This document shows, in pieces, positions 1 to 64,000 of a stretch of DNA of 64,000 nt. Numbering within the stretch: the stretch's first letter is position 1; every line of letters begins with the position of its first letter. Source of the stretch: Lactifluus volemus (taxonomy: Eukaryota; Basidiomycota; Agaricomycetes; Russulales; Russulaceae); assembly GCA_022376515.1 (NCBI GenBank), contig WTXI01000018.1:434001-498000 (forward strand), given 5' to 3'. The notes under the pieces are model-generated. The model had not been told where the DNA came from. It saw only the letters and a program-made list of their open reading frames with translations, and searched no databases. A program made the translations under genes and the position numbers.

Positions 1-957
1 GGGAGGGGTACTGAACCCTTTGTAGACAGCTCTTCCTCGGATAAGATATGGGCTGCGCTGACCCCAGAGGAGCGCGACCGTTTCACGCGTGCTGTGCAAG
101 ACCCAGCCTCTGAGCTGGCCAAGACTCTTCTCACCAGCCCCGACCTTGTAGAGGATATACCCGCTCCGTGGTGGGTGACCCAGTCACCTACACCTATAGC
201 AAATGCTCCAGCATCCCGTCCTGCGCGTCCTCCTGACGTCATAGTCATACCGGAGGCATTGTTGACAGCCCCTACGCTACCACCATCCGTTCCAACCTTT
301 CCGCTCGCATACAACCTAGTTGCCATTCTGTGAGACCCCCCCCTTTTTTTTCTTGCTCTCTCTGATTGTATGCGTGGAGTGTCGCATATGCTTATACGTC
401 GCGACATCTTTCTGCCTATCCCCTCACTTCCTCCCCCGACGCGCATCCTCTCGTCTCTCGTCTCGTGCCCTTTCTCGTCGCACGAGATGATAAAACATGC
501 TTCCCTGGAATCGAATCTATGTCCACAGACATTTTTTCGCGTTTCGAGGAGGTACGTCATATGTCCTCACACCTCTACTACTTCAGGACACTGAAAAGGT
601 TCCTATTAGGGCTCTATCACACCAAAGGCGTTTGCGCTTCTATTGTGCGATGCAGCAACGTTGCTGCAAGCACCACTCATCACTGAAGACGATGAAACGG
701 TGCTAACTCTGCGCGCCCTGTCGGATCTGCACGCGTTGTTCAAGCCGCGGTCTATGCGCATTGCGGCTAAAATCGTGTTTTATGCGGCGCAGGTCCGTCG
801 CGCATCGGCACCTTTTTTGCGCAGCCTTGCCGCTGATGTGGAGCGTTGGGCGACGAAACTCGAAAAAGAGGGAGAACGGAGCGGAGAGCTGAGGGAAGAT
901 GTCACACGGGAAACAACTCACAATCCTCGAGATCCGCTTATAGTCGAACTCTTTTAA
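1..957 (+). CDS. HIT-type zinc finger protein, ZNHIT2-like (3' part, gene enters from left edge)
   Basis: Three exons are visible: 1-329, 380-551 and 628-957, joined by introns with donors gtgaga and gtacgt and clean frame continuity. The reading begins in frame at base 1 and has no start, so the N-terminus with the Zn-HIT finger lies outside. The stretch around IWAALTPEERDRFTRAVQDP followed by PWW resembles the conserved block after the finger in ZNHIT2-type proteins, and the later YNLVAILVAYAYTSR segment fits the helical C-terminal part. Family members act with the R2TP/Hsp90 co-chaperone machinery or in box C/D snoRNP assembly; that role is taken from the family. The C-terminus is basic/acidic and ends LIVELF. 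Recognition is from motif memory, so the exact subfamily is uncertain. Confidence 0.65.
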
Positions 958-1191
958 TTCGAGTTTGTTTTTTTGGGGGGAAATAGACTACAGTAGAGCG
1001 GGGTTCTAAAAGCAGTGCTAGGATGACGGCCCGACAACCGCCAATGTAAGTTACGTAGAGCTCCTGTCTCCGAGACGCCTTGTTCTGCAAACTGCCAGCA
1101 ATGCAAGAATCCAAGGCTCGGAAACGAAAACCGAGCACAGAAAGACCAGAACAGGTTCAAACTGATGTTAAGAAATACGTACGACTTTGTC

Positions 1192-3811
1192 ATGCCTCTG
1201 GCGCATCCTCCCACTGACTTTCAACAGACAAATGAGCATCAGCACTCTTCCCGCGTCTCCAGATACTTGCCATTTTTTGTCATATTTATTCTTTGCTTTG
1301 CTTTATATCAGGTATGCCTTTCTCTTTCTCTGGTCGTGGAAATCAGCCATGACCGTCTCTAACAGTATCCCGACTCTGCGAAAAGAGCCGTTCGCGTCTG
1401 GTTAGGTCAAGATGCCGTGCCTGGTAGTCATTTACCAGGATGGAGCCCAAGCAGTTATGTTGGCCTTGAGGCAGACATAGAAAAGCGTGATGCTGTTGTT
1501 GCAGCGTTCCAAGTGCGTGTCCACCACCCGTTCTATCTCTGATTCGATGACTGACACGCGTCGGTAGCACGCGTGGTCAGCATACGGTGCGCAGTTTTGA
1601 GCGTTTTTCATGAGCGTGGCTTTTGATGTGAAAGTAGAGAGGGACGCGATGGGTGCAGACGAATACCACCCTATCAGTCACAAGGGCTCCAACCTCACCA
1701 AGGCAGGCGGGATTGGCTACACGGTCGTCGACGCGTTGGATACAATGCTCCTCATGGGTCTCGACGCAGAATACCAGCGCGCTCGTAGTTGGATCAAGAG
1801 CGAGATGTCTTTCGAGCGTGATGCCAACTTTAGCACTTTCGAGGTGCGTCTCTGGCTGATACGCACGGCATCTATGCGGTCTTCATTATGATCGTGCAGA
1901 CTACAATCCGCGTGCTTGGTGGCCTTCTTACCGCCTACCACCTTTCTGGGGGTGACTCGCTTTATCTGAAGCGTGCGCGCGATCTTGCGGACCGTATGCT
2001 TCCCGTGTTTGATACCCCTTCCGGGCTGCCTCTGCCTCTGGTGAACCTCAAACGGCGCCAGGGCGCTTGGGATGAGGGAAACCAACGTCTCGTTAGCACG
2101 GCCGAGGCGTCTACGCTACAGCTCGAGTTTCGGTACCTCTCCGAGCTCACCGATGATGATATTTATTGGAGGAAAGCCGAGCGGGTGAGTACAAGGTCGA
2201 TTGGTGGATTGTTGGTTGTACGACCCAAGTTGCGTGTATAGGTTATGGCTGTTCTGAGGTCCGCACGTATGCCTCCTGGCCTTGCGAGCATCTTCATGGA
2301 GTGCGTGAGGCAATCACTTGGGACCCCAACTGAGCTCATCGGACTTTTAGTTCTCTCGAGGGGCGATTTGTAACCTCCGCTATTCGGCTTGGTTCTCGAG
2401 GTGATTCCTACTATGAATACCTACTGTACGTTTCTACTTCCGTTCATTATATGAGATGAGCTGACAGCGTGCCTCAGGAAGCAGTTCATTCAGACAGTGC
2501 GTTGCGTTTCATGTATCTTTGATATGGGATCCGTGTTCATTCTTATGATTATAAGGATCGAACAGAGGGTGTTTATCGCGAGGCATGAGTAGTTGGACAT
2601 GTCACAACTCCGTCCTGCCTAACTGACATCTATAGATGTATCAAGATGCGGTCCAAGGAATACATGATCACCTCATCCAGAAAAGTCTCGAATCAGGACT
2701 CACCTACACTGCGGAGCTCATTCCCGAGCGCAATTCTGCGGACCCTAAAGGTGAAATGTAAAGGTTTTGGTGTCCTCATTCCATCGTTCTGCTCAATCAT
2801 TCTTGGCAGCTCATGGCGACTAACTCCGAAGCAGGACTTCCTCGTGTGCTTCCTCGGTGGAAATCTTCTTCTCAGTGCGACACGCTCGGGTGCACTTGTG
2901 CAGGAAGTGAGCGTGCCACCACGATCAGAGGAGCTGTCGGAGATCGGGAAACGTGATTGGACGACTGGTATTGAACTCATTCGTACATGCATGGCCACGC
3001 ATGAGACAAAAACGTATGTATTACTTTTTAATAAAACGATGTTCGTTCCTCAATTAGTAACGCGATTGCGACTACACAGGGGACTCGCTCCGGAAATTGT
3101 ACATTTTAGGATTCCGAGTGACAACATGGGAGAGATGAGGAATGTCCCCGGTGATTGGTACATCAAAGGCGCGGGGTGTGGACACTTTTTACCATTTGTT
3201 AGCCGCACATTGTTAACTTGTACGCGCAGCGTCGGAGAATTCCCTCCCTATGATGCGCGGTACATGCTCCGGCACGTCTTGACCCTTTTTTTTTGGCCCA
3301 GAACCTTTTAGCTGATCAAATGCGGGCAGACCGGAGACCGTCGAATCACTGTTTGCCGCGTTCCGCCTAACTGGAGATCAACGTTACCGCGACCACGGGT
3401 GGCGCATATTCCAGGCCATCGAGAAACACTGTCGGATTCCGAGCGGCGGATATGCAACGATCGTCAACGTCGATGAGGTCCCGGTTAGACATGAGGATAA
3501 GATGGAAACGTTCTTCCTGGTGGGCCTTTTATCAAAAGCGGGTATTTTGTCCAAACCTTTTGAACGATATTATCGCAGAGCGAAACGTTGAAGTACCTAT
3601 TTCTGCTATTCTCGGATGGTGATACGATTCCACTCTCGAGTAAGTGATATTTTTATTGGCTTTGCAAAACAAATACTTAATTTTGCGCGCAGGATATGTT
3701 TTCAACACTGAAGTGAGATTATCCGCTTCTATCTCATCGATATTTTACTCACACACACAGGCGCACCCACTCCCGATATTTACGCCGTCTATTCGAACCG
3801 GCTTTTCTTGA
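1192..3811 (+). CDS. ER mannosyl-oligosaccharide 1,2-alpha-mannosidase, class I (GH47), type II membrane protein
   Basis: It trims alpha-1,2-mannose from N-glycans in the ER and takes part in glycoprotein quality control. The start at 1192 gives a short cytosolic tail and one membrane anchor (RYLPFFVIFILCFALYQ), with exon 1 ending at 1311; an in-frame ATG at 1165 is an alternative. At least ten short introns join the family blocks: ERDAMGADEYHPIS, GGIGYTVVDALDTMLLMGL, RVLGGLLTAYHLSG, WDEGNQRLVSTAEA, VMAVLRSARMP, RLGSRGDSYYEYLLKQFIQ, QDFLVCFLGG, IRTCMATHETKTGLAPEI, GEFPPYDARYMLRPETVES, METFFLSETLKYLFLLFSD, and FNTEAHPLPIF just before the stop. The Cys of LVCF and of RTCM match the conserved disulfide pair, and Thr of NTEAH matches the calcium ligand. 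Two introns seem to use GC donors (near 2584 and 3270). No frameshift is needed, so the gene looks functional. Confidence 0.88.
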
Positions 3812-4156
3812 CTTTTCTGGACCGCATGATATGTGTACATATCTTTTTAATTTGTATCCAATCTCGCAAATTGCTTCTCTGCTTTCTTATCGTCATTTGG
3901 GGAAAAAAAAACCGTAAAACTTTGATTAGCGCAGAACCAAAGAAAAGTCCGAAATGGCAAGATCATTCACGTGGAAGATACATCTATCAGCATGAGATAG
4001 GTAAGAGATTACACAGAACTAATCACTCTCCGACGAGCCAAACATCACCGAATCAGCAAAATACGGTATACAACCCTCCCGGGTTAAATGTAAAAGATAA
4101 GAAACGACGGTCCGAATCCGCCTACGCCAAGATAAATTCAAGGTTTAAGGTATCTC
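3812..4156. other. Intergenic between convergent genes
   Basis: Lies between the GH47 stop and the stop of the minus-strand gene. No coding pattern or recognisable element is seen, only A-rich stretches compatible with 3' untranslated regions of two converging transcripts. Confidence 0.4.
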
Positions 4157-4946
4157 TCAGGCCGACTTGGACACAATCTCGGCGTAAGAGAAAATCTTGC
4201 GGGCTTCGTCGTCGCCACCGACACTTGAAATGTATTCCCATGGTTCATCAGGTACGTTGCTGTCAGCGTCGTCCAACGCAATGACGTTCCTCACTGGTGG
4301 TAAAAACTCAAACTCGGTCTCTGTTGTAAAACGTCAGACCACGTCCAAAGAAAAAAAACATGAGTTGGAGACGCACCTTTCGCCTTGGCCCCGCGCAACT
4401 TTACGGGACGGACGAGTGCAGAGAGGGGCACCTCACAGTTCTGGGTTGGGCGAAGCGCATACTCGGTAGTAGTAGACCACCGCTGCTGGCTGCTGCTGCT
4501 GGAGAGGTGCGGTGGTGGTGGTTGGCAACTCTGGCCAATCGAGGTCATCCCCGGCGACAAACGTCTTGCGGGCATCCCAAATCTCCGCCCAGATACTCGT
4601 CATCTCCGCCGTGCGCGCCGGGGCCGCACCACCAGACGACGACGACGAGTAGACGCCGGTGTTGGTGGAAGAGGAGGAGGAAAGAGCTTTGCGGGGTGGT
4701 GCTTTGCCCTTGGCGCGGTCGGCGGCTTTCTTGGCACGCTGTGTGGCAAAGGAGTGTTCGTGCGATGCTTTGAGAGCTATACCTGTCAGCCAGGCTGGTT
4801 CGTTCGTTATGGGAGGTAGGGAAGAGGTATTGGTGGTGTCAGCGGCAGTTGGGGTGGGAGAAGGAGTGGCGGGAGCAGCAGAGGGTGGGGGCGACGTGCA
4901 TGAGTAGTAGTAGCCTTGGAGGCGAGGTTGGGACCGATCTTGGGCA
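4157..4946 (-). CDS. Hypothetical protein, Ala/Lys- and Ser-rich with Trp-containing core; product unknown
   Basis: Not recognised. The start ATG at 4946 gives MPKIGPNLASK; after a -1 frame change near 4895 the frame runs through a Pro/Ser/Thr-rich stretch, NEPAWLTGIALKASHEHSF, a basic helix with KKAADRAKGKAPPRKAL, poly-Ser, and WAEIWDARKTFVAGDDLDWP. A second frame change near 4480 leads to TEYALRPTQNCEVPLSALVR, and an intron with a gtgcgt donor connects to an acidic tail (ALDDADSNVPDEPWEYISS) that stops at 4157. Coding character on this strand is supported by frame length and the coherent acidic end. The two frame changes may be assembly indels or unrecognised splices. A TA-repeat lies about 45 bp upstream of the start. 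Confidence 0.5.
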
Positions 4947-4989
4947 TTGGTGGTGGTGTGAGTGTTAATGAGTGCGAGTTGCCCACGGG

Positions 4990-5004
4990 TATATATATAT
5001 ATAT
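4990..5004 (-). promoter_or_regulatory. TATA-like TA repeat upstream of the 4157-4946 gene
   Basis: A run of seven TA dinucleotides sits about 45 bp 5' of the minus-strand ATG at 4946, a plausible core promoter position. It could equally be a simple microsatellite. Confidence 0.35.
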
Positions 5005-6419
5005 GAATCTAAGAGGTCTCTCTCCTCCCCTGGAATTTGAGACACCGCCCAGCGGTAGATCCGACGAGGATACGAGTTAATATTCAGAGTGGCGGGGGGG
5101 GAGTTGGAAAAGAGATGTGGTTGGAAGGAGGGAGCGAAGTTATATAACGGGGGGGGGATGGAAGGCTAGCTGGGGAGAGAAGGATTGATTTGAGGGCGTC
5201 ATCATCACCACCCCCATTCTTGTAGTTTGGCATTCTGGTTTGGCAGTTTCCGGGAAACCCGGGAAAAGGAATCCGAGCTCAAAGGGGGAAATGCACGGTT
5301 GTCAGTCAGTAGCACGTTCGAGCGAGTTTCGATCAAAACGGGGAGAAAGATAAGGAGGACAGCACAGGACGGGCCGGGTCACAAATAATGGCGGTACGGC
5401 AAAACCCGTAACAACAGATTACGCTTTTCCGGTTCCTTCCCGAGGGAGGGGACCAATCATGATGAGACAGCTAATTGGAATGGGTTCGTCAGTCCTCTAT
5501 AGCCTCGCGGCTGAGAAACCGCGACTGACCTCAATCGAGTCCCCAGGTTACAGTAGCCGATCCCATCATTTTACGTGCAGTGTCGTCACACAAACGTTGT
5601 TATCAGTTGGTGGTAACAAATGGGTCTTCTTTGAATTAAGGGGGAATATATTTCAGTACCCGATCGTCGTAACTTAGGCCCTTCATTCCCTCAGTTGTCT
5701 GATTTACGCCTAGTCAGATGGCGGGGGCCGTATCAGTGGCGCTTATGCTATGACGCCATGCACAACCTCAGGTGATGTCAAATCTCGCCACAGGGGGGAC
5801 ATTGGTAAACACCTGGTTGAGGCTATCGTAGCTCTTCCACCTCACAGACTGCCACTTGTCTGCCAGCTCACATCTGTGCGGATCGGAGCATATAGAAGGG
5901 GCCAGGGTGGTGGTGCATAGGATAAGGGCAACACAAGTATTCCCCCTCGTAGAATTACCTATCAAGTTATCACCAGGCTTGTCCCTAGCGGGGATCGTGG
6001 GCTTATAAAGTGATTATGCTCACTCACGTCCATGTTCCCCAATATGCACAATCACATAAGGGGCAAGATAGAGATAGAGATGATTAGCTGCTAAATGGGG
6101 CTCAAAAATATCGACCTGGGAAGGGAGCGATAGTACAACACCCCACGACATACGACACGTCAGTGGCTAAAATATTTGTCGGATGGAGACGAATCCCCCT
6201 TTCTCTGTGGCAGACATAGAATCCGCATCCTACCAACGCAATCTGAAGCAGAGTCAAAACTTGTGGGCCTACGAATAACCAACGTCACGCTGTCAACGCG
6301 GTCCCTACGGCCTGAGTATGTGGAAATTAGAGGTTGTGGTCAAGGAGCCGGGCCGGGCCGGAGCGATGCCATTCCTGGGAGTTGCCTTTGACGGACTTTG
6401 TCCTTTAAACACACCAGGG
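5005..6419. other. Long intergenic region between divergent genes
   Basis: About 1.4 kb between the minus-strand hypothetical gene and the plus-strand RS-rich gene, presumably holding both promoters and 5' leaders. G-runs near 5095-5155 are conspicuous. Short open frames here have no coding character I can recognise. Confidence 0.4.
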
Positions 6420-8129
6420 ATGGGAGACGGTTCTCTCTCTTCTGTAGTTTCCGGCCTTGTCCGTGCCCAGATGGGTACATCTCTCTCTAGCACAGTTACA
6501 GATGATGACCTCGACCGCCACGTAGCGGAACTCATCCTCAAAGAGGCCAAGAAGAAAGCTGAACAGTATGGACACCAGGGCGTCAGTGCCTACCTTCCCC
6601 AGTATGTACACCCATCTTTTTTTTCTTTTTTCTGCCAAAATCTGGCTCGTAATTAACTCTGAGATACCGTACAGACCAGAGGGCAATGTGCCAAAGACGA
6701 ACAAACGGTTCCTTTCAACCATTATTCGCCATACGGACGACCATAACAAGAGTATCCTCCGCGCACAGGCACTTTCGGCCTCCGAAATACGTATGGAACG
6801 CGAGTCCCAGATGCGCATCGACCGCCGCACGCGGGCGGAGGAGGCGGCTGCTGCGGAACGTGCGCGGCGGTCGAGGCATGGCCGCGGTGACTCATGGGAC
6901 CGTGAGCGCAAACGCAGGGAGAGAAGCTGGGAGCGGTACGTTTCTGACGAGGGAGAAGATCGCTGGCGAGCATCCAAGAGGCGGCGGGATGATGAGGAGG
7001 AGGGAGAACGACGTGGTTCCCATTCCGTGCGGGTGACAAGACGAGACGAGCAAGGTTCGTCAAGACGCCGCAGACACCGTTCTCGCTCCCCTCTGAAGAT
7101 GAGGAGAGGGTGAAACGTCGGCGGCGGAGGCGGCGACGCGCGTCGAGGAGCAGGAGCCCTGATGGAACGCACGAGCGGAAGTCTCAGGCATCATCTTCCA
7201 AAAGGCCTCGCTCACATTCTCCCGCGGACATTGATGATGACGAAAGCCGCCTCTCACGGCGGGAACGACGCCGGCGGAGTTCTGGAAGTCCTAGACCGGA
7301 CGGTTCTTCTGAGCCAGATACCCGTTCGAGCACCGACATCATCACTCACATCGCCACGACACTTCTCGCCGACACCGACATCGATCTCGCTCACGTTCGC
7401 GTACTCCAGATAAAGGATTCCGGTCCGAAACCTTGTCCGAGGGGTTGTGTGCTGGAAACCGGCTGTCCGTTCCGAGAGCCTCCAGCCGACCTCCGTTACC
7501 GGAAGACCTGCATACGATCTAGCTCAACGCGAGGCTGATCTACGTCGAAAACTTAAAGGGAAAGAAAAGGCATCTTCAGAAACGATGTCGCGACATGTGG
7601 ATTCATGTTCGCATTCCCCGTTCCAGACGATTCACCTCGTCTACGCGACACCTCACCAAACCCTCCGCGCTCCCCCTCTCCTGGCCCACGACCACCACCA
7701 GGACCACCACCACCTCTTCCACCACCTGACGACTTCACCGCTGATAGTGTTCGACCTGACCTACCCTCTAAGATGGACAAATACTTTGACGCGTCCTACG
7801 ACCCTCGTCTGGACGTCGCACCGCTAGTAGCACCTACCGTCCCGGCGACGGGGCTCATCGACAACACAGAATTTGAAGGTTGGGACGCGATGCTCGAGCT
7901 CATCAAGCAGCGTCGAGTGGATAAAGCAGAACGGAAGCGAGCCGAGCGTCTTGGCCTGATTGAGAAGGGCGGGAAGGACAAGAAGAAGTCAAAGAGCAAG
8001 GTCGCTGGGCTCGGCGTGGCGGGGATGCTGGCTGGCTCGTCCGAGGGTGGTAATGGCCTAATGGATATTGAGTACAAGAAGCGCGGTTCCGTCAGGGAAT
8101 GGGATTTGGGGAAGGAAACCCCGACGTAA
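6420..8129 (+). CDS. RS-domain (Arg/Ser-rich) nuclear protein, likely RNA-processing related
   Basis: Exon 1 (6420-6601) encodes MGDGSLSSVVSGLVRAQMG and KKKAEQYGHQGVSAYLPQ; a gtatgt intron leads to 6675, where PEGNVPKTNKRFLSTIIRH begins, a block I associate with a fungal domain found before RS tails. Then come ERARRSRHGRGD, long Arg/Ser/Glu tracts, RHRSRSRSRTPD near 7380, the helix LAQREADLRRKLK near 7520, a Pro-rich segment, MDKYFDASYDPRLDV, and a charged C-terminus with QRRVDKAERKRAERL. A roughly 47-nt intron near 7028-7074 keeps frame. Three further frame steps (about 7335, 7500, 7555) are all -1; restoring one base at each gives continuous protein, and the last falls in an A run. Nuclear and splicing-related function is inferred from composition only. 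Confidence 0.6.
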
Positions 8130-8305
8130 TCACTAATAAGTTTATCCAAGGGCGTCATTGCCTATCACTGCCTAAATATCTGTATTGAACATGTAGAGTT
8201 ACTGTATAGCCGTGTTTTTATTTTATTCGGTAACTTGGCACGTGCGAGTTGCAGAAAACGCGCGACGCGTCCGAACGGGTGATCACAACCTCGCGACCTC
8301 GAACC

Positions 8306-11300
8306 ATGGCCACCGCTGCAGACATCCCTCAGGTTCTCGCGTCTACTCTCAACCTGACTCGAACATCCGAATCGCTGCAGAACTCAACCTCTCCGAACTC
8401 CTCAAGGATCCTCGTAAGTCCCGGTTTTCTCCCATTTCTTTGTGCTACACACACGAGCAACAGGGTCGGCGCTCTCACTTGCACAGCTCGTGCTCTCTCA
8501 AGACGTAGATTCATCCTCCTCTCTACGACAGATGAGTTTTCCTGCAAGTGCTCAAAGGCACCGTATCTTGATGACTTTTTTTTTCTTCGTTGGGGTTACT
8601 TTTAGCACTCTGCGATTATCGTGCTCCGAAAATACGTAAAGGAACACTGGTCTCCATTTTTCCAACAATTCAGAGGAGATGCGCCGCAACCAGAGGTTGT
8701 TTTTTTGTTTTTTTTTTAATGTTTCCTCGGTCACTGAGATTTTATTATTATTATTTTAGCTGAAAGATCAGATTCGTCAGGTTGTCTTTCAAGGATTGTC
8801 CGACCCCGATCGCAAGATCAGATCTTTATGCGTGCGTTTTAACGACGGTTTCTGTTCACGTACAAACTAAATTATACACGCCTTGAAGGCACATACATTG
8901 TCAACCATCGCCAATAGCGATTGGCCAGACGAATATCCGGATTTACTCAAGCTCCTCGTCCAACTCTTGTTATCTGGCTCTCCAAACGCTATCCATGGCG
9001 CCATGCAAGTCTTTACCGAGTTTGTCAGGACGGACCTGACAGAAGATCAGCTTCTTCCCGTCATGCGTGAACTGATGCCCATCCTATTGTCGATTTTGAG
9101 CGCCAACGAGGTACGTTTTTTTTTGGGAGTTCAATTGATTGATTGTCACGAGAATGCATACAATCTACCTTGCAGCACCACTCTCCCTTGACGCGTTCGC
9201 GCACGATAGCCGTCTTTCGTCAGTGTGTCGAGGCGCTCTATATGGTCAAAGATCAGCATCCGCAGGGCGCCAAAGAAGCCGCAGAGAATGTATTGCCTGC
9301 TTGGTTGACGCCTTCAAGGTTCTACTGGACCTTGATCCTCAGCAAGACGTTTCTGGAGAGTACTGGGACGGTCTGGAAATTCGCATCCAGATTTTCAAGG
9401 TGCGGGGTCATTTTTTCTCGGAGCCCTGTCGTTCTCTGATTTCTGGATCTGTAAGAACAGACGCTCGACACGATACACACATCTTTTCCACGCATACTCG
9501 CACCGTATTTGCCTGCTTATGTTGTCGCTTCTCTCCATCACCTCCATGCGCTATATCCAACATACGTGCGGTATTATCTCGCGGACAGTGCCGTGGTTCC
9601 AAACTCATCCGAGGGCGAGCCGATCGAGTTGTACAAGCTTGTCACGCCCCTCGTCGACTTTTTGACTACTGCTACACGTCAGAGTAAGGCTCGCGTGTCT
9701 TTCGACCACGAAACGTTGGGAAAGTTGGTCGATATATTGATGCAATGGGCCCAGATGACAAAGGAGAATGTGAGTTGGCAGTGCGTATCACAGGTACGAT
9801 GACCAACATTGCACGCCCAGGAAGAGGAATGGGCGGCAGACGCGAATTTGTTCATCTCTCATGAGGATGACGATACACAAGTATACAGTGTGCGAGTTGC
9901 CGTCTTTGAGTTGTTCTCAGTACGTCCTAATCAACCGATGCTATCATCCCTTGCCTGACTTTTTTTTTCCCTTGCTGTAGTCTCTTCTGACCCTTTCTTC
10001 CGTTCCAATGGTTGCTGCCATACACACTTCCGTCCAGCGTGTAGTCACGGAGGCCAGCCAGACTCGAGAAGCTGGGGGTGGGAGTTGGTAAGTAGCTACA
10101 CCACTCTCAGCTTGGCCACAAGTCAACATATCTTTGCTATCAGGTGGCGTCCTCTTGAGGGCGCTTTCGCGGTCCTGGGTTCACAATCTGAGCTAATTCT
10201 GGACATCTCGAACGATGAGCACGACGCCGGCCGCCGAGACCGATTGATATCGAGTACCTTCTCGCACAGGTCATCCCATCTCTTCTCACGCTTTCAGGTT
10301 TGTAACGCAGTGGCAATACAAATCAGCATTCTTACAAGTAGTCCATAGCCTATCCTTTTCTACAAGGTCGTTGCCTATTTCTCGCCAGCCGGTATACGGA
10401 TTTGCTTCCTGTGAATGTTCGGGGACAGTACCTCGACGCCGCCATACACGTTCTTGAGTCGAACGAGACCGAGATTCCCTTCAAAGTCTCCGCCGTCAAG
10501 TCTATCCAGTAGTTCGTATGTTGGCATCCTCCAGAGACTTTGATGCTGACTTCAAATCTAGTTACGCTGGTTATATGTCGGAAGCCGAATCAGCTACCAT
10601 ACCTCGCATAATTAGGGACCTCGGTCCATTCCTACTAGAAACATCAGAGGACACACTTTCTCTTGTTCTTGAAACAGTGTCTGTGTTGTCTGGAGTCGCG
10701 AACGGCTCGTGGTTCACGAGGGATCTAGCTGAAGCTCTTACTGCAGCCCTTTTGGATGTCTGGCCGAAGAACATCAAGGGTATGTTTTTGCTATCTTCCT
10801 CATGTGCTTGCTGACCGCCACACGCTCACGACAGATCCAATCTTTTTGTCTATCCTCAACGATATTTTGTACGCGATTGTAACCGCAAAGGCACCAACTA
10901 TATACGAGACAACGGTCAAGTATGTGTTGCCGCGGTTGATAGCTTCAATTGACAATACCAACGTGAATGAAACATGGGTGCCATCGTCGGCTCTTGAGCT
11001 GATTGGTACCCTTGCGCGCGGCGCGCCTGAGGCCGGTCTAGGCGAAGGCTTTTTCGCTGCGATCGCACCAAGCGTATTCAACTGCCTCAAAGTCGCTGAA
11101 GATCGGGACGTGTTACAAGTACGTATTTTTACGTATTCATCAACGTACTGTCGCCCTGAGATGGATATGTAGAACGGGGTCTTACTGTTGACGCTCGTCG
11201 TGCGCAAGGACGTTGACCAGCTACTATCATGGACCCACGCGGACGGCCAAATGGGCCTCGTACACGTGCTGAACGTTATTGCCCGTTTGTTGCAAAACCA

Positions 11301-12518
11301 GGACGAGTCTGGTGGGCTCGTGATCGGCGACCTCATCATTCACCTATTTCGACGCGCCGGAGAAAGCGTGCTACCTGTACTCCCAGACCTTCTACAAGCG
11401 ATGCTCGTGCGCATGCAAACCGCACAGACGGCGACCTTCTTGCAAAGCCTGATCATTCCGTTTGCCTTTTTGGTCTACAACCACCGTGACGCGGTGCTCG
11501 AGCTTCTAGAGTCGACGCGCGTCGGTGAGGAAGGTCGGTCAGGGCTGGACGTGCTGCTAAATACGTGGTGCGAGAATGCGGTCACTTTCCAGGGCTTTTG
11601 GCCGACGAGGATCAGCGCTCTCGCGCTGTGTGCTTTGTTGCATGCGGAGCGACCTTCTTTGCAAACTGTTGTCGTAAAGGGTGACATTATCATCACGGCT
11701 GCAACGAAGAATAGTGAGCCCTTTTTCGAATTGATATGAAGAGTTGTCTGATGGGTCTGGCAGCGATCATGACGCGTTCAAAGACGAGAGCTGGTGAGTG
11801 GGGGGGTCACCAAGGGACTCGTGCGAACCGTGCTGATAAACTCGCGGTGTAGAGCCGCCTCAGTTTACAAGAGTGACGTTCCCTGTCAAGGCGCTCAAAC
11901 TTCTATTACACGATTTACAAACAAATGGAGATGCTGCGACTATGGCAGCGCGCGCCGCACCGCTTGATGCCGCATCTGATGATAGCGTAAGCGTTGGCCC
12001 TTTTCCCTTACTCGCAAGTGTGTTCACACGTCCCAAAAAGGACTCGGATTGGTCCGACGAAGAAAAGGTGAAGGATGACAGGTTTTCGTTTTTAGCGGAC
12101 ATGATAGGTGTAGGCGGACCGTCTTTTGATGACGACGACGTAATTGCGAATAACGACGATGAGGATCTACGAAAGGACCCAATCTCACACATCGATCTTC
12201 GGGTGAGCCCTTCAGCCCCCCCCGTCTTCTCCTGGCTGGTGTTGATAATTGCTTTTTCCAGGCACATATCACGACATTTATTCGAGAGAGTGCAACGCGG
12301 GATTCATCCGGGTTCGGGACACTCGTCGACCAGCTTAGTGCGGAAGAGATGATGTTGTGCGGCGAGCGTTGCAGGACAAAGTTGAAAAAGTTGAAAAAAC
12401 GGATCAGTATTGCTTGTTATTTAATGGTTCTGGGAATGGGTGTATTGTAGAATCGGATAGGACGATCCACTCCCATGGTTTCTCGAGTCTGCTGTGCTGT
12501 GTTGGTGTATCAGAATAG
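8306..12518 (+). CDS. Importin-9 / Kap114-type karyopherin beta
   Basis: A nuclear import receptor built of HEAT repeats that binds Ran-GTP and carries cargo such as histones in its characterised homologues. Roughly 14 short introns separate exons giving, in order, ATAADIPQVLASTLN, DSNIRIAAELNLSELLKDP, IIVLRKYVKEHWSPFFQQF (typical importin N-terminal domain), KDQIRQVVFQGLSDPDRKI, HTLSTIANSDWPDEYPDLL, and many further HEAT helices. Near the C-terminus are the acidic DSDWSDEEKVKDD and FDDDDVIANNDDEDL stretches characteristic of this subfamily, then a final helix with ALQDKVEKVEKTDQ. Four single-base losses break the frame: near 8355 (C run), 9310 (G run), 10245 and 12350, every one a -1 shift. 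Because the protein is otherwise complete and conserved, I favour sequence errors over a true pseudogene. The stop at 12518 assumes the last correction. Confidence 0.85.
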
Positions 12519-13177
12519 GCAAAAGCAAAGATTGCTCCCACACCGGTCGACATGTCGTACGCAGCACTTTCCTAGTTCAGGTTCATCGCGAGAATTATAT
12601 ATAGACCCAAGAGTTTTACTGGCAGTCAATGATAATCTGGGATTCGAGCAGCGTCGTGTAACTTCAAAAGCTGGTTCCAGAGAGCTCTCTAGTGTACTGT
12701 CTTGTATTCATCATTCTACTCTGACTTGTCCCGACTCCCCTAAAGTGTCCACTCAATGATAGGAGCGTCAAAGAAAAATCCATCTACATTTTCTCCCAAT
12801 GCTCATCCAACCAGAGGCGATCGGTATACAAGGGAGTGATGGAAGCACGTCTTCCGCCACCCTTTGTGGATGGACTTCGCTATATGAGCTTGTTGCACAA
12901 AGGCGCTCGGAGTCTCCTACGGTTTTACACCTCCTGCCCCCTCCCATTTTCCCGCCTTGTTGAATGCATGCTAGCTTCGTCAGAGAACTTACCTAGCCAG
13001 GCATGGCAAGCTTGGACTTCCGCAACGTGGGCGGCAAATACCCGAAGAAAAACGGTTCGTTCTCCGGGACTCGAGCAACAGATCTTTCCTGCAGTTGAGG
13101 TTTAACCATTAGCACAGCTCCTCCCTGACCTGACCTGACGTTCGTGAGTCAGAAATCTCCGCGTTCCCTGTCTCGAG
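12519..13177. other. Intergenic; boundary between conserved block and inverted duplication
   Basis: Between the importin gene and the outer end of inverted-repeat arm 1. A minus-strand copy of nothing else in the window was noticed here, and no credible gene is seen. Confidence 0.4.
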
Positions 13178-13320
13178 CCACCTTGAGGAACGACGAAGTT
13201 AGTGCTCTGCTGAGATGTCTTTTTTTCTAGTTTACGTTTGTATACCACTGCATGTAGCTAATACAAAGAGACAGTCCTTGAGCTTGAAATATGGGACTAC
13301 AAAGTCCATTTAGACTCGGA

Positions 13321-16300
13321 TTAACTGTGACCATATACTGTAGTCCAATCCAAACCATGCACAAAGTTTGACAGATCTAACTGGGTATAATGTCTGCCCG
13401 CAATCCAAACAGTGTTAGATCTCTGAAGATACGGTCGATGAATCTGTGGTATCCATAAAAAAAGTTGCCCCTCATCCCCACACATCCAACCATCACGATT
13501 GATGGAAAGCTCGTCGGTAAAATAGATCTTCTCAATATCTCCTGTGCTGCCCTTAACGCGAATTGGGTGGTCTCGCGGGGCCGAGGCAATGGACTGCCTG
13601 TAAGTAACAGTAAGGGGTGATTCGGTAGATCCATTAGATGAACCTGCTACGCACTCTCCTGTTGTAACATCCCACATGCGAATCGTGTGATCATCTGAGG
13701 CCGAGATCATGTGCTGCCCATCTGAGGAGAATGCAACACAGTTGACAAAATTGGCATGTCCAGTGAGCGGGCCTGCCATGACTTCTCCCGTTGCGGCATC
13801 CCACACGCGAATTGTGGTATCGTACGAGGCTGAGGCGATGCGTTTCCCATCAGGTGAGAATGCAACAGACCTAATAGAACTGGTGTGTCCAGTAAACGGG
13901 TTTGCTACGGCCGCTCCTGTTTCACTATCCCACATTCGGATCGTGCAATCTTGCGAGGCTGATGCGATGCATTGCCCGTCTGGCGAGAATGCAACCGAAT
14001 TGACACCACCGGTGTGTCCGGTAATCGGGCCGACTACGACGTCTCCTGTTGTGGCGTCCCACACGCGAATTGTGAAATCACCTGAAGCCGATGCGATCCG
14101 TTGCCCGTCCGGCGAAAACGCAATAGAGAAGACAGGTTTGGTATGCCCAGTGAATAGACCCGCTACGACCTCTCCTGTTGTGACATCCCACACACGAACC
14201 ATGGAATCGTATGAGGCCGAGGCAATGTGTTGTCCATCCGGCGAGAACGCAACAAAGCTGAGCTCATCGGGGTGGTCAAACGGGCCCGCTACGACCTCTC
14301 CTGTTGTGGCATTCCAGATGCGAATCGTGGTATCCCCCGAGGCCGATGCAATGACCTGCCCATCGAGTGAAAATGCAATAGTAACGATCGGTTTGGTGTG
14401 TCCAGTGAACGGACCCGCTACGATCTCTCCCGTTGTTGCATCGAATATGCAAATTTTGCAGTCTGCAGAAGCCGACGCGATGCGCTGTCCGTCCGGAGAG
14501 AATGCTGCAGAAAAAATCGAATTGGTGTGGCCAGTAAACGGGCCAGCTACGAGACCTTGTGTTGCAGCATTCCAGATGCGAATCGTGAAATCTCCAGAGG
14601 CTGAGGCGATCCGCTGCCCGTCCGGAGAAAACGCAACAGAAAAGATGTTATCGATGTTTTGAGTAAATGGGCCCGCTACGACATCTCCTGTTGAGGCATC
14701 CCAAACACGAACCGTGAGATCTTGCGAGGCTGATGCGATGCGCTGGCCGTCTGGCGAGTATGCGACGGAGTAGACAGCTCCATTGTGCCCGGTAAATGGG
14801 CCCGCTACAAGCTGTCCCGTTGTGGCATCCCATACGCGAATCATCCAGTCATATGAAGCCGAGGCGATGTGCTGACCGTTTGGTGAGAAGGCAACAGACC
14901 TGACCCGGCCGGTGTGGCCAGTATACGGACTGGCTACGCCCTCTCCTGTTGCGGCATCCCACATGCGAATTGTGCAGTCGTTTGAGGCTGAGGCAATGCG
15001 CTGGCCATCCGGCGAGAATGCAACAGAATAGACCGCACCTGCGTGTCCTGTAAACGGACCCGCAATGACCTCTCCCGTTGCAGCATCCCACATGCAAATC
15101 GTGCGATCTTCCGAAGCTGAGGCAATGCGCCGACCATCTGGTGAGAATGCAACAGAATAAACCGCATGGGTGTGTCCAATAAACGGGTCCGCTACAACCT
15201 CTCCACTTGTGGCATCCCACATACGAATCGTGCAGTCATGTGAGGCCGAGGCGATGCGTCGCCCGTCTGGGGAGAATGCAACGGAGACAATCGCGCCAGT
15301 ATGTCCGATAAATTGGCCCACTATCCTTTCCCCCGTTATGGCATCCCACACACGAATCGTACGGTCTCGTGAGGCAGAGGCGATCCGCTGCCCGTCTGGA
15401 GAGAACGCAACAGAGTCGACTGATTCGATATGTGCCTGAATCTCCATTTCCAACGCCGGCCAATGAGACAACTGCCCGCGTTCCAGAGACAGTATTTGAG
15501 GGAATAGGTGAACGTAGTGCTTAGAAATATGAGAAGAGGATGGTGTGAAGGGCAATGCAGAGATATAGATATGCGGAGCGCTTCTTGCTATCGCCATCCC
15601 AAAATATCCCACAAATGCCGATGCATCATTCACCAATCCGAAAAACATCTCCGCCTCCGCTTCAGAAGGCTGACCTAATAGTCACTACATGCCATATTCA
15701 ACTATAGGGTGTACGTACCTTCCGCTGGTCAGACCGCAACCATATCTTCAGAGATGACAAGGCTCGCGCAGCAAAGCCCACACTGCTCTTGATGCTGAGC
15801 ACCTCCAGCCAAAATAGGAACTTTCGCTCGAACAGGGATCGAAGTTTCATGAAGAGGTCGTGTTCTAAAGCAAGGTGATTTAAATGGTCGCCCCAGAAAA
15901 GGCAGGCATATGATAGAGCTGGTGGGATATTTTTTGTGATTCGAGATTCCAAGTCGGGGACGTCACCGTTGGCGATATACGACGACTCGAGCTCACAGAT
16001 GTTGAACTTGAGATTATCCAGCATTAATCCAAGGCAGGAATGTGCTAACTGGTGGTGGGCTTCCCCAAGGTCGACATAAAACACGTCGCTCTTCTTATTC
16101 GTGAGAAAGTCGCGGAATGAGGTATGGAGAGGAACGATTGGACGCGCTTCATTGGCTGGAGTCACGTTACTCAGAAGCGAGCCAAGGTGACGAAGCATTT
16201 CGATAACGGGTTCAGAATCCTCCGGGTCATCGATGGGAGCACACCGTCTCAAGGCTACTAAGGATCGAAGGGAGAGAGGTTTGACGGAAGCAAAAAGTTG

Positions 16301-18880
16301 ACCCATCACCGAGCGAAATAGGACTTGTGCTTCATAAGGTTTGAAGTAACCTTCCAGAACTTCTTCGTATAACTTGTCCAACGGATCTTGTCTATTGAGA
16401 TCCCGAGAGTGTCCCAGTAGGCGCTGAACGCACTTTTTCTTGCTAAACCCAAAGGTAGCAGGAGGGCTATTTATGAACCCGCATGCGACAGCTGCCCACT
16501 GAAACACGCCCTCTGCCGCTTTTGCTAGTTTGATCCCGTGGTCTTTGAAAACTTCAGGAGGGAGCTCGTTCTCAATATACACGCAAATGTCTTGTTCCGT
16601 CCTGGCAGCCAGTGTCGCATCATCCATGTAGAGGGTGTGGACAGATAACGCTTTGGAAAATGCAGCCTCGACACTATCCTCCGGCCTTGAGGTGACCAGG
16701 ATGCGAAATTTTTGCGGGAGCTCGAACAGATTTTGAGAGAGAAATGCGTGTAGCCCATTTTTACCAGATGCATCTCCACTTTCATCCAACGCATCAATAA
16801 CGATAAGAATGGGGTCACGAACTTCCAGGCTCTTGAGCGGTTCAAGGAGGAGGGATTCGAAGAGTGTACGATAGTCTCGGGTACCACTAAGAGACGAATT
16901 ATCCTTCACAACTCTGCCGAGGGCTAGTTTGAAAGCAGGATTGCGATCGGAGAGATCGCGGGCAATTGTCGTGAAGAGCTGGTAAGCCTCGTCTTTGGAC
17001 TGTTCTTTTCGGAGGAAGGCGAAGTAAGAGCCGAGACCCTTGTTCTCGAATCGGCGAGCGACTTCGTGTGCAATCGATGACTTCCCTGTTCCTGCTTGGC
17101 CGAGGAGGACGAGCCCACGTTCGGATTCTGGATTCTCGACCCACTTGATGATGTAATCTAGGAAATCGACGCGTGTGCCAAGAAGACAGCGTTTCGTATT
17201 GCCGTGTCGCCAGCCTCCCTTGTAAGGCAATTCTCTGATTATTGCGCCGAATTCTGTGAGAGCGTTGTTAGATCGACGAACCGACGACGTTATGTCACTT
17301 ATTAATAAAATCACTCACCAACTTCTGATGCTTGGTTTGCTAGCTGTGAATTCAATCCAATGAGTCGAGAAACTCCTACTTGGTTGGAGTAGTATTACTG
17401 ACATTGGCCTGCATGTTACTCACATCGAGCTGTATTCCAAGCACAGCAATCTCTGTGGTGACAGCAGCACGCGCGAGGAAATCATCTCGCAGTCGGATGA
17501 GGGTCGTGCGATACTGTTCAATTTCTCCGTCGACTTGACCGAAGATATTCTTCCAAGTCCGCGTCCCTGCAACCCATATATTTGTGATCACCAACGAGAG
17601 ATCGACAGGACTTACCGACTTGTACATGCTTCGCATACAATTCGATAAATTTTCCAATTTCAGAGACGCACTGTAGCATCTCCTGTATGATTTTTGCTTG
17701 TCTAGACTCCGGCTTGATGCTCCTCAAAGCATCGGCATCTTTGGCAAACTCAAATGCATCGCGTATCGCTTCAAATAATGCCTGGACGTTGTCGTCACGC
17801 CCAACCTGCTGTAAGAAAGTCTAGCGGTGAGGTGAAATCAGTGTGAATGTTCCGTATACGCCCACTACGCAAGGTGACGCACGTCGGGAACCTTTGAGAG
17901 TAGACTCCATGCTAGGGATGCATAGGGATGCAACTGAGAAACCCGAGTTAGCTCAACAAAGGACGAGTGGAATGATATTGAGCATACTGCTGCGATTGGG
18001 CCGACAGTATCCATCACCCGCTTGATAACACCAACCGCACTGCTCCATGTTTCCATGGTATTTATAGCTTTCTCAGCGTTACGGAGGGCATCACCTGACA
18101 ACTCCGTCTGGTTGTCCGCGTCTGGTCGCAAAGTGGCAATCGTGATCGTTAAGACTGTGGCTGGCTCAGTTGGAGGACCATCAGTGCTGCTCAAAATAAT
18201 ATCAAGTTCTACATATAGGATGCTCAGCCAGATGGATAAGAATTATATGCAAAAGACGAACCATGTTGGGGTTCACAGACAACATCCTTCCGTCCAATAA
18301 GGGTGTCCTTATGCATCGTGCCTTTCGCAAAAAGAGATATTGTAATGGCGGAGAGTGGTTGTACAGCGCTTCAGGAGAGTCAGTTGTAAGTAGGAGTGAA
18401 AATACGAGATTTCCCACAAGGCTTCGATATTCTCATTCCATTCCACACGTTGTCCGACGCTCCGCACAGATCGTGTTTGCCATTTCCTCGGCCCGTCAGC
18501 CACAGTAACGTAGAATTGTCTTTTTCTCCCAAGGCGGGTCTTGATGCGGGGAAGATTGTGTGCATTGAGGACTGCCAGGAAAAAAAAGATGTAGTACTTA
18601 TCAGAGCAGTATCGCTAGGATACCTACCAGTCACATGGAACTGGAGCAGGGCCTGTTGTGTTTCGCTGACCTGAGCGCTATTCAAAGTCGGTTATGTGAG
18701 CAAATATTGTAATGAAATTGAAGGAGGTGATGTACCCCATTCCGGAGTTTTGAGGACTTGTGCTGTAGTGATTGTTAGCATCAACATCGGGCGGGGGAAC
18801 AGTTTGATTCACGTATTCCGAGTCTGGATCATCTGGGTGTGTCCTTGTGCGAGAGCGATGGTAGCTACAACGGTATTATG
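13321..18880 (-). CDS. NLR1: C2-like + NACHT + 14xWD40 STAND protein (fungal NLR-like)
   Basis: Multi-exon gene read right to left. 5' exons encode a Pro-rich leader (around 18750-18880), then a C2-like domain (VLNAHNLPRIKTRLGRKRQF, YVTVADGPRKWQTRSV, GQRVEWNENIEALW) at 18.6-18.3 kb, then helices (STDGPPTEPATVLTITIAT; DALRNAEKAINTMETWSSAV). The 538-codon exon 17314-15698 is the NACHT NTPase: P-loop GQAGTGKSSIA, Walker B ILIVIDALDESG, sensor RILVTSRPE. The last exon, to 13321, holds a linker and 14 WD40 repeats of about 43 residues (consensus SVAFSPDGQRIASAS-D-TIRVWD), plus a degenerate tail ending VYGHS. NACHT proteins oligomerise on ligand binding, and in fungi several control heterokaryon incompatibility or immunity; that function is inferred. 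The start codon is unresolved. The 5' end faces NLR2 across the spacer. Confidence 0.85.
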
Positions 18881-19140
18881 AGGACTGAGATACAGGAAAG
18901 AAAGAAGAGTCGAGCGATTGAGCCAACGAAGCGTCAAAGGAGGAGGGCGCAGTGGGCGTCGCCGAGTTGCCTTGTCCTGATTATGATCATGATACGCCTC
19001 TTACCCTTTTTGGTGGCCACTACTAGGTCGAGCGTGTAGACCCACCTTTATTATAGTAATTAACCCTGGGCATGGTCGTAACCAACACACACTATTAACC
19101 CGATCCCTCTTCTGCGAGCACGTTCAACTCTGGAGGGATC

Positions 19141-19698
19141 GTGCCCACGACTAGCCCTTTTGCGTTCCCCTTCTCTCCCAACGCCCCTACGACTTTTTCA
19201 TCGTCAAGTTTTAACCTTGGTGGCGTTGTCTCTTCATCGTCTCCCAATCCTGCGTTCACGCCCGTTCCAAATCCCGTTGGGTCGAACGGCCCGTCTGAGT
19301 TCACAACCACAGGTGCAAATGGCCTCGCGACCGTCCTTTTACTCTCCACCGTCACTTTGACCGTGACCGATGCGGCGTGCTCTACCCCTCTTGTCTTTAT
19401 CCCCCAACCAGCTCTCAGCTCTCCTCTGGCGTCGTCCCCCGCTGCATCTCCTTTCTTTCTCCCAGCCGCCTCGTCCGCCTCCCCGACCAACATTAACGCA
19501 CAGACTCCGTCGGCCGCCTCGGCATCGAGCTTTAGTATCATCGACCTCAACGTGCCTTCCTCCTTGACCCCCACTCCTGCTGCTGTGTTCTCCTTCAGCT
19601 CAGCGCCCGCCTCGAGTGTCACCCCAGCTCCCTCGCCCGCAAATGTCGCACCGCCGGCGAACTGCGACTTGTCATGCCAGCTTACCGCGAGCGTATGA
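19141..19698 (+). CDS. Ser/Pro/Thr-rich FG-like ORF, arm-1 copy (185 aa)
   Basis: Open reading frame MPTTSPFAFPFSPNAPTTF... of low complexity, with scattered FxF/FG-like motifs (PFAFPFSP, AAVFSFSSAPASS) reminiscent of disordered FG-nucleoporin segments. The arm-2 copy at 31127-31612 keeps the frame despite three length differences, all multiples of three. The opposite strand is also open over the same stretch (19095-19721) with Gly/Ala/Glu-rich composition, so the coding strand is not certain; the plus strand is preferred for its FG-like character. Function unknown. Confidence 0.4.
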   Translation: MPTTSPFAFPFSPNAPTTFSSSSFNLGGVVSSSSPNPAFTPVPNPVGSNGPSEFTTTGANGLATVLLLSTVTLTVTDAACSTPLVFIPQPALSSPLASSPAASPFFLPAASSASPTNINAQTPSAASASSFSIIDLNVPSSLTPTPAAVFSFSSAPASSVTPAPSPANVAPPANCDLSCQLTASV

Positions 19699-20025
19699 GG
19701 ACTTGACTGCCCTAAGGACAATACTCACTGTATCAATCTCTCCCATCTCATAGTTGTATTATAGCTAATGGTGGTTGTATTGACGATTTACCAATAATGC
19801 TCGAGTTGAATTAGACAATGCCGTCTGACATACCCTGGATAAATGTATTAGGTATCCTAAAAAAGAAAGGCGAGATGAGGCTGACTGTAAATACATAAAG
19901 GAAACAGTCAGTGAGATGAGCCTTCTCTCGTCGACATCGTCGTCTTAATCCAAGCACAAGCAGCACTGACAAGCATACATTTTAAAGTTTTCATTCTCGT
20001 ATTCATCCGCACCTCCTCCCGCGAC

Positions 20026-20199
20026 ATGTCCAAGTCCATGCATGGCTACGATCTCCGTTCCACGATTAAGAGGAGACCCGACAAGCGCCCCATGACTCGG
20101 AAGGGAAGCGGAAGCAAGGGTAGCTCGACCTGGGTCCAAAGCACAGATGGTTTGGAGCACCCTATGAGGCTAAGGGGAGAACGAGAAACACTTTTTTGA
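20026..20199 (+). CDS. Small basic ORF, arm-1 copy (57 aa), conserved between arms
   Basis: Starts MSKSMHGYDLRSTIKRRP and continues with a Lys/Arg-rich segment; stops at 20199. The arm-2 copy differs by an in-frame 6-bp deletion and few substitutions, mild evidence for coding constraint. It may be one exon of a gene shared with the Ser/Pro-rich ORF 300 bp upstream. Not recognised. Confidence 0.3.
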   Translation: MSKSMHGYDLRSTIKRRPDKRPMTRKGSGSKGSSTWVQSTDGLEHPMRLRGERETLF

Positions 20200-20549
20200 A
20201 CCAAAGTTTTAAATCGTCAAACATCAGTCGTAAAGTTAACCCATTGGACAAAGTTATGTATCTTGTTATCCATCCAGAACATTGATTTAGTATGACTACT
20301 TATAACGCTCCACACACTTTCCAGAATCATGGTGAGCAGGCATGGGCAGGAGGAGTGCCGATGCATTGGTGCATGAGCATTATAAACAGTCATGATCTAA
20401 ATATCGGTATCTTCATTCACTGAAATGACAGTTGATTTTGTGGCACTCCCCCCCTGCCCATCACGATTGTGATCGGTGTCGGGAGTGGCGAGGCGAGGGC
20501 AACAGTAGCGAGGTGTGAGGGTGAGGGTGTTGATGACCCAGAGACAGTG

Positions 20550-21435
20550 CGTGCCCGGGTCCGACCCACTCGGAAAGCGACATCCGATGAACTCAGCAAC
20601 CGATACCCAAAATACTTCCTCATCCCCATCCTCATCCCAGGCGAGCACACCCACCACGCCCACCCGGGACCCCCATATCTGCCCATTCGGCATTGTGGCA
20701 GCAACACCTGCCTACGCCCGCCGCCGCCGCCGACCCTGCCCCCGACCCGCCCAGTGCCCTCTTTGACCAAGCATGCAAATCTCAGTTGACCACTGGCATA
20801 ATTATAAGACAACTATGGACAAGACCGTGACTTGCATTATCAACTTTTTAATTTCCTAGCTCCTTAACACGACATCGCTCAGCAGTTCTAGTTCATTTTC
20901 AATCTTCAAACAGGTGGCATAGCTCCCCGAGTCATGCGTCATAACTTCATGTATCACGCTGAGGTAACGCTTACTTTTTTCGTGGTAGGTAAGTTAGTGT
21001 AATGTCCTCAAACAGTCCGGAAAATGACTAAGTTCGGTCCCCACTATGAGGTCCATTTCTGTCCAAAGATACATTGTCGAGCGTAATGACGCATTGATGT
21101 GGGTATCGATCTATCTATGTGTCTTACTGGGTCGCAACTCAAGGTGCAGTGACATCTTCACTACCGTACGCATCTCTGCCCACGACGTTCAGAGCGGTGC
21201 CCTCCTCATATACATAACCTTGTTTTTCCACGAATAACACACCAAAATCAAAACCAGCTGGTCCAACTTATAAGTGCTCCCATGGAACAACAAGTATGTA
21301 TTTCTATGTCCATAATGATACCATCGAAGATGATAGCTACTCGCGAAAGGTAATTCCGCCGTGGAAGTAGTTGTCATTGCCTTTGATGGTACACAAGTTC
21401 AATAGGATCCCACACACGACGAAAGTTCATCTGCT
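20550..21435. other. Spacer DNA between arms, no clear gene
   Basis: Begins with a Pro-rich, GC-rich stretch (20550-20770) then AT-richer DNA up to the HSP20 stop. Short frames on both strands lack recognisable content. Confidence 0.35.
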
Positions 21436-21994
21436 TCAAGCAATTGTAATCTTCTTTGGCTCTATTTCAGGCGTGGACCTCGGGAAGGCGATAGTCAAAA
21501 CGCCGTTCTCCATGGACGCTTTGATGTCCTCGCTCTGCATGCGTTTCGTCAGCACATCTATTCAATCAGTTTCTGAGTGACAAATTGACTCGCCTTGAGG
21601 CCATGTGGCAATGACAACCCCTCGCGAATTTCCCATAGCGGCGTTCGCGAATGACATAACCCTCATCGTTGCGCTCCGAATACACCTTGCTCTCCCCAGA
21701 AACGGTGAGAACATCATTGTGTACGTCGATTGACACGTCTTCTTTCTGCAAGCCAGGAAGTTCGAAGGCCACGTTGACATTATTGGTGTCCTTGTCGTGG
21801 TGAACGTCCATCCTGCGAGCCCGATGAGCTCATTGTACGGTACTGTGAAGCATTAAACAAACTTACCTGGGCCTGAAGGTGTCTACGCCCTGGCTATGGC
21901 GGATTGCTCGCGAGTTGAACGCCTCATCGAAGAAGCGATCAAGACCGGCAAAGTCGCTAAGAATGTCGTTGAAGTAACAGGTGGTGAGCGACAT
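21436..21994 (-). CDS. Small heat shock protein, HSP20/alpha-crystallin family
   Basis: ATP-independent holdase chaperone. Exon 1 starts at 21994 (MSLTTCYFNDILSDFAGLDR, then FFDEAFNSR) and ends FRPR at a gtaagt donor near 21868; exon 2 begins at about 21813 with MDVHHDKDTNNVNVAFELPG and continues with the alpha-crystallin core LQKEDVSIDVHNDVLTVSGE and RRYGKFARG. A lost G in a GGGG run near 21622 then shifts to the frame giving LSLPHGLK. A very short intron leads to EDIKASMENGVLTIAFP, the usual conserved C-terminal strand, and PKKITIA before the stop at 21436. About 150 aa, typical for fungal HSP20. The single frameshift may be a sequencing error. It is the only clear housekeeping-type gene between the NLR arms. 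Confidence 0.8.
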
Positions 21995-22622
21995 GTAGTA
22001 AAGAGGATGATCGTTAAGAATAAGTTTGTAAGTTGTTGAGATGAGCGAGTTCAAGTTCTTCTGTGCTTTTATACCTCTACTTTGCACTAGACCAGAGGGT
22101 ACTAGGAGGTTCTATGACCCTCCGCCTCGTTCTCGCAAATGACATTCTGACTACCCGCCACTTCCTTTTTCAGCGTCGAAGACAGTCGAACATTCTAGAT
22201 TGCTCTCTCCGCTACTCATTGCGCGAGTCAACGACTTTAACGACTTATTCATGCACTGTATACACGGCATTTGGAAGGTCTTGAAAACAGTGATGCTAGC
22301 TAGTAGACTGCAGGCAACTACCGCACACTCCGAGGGTGCTCTGAAGTGAGAAAATGACGTAAGCAGTCTCGCGCCTGGCGCCCGCGCAAACTTGAGGCCT
22401 TGAGATGCTACACAGAGTTGGCAGCACAGCGAGATGACGCTCCGGAAAAGCAAAGCAAGTCACGATCTCTTAATAGTACAACAACCACTGGGGACCCTAC
22501 CGTGGTACAGTAGGTACATGTCCAGTCGGGCATTTACAAACTTCATACATTAGTTACATTCTGGCCTTCGGGGGAAACTTGTGTGAGACGCCCCCATCAC
22601 TTCGGGAAGCCTGCCCGCTTTG
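21995..22622. other. Intergenic, HSP20 promoter side
   Basis: About 630 bp upstream of HSP20 and downstream of the dienelactone hydrolase stop. It should hold the HSP20 promoter; I did not identify a convincing heat shock element array by eye. Confidence 0.35.
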
Positions 22623-24030
22623 TTACAGATGTTTAATTAGCCACTCCACGGAGGCCTTAAACGCGGCTTCCCTGCCAGCCTTTTCCTTCGGGTTATTCTG
22701 TACCCGAGAACGTGGTGGCAAGAACGTCAGAGTAACAGAACAAACGTTAGAAAGATCAAAGAACACGCACCAGGTCACAGCGAACGGTAAATCCGTGGGT
22801 AGCTCCGGCCGAGTACGTGCGGTGGTACCCGGGTGCAAAGTTTGCAAATTTCTCATCGGCCAGATCCGCAAATGGTTTTGGGAACCTGGTATCGAATTCA
22901 CACGAATTGATGAGGAGAGGAACTTTGCTCTTCTCGATATAAACCTGCGATGCAATGTTCAGAAGAAGCATACAAGAGTGCCCATAGATACCGCACGTCT
23001 AAATCTTCATGCTTGAGGAAGGACGGGTGGCTAACGACTGACACGTGGAGAAGGTTGTCGAGAGCGAGGTCGAAGATGATGCGGGCTACTAACCCTCCCC
23101 CCCTACCGGATCACCCCCCCTACCGAATCACCCCAAATTTCTCGCCCATTCCTCGCTCAATCACCACAATTTTTCGCCTACAGTATCTAGTACCATGTGT
23201 TATCATATTCCATAAATTTTTTTGGTAGAAATCGTAGTGTGTGGCGAAATAAAATACAGTGTGTTTGTCACGCCTGCCTGTGTCGGAGTTTACAATATCT
23301 CCAAAATCGGATGCTTAGCGCTCGCAACAGCCAATCAGAGTCTGAAAAATGGCATGTGACATTGCGTGACTGATCCGGTAGGGGGGGGTGATCCGGTAGG
23401 GGGGGTGATCCGGTAGGGGGGAGGGTTAGTATAGTCAACGGCTTCACCATTGCGCCCTGGCAGTGCAGCTACGTGTATTGCGTCGTACCACCATAGCAGA
23501 AACCGGGACCGCCGTAGGTCGTGATGCCTTGCGCCTGGAGACCCTCGATAACTTTGCGCACACAAACCCCAGCTGGCTTCGGGGGATGTTTCGTGAGCCA
23601 CTGGTCACGGTCGAAACATTCTCCCTACAATGTTTGCTTCATGAGCGGAAGAGAAGGACAGGGAAATTACACGCGAATGACACACGGGGTTCAAGGCGTC
23701 CCCAGGTACAGGATCGCCTTTGAAGAGGTCTGGAATGTACTGTATACCTTGAAGCCGTTACGCGTCACGGGCAAAGTCGTCGGCAAGAAGCTGAAACGAG
23801 AACAAGTCAATAGAGAATGAACAAGGTTCATTGAGATTGACGTGCCAAATGATTCGGAAGTTCGATACCAAAGACGTCGGTCACATAGATAATGGCCTTA
23901 TTCTTTGGATAATCAGTTTTGGGAGTGGCGACGTAGGTCTTGATGCCATTGATCTCCTCATACGTCCCTTGGAAGGTGTCGGCAGCTGGAAGCTACATTG
24001 ACAAGATAGGGCAATTACCTTCAAGTTCGG
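22623..24030 (-). CDS. Dienelactone hydrolase family protein, with a MITE in an intron
   Basis: Alpha/beta hydrolase of the DLH family. Exons (right to left) give EEINGIKTYVATPKTDYPKN, IIYVTDVFGIELPNHLA, LLADDFARD, YIPDLFKGDPVPGDALNP, CFDRDQWLTKHPPKPAG, a nucleophile-elbow region GPGFCYG/ARIIFDLALDNL (Cys nucleophile as in DLH), VSVVSHPSFLKHEDLD, IEKSKVPLLINSCEFDTRFP, GYHRTYSAGATHGFTVRCDL (catalytic His in THGF) and EKAGREAAFKASVEWLIKHL with the stop at 22623. The intron after GFCYG contains a 341-bp TA-flanked MITE. An in-frame stop in the ARDA/GFK region near 23765 is not explained by a clean intron, so a local indel or decay is possible. The 5' end is uncertain. Substrate unknown. Confidence 0.7.
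23089..23429. mobile_element. MITE with TA target duplication and C-rich terminal inverted repeats
   Basis: 341 bp bounded by CTAACCCTCCCCCC...GGGGGGAGGGTTAG and flanked by TA (23087-23088 and 23430-23431). The terminal inverted repeat of about 35 bp carries repeated CCGGATCACCCCC-type motifs. No ORF of note. TA duplication and TIRs indicate a Tc1/mariner-type non-autonomous element. It lies at the 3' edge of a dienelactone hydrolase intron. Confidence 0.85.
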
Positions 24031-24506
24031 TTGGCGGACACCACAATTACGTCATAGGCTTGCATAAATTCACCATAGATCAGGAGTTCATACCGCTAAT
24101 GCAGTCTTTACATAAACTCATGCTATAGAATACTTTGAAGGAGAGGGAAGGGTAACGATAACGGTGGTTGATTCGGGGGGATATATAAGCAGAAATACCG
24201 CTGCGGAAGTACTTGATCATTATCGTTGAACCCGCCCGTCCTCGCCTACGTTCTCCTGGCTACAAGCGCGCGGTGGCTAGTGCGACGCGATCCTCTTAGG
24301 GGTATTTTTGTCTCCGAGTCCTTCCCCGATCTTTGTTCGTTCGTTCGTTCTCCACTTTATTGCTTTTAAACATCACTTTTTTTTTTGTATGCTAGCACTG
24401 CATGTATATATATACTAACTGTCATTTAGGGCAGGAATCACTATATAGCACACCGGGTACTCTACTCCATCCATCCAGTCCATCACCGGTTGGTAATGCC
24501 GTGTAT

Positions 24507-25886
24507 TCACAGGCCTCTATGCGCTACTTCCTGGTTTTTATTCGTCGAGGGGGTATCCTCGACTGTATCGTAGAATTCGCGCACGATGCGTTTCTGCACT
24601 TCGATGCTACTCTCCTCCTGGTTGATTGGTTCACGCAAGTTGTGTGCGTTAGCGGTGCAATCCAATTTCAGTACCTTTTTACGTACCGGGGTCTCCGCTA
24701 CGCCGCGAATGACAAGGTAGCGTCGGTCAGTCAGGATCGCCTCCGTCACTATCCCATCGTACAATACATCTTTGGAACCCGTGACGAAACCGCCAGCCTC
24801 TTGTAGGATTACGATGCCCACCAAACGACCTAAAATCTCAAAACACTTCATGAAAGTGTAGCATTTTTAGTACTACGCAACGGAGACATCCCGAGGACTT
24901 GGAGGGGTGGAGGAAAAAGAGAAGGCCACGCTCTTGCGTTAGCGACGGAAAACAAAAATGCTAATCGTTTACCAGCATCCTATAAAAATGGCATCATCAA
25001 ACGAAATTTTCAGCCTCTCGGAAGGAGATGAGTAACAAGCAACACAAAAAACGCACCAGTACAAATCTACCGCGCCCTGAGTGACCAACGCAAAATTCAA
25101 CGCGGCGCTGCGGAGAGAGCGCAGCGCGTGCGCCATGACTCCGTCAGGCGGAGCGCCGGCGAGACACGCAAAGCTATTCGCCTTTCGACGTATTGCATCG
25201 GGTCCGCGATCGGAGCCCCACTCTACTGCGATGAGCGCGCCTGCCAGACCGGATAGTGGACGCGCTGCTACGGGGGCGAGCGGGAGGCGCTGGGGTTCCG
25301 GGTGCAGACGCGTGTGCATGTAAGAGCCGCCGCCTCGCATGCCGGTGTATAGGTGGTCTAGGAAGGGGTTGTAGATCGCGCCTAGGACTGCCCCTAGAGA
25401 GATGCACGCATTGGGAAAGCCATCTTATTATTGTTTTGTTAATTGATTTGTTGACGAAATGGCAAAACATTCGGGGAAACCCCCAAACTACTGTACTGGG
25501 CTTTTACGTACCTGTTGGATCGACGCAGAACGTCGGCACATCCGTGAGATGTGGACGAGTCCTGGACGAATACGACCCCCTCGCCGATGCTGCAGAGAAT
25601 ATACAATTACAAAAACATCAAAAACTCAGCTTTTTGCGTCCTCGAGAGAAGAGAACACGTTACAATTGAAAGTGAGGATATGCGCACGCGATCTCTCCAC
25701 GGACGAGGTCCTCGACCTTGACGTCACAAGGTCCATCGCGTTCTTTTTTTCGCCAATGCCACCTGCGCCTGCGCGTTGGATCGCGTGCGATCCTTCGAGC
25801 ATGAGGGCGCCAGCTTTTCGTGCGAGCCCGATCGTGAACTCGAGGGTCTCTCGGAGTTCTGCAGGGTTGAGCGGGTTATTAGCCAT
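24507..25886 (-). pseudogene. Inositol monophosphatase-like gene, copy A (disrupted)
   Basis: Inositol monophosphatase family (metal-dependent phosphatase). N-terminus at 25886: MANNPLNPAELRETLEFTIG, then LARKAGALMLEGSHAIQRAG. A loss of about 10 bp near 25728 removes the TEYD segment and shifts frame; near 25415 the DNA encoding the GTTNFVHG part of the metal-binding DPIDGTTNF motif is missing when compared with copy C. The middle (NPFLDHLYTGMRGGGSYMHT, ALIAVEWGSDRGPDAIRRKA) and the C-terminal GIVILQEAGGFVTGSKD region to 24507 remain readable. Loss of the metal site implies no enzymatic activity. Confidence 0.7.
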
Positions 25887-27075
25887 ATAAAGGATTGCCA
25901 GTGGGGTGAACAGATAGTAAGTGGTGTGGATCAGCTGATAGCAAGCGCTCAGCGTTTCCCACAACTTACTCACGGTCATGATCATACAGTCGCGGTGTGA
26001 ATTACAGTAATTCAGTTATTCCAGTTCGAGCCGGGGTATCGCTTTGCTCGATTCAGAGGCGAGCTTTGTGTTTTGTTTGATGTTCTGTCGTCCTCGTACT
26101 ACATGCCTCCTACCGATTGATGCGATGACATTGGTTCGTTCATGCAGTTGCCGGCCTTGGCAGCGTGTTCACCTCTCAGTGACAACCTCGTTCTACCCAC
26201 TCCCACTTTGCTTTCACACAATCGCCATACTTCGCAGCGTGCCCAAATAAGGCGACGTAACCACTCACTGCTAGTTGCACGGGCAAGCCTGAGGTGGTGG
26301 AGTTGGGGGAGAGCGAGCTGCAAGTCGATGGGGGAGCACAACCCAAGTCACTTTTCCATCTAAATCTACTGGCCGCACTGAATGGGTATCCGAGTCATGG
26401 CGACGTCGGAGCCGGCGACGACAAGGGCGATCGATAATCAGCCGCTGGGAGCAAGCAATGATCGAGACACAGGTTGACTTATAGGGGAATGAAATTGGAA
26501 TGCATATAGTTGCTGTCTAGAATACACAGTTAAACTTTGGTAGAGATTGAATACCAGTGAGTAGTTTTGAAAGTGACAAAGTAGTAGTGATGAAGACCTA
26601 GTATCAAATGTGAAGTAAAAAATCCCATGATCGGATGTCGTGCAGTATGTTGCAATGTAATTTACCGAGGTGACCTTAAGTAACGGGTACTTGAGTGCGA
26701 TTGACCGAAATCGTTACATACATTTGCCTCAAGAAAGTATTCATACGTAGCTAGTACTAGTATTGTTCTTGTGATAGTATTTGCGATGTCGAAGAGGAGT
26801 CTCTGGCTGGGTGGTCCTCGAAAGGTCAAACATTCAAAGTAATTTCAATCTCATGTAACAGATATGGATTCCTAAACAAACGTGATAAAGCCACGACTAA
26901 AATATCCAAAGTTAACAAAAGTCCGCCATGTGCCAAAATTAGGGCTGTACTATGTGGGCGTCAGGCCCGGGAAGCGCGTATGTTGATACGTCCAAAGAGG
27001 CTAGCCGCAAGAGAGGTTAGTGTTGCATTAATCCCCGAGTGTAGAATGGAATCATACAAGAGAAAAATAATACCA

Positions 27076-27269
27076 TCACAGATGCTCGTGGACGGCTAGG
27101 TCACCAACATCGACATCAACAGCTACAATAGGTCAGTCAATTTCATGCCAAGTGGACATGAGTCCTAGCGGAACGTACCAACAATTCCAACATATCCAGG
27201 CGATTCAAGAGGAGCAGCAAGAGTAAAGATGGCAAAAGAGAGGGCCAAGATGGTCTTGATAAACGTCAT
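27076..27269 (-). CDS. Small secreted peptide, hypervariable family member 1 (about 45 aa)
   Basis: Exon 1 (27269-27179) encodes a signal peptide MTFIKTILALSFAIFTLAA followed by a short variable segment (PLESPGYVGIV). A phase-1 intron with donor gtacgt and acceptor ttgtag leads to exon 2 (about 27123-27076), AVDVDVGDLAVHEHL, stop. Secretion by the classical pathway is expected; the mature peptide is short, acidic and Cys-free. A TATA box lies about 80 bp upstream (27349-27355). Function unknown. Six relatives occur at 39162, 43041, 45597, 48659, 52098 and 59256. Confidence 0.65.
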
Positions 27270-27348
27270 TGTGAAGTGAAAGTGATTGAGGATGATAGAA
27301 CGGTTTGAACGATGACGATGGTGGAGGAAAGGAGGGAAGGGGCCCAGC

Positions 27349-27355
27349 TTTTATA
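27349..27355 (-). promoter_or_regulatory. TATA box of secreted-peptide gene 1
   Basis: TATAAAA on the minus strand within the family-conserved context CTGTCTGGGGTATAAAAGC, about 80 bp upstream of the ATG at 27269. Confidence 0.7.
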
Positions 27356-27559
27356 CCCCAGACAGCTCTAGTCACTGTAGTGCATTGCTGCGTTTAGACA
27401 GGAGTTCTTACCATTAATGAGAAAGACTGCCATGTAGCGCCATCAGTCCTACTAGTAGATGCGCCACAGCCGAGACGGACTATGTCCCAACTCAGTTGTA
27501 GCCGCCGTAGTGGCGTCAACACTTACGCGTTGAACGCCGAACGTTGAACGTTGAAGCGC

Positions 27560-28127
27560 CGGCGCCCATGTCAACTGTGACAGGACGATTTTGGATTTTG
27601 ACATGAGGTGATTGGAAGTGAGACTCTGCGTTCACTTGGACAAATTACAATTTCAAACTGTGCATGGTACTACTACTACTCAGGCTAGTACGCCGCCTTT
27701 GGATGGGCTCGGTGTTTTTTTTCAACGCCCTCGGAAATTACCGTACACCAACTTTTGCTCTTAAAACCGAATACAATTCCCGAAATTGCTGTATGTCCTG
27801 CCTTCGCTGTCGTAAATCGACACTGAAACTAACATGACCGGTTTTATCACAAAGGGTAATTCAAACCTTTCTAATGCCGGTAGTAGCGCAACATGTACTG
27901 CGATCGCATGATTAATTAATTGTTTGACTTCTTTCGATTCGAGGGGTGACGAGAAGTTCAGAGGTGGTGCCGCCATCTACACCGCTTTGATTCACCCTAC
28001 TACCCAAGCGGTCGAAACGTTTGTGCGGAGTGATCAGAAAGGGCTGTAAGAATACTAGTAATCAAAGCGAAATTGTAAAAACGAGAAATTTAAATTATGA
28101 AAGTGGAAGTAATACTAGCTGAGCAGC
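27560..28127. other. Spacer DNA up to arm 2, no gene seen
   Basis: Contains a segment around 27980-28080 that recurs near 62640-62830 (ttcaccctactac followed by an ag-gatcagaaa motif), so it is dispersed repeat DNA. No coding signal. Confidence 0.35.
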
Positions 28128-28247
28128 ACTGTCTCTGGGTCATCAATACCCTCACCCTCACCCTCACCTTGCTACTGTTGCCCTCGCCATCGCCACTCCC
28201 GACACCGATCACAATCGGGTTTGGGTCTGCAACCGCGAATTGTGATG

Positions 28248-30541
28248 CCCAGTGAGAAGTGGAATGTAGTAACCCGAAGTAAACTGCAAAAAATTGAACC
28301 ATTCAATCTAATTCAAAAATCCGAACAATAGCCATTTTAATTCAATGGAAAATTGAAGGCATTATAATTATTCTGAATCGAATTGAATACCAGATCAGAT
28401 CGGACCGAATTCACTTGATCAGAATTGAATCAGGTATAATTGAATTAATCCCATTTATTTTCTATTTACGGTTACAGCTCTATTCAATTTTATTCTACCC
28501 TCGATGCTAATCACGTTGCCCCAGGTGGCCACGCGTCAAACAATCCAAGTCATCTTGGTGCTCACCGTGTCTGCAAAGCCGACTACTGCGGTCAATGATC
28601 CACCACCTCCACATCATCATCTTTGTCCCTGTCATCCGTTCTGGGCGTGGGCATGGGAGCTCCTCGGCCTCGAGCTCACGATGGCATGCGCTTGGATTGC
28701 TGAAGTGCAAGAGGGGGGTAGATGTAGGGCAGGGACATCGTGGGACTCTACAGGGCAGCGGTGGCGGCAGTAGCGATGGTGAGGTCAGGGTCATCATCGT
28801 CGTCATCGTTTGTGGGTTTGAGGGTTTGGTGATCTACCTGTATTGGAAGCTGTTAAATGCTCTCGAGTTCATAAAGGGTAGGGCGAGAAAAACAATAGGA
28901 AAAGACTGAACGCACAGGCATCACCCCAGTGGACAAAATCAGCCTCGGAAACATGGCTCTAATGATCAACAAAGACTCGGAGTGTAAGAAACATGTCAAC
29001 TATGGGATCCCTTGAAACAAAGGGCTGACCTTGCCAATGACAACGCGACCGCGGCGGTGTCCCAGACCACCACCACGTGGCCATTCCAGTTTGGCTACCC
29101 GATCTACTTTGTTCATGTGGATCGCACACCAAGCAGTGGTTGTGCTCTAGCCCTGCACATTGGTTTCTGTCTAGGAATGTCGAGTGAGGACCATCGGAGC
29201 TGTGTGATGCTGGTCATACGCACTGGGAATCGGTAGATGAGCTCAAGTGCTAAACATTAAACAAATGGCTATGATGGGGACCCTGCATTTCTGTGTAACC
29301 TACAAAATTCAAGTTCTCGCTGTATTAGGGTGCCCCGATATCAGTCGTAATGTCCTTGCGCAGACATTGATTCAGGACAACGACTTAGCTTCGAGCACAC
29401 TTTTTGTCAGGCCCTCTGCACCATCGCGCACTTCCTAGATCTTGGCAATGTCGACCTAAAACCGGATCAGTGAGTGCAGTCACGATTGGTCAAACGATGA
29501 AGCTTGGTGTAGTACCATGCTCTGAAAGTCAGTAAAGCACTTGCATGTAGAGTGAGGAGGCTAGTCTCACAAGCTGGAGCCCAGTTGATAAGGGCAAGGG
29601 GTGATTAGGTTCTCCCATCGGTGTGTACGAGGTTATACGAAAATACGACGGCCTCTGGGAGCTCTGCACCAAAAAGACACAAGAAAACGTCTCGACTTGC
29701 TCCATGATCAATTTCTGTTTGTTGATCTTGACCACAAGCGCAGCAGTGTTTTGGCGTTGGGTGAACCTGAGACATCCAGGGGAAGGGAGGGGAATGGAGA
29801 TGCCAAGGTCAAGAGGAGGTCGCTCGCTCTGGTGATCTCTTCGTGACGGCAGCAGCACGGGAGGGCCGGAAAGGAGGCAGGTGACAACGGTGGTGGCAGT
29901 GAGTGATGTTGTGGTGGCGGCGGTAAGTAGGAGAGGCACGCTGGCAGAGCAGGAGGGGAGAGGAAGCACGTTGGCCCGGGGATGCAACGGGAGAAAAGCA
30001 CGGCTATAAGCTCAATCGAAGATGCAACCCCCCCAAAAATATCCAAATGATGCTGGTCTGAGGAAGGTAGGAAGGGAGACACTCACGAAAACTTGTGGAG
30101 AGTATACAGGCCTCACGAGCAGCAGAGGAAAGAATAGGGGAACACATTGAGAAGGAGAGGAAGAGGGAAGAAATGTATGCGTCAGAATCAGCGCGCAACA
30201 CGAAGTCGATAGATGTAGCACGACAAACAACCACAAATAGGACAGTGCCTGGGTCAGTAAGTACTCGATGCAGGTTCAATGAACTGGATAAACAGTGCGC
30301 GATTCAGTTCATTCAATTCTAATCAGTTGCTTTCGATCGAGAAATAAATCTCGTGACTCAATCATTTGTATTCAATAAAATTCATAGAGAGATTGAATGT
30401 GATCGAGCGCTATTCAAATTTTATCAATGAAATCGAATTAATATTATTGTTATCATTTTATATCAATTCACATCAATCGTATTCATGTCATTCAATTTTA
30501 TTCGATCGGATCATATTTAATTCTATCCACTTCTCACTGGG
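28248..30541. mobile_element. 2.29 kb TIR element with 7-bp target duplication
   Basis: Ends are perfect 15-bp inverted repeats, CCCAGTGAGAAGTGG at the left and its complement at the right (30527-30541). Flanks are TGTGATG at 28241-28247 and again at 30542-30548. Arm 1 of the inverted duplication has the corresponding unoccupied site near 20460. The termini are AT-rich with ATTCAAT-type motifs; the middle is GC-richer. No transposase was recognised, so it is probably non-autonomous. TSD length resembles hAT-like elements (usually 8 bp), but class is not certain. Confidence 0.8.
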
Positions 30542-30647
30542 TGTGATGGGCGGGGAGGAGTGCCACAAAATCAACTGCCATTTCAGTGAATGAAGATTAC
30601 TGATATTCAGATTATGATGGGCATGTTTGACGATTTAAAACTTTGGT

Positions 30648-30815
30648 TCAAAGAAGTATTTCTCGTTCTCCCCTTAGCCTCATAGGGTGCTTCAAACCAT
30701 CTGTGCTTTGGACCCAGGTCGAGCTACCCTTGCTTCCCTTCCGAGTCATGGGGCGCTTGTCGGGTCTCCTCTTAATCGTGGAACGGAGATCGTAGCCATG
30801 CATGGACTTGGACAT
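30648..30815 (-). CDS. Small basic ORF, arm-2 copy (55 aa)
   Basis: MSKSMHGYDLRSTIKRRP start, as in arm 1, shortened by an in-frame 6-bp deletion in the GSGSKG region. Unknown function; retained frame is the only evidence. Confidence 0.3.
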   Translation of the reverse strand: MSKSMHGYDLRSTIKRRPDKRPMTRKGSKGSSTWVQSTDGLKHPMRLRGEREILL

Positions 30816-31126
30816 GTCGCGGGAGGAGGTGCGGATGAATACGAGAATGAAAACTTTAAAATGTATGCTTGTCAGTGCTGCTTGGATCAAGACGACGACG
30901 TCGACGAGAGAAGGCTCATCTCACTGACTGTTTCCTTTATGTATTTACAGTCAGCCTCATCTCGCCTTTCTTCCTAATACATTTATCCAGGGTATGTCAG
31001 ACGGCATTGTCTAATTCAACTCGAGCATTATTGGTAAATTGTCAATACAGCCACCATTAGCTATAATACAACTATGAGATGGGAGAGATTGATACAGTGA
31101 GTATTGTCCTGAGGGCAGTCAAGTCC

Positions 31127-31612
31127 TCATACGCTCGCGGTAAGCTGGCATGACAAGTCGCAGTTCGCCGGCGGTGCGACATTTGCGGGCGAGGGAGCTG
31201 GGGTGACACTCGAGGCGGGCGCTGAGCTGAAGGAGAACACAGCAGCAGGAGTGGGGGTCAAGGAGGAAGGCAGGTTGAGGTCGATGATACCAAAGCTCGA
31301 TGCCGAGGCGGCTGGGAGAAAGAAAGGAGATGGCGCAGCGGGGGACGACGCCAGAGGAGAGCTGAGAGCTGGTTGGGGGATAAAGACAGGAGGGGTAGAG
31401 CACGCCGCATCGGTCACGGTCAAAGTGACGGTGGAGAGTAAAGGGATGGTCGCGAGGCCATTTGCACCTGTGGTTGTGAACTCAGACGGGCCGTTCGACC
31501 CAACGGTATTTGGAACGGGCGTGAACGCAGGATTGGGAGACGATGAAGAGACAACGCCACCAAGGTTAAAACTGGGAGAGAAGGGGAACGCAAAAGGGCT
31601 AGTCGTGGGCAC
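31127..31612 (-). CDS. Ser/Pro/Thr-rich FG-like ORF, arm-2 copy (161 aa)
   Basis: Copy of the arm-1 ORF. It lacks nine codons after PFAFPFSP and a block of about 15 codons near the middle, and has one extra Pro; all indels keep the frame and the ends (MPTTSPFAFPF and LSCQLTASV) are unchanged. The opposite strand stays open as well (31203-31658). Confidence 0.4.
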   Translation of the reverse strand: MPTTSPFAFPFSPSFNLGGVVSSSSPNPAFTPVPNTVGSNGPSEFTTTGANGLATIPLLSTVTLTVTDAACSTPPVFIPQPALSSPLASSPAAPSPFFLPAASASSFGIIDLNLPSSLTPTPAAVFSFSSAPASSVTPAPSPANVAPPANCDLSCQLTASV

Positions 31613-31839
31613 GATCCCTCCAGAGTTGAACGTGCTCGCAGAAGAGGGATCGGGTTAATAGTTTGTGTTGGTTACGACCATGCCCAGGGTTAATTACTAT
31701 AATAAAGGTGGGTCTACACGCTCGACCTAGTAGTGGCCGCCAAAAAGGGTAAGAGGCGTATCATGATCAGGACAAGGCAACTCGGCGACGCCCACTGCGC
31801 CCGACGCTTCGTTGGCTCAATCGCTCGACTCTTCTTTCT

Positions 31840-34800
31840 TTCCTGTATCTCAGTCCTCACAATACCGTTGTAGCTACCATCCCTCTCGCACAAGGACACA
31901 CCCAGATGATCCAGACTCGGAATACGTGAATCAAACTGTTCCCCCGCCCGATGTTGATGCTAACAATCACTACAGCACAAGTCCTCAAAACTCCGGAACA
32001 GGGTACATCACCTCCTTCAATTTCATTACAATATTTGCTCACATAACCGACTTTGAATAGCGCTCAGGTCAGCGAAACACAACAGGCCCTGCTCCAGTTC
32101 CATGTGACTGGTAGGTATCCTAGCGATACTGCTCTGATAAGTACTACATCTTTTTTTTTCCTGGCAGTCCTCAATGCACACAATGTTCCCCGCATCAAGA
32201 CCCCCTTGGGAGAAAAAGACAATTCTACGTTACTGTAGCCGACGGGCCGAGGACATGGCAAACACGATCTGTGCGGAACGTCGGACAACGTGTGGAATGG
32301 AATGAGAACATCGAAACCTTGTGGGAAATCTCGTATTTTCATTCGTACTTACAACTGAGTCTCCTGAAGCGCTGTACAACCACTCTCCGCCATTACAATA
32401 TCTCTTTTTGCGAAAAGCACGATGCATAAGGACACCCTTATTGGACGGAAGGATGTTGTCTGTGAACCCCAACATGGTTCGTCTTTTGCACATAATTCTT
32501 ATCCATCTCGCTGAGCATCCTATATGTAGAACTTAATATTGTTTTGAGCAGCACTGATGGTCCTCCAACTGAGCCAGCCACAGTCTTAACGATCACGATT
32601 GCCACAGTGCGACCAGACGCGGACAACCAGACGGAGTTGTCAGGTGATGCCCTCCGTAGCGCTGAGAGGGCTATCAAAACCATGGAAACATGGAGCAGTG
32701 CGGTTGGTGTTATCAAGCGGGTAATGGATACTGTCGGCCCAATCGCAGCAGTATGCTCAATATCATTCTACTCGTCCTTTGTTGAGCTAACTCGGGTTTC
32801 TCAGTTGCATCCCTATGCATCCCTAGCATGGAGTCTACTCTCAAAAGTTCCCGAGGTGCGTTACCTTGCACAGTGGGCGTATACGGAACATTCACACTGA
32901 TATCACCTCACTGCTAGACTTTCTTACAGCAAGTTGGGCGTGACGACAACATCCAGGCATTATTTGAAGCGATACGCGATGCATTTGAGTTTGCCAAAGA
33001 TGCCGATGCTTTGAGGAACATCAAGCCGGAGTCTAGACAAGCAAAAATCATACAGGAGATGCTACAGTGCGTCTCTGAAATTGGAAAATTCATCGAATTG
33101 TATGCGAAGCATGTACAAGTCGGTAAGTCCTGTCGATCTCTCGTTAGTGGTCACAAATATATGGGTTGCAGGGACGCGGACTTGGAAGAATATCTTCGGT
33201 CAAGTCGACGGAGAAATTGAACAGTATCGCACGACCCTCATCCGACTGCGAGATGATTTCCTCGCGCGTGCTGCTGTCACCACAGAGATTGCTGTGCTTG
33301 GAATACAGCTCGGTGTGAGTAACATGCAGGCCAATGTCAGTAATACTACTCCAACCAAGTAGGAGTTTCTCGACTCATTGGATTGAATTCACAGCTAGCA
33401 AACCAAGCATCAGAAGTTGGTGAGTGATTTTATTAATAAGTGACATAACGTCGTCGGTTCGTCGATCTGACAACGCTCTCACAGAATTCGGCGCAATAAT
33501 CAGAGAATTGCCTTACAAGGGAGGCTGGCGACACGGCAATACGAAACGCTGTCTTCTTGGCACACGCGTCGATTTCCTAGATTACATCATCAAGTGGGTC
33601 GAGAATCCAGAATCCGAACGTGGGCTCGTCCTCCTCGGCCAAGCAGGAACAGGGAAGTCATCGATTGCACACGAAGTCGCTCGCCGATTCGAGAACAAGG
33701 GTCTCGGCTCTTACTTCGCCTTCCTCCGAAAAGAACAGTCCAAAGACGAGGCTTACCAGCTCTTCACGACAATTGCCCGCGATCTCTCCGATCGCAATCC
33801 TGCTTTCAAACTAGCCCTCGGCAGAGTTGTGAAGGATAATTCGTCTCTTAGTGGTACCCGAGACTATCGTACACTCTTCGAATCCCTCCTCCTTGAACCG
33901 CTCAAGAGCCTGGAAGTTCGTGACCCAATTCTCATCGTTATTGATGCGTTGGATGAAAGTGGAGATGCATCTGGTAAAAATGGGCTACACGCATTTCTCT
34001 CTCAAAATCTGTTCGAGCTCCCGCAAAAATTTCGCATCCTGGTCACCTCAAGGCCGGAGGATAGTGTCGAAGCTGCATTTGCCAAAGCGTTATTTGTCGA
34101 TACCCTCTACATGGATGACGCGAAACTGGCTGCCAGGACGGAGCAAGACATTTGCGTGTATATTGAGAACGAGCTTCCTCCTGAAGTTTTCAAAGACCAC
34201 GGGATCAAACTAGCAAAAGCGGCAGAGGGCGTGTTTCAGTGGGCAGCTGTCGCATGCGGGTTCATAAATAGCCCTCCTGCTACGTTTGGGTTTAGCAAGA
34301 AAAAGTGCGTTCAGCGCCTATTGGGACACTCTCGGGATCTCAATAGACAAGATCCGTTGGACAAGTTATATGAAGAAGTTCTGGAAGGTTACTTCAAACC
34401 TTATGAAGCACAAGTCCTATTTCGGTCGGTGATGGGACAGCTTTTTGCTGCGCTCAAACCTCTCTCCCTTCGATCCTTGGTAGCTCTGAGACGGTATGCT
34501 CCCATCGATGACCCGGAGGATTCTGAACCCGTTATCGAAATGCTTCGTCACCTTGGCTCGCTTCTGAGTAACGTGACTCCAGCCAATGACACGCGTCCAA
34601 TCGTTCCTCTCCATACCTCATTCCGCGACTTTCTCACGAATAAGAAGAGCGACGTGTTTTATGTCGACCTTGGGGAAGCCCACCATCAGTTGGCACATTC
34701 CTGTCTTGGATTAATGCTGGATCATCTCAAGTTCAACATCTGTGAGCTCGAGTCGTCGTATATCGCCAACGGTGACGTCCCCGACTTGGAATCTCGAATC

Positions 34801-37417
34801 ACAAAACATATCCCACCAGCTCTATCATATGCCTGCCTTTTCTGGGGCGACCATTTAAAACACGTTGCTTTGGAACACGACCTCTTCATGAAGCTTCGAT
34901 CCCTGTTCGAGAGAAAGTTCCTATTCTGGCTGGAGGTGCTCAGCATCAAGAGCAGTGTGGGCTTTGCTTCGCGAGCATTGTCATCTCTGAAGATATGGTT
35001 GCGGTCTGACCAGTGGAAGGTACGTACACCCTATAGTTGAATATTGCATGTAGTGACTATTGGGTCAGCCTTCTGAAGCGGAGGCGGAGACGTTTTTCGG
35101 ATTGGTGAATGATGGATCGGCGTTTGTGGGATATTTTGGGATGGCGATAGCAAGAAGTGCTCCGCATATCTATATCTCCGCATTGCCCTTCACACCACCC
35201 TCTTCTCATATTTCTAAGCACTACATTCACCTATTCCCTCAAATATTGTCTCTGGAACGCGGGCAGTTGTCTCATTGGCCGGCGTTGGAAATGGTGATCC
35301 GGGCACATCACGAACAAGTCGGCTGCGTTGCGCTCTCTCCAGACGGGCAGCGGATCGCCTCTGCCTCAGAAGACAGTACGATTCGCGTGTGGGATGCCAT
35401 ATCGGGGGAACTCGTAGTGGGCTCATTCATCGGACATACTGGTGGGATTGTCGATGTTGCATTCTCGCCAAGCGGGCGACGCATCGCCTCGGCCTCACGT
35501 GACTGCACGATTCGCGTGTGGGATGCCACAAGCGGAGAGCTTGTACTAGACCCGTTTATTGGACACACCGATGCAGTCTATTCTGTTGCATTCTCACCAG
35601 ATAGTCAGCGCATTGCCTCAGCTTCGGCAGATTGCACAATTCGCATGTGGGATGCTGCAACGGGAGAGGTTGTAGCGGGTCCGTTGACAGGACACACAGA
35701 TCAGATCGGTTCTGTTGTATTCTCGCCGGATGGCCAGCGAATTGCCTCGGCCTCAATGGACCGCACGATTCGCATGTGGGATGCCGCTACAGGAGAATGT
35801 GTAGCGAGTCCATATACAGGCCACACCGGCTGGGTCAGGTCGGTTGCATTCTCACCAAACGGGCAGCACATCGCCTCGGCCTCAGATGACTGCACGATTC
35901 GCGTGTGGGATGCCACAACGGGACGACTTGTGGCAGGCCCATTCACTGGCCACACCGAAGCTGTGTTCTCTGTTGCATACTCGCCAGACGGCCAATGCAT
36001 CGCATCAACCTCGGAAGATCTCACAGTTTGTGTATGGGATGCCAAAACAGGAGATGTCGTAGCGGGCCCGTTTACTGAAAATATCGATTGCATTTTTTCT
36101 GTTGCGTTCTCTCCGGATGGGCAGCGAGTCGTCTCAGCCTCGGGAGATTCTATGATTCGCATCTGGAATGCCGCAGCAGGACAGGTCGTGGCTGGTCCGT
36201 TCACTGGCCACACCAATTCGGTTTTTTCTGTTGCATTCTCTCCGGACGGACAGCGCATCGCGTCGGCCTCTGCAGATTGCAAGATTATTCTGTGGGATGC
36301 CGCAACAGGAGATATCGCAGCGGGTCCGTTCACTGGACACACCAGATCGGTCGTTGCTATTGCATTTTCACAGGATGGGCAGGTCATTGCATCGGCCTCT
36401 GGGGATCACACGATTCGCATCTGGAATGCCACAACAGGAGAGGTTGCAGCGGGCCCGTTTGGCCACTCCCATGAGGTCAACTGTGTTGCGTTCTCGCCGG
36501 ATGGACAACACATCGCCTCGGCCCCATGCGATTGCACGGTTCGTGTGTGGGATGTCACAACAGGAGAGGTCGTAGCGGGTCCATTCACTGGACATACCGA
36601 AGCTGTCATATCTGTTGCGTTTTCACCGGATGGGCAACGCATCGCATCGGCTTCAGCCGATTTCACGATTCGCGTATGGAACGCCACAACAGGAGACGTC
36701 GTAGTCGGCCCGATTACCGGACACACCAGTCGTGTCTACTCTGTTGCATTCTCGCCAGACGGGCAATGCATCGCCTCAGCCTCGCAAGATTGCACGATTC
36801 GCATGTGGGATAGTAAAACAGGAGCGGCCGTAGCAGGTCCGTTTACTGGACACACCGCTTCTGTTGCTTCTGTTGCATTCTCACCTGATGGGCAATGCAT
36901 CGCCTCAGCCTCTTTCGATACCACAATTCGCGTGTGGGATGCCGCAACGGGAGAAGTCATAGCAGGCCCGTTCACTGGACATGCCAATTTTGTTAACTGT
37001 GTTGCATTCTCCCCAGATGGGCAGCACGTGATCTCAGCCTCAGGAGATCACACGATTCGCATGTGGGATGTTGCAACTGGAGAGTGCGTAGCAGGTTCAT
37101 CTAATGGATCTACAGAATCACCCCTTACTGTTACTGACAGGCAGCCCATTTCCTCGGCCCCACGAGACCACCCAATTCGCGTTAAGGGCAGCACAGGAGA
37201 TATTGAGAAGATCTATTTTACCGACGAGCTTTCCATCGATCGTGATGGTTGGATGTGTGGGGATGAGGGGCAACTTTTTTTATGGATTCCACAGATTCAT
37301 CGACCGTATCTTCAGAGATCTAACACTGTTTGGATTGCGGGCAGACATTATACCCAGTTAGATCTGTCAAACTTTGTGCATGGTTTGGATTGGACTACAG
37401 TATATGGTCACAGTTAA
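31840..37417 (+). CDS. NLR2: C2-like + NACHT + 14xWD40 STAND protein, paralogue of NLR1 with a lesion in the C2 region
   Basis: Same exon layout as NLR1. The NACHT exon (33424-35040) differs from NLR1 at about 16 of 538 residues; P-loop GQAGTGKSSIA and Walker B LIVIDALDESG are intact. The WD40 exon (35060-37417) has the same 14 repeats in the same order but differs at roughly 105 of about 600 residues, and ends with the same tail. In the C2 region one C is missing near 32205 relative to NLR1 (acccccttgg versus acccgccttgg), which shifts frame to an early stop, and a putative splice acceptor near 32420 reads AA instead of AG. Either may be a sequence error; if real, NLR2 lacks a functional N-terminal domain. 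Start unresolved. Confidence 0.8.
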
Positions 37418-37574
37418 TCCTCGTCTAAATGGACTTTCTAGTGCCATATTTCAAGCTCAAGGGCTGTCCCTTTGTATTAGCTACATGCAGTGGTATAAAA
37501 ATGTAAACTCAAAAAAAGGAAGAGGCAAGACCATCTCAGCAGAGCACCAACTTCGTCGTTCCTCAAGGTGGCCA

Positions 37575-38350
37575 TGTAACCAATACTTGTTCTAATTGCT
37601 AGATTTGCTCTTCAACCAGCACTCAGTTCTAAGTTTCTGTCTTTCGAAAACGTTGCAGGCTCACAGGCGCACGTGGACAGGGCAAACTTTGACTTGAGGA
37701 CCCTGCACAATAACCACGATCTCGCAGAGGAGCCGTGCGCGGTGTGAGTTGGCTCAATGCAAGGAACTGCCAGTGTGGTCGACAAAGTGAAGAAACCAGA
37801 CATCCCGTCACCACATGTCGTCCAATCCACTGTGGTGTCTGCGATCCTTCCGGTACTGATTCACCCGCCTATTGCTTCTTTTCATCGTCGCGTGCTTCGT
37901 TTTCCTCAATATACGGACCCATTGTGCGACCCCGGTTACGAAGCCGATGTCTCCACTCATTGCCGTGAACTCTCCTTCTAGATCGGATTTCTCCTAACAT
38001 CGAACGCAACGTTTGGGCGAGGCTGAAATGGTTCATAGCTAAGTCCGTCAAACGTCACGGCACCAATGCGAGGAAGAGGTTAAGCGTCAACACCGTGACC
38101 TCTCTGTCATTCCTGTTCTCTCAGCTGTTGTCCATGAAGCTCCGAGTCACGGATCCTCGCAACAAACCGCGGGAGCAAGTCGTCGTCGGCCCTAGCGGCC
38201 CTCCGCACGGATTCCATGTACATTACTTCTGTCTTTGAATATGTATAATCATCCTATTTTCTGGATGCGAATGCTCCGTCGTTATGATTACAAGCAGCCG
38301 GCAGAAGTAGTATACGTAATGGCGACGATTGTTAGAGTGGTGTTGGGGCG
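37575..38350 (+). repeat. Dispersed repeat family R1, copy 1 (about 37.69-38.28 kb)
   Basis: The segment reads as the reverse complement of parts of 49870-50400 and 60830-61350. All share a frame with REQVVVGPSxPPHGxHVHY and another with CDPxYExDVxTHCxELSF, suggesting descent from a coding sequence I cannot identify. No intact gene. Confidence 0.55.
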
Positions 38351-39161
38351 AACGTCACGTCAATATCAGTGTTGATTCAGGTCCTGACAGCGAAGGGCTG
38401 AAGGCAGAGCAAATAAAAACACCGAGTCCATCCAAAGGCCGCGGCGGCGTACAAGCCTGACTCGGAGTCTCAGACAGTGGCAAGTTGGTCACATGCACTG
38501 TTTGAAATTGCAATTTGCCCAAGGGTCTTCCAATCATCCCATTGACATAGCGGTGGCGTCGCTTCAACCGTTTCAGTGTGTAAATGTTGACGCCACTGTT
38601 ACACCTGACTTGGGAGATAGTCTGTCTCGGAATATCTACTAGGACTGATGGCGCTAGATGGCTGAGTCTTGCTCAATAATGGTAAGAAATCCTGTCCAAA
38701 GGCAGGCATTACAGTGAACTGCTCTGTGGATCGTCAGGAAATCGCGAAGTGACTAGCGATGGTGTCATTATGACCCTGATCGAGTCTATATTCCGATATG
38801 GCTAGACCAGTTAACAAGCTTGCAACCCTTGGATGGACTAGCATGTCTAAGGGTCACTAGCAGTTTGAACAGAAAAAGCTAGTCACAGTGATTCTCCGCA
38901 TTGGGCCGATCTAACGGACCTGAATATCCATTCAAAGAACACATCCGCTGAACTAAATTACAACGTGGAGCCTCACTGGCAGCTGCATTGTGTGTGCCCG
39001 GTGCTTCCCGGTCGGTACTTCACAGATTTGTCACGATTCTTCTCTGGCTGTCAGACTCGAGCTGTCTGGGGTATAAAAGCTAAGTCCTTCGCTCCCACTT
39101 TCTTTCAGTAACGTCGTCATCTTCAAACTGTTCTATCATTCTCTATCACTTTCACTCCACA
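38350..39161 (+). promoter_or_regulatory. Conserved upstream region of secreted-peptide gene 2, with TATA box at 39073-39079
   Basis: About 600-700 bp upstream of the peptide gene are shared with the other family members (for example ctactaggactgatggcgct near 38638, 45358 and 51651, and reverse-complemented near 27450 and 59860). The core promoter GGGGTATAAAAGC lies 83-89 bp before the ATG. Confidence 0.6.
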
Positions 39162-39364
39162 ATGGTGTTTATCAAGACCATCTTGGCCCTCTCTCTTGCC
39201 ATCTTTACTCTCGCTGCTCCTCAGCCTCAGGGTCCGTTGCGTACGTTTTGCTAAAACTCATGTCCACTTGGAATGAACTTGACGGACCTACACTAGCGGG
39301 TCCTCCCTTCCCGGGCAGCGCTGACATCGTCATCAGCCTCGAAGCCGACATCGACGCTAAGTGA
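39162..39364 (+). CDS. Small secreted peptide, family member 2 (48 aa)
   Basis: Exon 1 (39162-39240): signal peptide MVFIKTILALSLAIFTLAA then PQPQGPL. Intron 39241-39296 (gtacgt...actag), phase 1. Exon 2 (39297-39364): PGPPFPGSADIVISLEADID, then AK and stop. The mature region is Pro-rich then acidic, without Cys, and shares little with its relatives beyond the DI/DV-D pattern. Confidence 0.7.
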
Positions 39365-39980
39365 TGGGATTGTATGATGCAACAGTGATATCGCCCCATT
39401 TTCAGTGACGTATCAACGTACCGCACTTCCGGGGCATACGTCCCTCGTAATGCATTCGTAATTTTAGTACTTTTTTTTCACTTTGAATATTTTAGTCGTG
39501 GCTTTATGGCATTTATCTAAGAATCCTTTACTATACAGTATTGGATCAGCCCATGTCAGGGTGTCCGTCACTTTGAATAACTCATTAAATCCTTACTCAA
39601 TCACCACCAAAATTCAAACATGTACTCTAGACAACTGCTATTATATGTTCCATGCATTTTTTCTTCACGCAAATAAGGTGGAGCAAAAGTAAAAATTTGG
39701 GCAAAAGTCACGTATGATTTAACATGCCGGATGGGCGGCACGTCGGAGTTTAATTACTAAATCAAGGCCAGCTTGCTGAGAATCCCGGTTCTCAGCTCTC
39801 GCTGACCAAATTGTTGCCCTCCAAGCCAAGCTCCAACATCCACACCCCAAATTGCTCCTATTTCCCTGATACCTGGACCCTCCTCACTGACTCTGCAACA
39901 GGTGATGCCATCATGCTACCTCCCCCGGGCCAATCCCCCTTCCAAGTTATCAGTATCTGAGTCCTGGGCCTGCTCCTCCT
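39365..39980. other. 3' flank of peptide gene 2 and AT-rich filler
   Basis: Starts with the family 3' flank (gacgtatcaacgtac near 39408), then unrelated AT-rich DNA. No gene seen. Confidence 0.35.
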
Positions 39981-39989
39981 TATTATTAC

Positions 39990-40740
39990 CATTCTTATCC
40001 AGTCATCCATATGACTGTTGATGATATAGAGGACCCAGATTGGCTATATGAGCTCTTCAGAATTGCTGTACACATTGGCAGGTATGTGTTCCATGTGTAC
40101 GTGGCATTGTCTGGTGGGGTCTCATATGTCGCGATCGTCCGAGGACCTCAATCATGGCTTATATTTGACGATGACAAATCGAGCCTATCAAGGAATGCGA
40201 AATACCTAGGTACTTTGGTGGTGCCCCCTCCGGAAGTGCATATGTGTTATACTACCAGGCTGTCGACCTGGAGCTAGCATAAAGCCCCCCCTCCCCCACC
40301 ACCACCTCCCACCGCTCCCGTCGCAGGAGCGTCAACTGGCCCAGCGACTGTGGCGACAAACGGGACGACATTATCTGAACCCCCAGAACCTGCCCTTCCT
40401 CCTGGATTAGGAGAGCCGTCTGTACCTGCGGCTGCGCCGGCATCGCGCCCTCCAATACCCGTTGCACCATCGTCCCCCGCCCTTATCACGTCACCCCTCC
40501 TAGGCTCTGCTACCCTCCGTCACGCAAAAAGACACTTCCCTCTCTTCAAGCTTCTGGCACGTCTGATCTTTCGAGCACCTCGCCCACAACACCATATCGT
40601 GCACCTTGAGGGTTATTCCATTCTCTTCGGAGCTCGCCGAGTGGCTCTAGGCTCCGCCCTTCTACGTCAGAAGGGATTCCTTCTCCGCGGACTCCAGCGC
40701 TAGCGTCACATATACCGCCTGTGCCATCAATGGCGTTTCA
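39990..40740 (+). pseudogene. Decayed 3' fragment of a CreB/USP12-46-like ubiquitin hydrolase
   Basis: The frame reads YELFRIAVHIG, then after a disturbed stretch SYVAIVRGPQSWLIFDDD, and after a -1 shift IPRYFGGAPSGSAYVLYYQA followed by VDLELA, which is the hallmark C-terminus of the USP12/46/CreB catalytic domain. A Pro/Ala-rich tail (to about 40490) and a Ser-rich tail (to 40740) follow in mixed frames. The catalytic-His segment normally reading GHYV is disturbed (VSYV). The N-terminal catalytic part is absent. At 40745 it abuts the truncated inositol monophosphatase copy B, a rearrangement joint. Confidence 0.65.
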
Positions 40741-40746
40741 GCGCTT

Positions 40747-41647
40747 TCAGCCCTCGGAAGGAGATGAATACAGGCAACATAAAGAAAATGCATCAATACA
40801 AATCCACCGCGCCTTGGGCGACCAACGCAAAATTCAACGCGGCGCTGCCGACAGAGCGTAGCGAGTGCGCCATGACTCCGTCAGGCGGAGTGCCGGCGAG
40901 ACACGCAAAGCTATTCGCCTTTCGACGTATTGCATCTGGTCCGCGATCGGAGCCCCACTCTACTGCGATAAGCGCGCCTACCAGACCGGGTAGTGGACGC
41001 ACTTCTACGGGGGCGAGCGGGAGGCGCTGGGGTTCCGGGTGCAGACGCGTGTGCATGTAAGAGCCGCCACCTCGCACGCCGGTGAATAGGTGGTCTAGGA
41101 AGGGGTTGTACATCACGCCTAGGACTGGGACGCGTTGGTTGGGAAAGCCGTGAACAAAGTTGGTCGTCCCGTCTTATTATTGTTTTGTTAATAGATTTGT
41201 TGATGAAATGTAAGAATATTCGTGGAAACTCCCAAACTACTGTACTGGGCTTTTACGTACCTATTGGATCGACGCAGAACGTCGGCACATCCGTGAGTGG
41301 TGGATGAGTCCCGGACGAATACGACTCCTCGCCGATGCTGCAGAGAATATACAGTTACAAAAAATTAAAAACTCAGCTTTTGGGTTCCTCGAGAGAAGAG
41401 AACACGTTACAGTTGAAAGTACGGATATGCGCGCGCAATCTCTCCACACGGACCAGATCTTCGAGACCTTGACGTCGTACTCGGTCACAAGGTCTACCGC
41501 GTTCTTTTTCTCGCCGACGCCACCTGCGCCTGCGCGTTGGATCGCGTGCGATCCTTCGAGCAGGAGGGCGCCAGCTTTGCGTGCGAGCTCGATCGTGAAC
41601 TCGAGAATCTCTTGGAATTCTGCAGGGTTGAGCGGGTTATTAGCCAT
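40747..41647 (-). pseudogene. Inositol monophosphatase-like gene, copy B (truncated)
   Basis: N-terminus at 41647 (MANNPLNPAEFQEILEFTIE, KNAVDLVTEYDVKV) followed by a scrambled segment near 41455 that shifts frame. DGTTNFVHGFP is present, but the following ACISLGLIDK block is missing near 41120 compared with copy C. The middle GGGSYMHTRLHPEPQRLPLA and ALIAVEWGSDRGP are present; everything C-terminal of the first intron after GAVDLY, including the WPWD metal site and the C-terminal domain, is replaced by unrelated DNA left of 40745. Confidence 0.7.
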
Positions 41648-42851
41648 ATAAATGGATTGCCAGTGGGATGAACAAATTGTAAGTGGCAAGGATCAGCTGA
41701 TCGCAAGCGCTCAGCGTTTCCCACAACTCACTCACGGTCATGATCATACAGTCACGGTGTGAATTAATTCAGTTATCCCAGTTCGAGCCGGGGTATAAAA
41801 GCTTTGCTCGATTCAGAGGCGAGCTTTGTGTTTTTTTTTTGATGTCCTGTCGTCCTCGTACTTCACGCCTACCGATTGACGCGATGACCTTGGTTCGTTC
41901 ATGCAGTTGCCAGCCTTGGGAGCGTGCTCACCTCTCAGTGACAACCTAGTTCTACCCACTCCCACTTTGCTTTCACGTAATCGCCGTACTTCGCAGCGTG
42001 CCCAAATAAGGCGATGTAACCACTCACTGCCAGTGGCCCGGGCAAGCCTGAGGTGGTGGAGTTGGGGGAGAGCGAGCTGCAAGTCGACGGGGGAGCACAA
42101 CCCAAGTCACTTTTCCATCTAAATCTACTGGCCGCACTGAATGGGTATCCGAGTCATGGCGACATCGCAGCCGGCGACGACAAGGGCAATCGATAATCAG
42201 CCGCTGGGAGCAAGCAATGATCGAGACACAGGTTGACTTATAGGGGAATGAAATTGGAATGCATATAGTTGCTGTCTAGAATACACAGTTAAACTTTGGT
42301 AGAGATTGAATACCAGTGAGTAGTTTTGAAAGTGACAAAGTAGTAGTGATGAAGACCTAGTATCAAATGTGAAGTAAAAAATCCCATGATCCGAGGTCGT
42401 GCAGTAAGTTGCAATGTAATTTACCGAGGTGACCTTAAGTAACGGGTACTTGAGGGCGATTGACCGAAATCGTTACATACATTTGCCTCAAGAAAGTATT
42501 CACATGTAGCTAGTACTAGTATTATTGTTCTTGTCATAGTATTTGCGATGTCGAAGAGTCTCTGGCTGGGTGGTTCTCGAAAGGTCAAACATTCAAAGTA
42601 ATTTCAATCTCATGGAACAGATATTGGATTCCTAAATAAACGTGATAAAGCCACGACTTAAATATCCAAAGTTAACAAAAGTCCGCCATGTGCCAAAATT
42701 ACGGCTGTACTACGTGCGCGTCAGGCCCCGGATGCGCGTACGTTGATACGTCCCAAGGGGCTAGCCGCAAGAGGTTAGTGTTGCATTAATCTCCGAGTAG
42801 AATAAAACCATACAAGAGAAAAATAAAACTTTCACAAATGCTCCTGGAGGC
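41648..42851 (-). repeat. Segmental duplication unit, copy 2 (non-coding part)
   Basis: Near-identical to 25887-27075. It includes the stretch with tctctggctgggtggt, found downstream of every peptide gene. No gene is seen within it. Confidence 0.7.
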
Positions 42852-43041
42852 TTACGCGTCACGCACATTTAAGCCACCACCTACCATAGGTCAGTCAATT
42901 TCATGCCAAGTGGCCAAGTAGACATGAGTCCTAGTGGAACGTACCATCAACTCCCTCATATATGGGTCTAGGCCGAAGCTCAGGAGCAGCAAGAGTAAAG
43001 ATGGCAAGAGAGAGGGCCAAGATGGCCTTGATAAGCGTCAT
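42852..43041 (-). CDS. Small secreted peptide, family member 3 (about 41 aa)
   Basis: Exon 1 starts at 43041: signal peptide MTLIKAILALSLAIFTLAA then PELRPRPIYEGVD. Phase-1 intron (gtacgttcc...atggtag, with a short internal duplication of cacttgg) to exon 2 GGGLNVRDA, stop at 42852. The shortest mature tail in the family. TATA box at 43130-43136. Confidence 0.65.
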
Positions 43042-43129
43042 TGTAAAGTGAAAGTGGTTGAGGATGATAGAATGGTTTGAAGGATGACGAGGATGGAGGA
43101 AAGAGCTTGAAGGAGGGAAGGGGCCCAGC

Positions 43130-43136
43130 TTTTATA
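43130..43136 (-). promoter_or_regulatory. TATA box of secreted-peptide gene 3
   Basis: TATAAAA on the minus strand in the context CTGTCTGGGGTATAAAAGC, about 90 bp upstream of the ATG. Confidence 0.7.
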
Positions 43137-43578
43137 CCCCAGACAGCTCACTCTGCCACAGCCGAGACGGACTATGTCCCAGCTCAGGTGTAGCCGCTGC
43201 AGTGGCGTCAACAGTTACGCGTTGAACGCTGAACGTTGAACGTCGGCGCCCATGTCAACCGTGAGTGATTAGATGTGAGATCTCACCGGTCACAACTCTG
43301 AGTGACAACCTCGCGTTCTACGCACTCCCACTTTGCTTCTTTCACTCAACCACCCTCCTTCCCAGCGTGCTCAAATAAGACGACATAACCACTCACTGCA
43401 AGCCTGAGGTGATGGTGTTGGGTGAGAGTCGGCCGCTGTGAGCGAGAAATGATCGAGACTCAAGGAGAGACGGGTCACGGGTGAATGATAGGTACAAGAG
43501 CTGATTTTAGCCGAGGAAAAATGGTAACGTAGGGGATACAGTAATTTGTCTAGCGAGCATGTGGCGCTGTATTGCGTA

Positions 43579-44736
43579 CTATATTGGACCAGACCATCGT
43601 CAGGACCGCTCGATCGTCAAGTCACACAATGTCACACACGGGCCGAACAGCTATAGCCAAGCTGATTCGAAGTCCGCTAGGGTGAGGTGATGATGTGCGG
43701 TTCAAGTGAGAAGAGTCCAGACTGTATGAATTTATCTATGTCATTATTACTACTAGTCTACTACAACGAATAACCATATGAATGACTTGAATATGTGTAG
43801 TAATAGTGAGGAGCAGGCCCAGGATACTGATAACTTGAAAGGGGGGTATTGGAGAGGACCGGGAGGTAACATAACTTGACTTGGAGGGCCCTGGCCCTAC
43901 CCACAGGGCAGCCTTGTCTGGCCTGAGGTGACTTACATGCAGTGGAGGGGTGGTAGAAGGGGTTGAGGTTGCAAGTGATCGGGGCACATGAATGTTTCCA
44001 GCCACAGGCCTTTAGGCGGCAGTGGTGGGGGCAGGGTGGGCTGCAGGGGTGGCGCACAATGGTGGCATCAGGACAGCTGTCAGTGTTGGAACGGCGGCGG
44101 CAGCGTCGGGACAACAACCGCGGCGTCGGGATAGCGGCGGTGGCGACAGCGAGAGAGCGACCGCAGCGTCGGGATGGCGGCCGCCCCATTGGGACGCAAC
44201 CACGGCGGCAGCGAGGGAGCAGGAGAGGACGCAAGGGGAAAATAAGATAAAAGATTAGTGCGAAAGTGAAAAAACAAAACAATACGACGCACCATAGACC
44301 ATGCTAAGAGACCATGGCAGTCGACGGATGGGGGTACCAGAGGGTGGGCGACAGACCACGCAAGACCACGCAAGACCACGCGATGACGAGGGCGGGAGGA
44401 AAGGTGACAGAGAGAGCGCGAGAGGGGAAGGCGATGATACAGAGCGGGCATTGCAGCAGCATTCAGCGCTGCCAACTGGCTTGTTCAATAGACGCTCATA
44501 CTTAAACTCCGACATGCCGTCCAACCGGCATGGCCAATCACGCGTGACATTAGCACTAAATTTTACCTTCGCTCTACCTTGCTTGCGTGAAGAAACAATA
44601 TATGGTACACATAATAGCAGTCATCTAGAATACATATTCGAAATTTGGTGGTGATTGAGCAAGTATTCATTGAGTTATTCAAAAAATAAAAAAAGTGACG
44701 ATCGAGCGGTCCTGACGATGGTCCGGTCCAATATAG
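43579..44736. mobile_element. 1.16 kb TA-flanked TIR element
   Basis: Bounded by CTATATTGGACC and GGTCCAATATAG, with inverted repeats extending about 41 bp with one mismatch (the continuation contains ccatcgtcaggaccgctcg). Flanked by TA at 43577-43578 and 44737-44738, as for Tc1/mariner elements. The interior (43990-44460) is GC-rich with triplet-like repeats open in several frames; no transposase was recognised. Confidence 0.8.
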
Positions 44737-45596
44737 TATTATTGCACGATACTGTAATGTAATCCCGTAAAAATCAAAATCTGCTTAAGATCGTGCGGTT
44801 GGGCGAGAAAATAAGATAACCAAAGTGAGGGGCCGAGGTAACGTATACATAATAACGACGATTATTAGTTAGTGTCAGGGCGAACGTCATGTCAATTTCA
44901 GTGTTGATTTGGGACCTGACAGCGAAGGCGGATCATACAGCAATTCCGGAAATTGTATCCGGTTACTGTACTAGTAGAGGGGCACAGATTGTATAATTTC
45001 CTAGTACAGTACGTTGAAATAAAAACACCCAGTCCATGCAAAGGCGGCGTAATACTGGCCTGAGTACCAGGCTGCCCCTTCACATGGCAAATCAGGGACG
45101 CACTGCGACAAGAAAAGACAAAGAACTTTGAAAAGAGTAAGGAGAAACGTCGAGTCGTGGACAGAGGCAGGTCCGAGTGGTCACATGCACAGTTTAAAAT
45201 CGCAGTTTGTCCAAATGGGCGCAAACACCGCAAAGTCCCATGCTTCCAATCATCTATTGACATGGGCAGAGTTTCAAAGCTTCATCGTTTCAATGTTTCA
45301 ACGCGTAAATGTGGACACCTGAGTTGGGAGATAGTCCGTCTCGGCTGTGGCACTTCTACTAAGACTGATGGCGCTAGTCTGAGTCTTTCTCATTAACATT
45401 GCCTCAGCTTCAATGTGTGCGCCTGGTGCTTCCCAGTCGGTGCTTCAGATATTGTCATGATTATTCTCTAGAGGCTCCGGCTGCCAGACTAGAGCTGTCT
45501 GGGGTATTAAAGGTGGGCCCCTTCGCTCCCTCTTTCCTTCACCAACATCGTCATCCATCAAACCATTCTCTCATCCTCTATCACTTTCACTTCACA
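44737..45596 (+). repeat. Repeat DNA and upstream region of secreted-peptide gene 4
   Basis: 44740-44960 matches the reverse complement of about 60350-60540; 45010-45596 is the family upstream block. A TATA-like TATTAAA at 45505-45511 replaces TATAAAA. Confidence 0.55.
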
Positions 45597-45845
45597 ATGA
45601 TGTTTATCAAGACCACGTTGGCCCTCTCTCTTGCCATCTTTACTCTAGCTGCTCCTCAGGCTCAGATTCTCGATTGTTCTCTTTGTACGTTCTGCTAGAA
45701 CTCTTACTTGGCATGAGCTTGATGAACCTATAGTAATGAAGCTCAATCTGGGCGCCGACGTGCTCCGGAGATGGTATAAATTTCTCTTTTATGATTCTAT
45801 CCTACACTCGTGGGTTAATGCAACATTACTGTCTCTTGCAGCTAG
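45597..45845 (+). CDS. Small secreted peptide, family member 4 (about 44 aa)
   Basis: Exon 1 (45597-45684): MMFIKTTLALSLAIFTLAA then PQAQILDCSL. Phase-1 intron gtacgt...ctatag; exon 2 from 45734 reads MKLNLGADVLRR. A second intron (gtataa...ttgcag) would bring a stop at once (RC, stop); without it the frame continues to about 45957 in a low-quality tail. The second intron corresponds to 3'-flank sequence in other members, so the ending is tentative. The only member with Cys in the variable part near the cleavage site. Confidence 0.55.
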
Positions 45846-46366
45846 CCCCATCTGCACAGACGTATCAACGTACGCGCTTCCAGGGCCTGCACGCGCCCGT
45901 GTTTGGGTTTGGGCTGGGTCGTGGTGGTGGGCGAGAGAAGGGCCGAGAGAAGGATAGGGATCATTTGGGGAAGAAAGAGATGGTGGAAGTAAGAAGGCAC
46001 TCAGGGTGCACCTTCCGAGCGCGTTTGGATCCGGCGGCACGGGCCCAGGTGCAAGCGCAGCAGTGGCTACTGCGACGCGATCCTCTTAAGGGTGTTTTTG
46101 TCTCCTTCCTCGATCTCTCTCCACTTTTGTTCGTTTTTAATTCTGTTAAAGCTCACTTTTTGTTTTTCGTATGCTAGCGCTGCATGTATAGATATACCAA
46201 CGGCCATTTAGAGCAGGAATCACTATATAGCATACCAGGTACTACTCCATCCATCCCATCCATCACTGGTTGGAAATAACGTGTATTCACAGGCCTGTAT
46301 GCGCTACCGCCCACCAGTCCTTTTTTTTTTGCTGCGAATGATATCTCTTCCCACCCACTCCGGTTC
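45846..46366. other. Intergenic, GC-rich then T-rich
   Basis: Includes a segment at 46050-46300 that repeats near 24260-24500 (tgcgacgcgatcctctta), i.e. the 3' flank shared by IMPase copies A and C. No gene. Confidence 0.4.
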
Positions 46367-47803
46367 CTATTCCCCGAGGGGGATATCCTCGACTGTATCG
46401 TAGAATTTGCGTGCGATGCGTTTCTGCACTTCGATGCTACTCTCCTCCTGGTTGGTTGGTTCACACAAGTTGTGTGCGTTAGCGGTGCGATCCAGTTTCA
46501 GTATCTTTGTACGTACCGGGGTCTCCGCTACGCCGCGGATGGCGAGGTAGCGTCGGCCAGTCAAGATCGCCTCTGTCACGATCCCGTCATGCGATACATC
46601 CTTAGAACCTGTGACGAACCCGCCAGCCTCTTGCACGATTACGATGCCCGCCTGACGACCCAAAGAGTCAGAACACTTGATGAAAGTGTGGTGGTTTTAG
46701 TACTACGCAACACAGACATCCCAAGGCCTTGGAGGGGGAGAGGAAAAAGAGAAGGCCGCACTCTTGCGTTAGCGACAGAACGTGCGGAAAACAAAACATT
46801 AATCGCTTACCAGCATCCAATCTCCCTATAAACAACGGCGCCATCAAACGAAAAATCTTCAGTCTCCCTCGGAAGGAGATGAGTACGAGCAACAAAAAAA
46901 ACGGACCAATATAAATCCACTGCGCCCTGCGCGACCAATGCAAGGTTCAACGCGGCGCTGCCGACTGAGCGCAGCGAGTGCGCCATGACGCCGTCAGGCG
47001 GAGCGCCGACGAGACGCGAAAAGCTATTCACCCTTCGACGAATCGCTTCTGGTCTGCGATCGGGGCCCCACTCTACCGCGATGAGCGCGCCTGCCAGACT
47101 CAGTAGTGGACGCGTTGATACAGGGGCGAGCGGGAGGCGCTGGGGTTCTGGGTGGAGACGCGTGTGTATATAAGAGCCGCCGCCTCGCACGCCGGTGTAT
47201 AGATGGTCTAGGAAGGGGTTGTAGATCACGCCTAGGACTGGGACGCGTTTGTCTATCAACCCTAAAGAGATGCACGCGTTGGGAAAGCCGTGAACAAAGT
47301 TGGTCGTCCCGTCTATATTATTATTATTATTATTATTATTTAAACCAATTTGTTGAACATATCCGGGGAAATCCCAAACTACTGTAACGGTTTTTTACGT
47401 ACCGATTGGATCGACGCAGTATGTCGGCACATCCGTGAGTGGTGGACGAGTCCCGGACGAATACGACTCCTCGCCGATGCTGCAAAGAATATACAGTTAC
47501 AAAAACATCAAAAAACTGAGCATTCTTGGGCATTTTGCGTCCTCGAGAGAAGAGAACACATTACAATTGAAAGTGCGGATATTCGCGCGCTATCTCTCCA
47601 CGGACGAGGTCCTCGACCTTGACGTCGTACTCGGTCACAAGGTCTACAGCATTAATTTTCTCACTGACGCCACCTGCGCCTGCGCTTTGGATTGCTTGCG
47701 ATCCTTCGAGCATGAGGGCGCCAGCTTTTCGTGCGAGCTCGATCGTGAACTCGAGGATCTCTTGGAGTTCTGCAGGGCTGAGCGGGTTCAAGTTATTAGC
47801 CAT
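46367..47803 (-). CDS. Inositol monophosphatase family protein, copy C (apparently intact)
   Basis: Mg-dependent phosphomonoesterase; substrate by family: inositol phosphates or related sugar phosphates. Start at 47803: MANNLNPLSPAELQEILEFT, KAGALMLEGSQAIQ, AVDLVTEYDVKVEDLVRGEI, YPHFQ/FIGEES (metal ligand Glu), CVDPI/DGTTNFVHGFP (metal motif restored across an intron containing an ATT microsatellite), ISLGLIDKRVPVLGVIYNPF, GGGSYIHTRLHPEPQRL, ALIAVEWGPDRRPEA, GAVDLYW/EIGCW/PWDVC (second metal motif WPWD), AGIVIVQEAGGFVTGSKD, TEAILTGRRYLAIRG and a C-terminal helix ending VEDIPLGE. About seven exons; one intron near 46710 may use a GC donor. All catalytic motifs are visible, unlike copies A, B and D. 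Confidence 0.75.
47312..47340. repeat. ATT trinucleotide microsatellite
   Basis: About nine ATT units inside the intron that splits the DPIDGTTNF motif of IMPase copy C. Confidence 0.8.
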
Positions 47804-48658
47804 ATGTATGGATTGCCACTGGCAGTGGGGGGAACAGATAGTAAGTCGTAGGCAAGGACGTTAAAGCTGAGGGCGGTTCAGCGGGTGAAGGAACAGGCGT
47901 CCAGGTAGAAACGTAGTAGGGTATATATTAATATATACATGCGCATAGCGCGAGGCTGGCCTTTGTATGTAATTGTGGTCATCTACATGTTCCGAAGCTT
48001 CTACTACCTAATTAGGATGTTGGCAAATTCAGACGTGCATCTTCGATATGTAAATCCCAGAATGTACTATCTCTGAGATGGTAAGCTTGACGATCTCCAA
48101 CAAAGGCTTATGGTCGTGGTCATCATGACATCGGTTGGTGCCAATGAGAATTAATTCAGTTATCCCAGTTCGAGTCATAACTCTCAGTGACAACCTCACG
48201 TTCTACGCACTCGCACTTTGCTTCGTTCACGCAATCGCCGTCCTTCGCGGCGTGCTCAAACAAGATGCATACAGTGCAAGACTTAGAGTGGTGTCGGGCC
48301 GAACGCCATGTCATTTTCAGCTTGATTTTCAGTGTTGATTTGGGACCTGACAGCGGCGACTCGGAACTCGAAGAGACAGTGATTCCCATTTCCCACATTG
48401 GGCCGATATACCGGACCCGAATATCCATCCAAAGAGAACATGCACTGAATTAGATTACATTGTAGATTGCCTCAGCTCCGGTGTGTGGGCCCGCCGCCCG
48501 GTGCTTCCCGGTTAGCGTCACGATTATTCTCTAGAGGCTTCGGCTGTCGGACTCGAGCTGTCTGGGGAATAAAAGCTGGGCACCTTTGCTCCCTCTTCCC
48601 TTCACCAACGTCGTCACCCTACAGACCGTTCTCTCGTCTTCAATCACTTTCACTCACA
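47804..48658 (+). promoter_or_regulatory. Intergenic, upstream region of secreted-peptide gene 5 (TATA-like AATAAAA at 48568-48574)
   Basis: 47870-48170 is unique and AT-rich; 48170-48658 is family upstream DNA, with GAGCTGTCTGGGGAATAAAAG as core promoter. Confidence 0.5.
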
Positions 48659-48894
48659 ATGTTGTTTATCAAGACCACCTTGGCGCTCTCTCTTGCCATC
48701 TTTACTCTCGCTGCTCCTCCGAGTCAGCCTCAGACTCGGGGTATTAGTACGTTCTGCTAGAACTCCGAGTCATGTTCACTTGGCATGAACTTGACAGACC
48801 TATAGTAGATGCTGATTCCTACCCTGTAGTCGACTTGGACCTGTGTCTTGGTATTATAAACTCACCGGAATCATGCGAAAGGTCAGAAACCTGA
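48659..48894 (+). CDS. Small secreted peptide, family member 5 (about 58 aa)
   Basis: Exon 1 from 48659: MLFIKTTLALSLAIFTLAA then PPSQPQTRGI. Phase-1 intron gtacgt...tagtag. Exon 2: NADSYPVVDLDLCLGIINSP then ESCERSET and stop at 48894. The longest mature tail, with two Cys. Confidence 0.65.
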
Positions 48895-49255
48895 CAGAAG
48901 GGCCCGAGGAGGGACGTGCTGTCATCACAGCCTCACAGGTGGCCTGAGGGCAACACAATGAGGATTATGATGCACCCTATTGGGGGCAATTGCCTGAGCT
49001 GTTTTACTATACCCTTTCATCAGAATGTTTCATGTTTTGGACTGACTTACACCCTCTTTTTAAATAGCTCTAAGTAGCTAATTTCCTAGCTACTAATCAC
49101 AATATTAGATCAATAGGAAACAAAAAACATAGGACATGAGTCAAAACAAGTTGGCAGAGATGCTCAATCCTTGACTGAGGCTGCAGCCTCATGAAACTTG
49201 AGGAGACACCTTGAAACTACTATGGACTATAGTTAAATAGTTCTAATACATGAGT
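48895..49255. other. Intergenic, no feature seen
   Basis: AT-rich DNA between peptide gene 5 and the LTR-like segment. Confidence 0.35.
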
Positions 49256-49652
49256 TGCAAGGGGTGTCACTTTTCCCCCTTTTGTTTCTTTTATCTTCTT
49301 GTATAACCTTGTGCTCACCCACTGGCACTTGCGGGAAATTCGAACTCAGACGCTCGGACGCGAAATGGGTAAGAGAGCTTAATTTATTGGTCCGCTACAC
49401 AACGACTATTTATACATCCAATGCTAGTGTGTGGGGCTGTATGTACTTGTAGTGTAGGTACAAACTGTCTACGTAGTTTGGCTAATTTATGATGCAATGA
49501 GGGTGGATGGAATGTGAACATGGTGGATGACGAGCTAAGGTTTAAACTCAGCTGATGTCGGAGAGCTAACACTAACATTGCAAGGGGTGTCACTTTTCCC
49601 CCTTTTGTTTCTTTTATCTTCTTGTATAACCTTGTGCTCACCCACTGGCACT
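49256..49652. repeat. LTR-like segment (49330-49577) between 74-bp direct repeats
   Basis: Perfect 74-bp direct repeats at 49256-49329 and 49579-49652 flank a 248-bp piece that starts TG and ends CA on both readings. On the minus strand it has a TATA-like tgtataaatag (near 49410) and aataaa (near 49380), the order expected for an LTR. Solo LTR or remnant of a Copia-like element is the best guess. Confidence 0.45.
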
Positions 49653-49869
49653 GGCACTTCTCGCCACTCAGTTCCCTTTATTCTTTCGTTTTGCACTTCA
49701 ATTTTTATCCCACTGTGATGGCCAAGCCATGGAGGGTATAGGGAGCACTGTTGATGTATTACATTGGTGGTTAGAACTCGCGCCGCAGGGCCTAGGAGAG
49801 AAGAGGTGAGCCCGCTCGTGATGATCAATTCGAAGCACATATTCAATTTTCGTGTGCATTAGCATTTTC

Positions 49870-50860
49870 ACATCATCACATAACAAGCTTCTTGTCATCA
49901 CAACGACGGAACAGTCGCACCGAGAGCATAGGATTATGCACATTCGAGGATGGACGTAATGTACATGGGATCCGTGTGGAGGGATGCTGGGGCCGACGAC
50001 GACTTGCTCTCGCGGTTTGGTGAGAGGATCCGTGAGCTCAGGCTCTAAGGACAACAGCTGAGAGAACAGGAGTGACAGATCGGTGTCGACGCTCAGGCTC
50101 TTCCTCAGGCTCGTGTTGGTGCCGCGATGTTTGCTACGCACAATTTCAGCCCCGTCCAAACGCTGCGTTCGCTGTTAGCAGAAATTTGCTCTCGAAGGAG
50201 AGCTCATTGCAGTGGGTGAAGACATCGGTTTCGTAACAGGGGTCACACAGTGCGACTGAATGTATGTTGAAAAAAATGAAGCACGCGACAAAGAAATAGG
50301 CGGGTGAATCAGGGCCGGACCCCTCGGTGGATTCGACGACACTTCAAATCGATGACGGGATTTCTTCACTTTGTAGACCACAGTTCCTTGCGTTGAGCCA
50401 GCTCATAGTGTCTCACTCATTTGAGAGTCCCACCCCAGGCTGTCACATCGGTGCGTTTCTCCTTGTTTACAGAATATGGTTTATTCAAGTAGGGGATCAG
50501 CTCGCCGACGCCTATGAGAATGTGCCAGTGGACGTTCAGACCGAACGCGATGGAAACGTTGAGCAAAAATTCTCAATGGCAAACGCAGGTGAAGTTCTTG
50601 AACAGGCCACTATCTCGCAAACAAACCTCGACGTTTGATATCGCATCAAGGCATGTGATTAATGACCGGGGACGTAGCAGGCCCAGACGATGCCAGATAC
50701 AGCCCCTGCTGTGTCTTACGGCGCCCAGTTGTCTACGGACGTGCGCGTTTTCGGCTTTGAGGAACGAATCGGTCGAGACAAAGCCGCAAAGTTGAAGCGG
50801 ATGCAACAATGGGCGAGTGAGGCATGTGATCAAGCACCCGGTCACTCTTTCGTTAAGACT
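49870..50860 (-). repeat. Dispersed repeat family R1, copy 2
   Basis: Shares with 60830-61620 nearly its whole length and with 37690-38280 (inverted) about half. The minus strand reads MDGAEIVRSKHRGTNTSLRK and REQVVVGPS, as in copy 3 (MDEAEIVRSQ). Probably decayed coding or transposon DNA; not identified. Confidence 0.55.
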
Positions 50861-52097
50861 GCTGTGACAGCAGCTGAAACGACATCGTTAACGCCGCAAG
50901 AAAGGACGAAGGATGATGCAGGCTTACATCTCATCAAGGAGTATTTCACAGGACTTCAGGTTGTAATAGTAGAATCGTAAGGACGCAAGCGCACTGGCAG
51001 TGTTGCGTGACTCACCGGGCGTGGTGGCGAAAACAATGTCGTTTGAGTGACAAGTTCCTGTTAAGTATTCGCTGGCGTGAACGTCCGAGTCGGCACATCT
51101 CATCTAGTATTCCACAGGACATATGAGATCAATCTCCCAGGCTGCCGTGTCTGTGAGTTGAACGACATTCACAGAGATGAAGCTACCTTGGCAGTGATGC
51201 AGGACAGGTCGCCTAGACGGTCTTAAAGGAACGTATGTGGAGAGGGCCCACTCTCGGGCCAGAGCATGGCCACTGAGAGCAAGGTCGAACATTCACGACC
51301 GACAAATGACAGCGGCCTCGGCCTCCTCGCCCACCATCTTTGGGCCCAGCCTGCGAGGGGTGGAAGAGGTGACTGTCGAAATGGAGACGTCGACACGTTG
51401 AAGGTTGAGTGCATGTCCGCTTTATTTGACTGCTGATTGATGTCTTTTATTGGCTTTGAAGAGCGTAAGAAGAAATGTGGACAGAGGCAGGTTGGTCACA
51501 TGCACAGTTTTGAAATCGAAATTGTCCAAGTTGGCGCAAAGTCTCACGCTTCCAATCAACGTTTCGACGTAAGTTACTAGTACGTATAAGCGTTGACGCC
51601 ACTGCTACACCTGAGTTCGGATATAGTCCGTCCCTGCAGTGGCATATCTACTAGGACTGATGGCGCTAGATGGCTGAGTCTTGCTCATCCTGTCTAGGGC
51701 CATCAGGAAAATCGCGAAGTGATTAGCAAATGGTGTCGCTAGGTCGGCGGGGCAGGGGGGGACCACATTGATCGGGTCTATATACTGACATGACTAGACC
51801 GGTTATCAAGCTTCCAATCCTTGGATGGACTCGGTAGCAAAGCGAACTCGATGAGACAGTGATTCTCTGCATTGGACCGATCTAACGGATCCGAATATCC
51901 AGACATGCACTGAATTATATTAGATTGCTCCAGCCGTAGTGTGTGTGCTCGATGCTTCAGATATCGTCACGATTCTTCTCTAGAGGCTCCGGCTGTCAGA
52001 CTCGAACTGTCTTGGGTATAAATGCTGGGTCCTTCGCTCCCTCTTTCCTTCAACATCTTCAAACCTTTCTATCATCCTCTATCGCTTTCAACTCACA
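50861..52097 (+). promoter_or_regulatory. Intergenic and upstream region of secreted-peptide gene 6 (TATA box 52017-52023)
   Basis: 50870-51420 shows no recognised content. 51470-52097 is the family upstream block, ending in TATAAAT 75-81 bp before the ATG. Confidence 0.5.
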
Positions 52098-52285
52098 ATG
52101 GTGTTTATCAAGACCATCATGGCCCTCTCTTTTGCCATCTTTACTCTCGCTGCTCCTCCGCCTCAGCTTCGTAATTTACTTGGTCATGGTACGTTCCGCT
52201 ATCACTCATGCAGTGTCCACTTCTTGATGGACCTATAGCACACGCTGGTGTCCACAACGATCTCGACTCGGAGGTGTCCCTGTGA
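52098..52285 (+). CDS. Small secreted peptide, family member 6 (about 45 aa)
   Basis: Exon 1 from 52098: MVFIKTIMALSFAIFTLAA then PPPQLRNLLGH. Phase-1 intron gtacgt...ctatag. Exon 2: AHAGVHNDLDSEVSL, stop at 52285. His-rich and acidic mature part. Confidence 0.65.
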
Positions 52286-54147
52286 TGGCACTTTCTCTTG
52301 TATGATTCTATTCTACACTCGGAGGTTAATGCAGCACTAATGCCTCTTGCAGCTAGCCCCATTGGTAGAGACGTATCAACGTACGCGCTTCCAGGGCCTA
52401 ACGCCCACGAGCTAGTAGTACAGTACAGCCGTAAATTTGGCACGTGGCTGACTTTTTGTTAACTATGTTCTAGTCGTGACTTTATGACGTTTATATGGGA
52501 ACCCATTATCTGCCAGTGTTGCATGAGATTGAAATTGCTTTGACCTTTGGAGGACCGCCCAGCCAGAGACTCCTCTTCGACATCGCAAATACTATCACAA
52601 GAACAACAATAGTTACATGTGAAGACGTTCTTGAGGCAAATGTATGTAACGACGTCCACCAATCACCCTCTGTTACTGTACTTAAGGTCACCTCAGTAAC
52701 TTGCATACTGCGCGACATCGGATCATGGGATCAGCCACTTTTTACTTAGCTATAGGTACTATATTGTATCAGGTCCTCATCACTACCACTTCTTCATCAC
52801 TTTCAAATCACTCACAACTGCCCATTCAAAAATTGGTCATTGCTCGCTCACAGCGGCAGATCGTCACCGGCTGCGACGTCGCCATCACTCGGATACCCGT
52901 TCAGTGCAGCCAGTAGATTCAGATAAAAGCATGACTCGGTTGTGCTCCCTCGTCGACTTGCAGCTGGTTCTCCCCCAACTCCACCGCCTCAGACATGCGC
53001 GTACCGCCGGCAGTGATTGAAACCGCTTTCTCGTCAATAGACTCTGCACAATGTGAAGTGAGCTCAGTGCGGCAAAATATATCAGTGCTGTCACACCTCA
53101 TCTGAATCACGAAAGAAATGCGACTGGGATGCTTCTACTAGTGACTTGGCGGGAATCCTTGGAAGCTATCCCTGAAGTGCCCGCACAGTGAGGAAGCGTT
53201 ACATAAGTTACGAGTGTCCGAGTCAGCTCAGTTATTTCTTCCACTGTCACAAGTTACTAGATTAAATGAATTTCGTCTTTAATTATAGTATTCTGACAAC
53301 CTTTTCTGGTCACTCCGTACAAACGTTCCGACCGCTCAAGCGCTCAAGTGGTAGGGTGAAGCAAAGCGGTATCGATGGCAGCGTAGCATGTACGATGCGC
53401 GTCAGTTAGCCATGGCTATTGTCTCTGTCGTCTCAGAAATTTTGGAAGCTGGAAGCTCTAAGGATGTTTCGAAATGCCAGATAAATGCGGAAAGAAATTA
53501 TACAACACGGACAGCCGGAAAACGGGATTGCTGGTAGTAACTGGAGAGTCACGGCCACAGCCGAAATTCAAAGGTAAAAACTATGAACTTGAACGAGAAA
53601 CGGGAGAGTTGACAACCTACATCCAGTGCCTGACTCGCCAGGTCATCTTAGTTACTGTTTGATCGTCTAGCGCCCAGGGAGTTATACTTTGGTTGGTCGA
53701 CCAGCCTCTACCATTCCAGCTTCTGTACTAGAGCCATTAAACTTGCCATGATGTGGACAACCAATATTTCTCGCATGTGCTGGGTGCTCACTACTAGTTC
53801 GCCCTATACCAAGTTCCGACAGCCCTCGATGATTGGACAGAAAACGAGAAGTACCGTGGAGGGTAGAGGGGAACACTGCTGATTTACTGCCAGAAAAAAC
53901 TTGAATCACATTGGTGGGTGGAACTCGCGCCGCAGCGCGTAGGGGAGAAAAGGTGAGCCCACTCGCGATGATCAATTCGAAGGACACCTTCAATTTTCGG
54001 CATTTTTCGCATTATTACATAATAAACAGCGAGGAGATGCGGTCATAAGTCCGATTCTTTAATATTGTCGGAAAAGATACTGTATAACGTATACGGGTAG
54101 GGGTGAGAGGGTCCGGTGGTGATTAATTCGTTGATTAATGTATTCTT
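52286..54147. other. 3' flank of peptide gene 6, then repeat remnants
   Basis: 52330-52990 is the reverse complement of about 26270-27000 (family 3' flank). 53680-54010 resembles 49740-49860 (actcgcgccgcag motif). No complete gene. The rest shows nothing recognisable. Confidence 0.4.
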
Positions 54148-54839
54148 TTAAAACGCGACCCAAGCGCCGATTAACACGCCACCAGCTGTTGTCGCGAGGG
54201 CTGCGAATAAAGGTGAGGAGATCTGTAGGGACAGAACGTTCGCCCCGGCTTCGTTTCTGAAAAACAAACGTAAATTTTTTGAACTTTTGCCCAAGTTGAT
54301 CAGGGTGGTTGTATGCGTACTTTGTTCCGGTCGCTGCACTGGCTGCAGCCGCAGTTGCGACAGTGTAGACGGAGCCAGCGAAAGTAGTGACAACGCCTGC
54401 ACCACTTTCCGCGAGGGTGATAACCGCACCACCAGCCTCGGTGACTTCGGTAAAAGCCTTGCCGCCGATCGCTACGACATTATTCAACGACGGACTCGCG
54501 CCCGGACGACGCAAAGAGGACGTACACGTGACTACGGTACCAACTTGACCAGCGAGGGAAGTCGCTTCCGTGAAAATAGATCCCGCTGTCAAGCTAGAGA
54601 TCAGGGATGCGCGACAGGCGTTTCAAAAAGCCAGTATGACATACCTGCAGAGGTAACATCGCCCGCAAACGAAGTGACATCCCCAACAACTGCGTAAAAT
54701 CAACCAAGCTTGTACCTAATGGATGGATGCCAAAACTAAGGCCACACACACCTTGACGCTTCTCTTCGGGTATCGCTTCTGGCGCTCCGAGGACGAGCGC
54801 AGCAAGAGAAAGAGCCGAGAGAATGTGCATGTACTTCAT
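54148..54839 (-). CDS. Secreted, probably GPI-anchored cell-surface protein
   Basis: Start at 54839 with signal peptide MKYMHILSALSLAALVLGAP and a propeptide-like EAIPEEKRQ with a dibasic KR (Kex2-type site). Exon 2 VVGDVTSFAGDVTSA; exon 3 LTAGSIFTEATSLAGQVGTV, one CTSS, then Ala/Gly/Thr/Val-rich GGAVITLAESGAGVVTTFAG and SAATGTK; the last exon reads NEAGANVLSLQISSPLFAAL and ends in a hydrophobic tail (GGVLIGAWVAF) typical of GPI attachment signals. Four exons with gtgtgt, gtatgt and gtacgc donors, frame continuous. About 150 aa. Family not recognised. Confidence 0.65.
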
Positions 54840-55599
54840 GATGGGTGGTGAAGTTTTGACGGGATGAAGGATGGGAATAGAGGGAGAATCGGATCGAGAA
54901 GGTGAAAAGAAAAACGGATATTAAGGGTAGACCTTTATACCATCAAACCGAGGGTTGCCGTACAGCCTGTGACAATTGAATATGAAACCTGGTGGAGCGT
55001 CATCATCGTGGAGCGGCATCATTCGTGCTCAGTCAGCGCTTACAAGGTGCAGGAGACAGTCACTAGGGTTACCTAAGGTCATTAGAGGCGGGCCCGTTGT
55101 GGCCAGGGACCACCGTGAACAGGGGTATCACTCACTGCCTTCGACTGCGGCCGGCAGCATTCTACACTGCGGTCGCACAGCATAATACCTAGCCGCCTCC
55201 TTTCTTTGCCTCCGCGGTTTAGGGAAAATAACTCCCTCGGCCCGGAACGCCCTCCGACTTCCGCAGCCCCATTTCGCGATATCTCCAAACGGCTTAACTG
55301 TTCTGCTCATTGCGTGTGATATCCCAAGGGTCCTCGCTCGGCTCGTTTCGGATCATGTCATTGTATCGCTTCAATCGTGGCAGCCTGCGGTCAAGGGCGC
55401 TGTACGCACCGGCATTCCGAGTCCATATGCGAGAAACTATTTTCAATGTCACCGGGCTCTTTCAGATGCACGCTCAGTGGATGGGGAAATAACTATCAGC
55501 TCTTTTCGCCTCTAGTTGATTCTCCCCCGGATGTGGCATGATACCGGAGCGAGGAAGTGCTCTATTCTTTGACATTCTCGACAGCTGAGAAAAGCGCCA
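54840..55599. other. Intergenic
   Basis: Upstream of the minus-strand surface protein; no coding pattern noticed. Confidence 0.35.
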
Positions 55600-57045
55600 C
55601 ATGCTTCGGGAGACGTTGACCGCAGACCCGGATACATGCACCTTCAACAGACATGCTTGCGGAATTGCATCAAAACGTTTTGTACACACTCACTATCCTC
55701 ACCTCGAATCCACTGGCATCTCTTGCGCCAAATCCCAGAAGCCTGGTCAAGAAGCTTGTGAGTGGCCTCCAAAGTCCGTAAAACCTTCCCATGTCAACTC
55801 ACGTCGCAATAGCGCACAGGAGCTTCTGCCACTATCAACGTCTTCCAGCCTTGGTTTGCTGTACCATTTGCGCTGCCCTTATATGCGCATGCTTTACCTC
55901 GTCAATCACATACTCTTCCTGTGGAAATTGTCTTCGCCGTCCTCGAAGCGGGTTATTACACGCCAGACTTCCAGCAGGACACGCAGTTCCTCTTAAGTGC
56001 CTCGCTTGTTTGCAGAAGTTGGTGTCGGCCTGCGCAGCTGCTGTTATTTCAACACGTCGTCATTCATTCCCAACTGGCTTTCACCGCATTATGCAATGCT
56101 ACAATCTTCAACGCAGCGCATGGAAATGAACCTGCACGATATGTACGGTCACTCAGTGCCGCATTGGACCCTAGACAACCAGGATGTCTCCAAACCTTAT
56201 CTCTATGTCATGCAGTTTCCTTGTTTCCCAATTTGAACGAACTGGATCTGACATGCTACCCACTCTCGAAGCCCACCACGACCTCATACCAGCGCGACAG
56301 CCAACCTCCTATCCTCGACGATGAAGCACTATCTACATTATACTCTGGGCCTCCTATCACCACCCTCCGCCTCGCAAACTGGTCCAGCGACACATCCCTG
56401 CTCGACAAACTTCTCGCTGTCTATCAACCTTCCTTGCGCGCCCTCTCCCTGCGCGGTGCTCGTTCCTCCTTCTCCACTCCCATCACCTCGCGTCTAACCA
56501 CCTCGCATCACGCACTCGACCTGACGCTGCAGCCCCCACTCTCTCCCGCTCTCCTCGATTGGCTCACCGACCACATGATACGACCGCGTGTCCGCACACT
56601 CGAGTTTACGAGACAGCCTGAATTGGCGACTCTAGCCGCCCTGCTTGCCGCGCACAGCGACGAGCTCAGAGCACTTGCGCTACCGACTCTCACAACGGCA
56701 GAGGCAGCCCTGGTTTCAGCGCACTGTTGCCACCGACTGCTGTCACTATGCACGGAACACCCGTACTCTGCGCTCCCCGCCCCGCTCATGCACCTGCGTC
56801 ACGTCGCCCTCGCAATTGGTCCTGCGCTCACGCTCATGCGCTCTAGACCTGGTGCTGGAGCGAGTGGAGCGAGTGGGAAGCTGGAACGCGTGAGCGTGAT
56901 GCTATGGCGTGGAAATGGGGAGGAGCAACAGAACGTGTTGGCGTTGAAGCAACTTTGTGCGCAACTTGGAGTCCGGATAGAGTTTGAGCGGGAGGTAAAA
57001 GCATTTCGTGCCCGTTTTCGGGTAGATACGGTGGAGCGGGCATGA
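55600..57045 (+). CDS. F-box-like protein
   Basis: Main exon runs to 57045. It contains the F-box-like HTLPVEIVFAVLEAGYY, FLLSASLVCRSWCRPAQLLL and FQHVVIH, then Leu-rich stretches (FPNLNELDLTCYPL, ITTLRLANWS, SLRALSLRG, RVRTLEF) in the manner of basidiomycete F-box/LRR-type proteins. Upstream an exon with LASLAPNPRSLVKKL and a gtgagt donor near 55757 joins at about 55811 to RTGASATINVFQPWFAVPFA. The beginning is unclear; an ATG at 55601 is one candidate but needs a frame change. Such proteins usually recruit substrates to SCF ubiquitin ligases; here inferred. It is intact across the main exon. Confidence 0.6.
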
Positions 57046-58370
57046 GTTCTGGGTTTTTCATGCAGGCTCTTCCCTGTGCTACCACGTCATCCCCATCTTG
57101 TCATATAAATCACTCTCTCAGTACCTTCTCCGTACCTTCTCCGTTTTCTCTCTCTTGAGTGCGCGAGGAAACCCATAAGAACTTATGCGCGCGTTGAAGG
57201 TTTACGAGTGCCCTGTGCGGATCGAGCGCTGATCGTTTCAAACCCTGGCTGTTCCAATCCTGTAGTCTTGCAAACAAGCCTACTCCAATTTCTCGTCTCG
57301 TGAGAATCCCGCTCGGCTGTTTCCGCTGCCCATAAACATTGTGTTGGACATGTTCGCCCCAGGCTCTGTTCGAATGTGAGTGCAAACCAATATAAGAGGA
57401 GGAGCCAGCATCTCGCCCCATACTATTGACATGATCAACGGCACCGACGGCGTATCGCGCCGATCACAGTACTTGTACTTCCTAGAACGTATTCAAAGAA
57501 TCGTAGTGCGTCCAACTAGAAGCATACCTTTCTTCTCATCTTGTGGCAACAAGACGTCAGCGCGTCATCTTCTGTCCACCATTCGGGTAAATGGCGAAAA
57601 CTTCTCCGTTGTTGACGTCATTGTAATCCATTGGGTACTGTACTGTATGTGTACTCTGTCGTGGCAGTCTCTTATTAGGATATGATGAAGAGATGTACTG
57701 GGGTCCGCGCGTTCGGTGTCACTTCGCCGCTTGCTCACGTGTCCGGTTGGGGCTAACCGGCACCCGCTCCGCTCCGCACCGAAGGCGTCATGCGCGTCAT
57801 GGCGCGGAGATTCTCTGGTTCTACAGTAGAGCCCCGCACAGAAGGCGTCATACGCGTCACGGCGCGGAGATCCTCTGGCTCTACGTAGTCATGGTACTGT
57901 GTCATGCCTCTAAAGAAGACGGATGTCGGTAAATGCGTTGGCACGAATACTAAGACGCTTAAAACCAAAACTTTGTTCAAGTTCACCAGAAATGAGAGAA
58001 GAGTGCTGGACCGGATGTCGCGGTGCAGGCAACCCATAGGCCAGAACGCCGCATAAAGAACCGCATACATGGAATCGTTTTAGCAGTTGTAATTCCCGAA
58101 AGAGCAGGTACTAGTAGTACTTCTTCGATCGCCGTGAGAAGACAAATCTAGATTTCAACAAGAAAGGATCCCCGGTTGCGCTGCCATTCTGACTGAGATA
58201 ACCCATGGACTCGGAGGCTTCGCAAGCGACATAAAGCCCACCAGAGAGCATCGGGAGTTGGGAAACAGAGACACACTAGAGGCGTCGTTCAACGTTCAAC
58301 GTGCAGCTGATGTTTGGTTCAGTCTAGGAAAGAACGGGAAAAAAGACCGTCTGTCTAAGGACTGGTTGTT
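57046..58370. other. Intergenic, no gene seen
   Basis: Holds a two-copy tandem repeat at about 57778-57890 and otherwise nothing recognisable. Confidence 0.35.
57778..57890. repeat. Two-copy tandem repeat, about 57 bp unit
   Basis: Units share gaaggcgtcat-cgcgtca-ggcgcggaga and ctctgg-tctac; they differ at a few bases. Confidence 0.7.
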
Positions 58371-58378
58371 CAAGTTGT

Positions 58379-58450
58379 CGGGATGGCGGCAACGGCCAGC
58401 ATAACAAGAGAAAGAGTAGCGATGGCAAGTACAGTAAACTTATGACGAGG
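58379..58450 (-). pseudogene. Relic of another signal-peptide exon
   Basis: Minus strand reads KFTVLAIATLSLVMLAVAA then IPTT and stop. The expected ATGAAG start reads ATAAG, one base short. Unlike the seven-member family in sequence. It could be a real gene with an indel or chance. Confidence 0.3.
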
Positions 58451-59068
58451 TTAAGGAACGGGGAATTGAATAGACAGGTGCCATGATTGCTGTGACACTC
58501 ACGATATATCCCTCCTCCGTCTGCGCTACTGTGGGATCCGGTTTGTTTCCTAATGGGCGGTTAGCCAAGAGGTAACGAGTACTGATACTCCATCGAAACG
58601 TCAATATAGAACTTCTATGTGCAGGAAGTGAGTCACCGCCTTGCAGAAAACGGTAACCACACGTCTAGCCCTGCAGCCTGATGACCTGGCGAGTCTGGCG
58701 GCTGTAGGTTGTCAGCTCTGCTGTTTCTCTTCCGAAGTCGGGCTGACACATTGCTTCGTTGTTCTGGTGACAGTATCTGCGATGTCTAAGAGGAGCCTCT
58801 GGCTGGGCGGTCCTCCAAAGGTCAAACATTCAAAGTAATTTCAATCTCATGCAACAGATAATGGATTCCCACATAATCCCACGACTAACATATCCGAAGT
58901 AAAGAAGAAGTCCTCCACGTGCCAAAATTACGGCTGCACTACGTGGGCGTGAGGCCCTGGAAGCACGTTAGTTGATACGTCTCTGCCAATGGGGCTAGCT
59001 GCATGAGACATTAGTGTTCCAATAACCCCCGAGTGAGGAATAGAATCATACAAGAGAAAATAATGCCA

Positions 59069-59256
59069 TCACAGGACGACGTTGACGGGAGCGAGGTCAA
59101 CAACATCGACTATGGGTCCGTCAAGTCCATGCCAAGTGGACGTGAGTTCTAGCAGAACTTACTAAGAAGTCCATCGTCATCATGACCCTGAGGCTGAGGA
59201 GTAGCGAGAGTAAAGATGGCAAGAGAGAGGGCCAAGATGGTCTTGATAAACACCAT
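59069..59256 (-). CDS. Small secreted peptide, family member 7 (about 44 aa)
   Basis: Exon 1 from 59256: MVFIKTILALSLAIFTLAT then PQPQGHDDDGLL. Phase-1 intron gtaagt...ccatag. Exon 2: IDVVDLAPVNVVL, stop at 59069. Exon 1 is closest to member 2, exon 2 to member 1. TATA box at 59346-59352. Confidence 0.65.
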
Positions 59257-59345
59257 TGTGAAGTGAAAGTGATAGAGGATGATAGAACGGTTGAAGGGTG
59301 ACGACGTTCAGTTGGTGAAGGAAAGAGGGAGCGAAGGGGCCCAGC

Positions 59346-59352
59346 TTTTATA
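59346..59352 (-). promoter_or_regulatory. TATA box of secreted-peptide gene 7
   Basis: TATAAAA on the minus strand in the context CTGTCTGGGGTATAAAAGC, 90 bp upstream of the ATG. Confidence 0.7.
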
Positions 59353-60829
59353 CCCCAGACAGCTCGGGTCTGACATGGTCTGACAGCCAGGGTCTGTAGA
59401 GAAGAATTGTGACAATACAGTACTGTATCTGAAAAACAAAAAAAAACAGCGACTGGGAAGCACCGGGCACACACCGCAGCTGAGGCAATCTACAATGTAA
59501 TCTAATTCAGTGCATGTGTTCTTTGGACGGATATTCGCCTGAGTCGGGTCCGGTATATCGGTCCAATGTGGGGAACGCCGTCTCTTCGAGTTCCGAGTCC
59601 CCGCTGTGCTACTAGTAGCGTGATTACCCTTTTTTGTTCATAGTGCTAGTAAACCTTAGACATGCTAGCCTATACAAAGGTCGCAAGATCATTAGCTGGT
59701 CTAGTCATATCAGAGGGTAGGCATGACAAGGTGACTTGGCGACACCTTTGCTAGTCACTTCGCAATTTCCCTGATGCGCCCATAGAGCAGTACACTGTGA
59801 TGCCGCCTTTAGGACAGGATTAAGGAGCAATACCTAGCCATCTAGCGCCATCTGTCTTAGTAGATGATGCCACAGCCGAGACGGGCTATCACCCAAGTTA
59901 GGTGTAGCAGTGGCGTAACGATTACGCGTTGGAGCACCGCCAATGTCAATGGGATGATTGGAAGCATGAGACTTTGAGCCCGCTTGGACAAATTATCATT
60001 TCAAACTATGCATGACCTTTGTCCACGTTTCTTCTTACTCTCTTTCAAAACCAACAAAAGATTGGCATGACGGGGGGTGACTCTATGTGGTTCGAAATTT
60101 CCGCTTCCATTCCTTGTCTTTTTGTTGCAGTGCGTCCCTGATTAAGGCCTGATTTGCCATGTGCAGTGAACTGGCGATCTGAATCCATGCGTTCGAGTTG
60201 ATATTGACTGGGGTCTGCCAGAGCCTGAGTGGTACGACTACTACAGGCTGGTACGCCGCCTTTTTTTCTTCAAAGCGCATAGGAAATTATATCAACTTGT
60301 GTTCCTATACTAGTTACCGGATACAAGTTCTGGAAGTGCTGTATCCTCTGCCTTCGCTGTCAGGACCCAGATCAACACTGAAATGAAATTGACATGACGT
60401 TCGCCCCAACTCCACTCTAACAATCGTCACTATTACGTATACCCTGCTTCGGCCCCTCACTTTGGTTTATCTGGCTTTTATTTTATTTCTCGCTCAACTG
60501 CACTGGCAGGATCTTAAGCAGATTTTGAATGACTTGTACAATGGTGTTAATCCTCTGTATCGATAGATGAACTGTACATTCTACGGGTAGAAGTAAAGGC
60601 GGGGTTTTTGTCCGCAATACAGCGTTTCTACGGGATTACAGTAGCGTGCAATGACACGCAATAAATCGCCACATGTTCTCTAGACATTCCCTCGGCTAAA
60701 CTCTAGTAGCGAGCGCCCTTCTACTGTCAAATTATCCCCAATCTTACCATTCTTTCTCGGCTAAAATCAGCGAGCTAGCAACGTTAATTTGAAAATTTCT
60801 CTAATTTGGTGCATTACTGTATACATGCT
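59353..60829 (-). repeat. Upstream block of peptide gene 7 and other repeat DNA
   Basis: 59400-60010 is the family upstream region in inverted orientation; 60350-60540 matches 44770-44960 inverted. No gene. Confidence 0.5.
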
Positions 60830-61620
60830 CCACACGGGGCTTCTTGTCATCACAACGACGGAGCATTCGCATCCAGAACATAGGATTATATACATCCGAA
60901 GACGGAAGTAATGTACATGGAATCCATGCGGAGGGTCGCTGGGGCCGACGACAACTTGCTCTCGCGGTTTGTTGAGAGGATCCGTGAGCTCTACGGACAA
61001 CGGCTGAGTGAACGGGAGTGACAGAGCGGTGTTGATGCTCAGGCTCTTCCTCGCGACGCGAGGCTCGCGTTGGTGCCGCGATGTTTGACGGACTTGGCTA
61101 CGCACAATTTCAGCCTCATCCAAACGCGGCTGCGTTCGATGTTAGCTGAAATCCAATCCTGAAGGAGAGCTCACCGCAGTGAGTGAAGACATCGGTTTCG
61201 TAATCGGGGTCGCACAATGAGTACATATATTGAAAAAAAACGAAGCACGCAACGATGAAAACAAACAATAGGCGGGGGAATCAAAGATCGCAGACCCCAC
61301 GGGTGGATTGACTCGTCCACGGCAGAGAACGTGGGCGGTCATGGAAACTTTGAGTAGAGATTTTCAATGACAAACGTGGGTGAGACCTTCGACAGGCGAC
61401 AGTTTTGCAAGCAAACACACGTGAACGTAACGCTGGACGTTTGAAATTGCGCATCAAGGTATGTGATTAATGACCGATGGTGTTTCGCAGCTCCGTTGTC
61501 TGCGGGAAGTCCGCGGAATCGCAAGAGAGCAACTTCGGCTTAGAGGAACGAAAAGGATGGTGGGCGAACCCTGAGTGAGGCATGTGATGTGAGTAAGCAG
61601 CCGATCAAGATCAATCTCTG
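60830..61620 (-). repeat. Dispersed repeat family R1, copy 3
   Basis: Aligned with 49870-50860 in the same orientation; see copies 1 and 2. Contains MDEAEIVRSQVRQTSRHQRE and REQVVVGPS frames, broken. Confidence 0.55.
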
Positions 61621-62057
61621 TTTGCGGACGTGCTGAACGTGATCAGATGAGCGGGTAGATTGTGATCACACAGTTGTAACGTCCACACGGAAGGATGCGA
61701 AGGACGGCGATTGCGTGAACGAAGCAAAGTAAGAGCGGATACAACGCGAAGTCGTCACTGAGAGTTGTGACCGGTGAGCACGCCGCCAAGGCCGGCGACT
61801 GCGTGAACGAAGCAATGGGGAATGCGTAGACGCTGTTGCGTCAGTCGACAGGAGGTGTGTAGTACGAGGGCAAGGAGAGATCAAACAAAACACAGAGCTC
61901 GCCTCTGAATCACGCAAAGCTTTTGTACCTCGGTTCAAACTGGGATGACTGAATTAATTTTCGCTGGCACGATCGTGAGTAAATGTAGGGATCGCTGAGC
62001 GCTTGATTAGCATCGATCAGCTGATCCTACTTAACACTGGTAATCCATAGTATATAT
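61621..62057. other. Repeat DNA upstream of IMPase copy D
   Basis: Inverted counterpart of about 25990-26230 (region upstream of IMPase copy A), including gcgattgcgtgaac repeated twice at about 61709 and 61798. Confidence 0.5.
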
Positions 62058-62560
62058 ATGGCTAATGAGCCCTGCAGACTCCGAGAAACCCTCGAGTTCA
62101 CGATCGAGCTCGCAGGAAAAGCTGTTGCCCTCATGCTCGAAGGATCGCACGTGATCCAACGCGCAGGCACGGGTTATGTCGGGTCAAGGTCAAGGATCTT
62201 GTCCGAGTCCGTGGAGACATCGCACGTGCATATCAACACTTTCAATTGGAACATGTTCCCTTCTCTCGTGGACGCAAAGCCTAAGAAGGTTCAGGTTTTG
62301 ATGTTTTGTAACTGTATATTCTTTGTAGCACCAGCCAAGAGTCGTATTCGTCCGGGACTTGTCCACCAGCGTCAATCCAATCGGTACGTAAAAACCAGTA
62401 GTTTGGGGTTTCCCCGAATCTTTTGCATTTTTTCAACGTGTTAAAAAAATAATAGTATAGAGGGGATGACCAACCTTTCCCAACACGTGCATCTCTCTAG
62501 GATTGATAGACCAACGCGTCCCAGTTCTAGGCGTGATTTACAACCCCTTCTAAACATGCT
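62058..62560 (+). pseudogene. Inositol monophosphatase-like gene, copy D (N-terminal fragment)
   Basis: Starts MANEPCRLRETLEFTIELAG and EGSHVIQRAGTGYVG; the TEYD/VEDLVRGE block is damaged, the FIGEES exon reads with losses (APAKSRIRPG), the DGTTNF exon is mostly missing (62460), and the copy ends after VPVLGVIYNPF near 62555. It is opposite in orientation to copies A-C. Confidence 0.65.
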
Positions 62561-62873
62561 TAGAGTTTCCAGCTTCCAAAAATGCTGAGACGACAGACGA
62601 GACACTACCCGTCGCCAACTGACACGCACCGTACACCATCTATCTGCTTTTTCACCCTACTACTTAAGCCGTCGGATCCTTTTTTTTTTTTAGTTTTTTT
62701 ATTTGGGCTTGTCTGAGGCGAGCTCACCCGTGGTGGTATTCCTCGGGGGATGCAACATTGCTGCGTGCAGGCAGTGGTGGCTGTGGGAGTGACCCCGTCG
62801 GAACCTTTGTACAGAGCGATCAGAAAAAACTGAAATTGCTAAAAAAATGAAAAAGTTTAAATTGGAAAATGTA
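62561..62873. other. Short unique and T-rich DNA next to the LINE tail
   Basis: 62640-62840 resembles 27980-28090. A T run at 62681-62700 is separate from the LINE poly(A). Confidence 0.4.
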
Positions 62874-64000
62874 TTTTTTTTTTTTTTGAATTGGGGTTTA
62901 TAGTCCCCGCGTGTATTGCGACAAGACTAAGTTACTCTGTACAAGGTGCTATCCAATCGGAGACAGGAGACTCAAGTAAGGAAACAAAATAGAAGAGGGG
63001 GAGAAAGAAAGAGGTAAAATAAGAAGAGTTAGAGAAAGAGAAGGGAGTGCGGCCTAGGCCGGAGTCATTCAAGGTGGGTCAGGGCGGGGTGGGAGGGGCC
63101 GGAGGCCTTGTTGTGAGAGAAGGAGGAAGTGAGCGAGACGTCGGCCACCTGCTTCAGTAGAGAAGAGGTACTGTGAGGAGAAGCCCTCGATGGTGGAGGC
63201 GCGATGGTCAGAGTGGAGGCGGCAGTCAAAGAGGACGTGGTTGATTGAGTAACGGTGAATGGGGGCCGGCGTGGGTGGGCCCGAATGAAGTGGTGAGAGA
63301 ATGGGTGTGAAGGAGACGTCGTTACAGGGGCAGAAGGTGTTGTCTCCCGCCAGCGGCCTGAACTGGTCACTGTAATCCGCGAAGAAGGCGTGTTGGCTGA
63401 GGAGTTGTAGCCCGGACGTGAAGAGATGTCTGTTTTTGTGGGACAGGAGTCCCCGCACAAATGGTGGAGGTTGGTTAGACAGGGTGTTGGGGCAAGCGCA
63501 CCAGGCCTTGTGGCCTGGCGTGCGAGGGAGCTCGCCAGAGGCGAGCTCCCTCACCCATAATGTGAAGGCGAGATCAGAGGGGGGAACTGGGGGTTCGACG
63601 ACCAAGGCAGGTTGGAGTTCACGGAGGAGGCGATCCAACTCCGCCGACCCGGGGACACAAGCCCAGGACTCCTTGAAGAGCCGTAGCTCAACGGCACGCG
63701 CTGGGGAAGGGTCTAAGAAAGAGGAAAGAGAGGAGACAAAGTAGGAAGCAAAAGAAAGAAAGGGGGACTTAGTGAAAGTGTTCGTAAGGTAGGGTAGGAC
63801 CAATCGGTTCGGAAGGAAAATATAGAGAAAGCCCCCGAAGGGAGCGAGAGGAAAAAATTGAGGCCCTGCGAGAGGGCCTTGAGTATTGACCATCTCCGGT
63901 CCGTGTCCACTGACACCCCCGACTGCAGCAACCTCTCCCCACTGTATAGTAAGAAGGTATGTCCGTAAGAATCAGGGGTGGGAGTAGGTAAGGATCTAAC
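62874..64000 (-). mobile_element. LINE (non-LTR retrotransposon), 3' end with poly(A) tail; continues past right edge
   Basis: A 14-T run at 62874-62887 (poly(A) on the minus strand) is followed by a pyrimidine-rich 3' UTR and a frame ending at 63069. The frame (63893-63069 and probably beyond) encodes FVRGLLSHKNRHLFTSGLQL, QHAFFADYSDQFRPLAGDN and a CPC...H...FDC arrangement (TFCPC, later INHVLFDC), the zinc-knuckle-like C-terminus found after reverse transcriptase/RNase H in fungal LINEs. The RT domain must lie to the right, outside the window. Upstream frame changes near 63890-63930 suggest decay or indels. Confidence 0.7.

Follow-up and report, generated by a model that had tools for sequence, protein, structure and literature searches.

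A 64,000-nucleotide stretch of Lactifluus volemus DNA, called the window here and lying on a contig labelled C90, contains seven very small genes that share a signal-like start and differ in most of what follows. What kind of genes are these, and what could join so constant a beginning to so changeable a product?

Gene models and family size

The original prediction described seven genes for tiny secreted peptides. The seven ATGs lie exactly where it placed them and open into the signal-like stretch that the genes share; the phase-1 donor is present in all seven with introns of 49-64 nt. The features of these genes are:

27076..27269, minus strand: peptide gene g1 (exon 1 27269-27179, intron 27178-27123, exon 2 27122-27076)
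27347..27365, minus strand: TATA motif CTGTCTGGGGTATAAAAGC of g1
39162..39364, plus strand: peptide gene g2 (exon 1 39162-39240, intron 39241-39296, exon 2 39297-39364)
39062..39080, plus strand: TATA motif of g2
42852..43041, minus strand: peptide gene g3 (exon 1 43041-42945, intron 42944-42881, exon 2 42880-42852)
43128..43146, minus strand: TATA motif of g3
45597..45957, plus strand: peptide gene g4 (exon 1 45597-45684, intron 45685-45733 or to 45741, exon 2 to 45957 or 45779)
48659..48894, plus strand: peptide gene g5 (exon 1 48659-48746, intron 48747-48805 or to 48808, exon 2 to 48894)
52098..52285, plus strand: peptide gene g6 (exon 1 52098-52188, intron 52189-52238, exon 2 52239-52285)
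59069..59256, minus strand: peptide gene g7 (exon 1 59256-59163, intron 59162-59110, exon 2 59109-59069)
59344..59362, minus strand: TATA motif of g7

Two predicted details hold in part. An exact TATAAA, expected upstream of every gene, starts 81-96 bp upstream in five of the seven and is absent from those at 45597 (g4) and 48659 (g5), which have TATTAAA and AATAAAA in its place. Counting from the residue that follows the position-20 Pro, the mature parts of g1 to g7 are 25, 28, 21, 83, 38, 25 and 24 aa long, so that the predicted range of 20-38 residues covers all genes except g4. The g4 model is ambiguous, as a 57-nt intron instead of the 49-nt one gives a much shorter product; in g4 and its allele the usual stop is lost and the frame continues into the 3' region. 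A second intron in the 3' region (TG/GTA...GCAG) was considered and dropped: g1 and g3 have GCGG at the acceptor site, and the donor is absent from other copies.

The family is far larger than the seven members first proposed. The union of genome searches gives about 77 loci, two of them based on weak matches alone, in the window's own 62.4 Mb genome, an assembly that appears to contain two haplotypes. One of the 77 lies just beyond the window end, at C90:500024. Genes of such small size easily escape annotation. Fifty-eight of the 77 loci were looked at, 52 of which were taken into modelling and six inspected only; the other 19, including one known just from its start, are outside the counts given here. 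Models were obtained for 50 of the 52, the exceptions being C54_22k, which shows no intron donor, and C33_63k, where an insertion exceeds the scan. Among the six inspected loci, two have a readable exon 1, three are frame-shifted and one carries an insertion. In total, 5 of the 58 loci are broken or have no recognisable intron.

The gene structure recurs across this set more often than chance allows. Because the scan itself demanded phase 1, the informative figure is the number of loci yielding an in-frame phase-1 donor at all, which is 50 of 52, over 15 different mature exon-1 lengths. The introns measure 45 to 64 nt, in 13 different lengths that show no preference for multiples of three. The stop context T(G/A)ATGG occurs in 31 of the 50 models, in frame in 24 of them at 10 distinct distances and out of frame in seven. 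All 50 modelled members begin with a hydrophobic signal-like stretch which, read by eye, has a positive N-terminus, a hydrophobic core and small residues at its end.

Conserved chassis and variable cargo

The core comparison uses 16 copies, namely eight loci on both haplotypes, giving 120 pairs. Identity is 0.93 in the signal-peptide DNA, 0.77 in the upstream and promoter region and 0.79 in the intron. The mature-coding pieces lie near their shuffled baselines, at 0.51 against 0.43 on the exon-1 side of the intron (M1) and 0.42 against 0.37 on the exon-2 side (M2). Between core and other members, intron identity is 0.66 (shuffled 0.48), so conservation of the intron extends across subfamilies, and both M1 and M2 are at 0.42 (shuffled 0.40), close to baseline. 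The conserved intron thus sits between two variable mature-coding pieces. One subfamily, on C423, C134, C175, C33:20k and C90:366k, has a nearly uniform mature part.

The mature peptides have a median length of 28 aa, mostly 21-40 residues, and are acidic, with a mean net charge of -3.9 versus +2.0 in shuffles. The acidic tendency noted at the outset is borne out by a negative charge in 46 of 48 distinct peptides, and the reported scarcity of Cys by its complete absence from 32 of the 48; no peptide has more than four. The peptides do not fit two known classes. Repeat proteins processed by KEX2 would have repeats split by dibasic sites; here a KR or RR pair is found in one mature part among the 50 models. 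Hydrophobins need eight Cys, and Pfam gives no hydrophobin match over 27 members. The sole Pfam match among those 27 is one member at E 0.087, and the family profile matched no chain in the PDB; neither search gives any sign that the genes are decayed fragments of a larger known gene.

A fixed signal with a variable cargo has known parallels. In conotoxin superfamilies, as described in one source, the introns are conserved and the mature exon has many more point mutations as well as three-base indels (PMC3862624). The present genes likewise conserve signal and intron around a hypervariable mature part, though not at every locus; they differ in that the fungal peptides are acidic, have no Cys framework and have their own mature part split by the intron. 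The MSDIN precursors, which likewise form a mushroom gene family and join a hypervariable core to a conserved leader, have a leader that is not a signal peptide and a core that is excised by prolyl oligopeptidase. Here the leader is hydrophobic and signal-like and precedes a longer variable part, after which no conserved follower is seen. The acidic, Cys-poor fungal family itself appears undescribed: open-licence PMC literature, judged from titles and abstract starts, yielded no description of it, and no match to the signal-peptide strings.

Basidiomycete lipopeptide mating pheromones come from clusters of very short, variable precursors that diverge between haplotypes and accompany STE3 receptors. 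The peptide genes resemble them in clustering, size, variability and haplotype divergence, and differ in having no CaaX end, as Cys is never fourth from the end in the 48 peptides read by eye. A genome STE3 search placed none of its 82 matches on C90, C25 or C33; receptors lie on C607, C77, C596 and C626 and small matches on C385 and C112. Three family loci on C607 are more than 100 kb away from the STE3 matches of that contig. With no STE3 at the peptide cluster, a mating-type pheromone system was rejected.

Divergence between alleles and the NLR neighbours

The contrast of fixed signal and changing cargo holds up and in part exceeds what was claimed, since it is visible between alleles at several loci while the intron is conserved. 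In allele pairs with alignable flanks, flanks differ by 1-9% and mature pieces by 0-56%, with a strong excess in some pairs and none in others. The mature part differs several-fold more than nearby non-coding DNA at g7 (flanks 0.028/0.015, mature 0.56/0.40), 340k/C33_68k (0.040/0.025 and 0.35/0.31), C37/247k (0.044/0.011 and 0.13/0.11), g1 (0.045 in the 200 bases on either side, mature 0.355/0.298) and C44/C377. No clear excess is seen at g3, g4, C134_8k/C90_363k, 325k/C33_92k and 326k/C33_90k, the last of which differs most in the signal peptide; at g2 the excess is confined to exon 2 and is hardly above its 3' side. Allelism is assumed for C44/C377, C134_8k/C90_363k and C37/C90_247k.

Rates were calculated over 13 pairs, two of which (C90_g6/C25_g5 and C90_340k/C33_65k) are paralog-like. 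The ratio of mature pN to intron p is 4.4 (bootstrap 3.3-6.0). The dN/dS is 1.23 (0.71-1.99) in the mature part, not significantly above 1, and 0.62 (0.24-1.39) in the signal peptide, not significantly below 1. Synonymous sites in the mature part are raised as well. With a mature interval of 0.7-2.0, positive selection is therefore not proven. The 13 pairs do not include g4, whose exon 2 is frame-shifted, g7 and 340k/C33_68k, which cannot be aligned, the positional g5 and g6 pairs, which are not best partners, or the 345k pairs; their omission lowers the measured mature divergence.

The g7 allele on C25 is a mosaic, in which ectopic gene conversion from another gene of the cluster seems to have replaced about 260 bp around the mature part. 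A 65-base whole-genome search with its mature exon-1 piece found nothing but itself, and hence no donor.

The window also contains two NLR genes, 94% identical over 6.3 kb:

13324..17314, minus strand: NLR gene of the peptide-linked clade (NACHT/NPHP3_N ORF 15701-17314, WD40 ORF 13324-15648)
33424..37414, plus strand: inverted second NLR copy (ORFs 33424-35037 and 35060-37414)

Clustering near NLR genes had been proposed in general terms. As a general effect it is weak and was rejected, because such NLRs abound (1154 first-look candidates genome-wide) and few adjoin peptide genes: 5 of 150 scored NPHP3_N matches lie within 15 kb of one, all five in the group with at least 95% identity. The association was kept for the window's own clade. 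Among the best 80 matches, all nine copies with at least 86% identity, a line set after the list was inspected, have a peptide gene no more than 15 kb away, versus 1 of 71 others; the nine include the query, its twin and several alleles or recent duplicates. NLR copies 95-97% alike adjoin core genes in the window, the C90:345k gene, and genes of the uniform type on C134, C175 and C266. Since these peptide genes differ in subfamily, one co-duplicated unit fails to explain the link, and local spread along the chromosome could be its source.

Fungal NLRs are known in pairs with linked partner genes, such as plp-1/sec-9 in Neurospora, whose known partners are cytosolic. The likeness here is that one particular NLR clade has members of a variable family of small genes no more than 15 kb away; the differences are that the peptide has a signal-like start and that the link to the NLR is one of gene position.

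Explanations and meaning

The reading we favour, at a probability of roughly 55%, is a genuine, large family of short peptides, predicted to be secreted, that diversify in a role in recognition or antagonism. The TATA promoter, signal peptide and short conserved intron would form a chassis delivering a cargo that is free to change in sequence yet kept in frame, short and acidic. Substitutions and indels of three bases, both falling in the two mature-coding pieces, may generate the cargo diversity, and ectopic gene conversion, with the conserved pieces as possible homology arms, may swap cargo between loci. AP-xP trimming would leave an N-terminal Gln. Once expressed and secreted, the peptides would most likely have extracellular partners, themselves variable, to which they bind. 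Candidate roles are telling kin from non-kin or acting against competitors, with being different as the presumed selected trait; the effector, defence or self-signal functions first proposed are likewise putative.

A possible if doubtful alternative is that these are effectors or toxins in an arms race with a host plant, prey, bacteria or competing fungi, diversifying to escape countermeasures. Such a role would suit a family that is large, clustered and quick to change, whose members have a signal-like start and which includes broken copies and a recent local expansion. Many toxins are Cys-rich or cationic. The mostly Cys-free, acidic peptides are unlike these, and the eight loci keep the same order and orientation on both haplotypes, with no presence/absence differences, although the pairing of g5 and g6 is mixed. 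That the promoter, signal peptide and intron alone matter, for example through an RNA or a regulatory intron, and that the mature part simply drifts, is unlikely. It accords with a mature dN/dS compatible with 1 and with an intron conserved even between subfamilies, but free drift is insufficient at the five pairs in which the mature part differs several-fold more than nearby non-coding DNA, and frame, short length and acidity are all retained.

Very little weight falls on the idea that the family arose as a by-product when segments were repeatedly duplicated, or that a mobile element carries the peptide gene. Within the window there are duplicated blocks that contain IMPase-like fragments and NLRs, and the uniform subfamily is scattered across small contigs. 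Against this, Pfam found no transposon domain in 16 window ORFs or ORF pieces, a scan short of a full TE search; alignments between window paralogs span a few hundred bases around the gene, except for 2.4 kb common to g1 and g3; and divergence sits in the cargo rather than at the edges. Equally improbable are repellent-like or amyloid-like hyphal coat peptides whose sequence is free as long as polar and hydrophobic residues alternate. Alternating D/N/E and V/I/L/F/A runs of at least four residues occur in 22 of 48 peptides, a count for which the random expectation was not computed, and are absent from 26; a coat role would also leave the above-flank divergence between alleles unexplained.

A more specific and rather improbable reading has the family serve as identity peptides in a dikaryotic mushroom. 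Either nucleus would carry an array of secreted acidic peptides, with modules reshuffled by ectopic conversion and kept divergent between partner nuclei, to be read directly or indirectly by the linked NACHT-WD40 NLR clade. The second NLR copy of the window (33424..37414) has no match on C25, and so no close counterpart on the other haplotype, among the 80 best matches.

The family is a clean example of a delivery chassis that stays fixed while its cargo is free, with a conserved intron set between the variable stretches, and its cargo diversification, through substitutions and what appears to be module swapping by conversion, can be seen between the two haplotypes of one individual. The mechanisms of nonself recognition in basidiomycetes are called completely unknown in a passage of one source (PMC8229728). 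If the peptides are recognition signals, they would be testable candidates for its molecular basis, and if the identity-peptide reading is true, these would be candidate genes for basidiomycete nonself recognition.

Gene structure, family size and haplotypes

The seven peptide genes of the window lie where the original prediction placed them, and the shared putative signal peptide and single phase-1 intron it described are present in each:

27269(-), g1
39162(+), g2
43041(-), g3
45597(+), g4
48659(+), g5
52098(+), g6
59256(-), g7

The first 19-20 residues of all seven are signal-like, and a single phase-1 intron divides the short mature part into an exon-1 and an exon-2 piece, the second exon being short. 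The genome, 62.4 Mb in 628 contigs, holds at least 77 family loci according to the union of a promoter/exon-1 DNA search, a signal-peptide search and searches with two other members. Of these 77, 58 were inspected and 52 of the inspected loci were modelled. An open two-exon reading is found in 50 of the 52, and five of the 58 are broken or lack a recognisable intron. Upstream sequence of 130 bases or more is available for 48 loci of the modelled set, and 43 of these have an exact TATAAA there. The loci are grouped as follows, C90 being the contig that carries the window, which occupies C90:434001-498000.

Groups of family loci
Core cluster: inside the window and just beyond
Second set: C90:174-366k, plus C33, C37, C57, C78, C144 and others
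Nearly uniform type (part of the second set): C423, C134, C175, C266, C33:20k, C90:366k
Divergent set: C596, C150, C505, C334:1245k

In the uniform subfamily, the signal peptide is frame-shifted in three of the loci L004, L037, L077 and L062, and the fourth has an exon-1 insertion.

A dikaryotic basidiomycete with both haplotypes in the assembly is indicated by many matches to STE3 mating pheromone receptors on C607 and C77 and by duplicate contigs that are colinear. The STE3 matches form large arrays (C607 131-159k, 384-423k and 706-721k; C77 64-75k), and the C77 array resembles the other haplotype's version of C607:706-721k. On contig C25 there are eight family genes that follow the order and orientation of g1-g7 plus g8, the next C90 gene (-,+,-,+,+,+,-,-). 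The best partner is the positional partner for six of the eight (g1, g2, g3, g4, g7 and g8); C25_g5 is closest to C90_g6, and the middle of the cluster has therefore been rearranged or converted. Contig C33, when reversed, is broadly colinear in gene order with C90:325-345k, and two of its genes (83156 and 84666) have no listed C90 counterpart.

Divergence among paralogs and between alleles

Among 120 pairs of 16 core copies (eight loci in both haplotypes), signal DNA has a mean identity of 0.93, the intron 0.79, the upstream 100 bases 0.77 and the downstream 100 bases 0.59; the mean is 0.51 for mature exon 1 against 0.43 when shuffled, and 0.42 for exon 2 against 0.37. When core copies are compared with the 34 remaining members, identity is 0.66 in the intron (shuffled 0.48) and 0.56 in the 100 bases upstream (shuffled 0.46), with both mature pieces and the 100 bases downstream near the shuffled baseline. 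Alignment of the family introns (45-64 nt) shows conservation extending far past the splice signals, also across subfamilies; intron retention, if it occurred, would give many precursors a TFC-stop or similar Cys end.

Flanks align well in only part of the allele pairs. The pairs below are named by gene or by contig and kb, C90 being meant where no contig is given.

Differences between alleles
g7: flanks 2.8% and 1.5%, mature pieces 56% and 40%
340k/C33_68k: flanks 4.0% and 2.5%, mature pieces 35% and 31%
C37/247k: flanks 4.4% and 1.1%, mature pieces 13% and 11%, intron identical
g8: flanks 2.9% and 8.9%, mature pieces 10.8% and 2.3%
C44/C377: upstream 1.9%, mature pieces 10.9% and 6.8%, downstream not homologous
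g1: 200 bases each side 4.5%, mature pieces 35% and 30%, far-upstream alignment poor

In other pairs, the mature excess over the flanks is confined to exon 2 in g2, not clear in 325k/C33_92k, and absent in g3, g4 and C134_8k/C90_363k; in 326k/C33_90k the signal peptide is the most divergent part.

Origin of the differences

Drift alone does not fit the loci with a mature excess, because under free drift the divergence of the mature part would follow that of its flanks. Across 13 close pairs, the mature part has a pN of 0.134 and a pS of 0.111, compared with an intron divergence of 0.030 and an upstream divergence of 0.044, and the ratio of mature pN to intron divergence is 4.4 (3.3-6.0). Mature dN/dS is 1.23 with a bootstrap interval of 0.71-1.99, and that of the signal peptide is 0.62 (0.24-1.39). 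Since mature synonymous sites are raised too, point mutation with selection at the protein level is insufficient as a full account. Window scans bring out one further process. As far as the signal-peptide start, C25_g7 is closest to its own allele. The intron of C25_g7 and the region at about 200-320 are closest to C90_g1, most windows matching at 37-40 of 40 bases, and past about 320 the gene is again mostly closest to its own allele. Such a trace would be expected from an ectopic gene conversion tract about 260 bases long. Within this tract, window scans found no good match of the mature pieces to another core gene, and a genome-wide search found no match elsewhere for the mature exon-1 piece. 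In six further genes scanned, promoter, signal and intron windows are mostly near-perfect against several paralogs, and the paralog matches fall in both mature pieces.

Genomic neighbourhood and mature peptides

The window also contains the following features:

13324-17314(-) and 33424-37414(+), inverted NACHT-WD40 NLR copies, 94% identical across 6.3 kb
24263-26111, 40745-42180, 46052-47846 and 61850-62550, inositol monophosphatase-like gene fragments duplicated beside peptide genes
54594-54839(-), a separate short ORF (MKYMHILSALSLAALVLGAPEAIPEEKR...) that has a KR site and a start resembling a signal peptide, without a Pfam match
57774-57888, a 60-base tandem repeat of about two copies
23097-23134 and 23371-23421, 17-base C-rich or G-rich repeats

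PF00459 matches three of five scanned inositol monophosphatase-like pieces, one of them under the curated cut-off. NLRs of the window type are very common in the genome (1154 candidates, 150 of them scored). Among the best 80 of 1189 candidates compared with the window NLR, all nine matches of at least 86% identity, a line set after inspection of the list, have a peptide gene within 15 kb, as against one of the 71 below it; no more than 1.7% of the genome is this near to a peptide gene. The query and its twin are among the nine, several of which are alleles or recent duplicates. This linkage would follow either from the local spread of an NLR within one chromosome or from a functional pair. 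Probably only one haplotype has the copy at 33424-37414, because the same best 80 include no C25 match and the g1-g2 spacing is 4.2 kb on C25 compared with 12 kb on C90.

Median length among the 48 distinct mature peptides is 28 residues (range 21-89, the long ones having lost the usual stop), and 32 of the 48 contain no Cys. Net charge is negative in 46 of the 48, with a mean of -3.9 against baselines of +2.0 from shuffled bases and +3.4 from the two other frames. The signal end carries (A/S/T)P-x-PQ in 37 of 50 precursors. Other secreted precursors are trimmed stepwise by dipeptidyl cleavage, and by analogy such trimming could leave an N-terminal Gln on the mature peptide. The family is real, a fixed chassis with exchangeable acidic cargo, and the best-supported putative function is extracellular recognition or antagonism that favours difference, with either self or other organisms as the partner.
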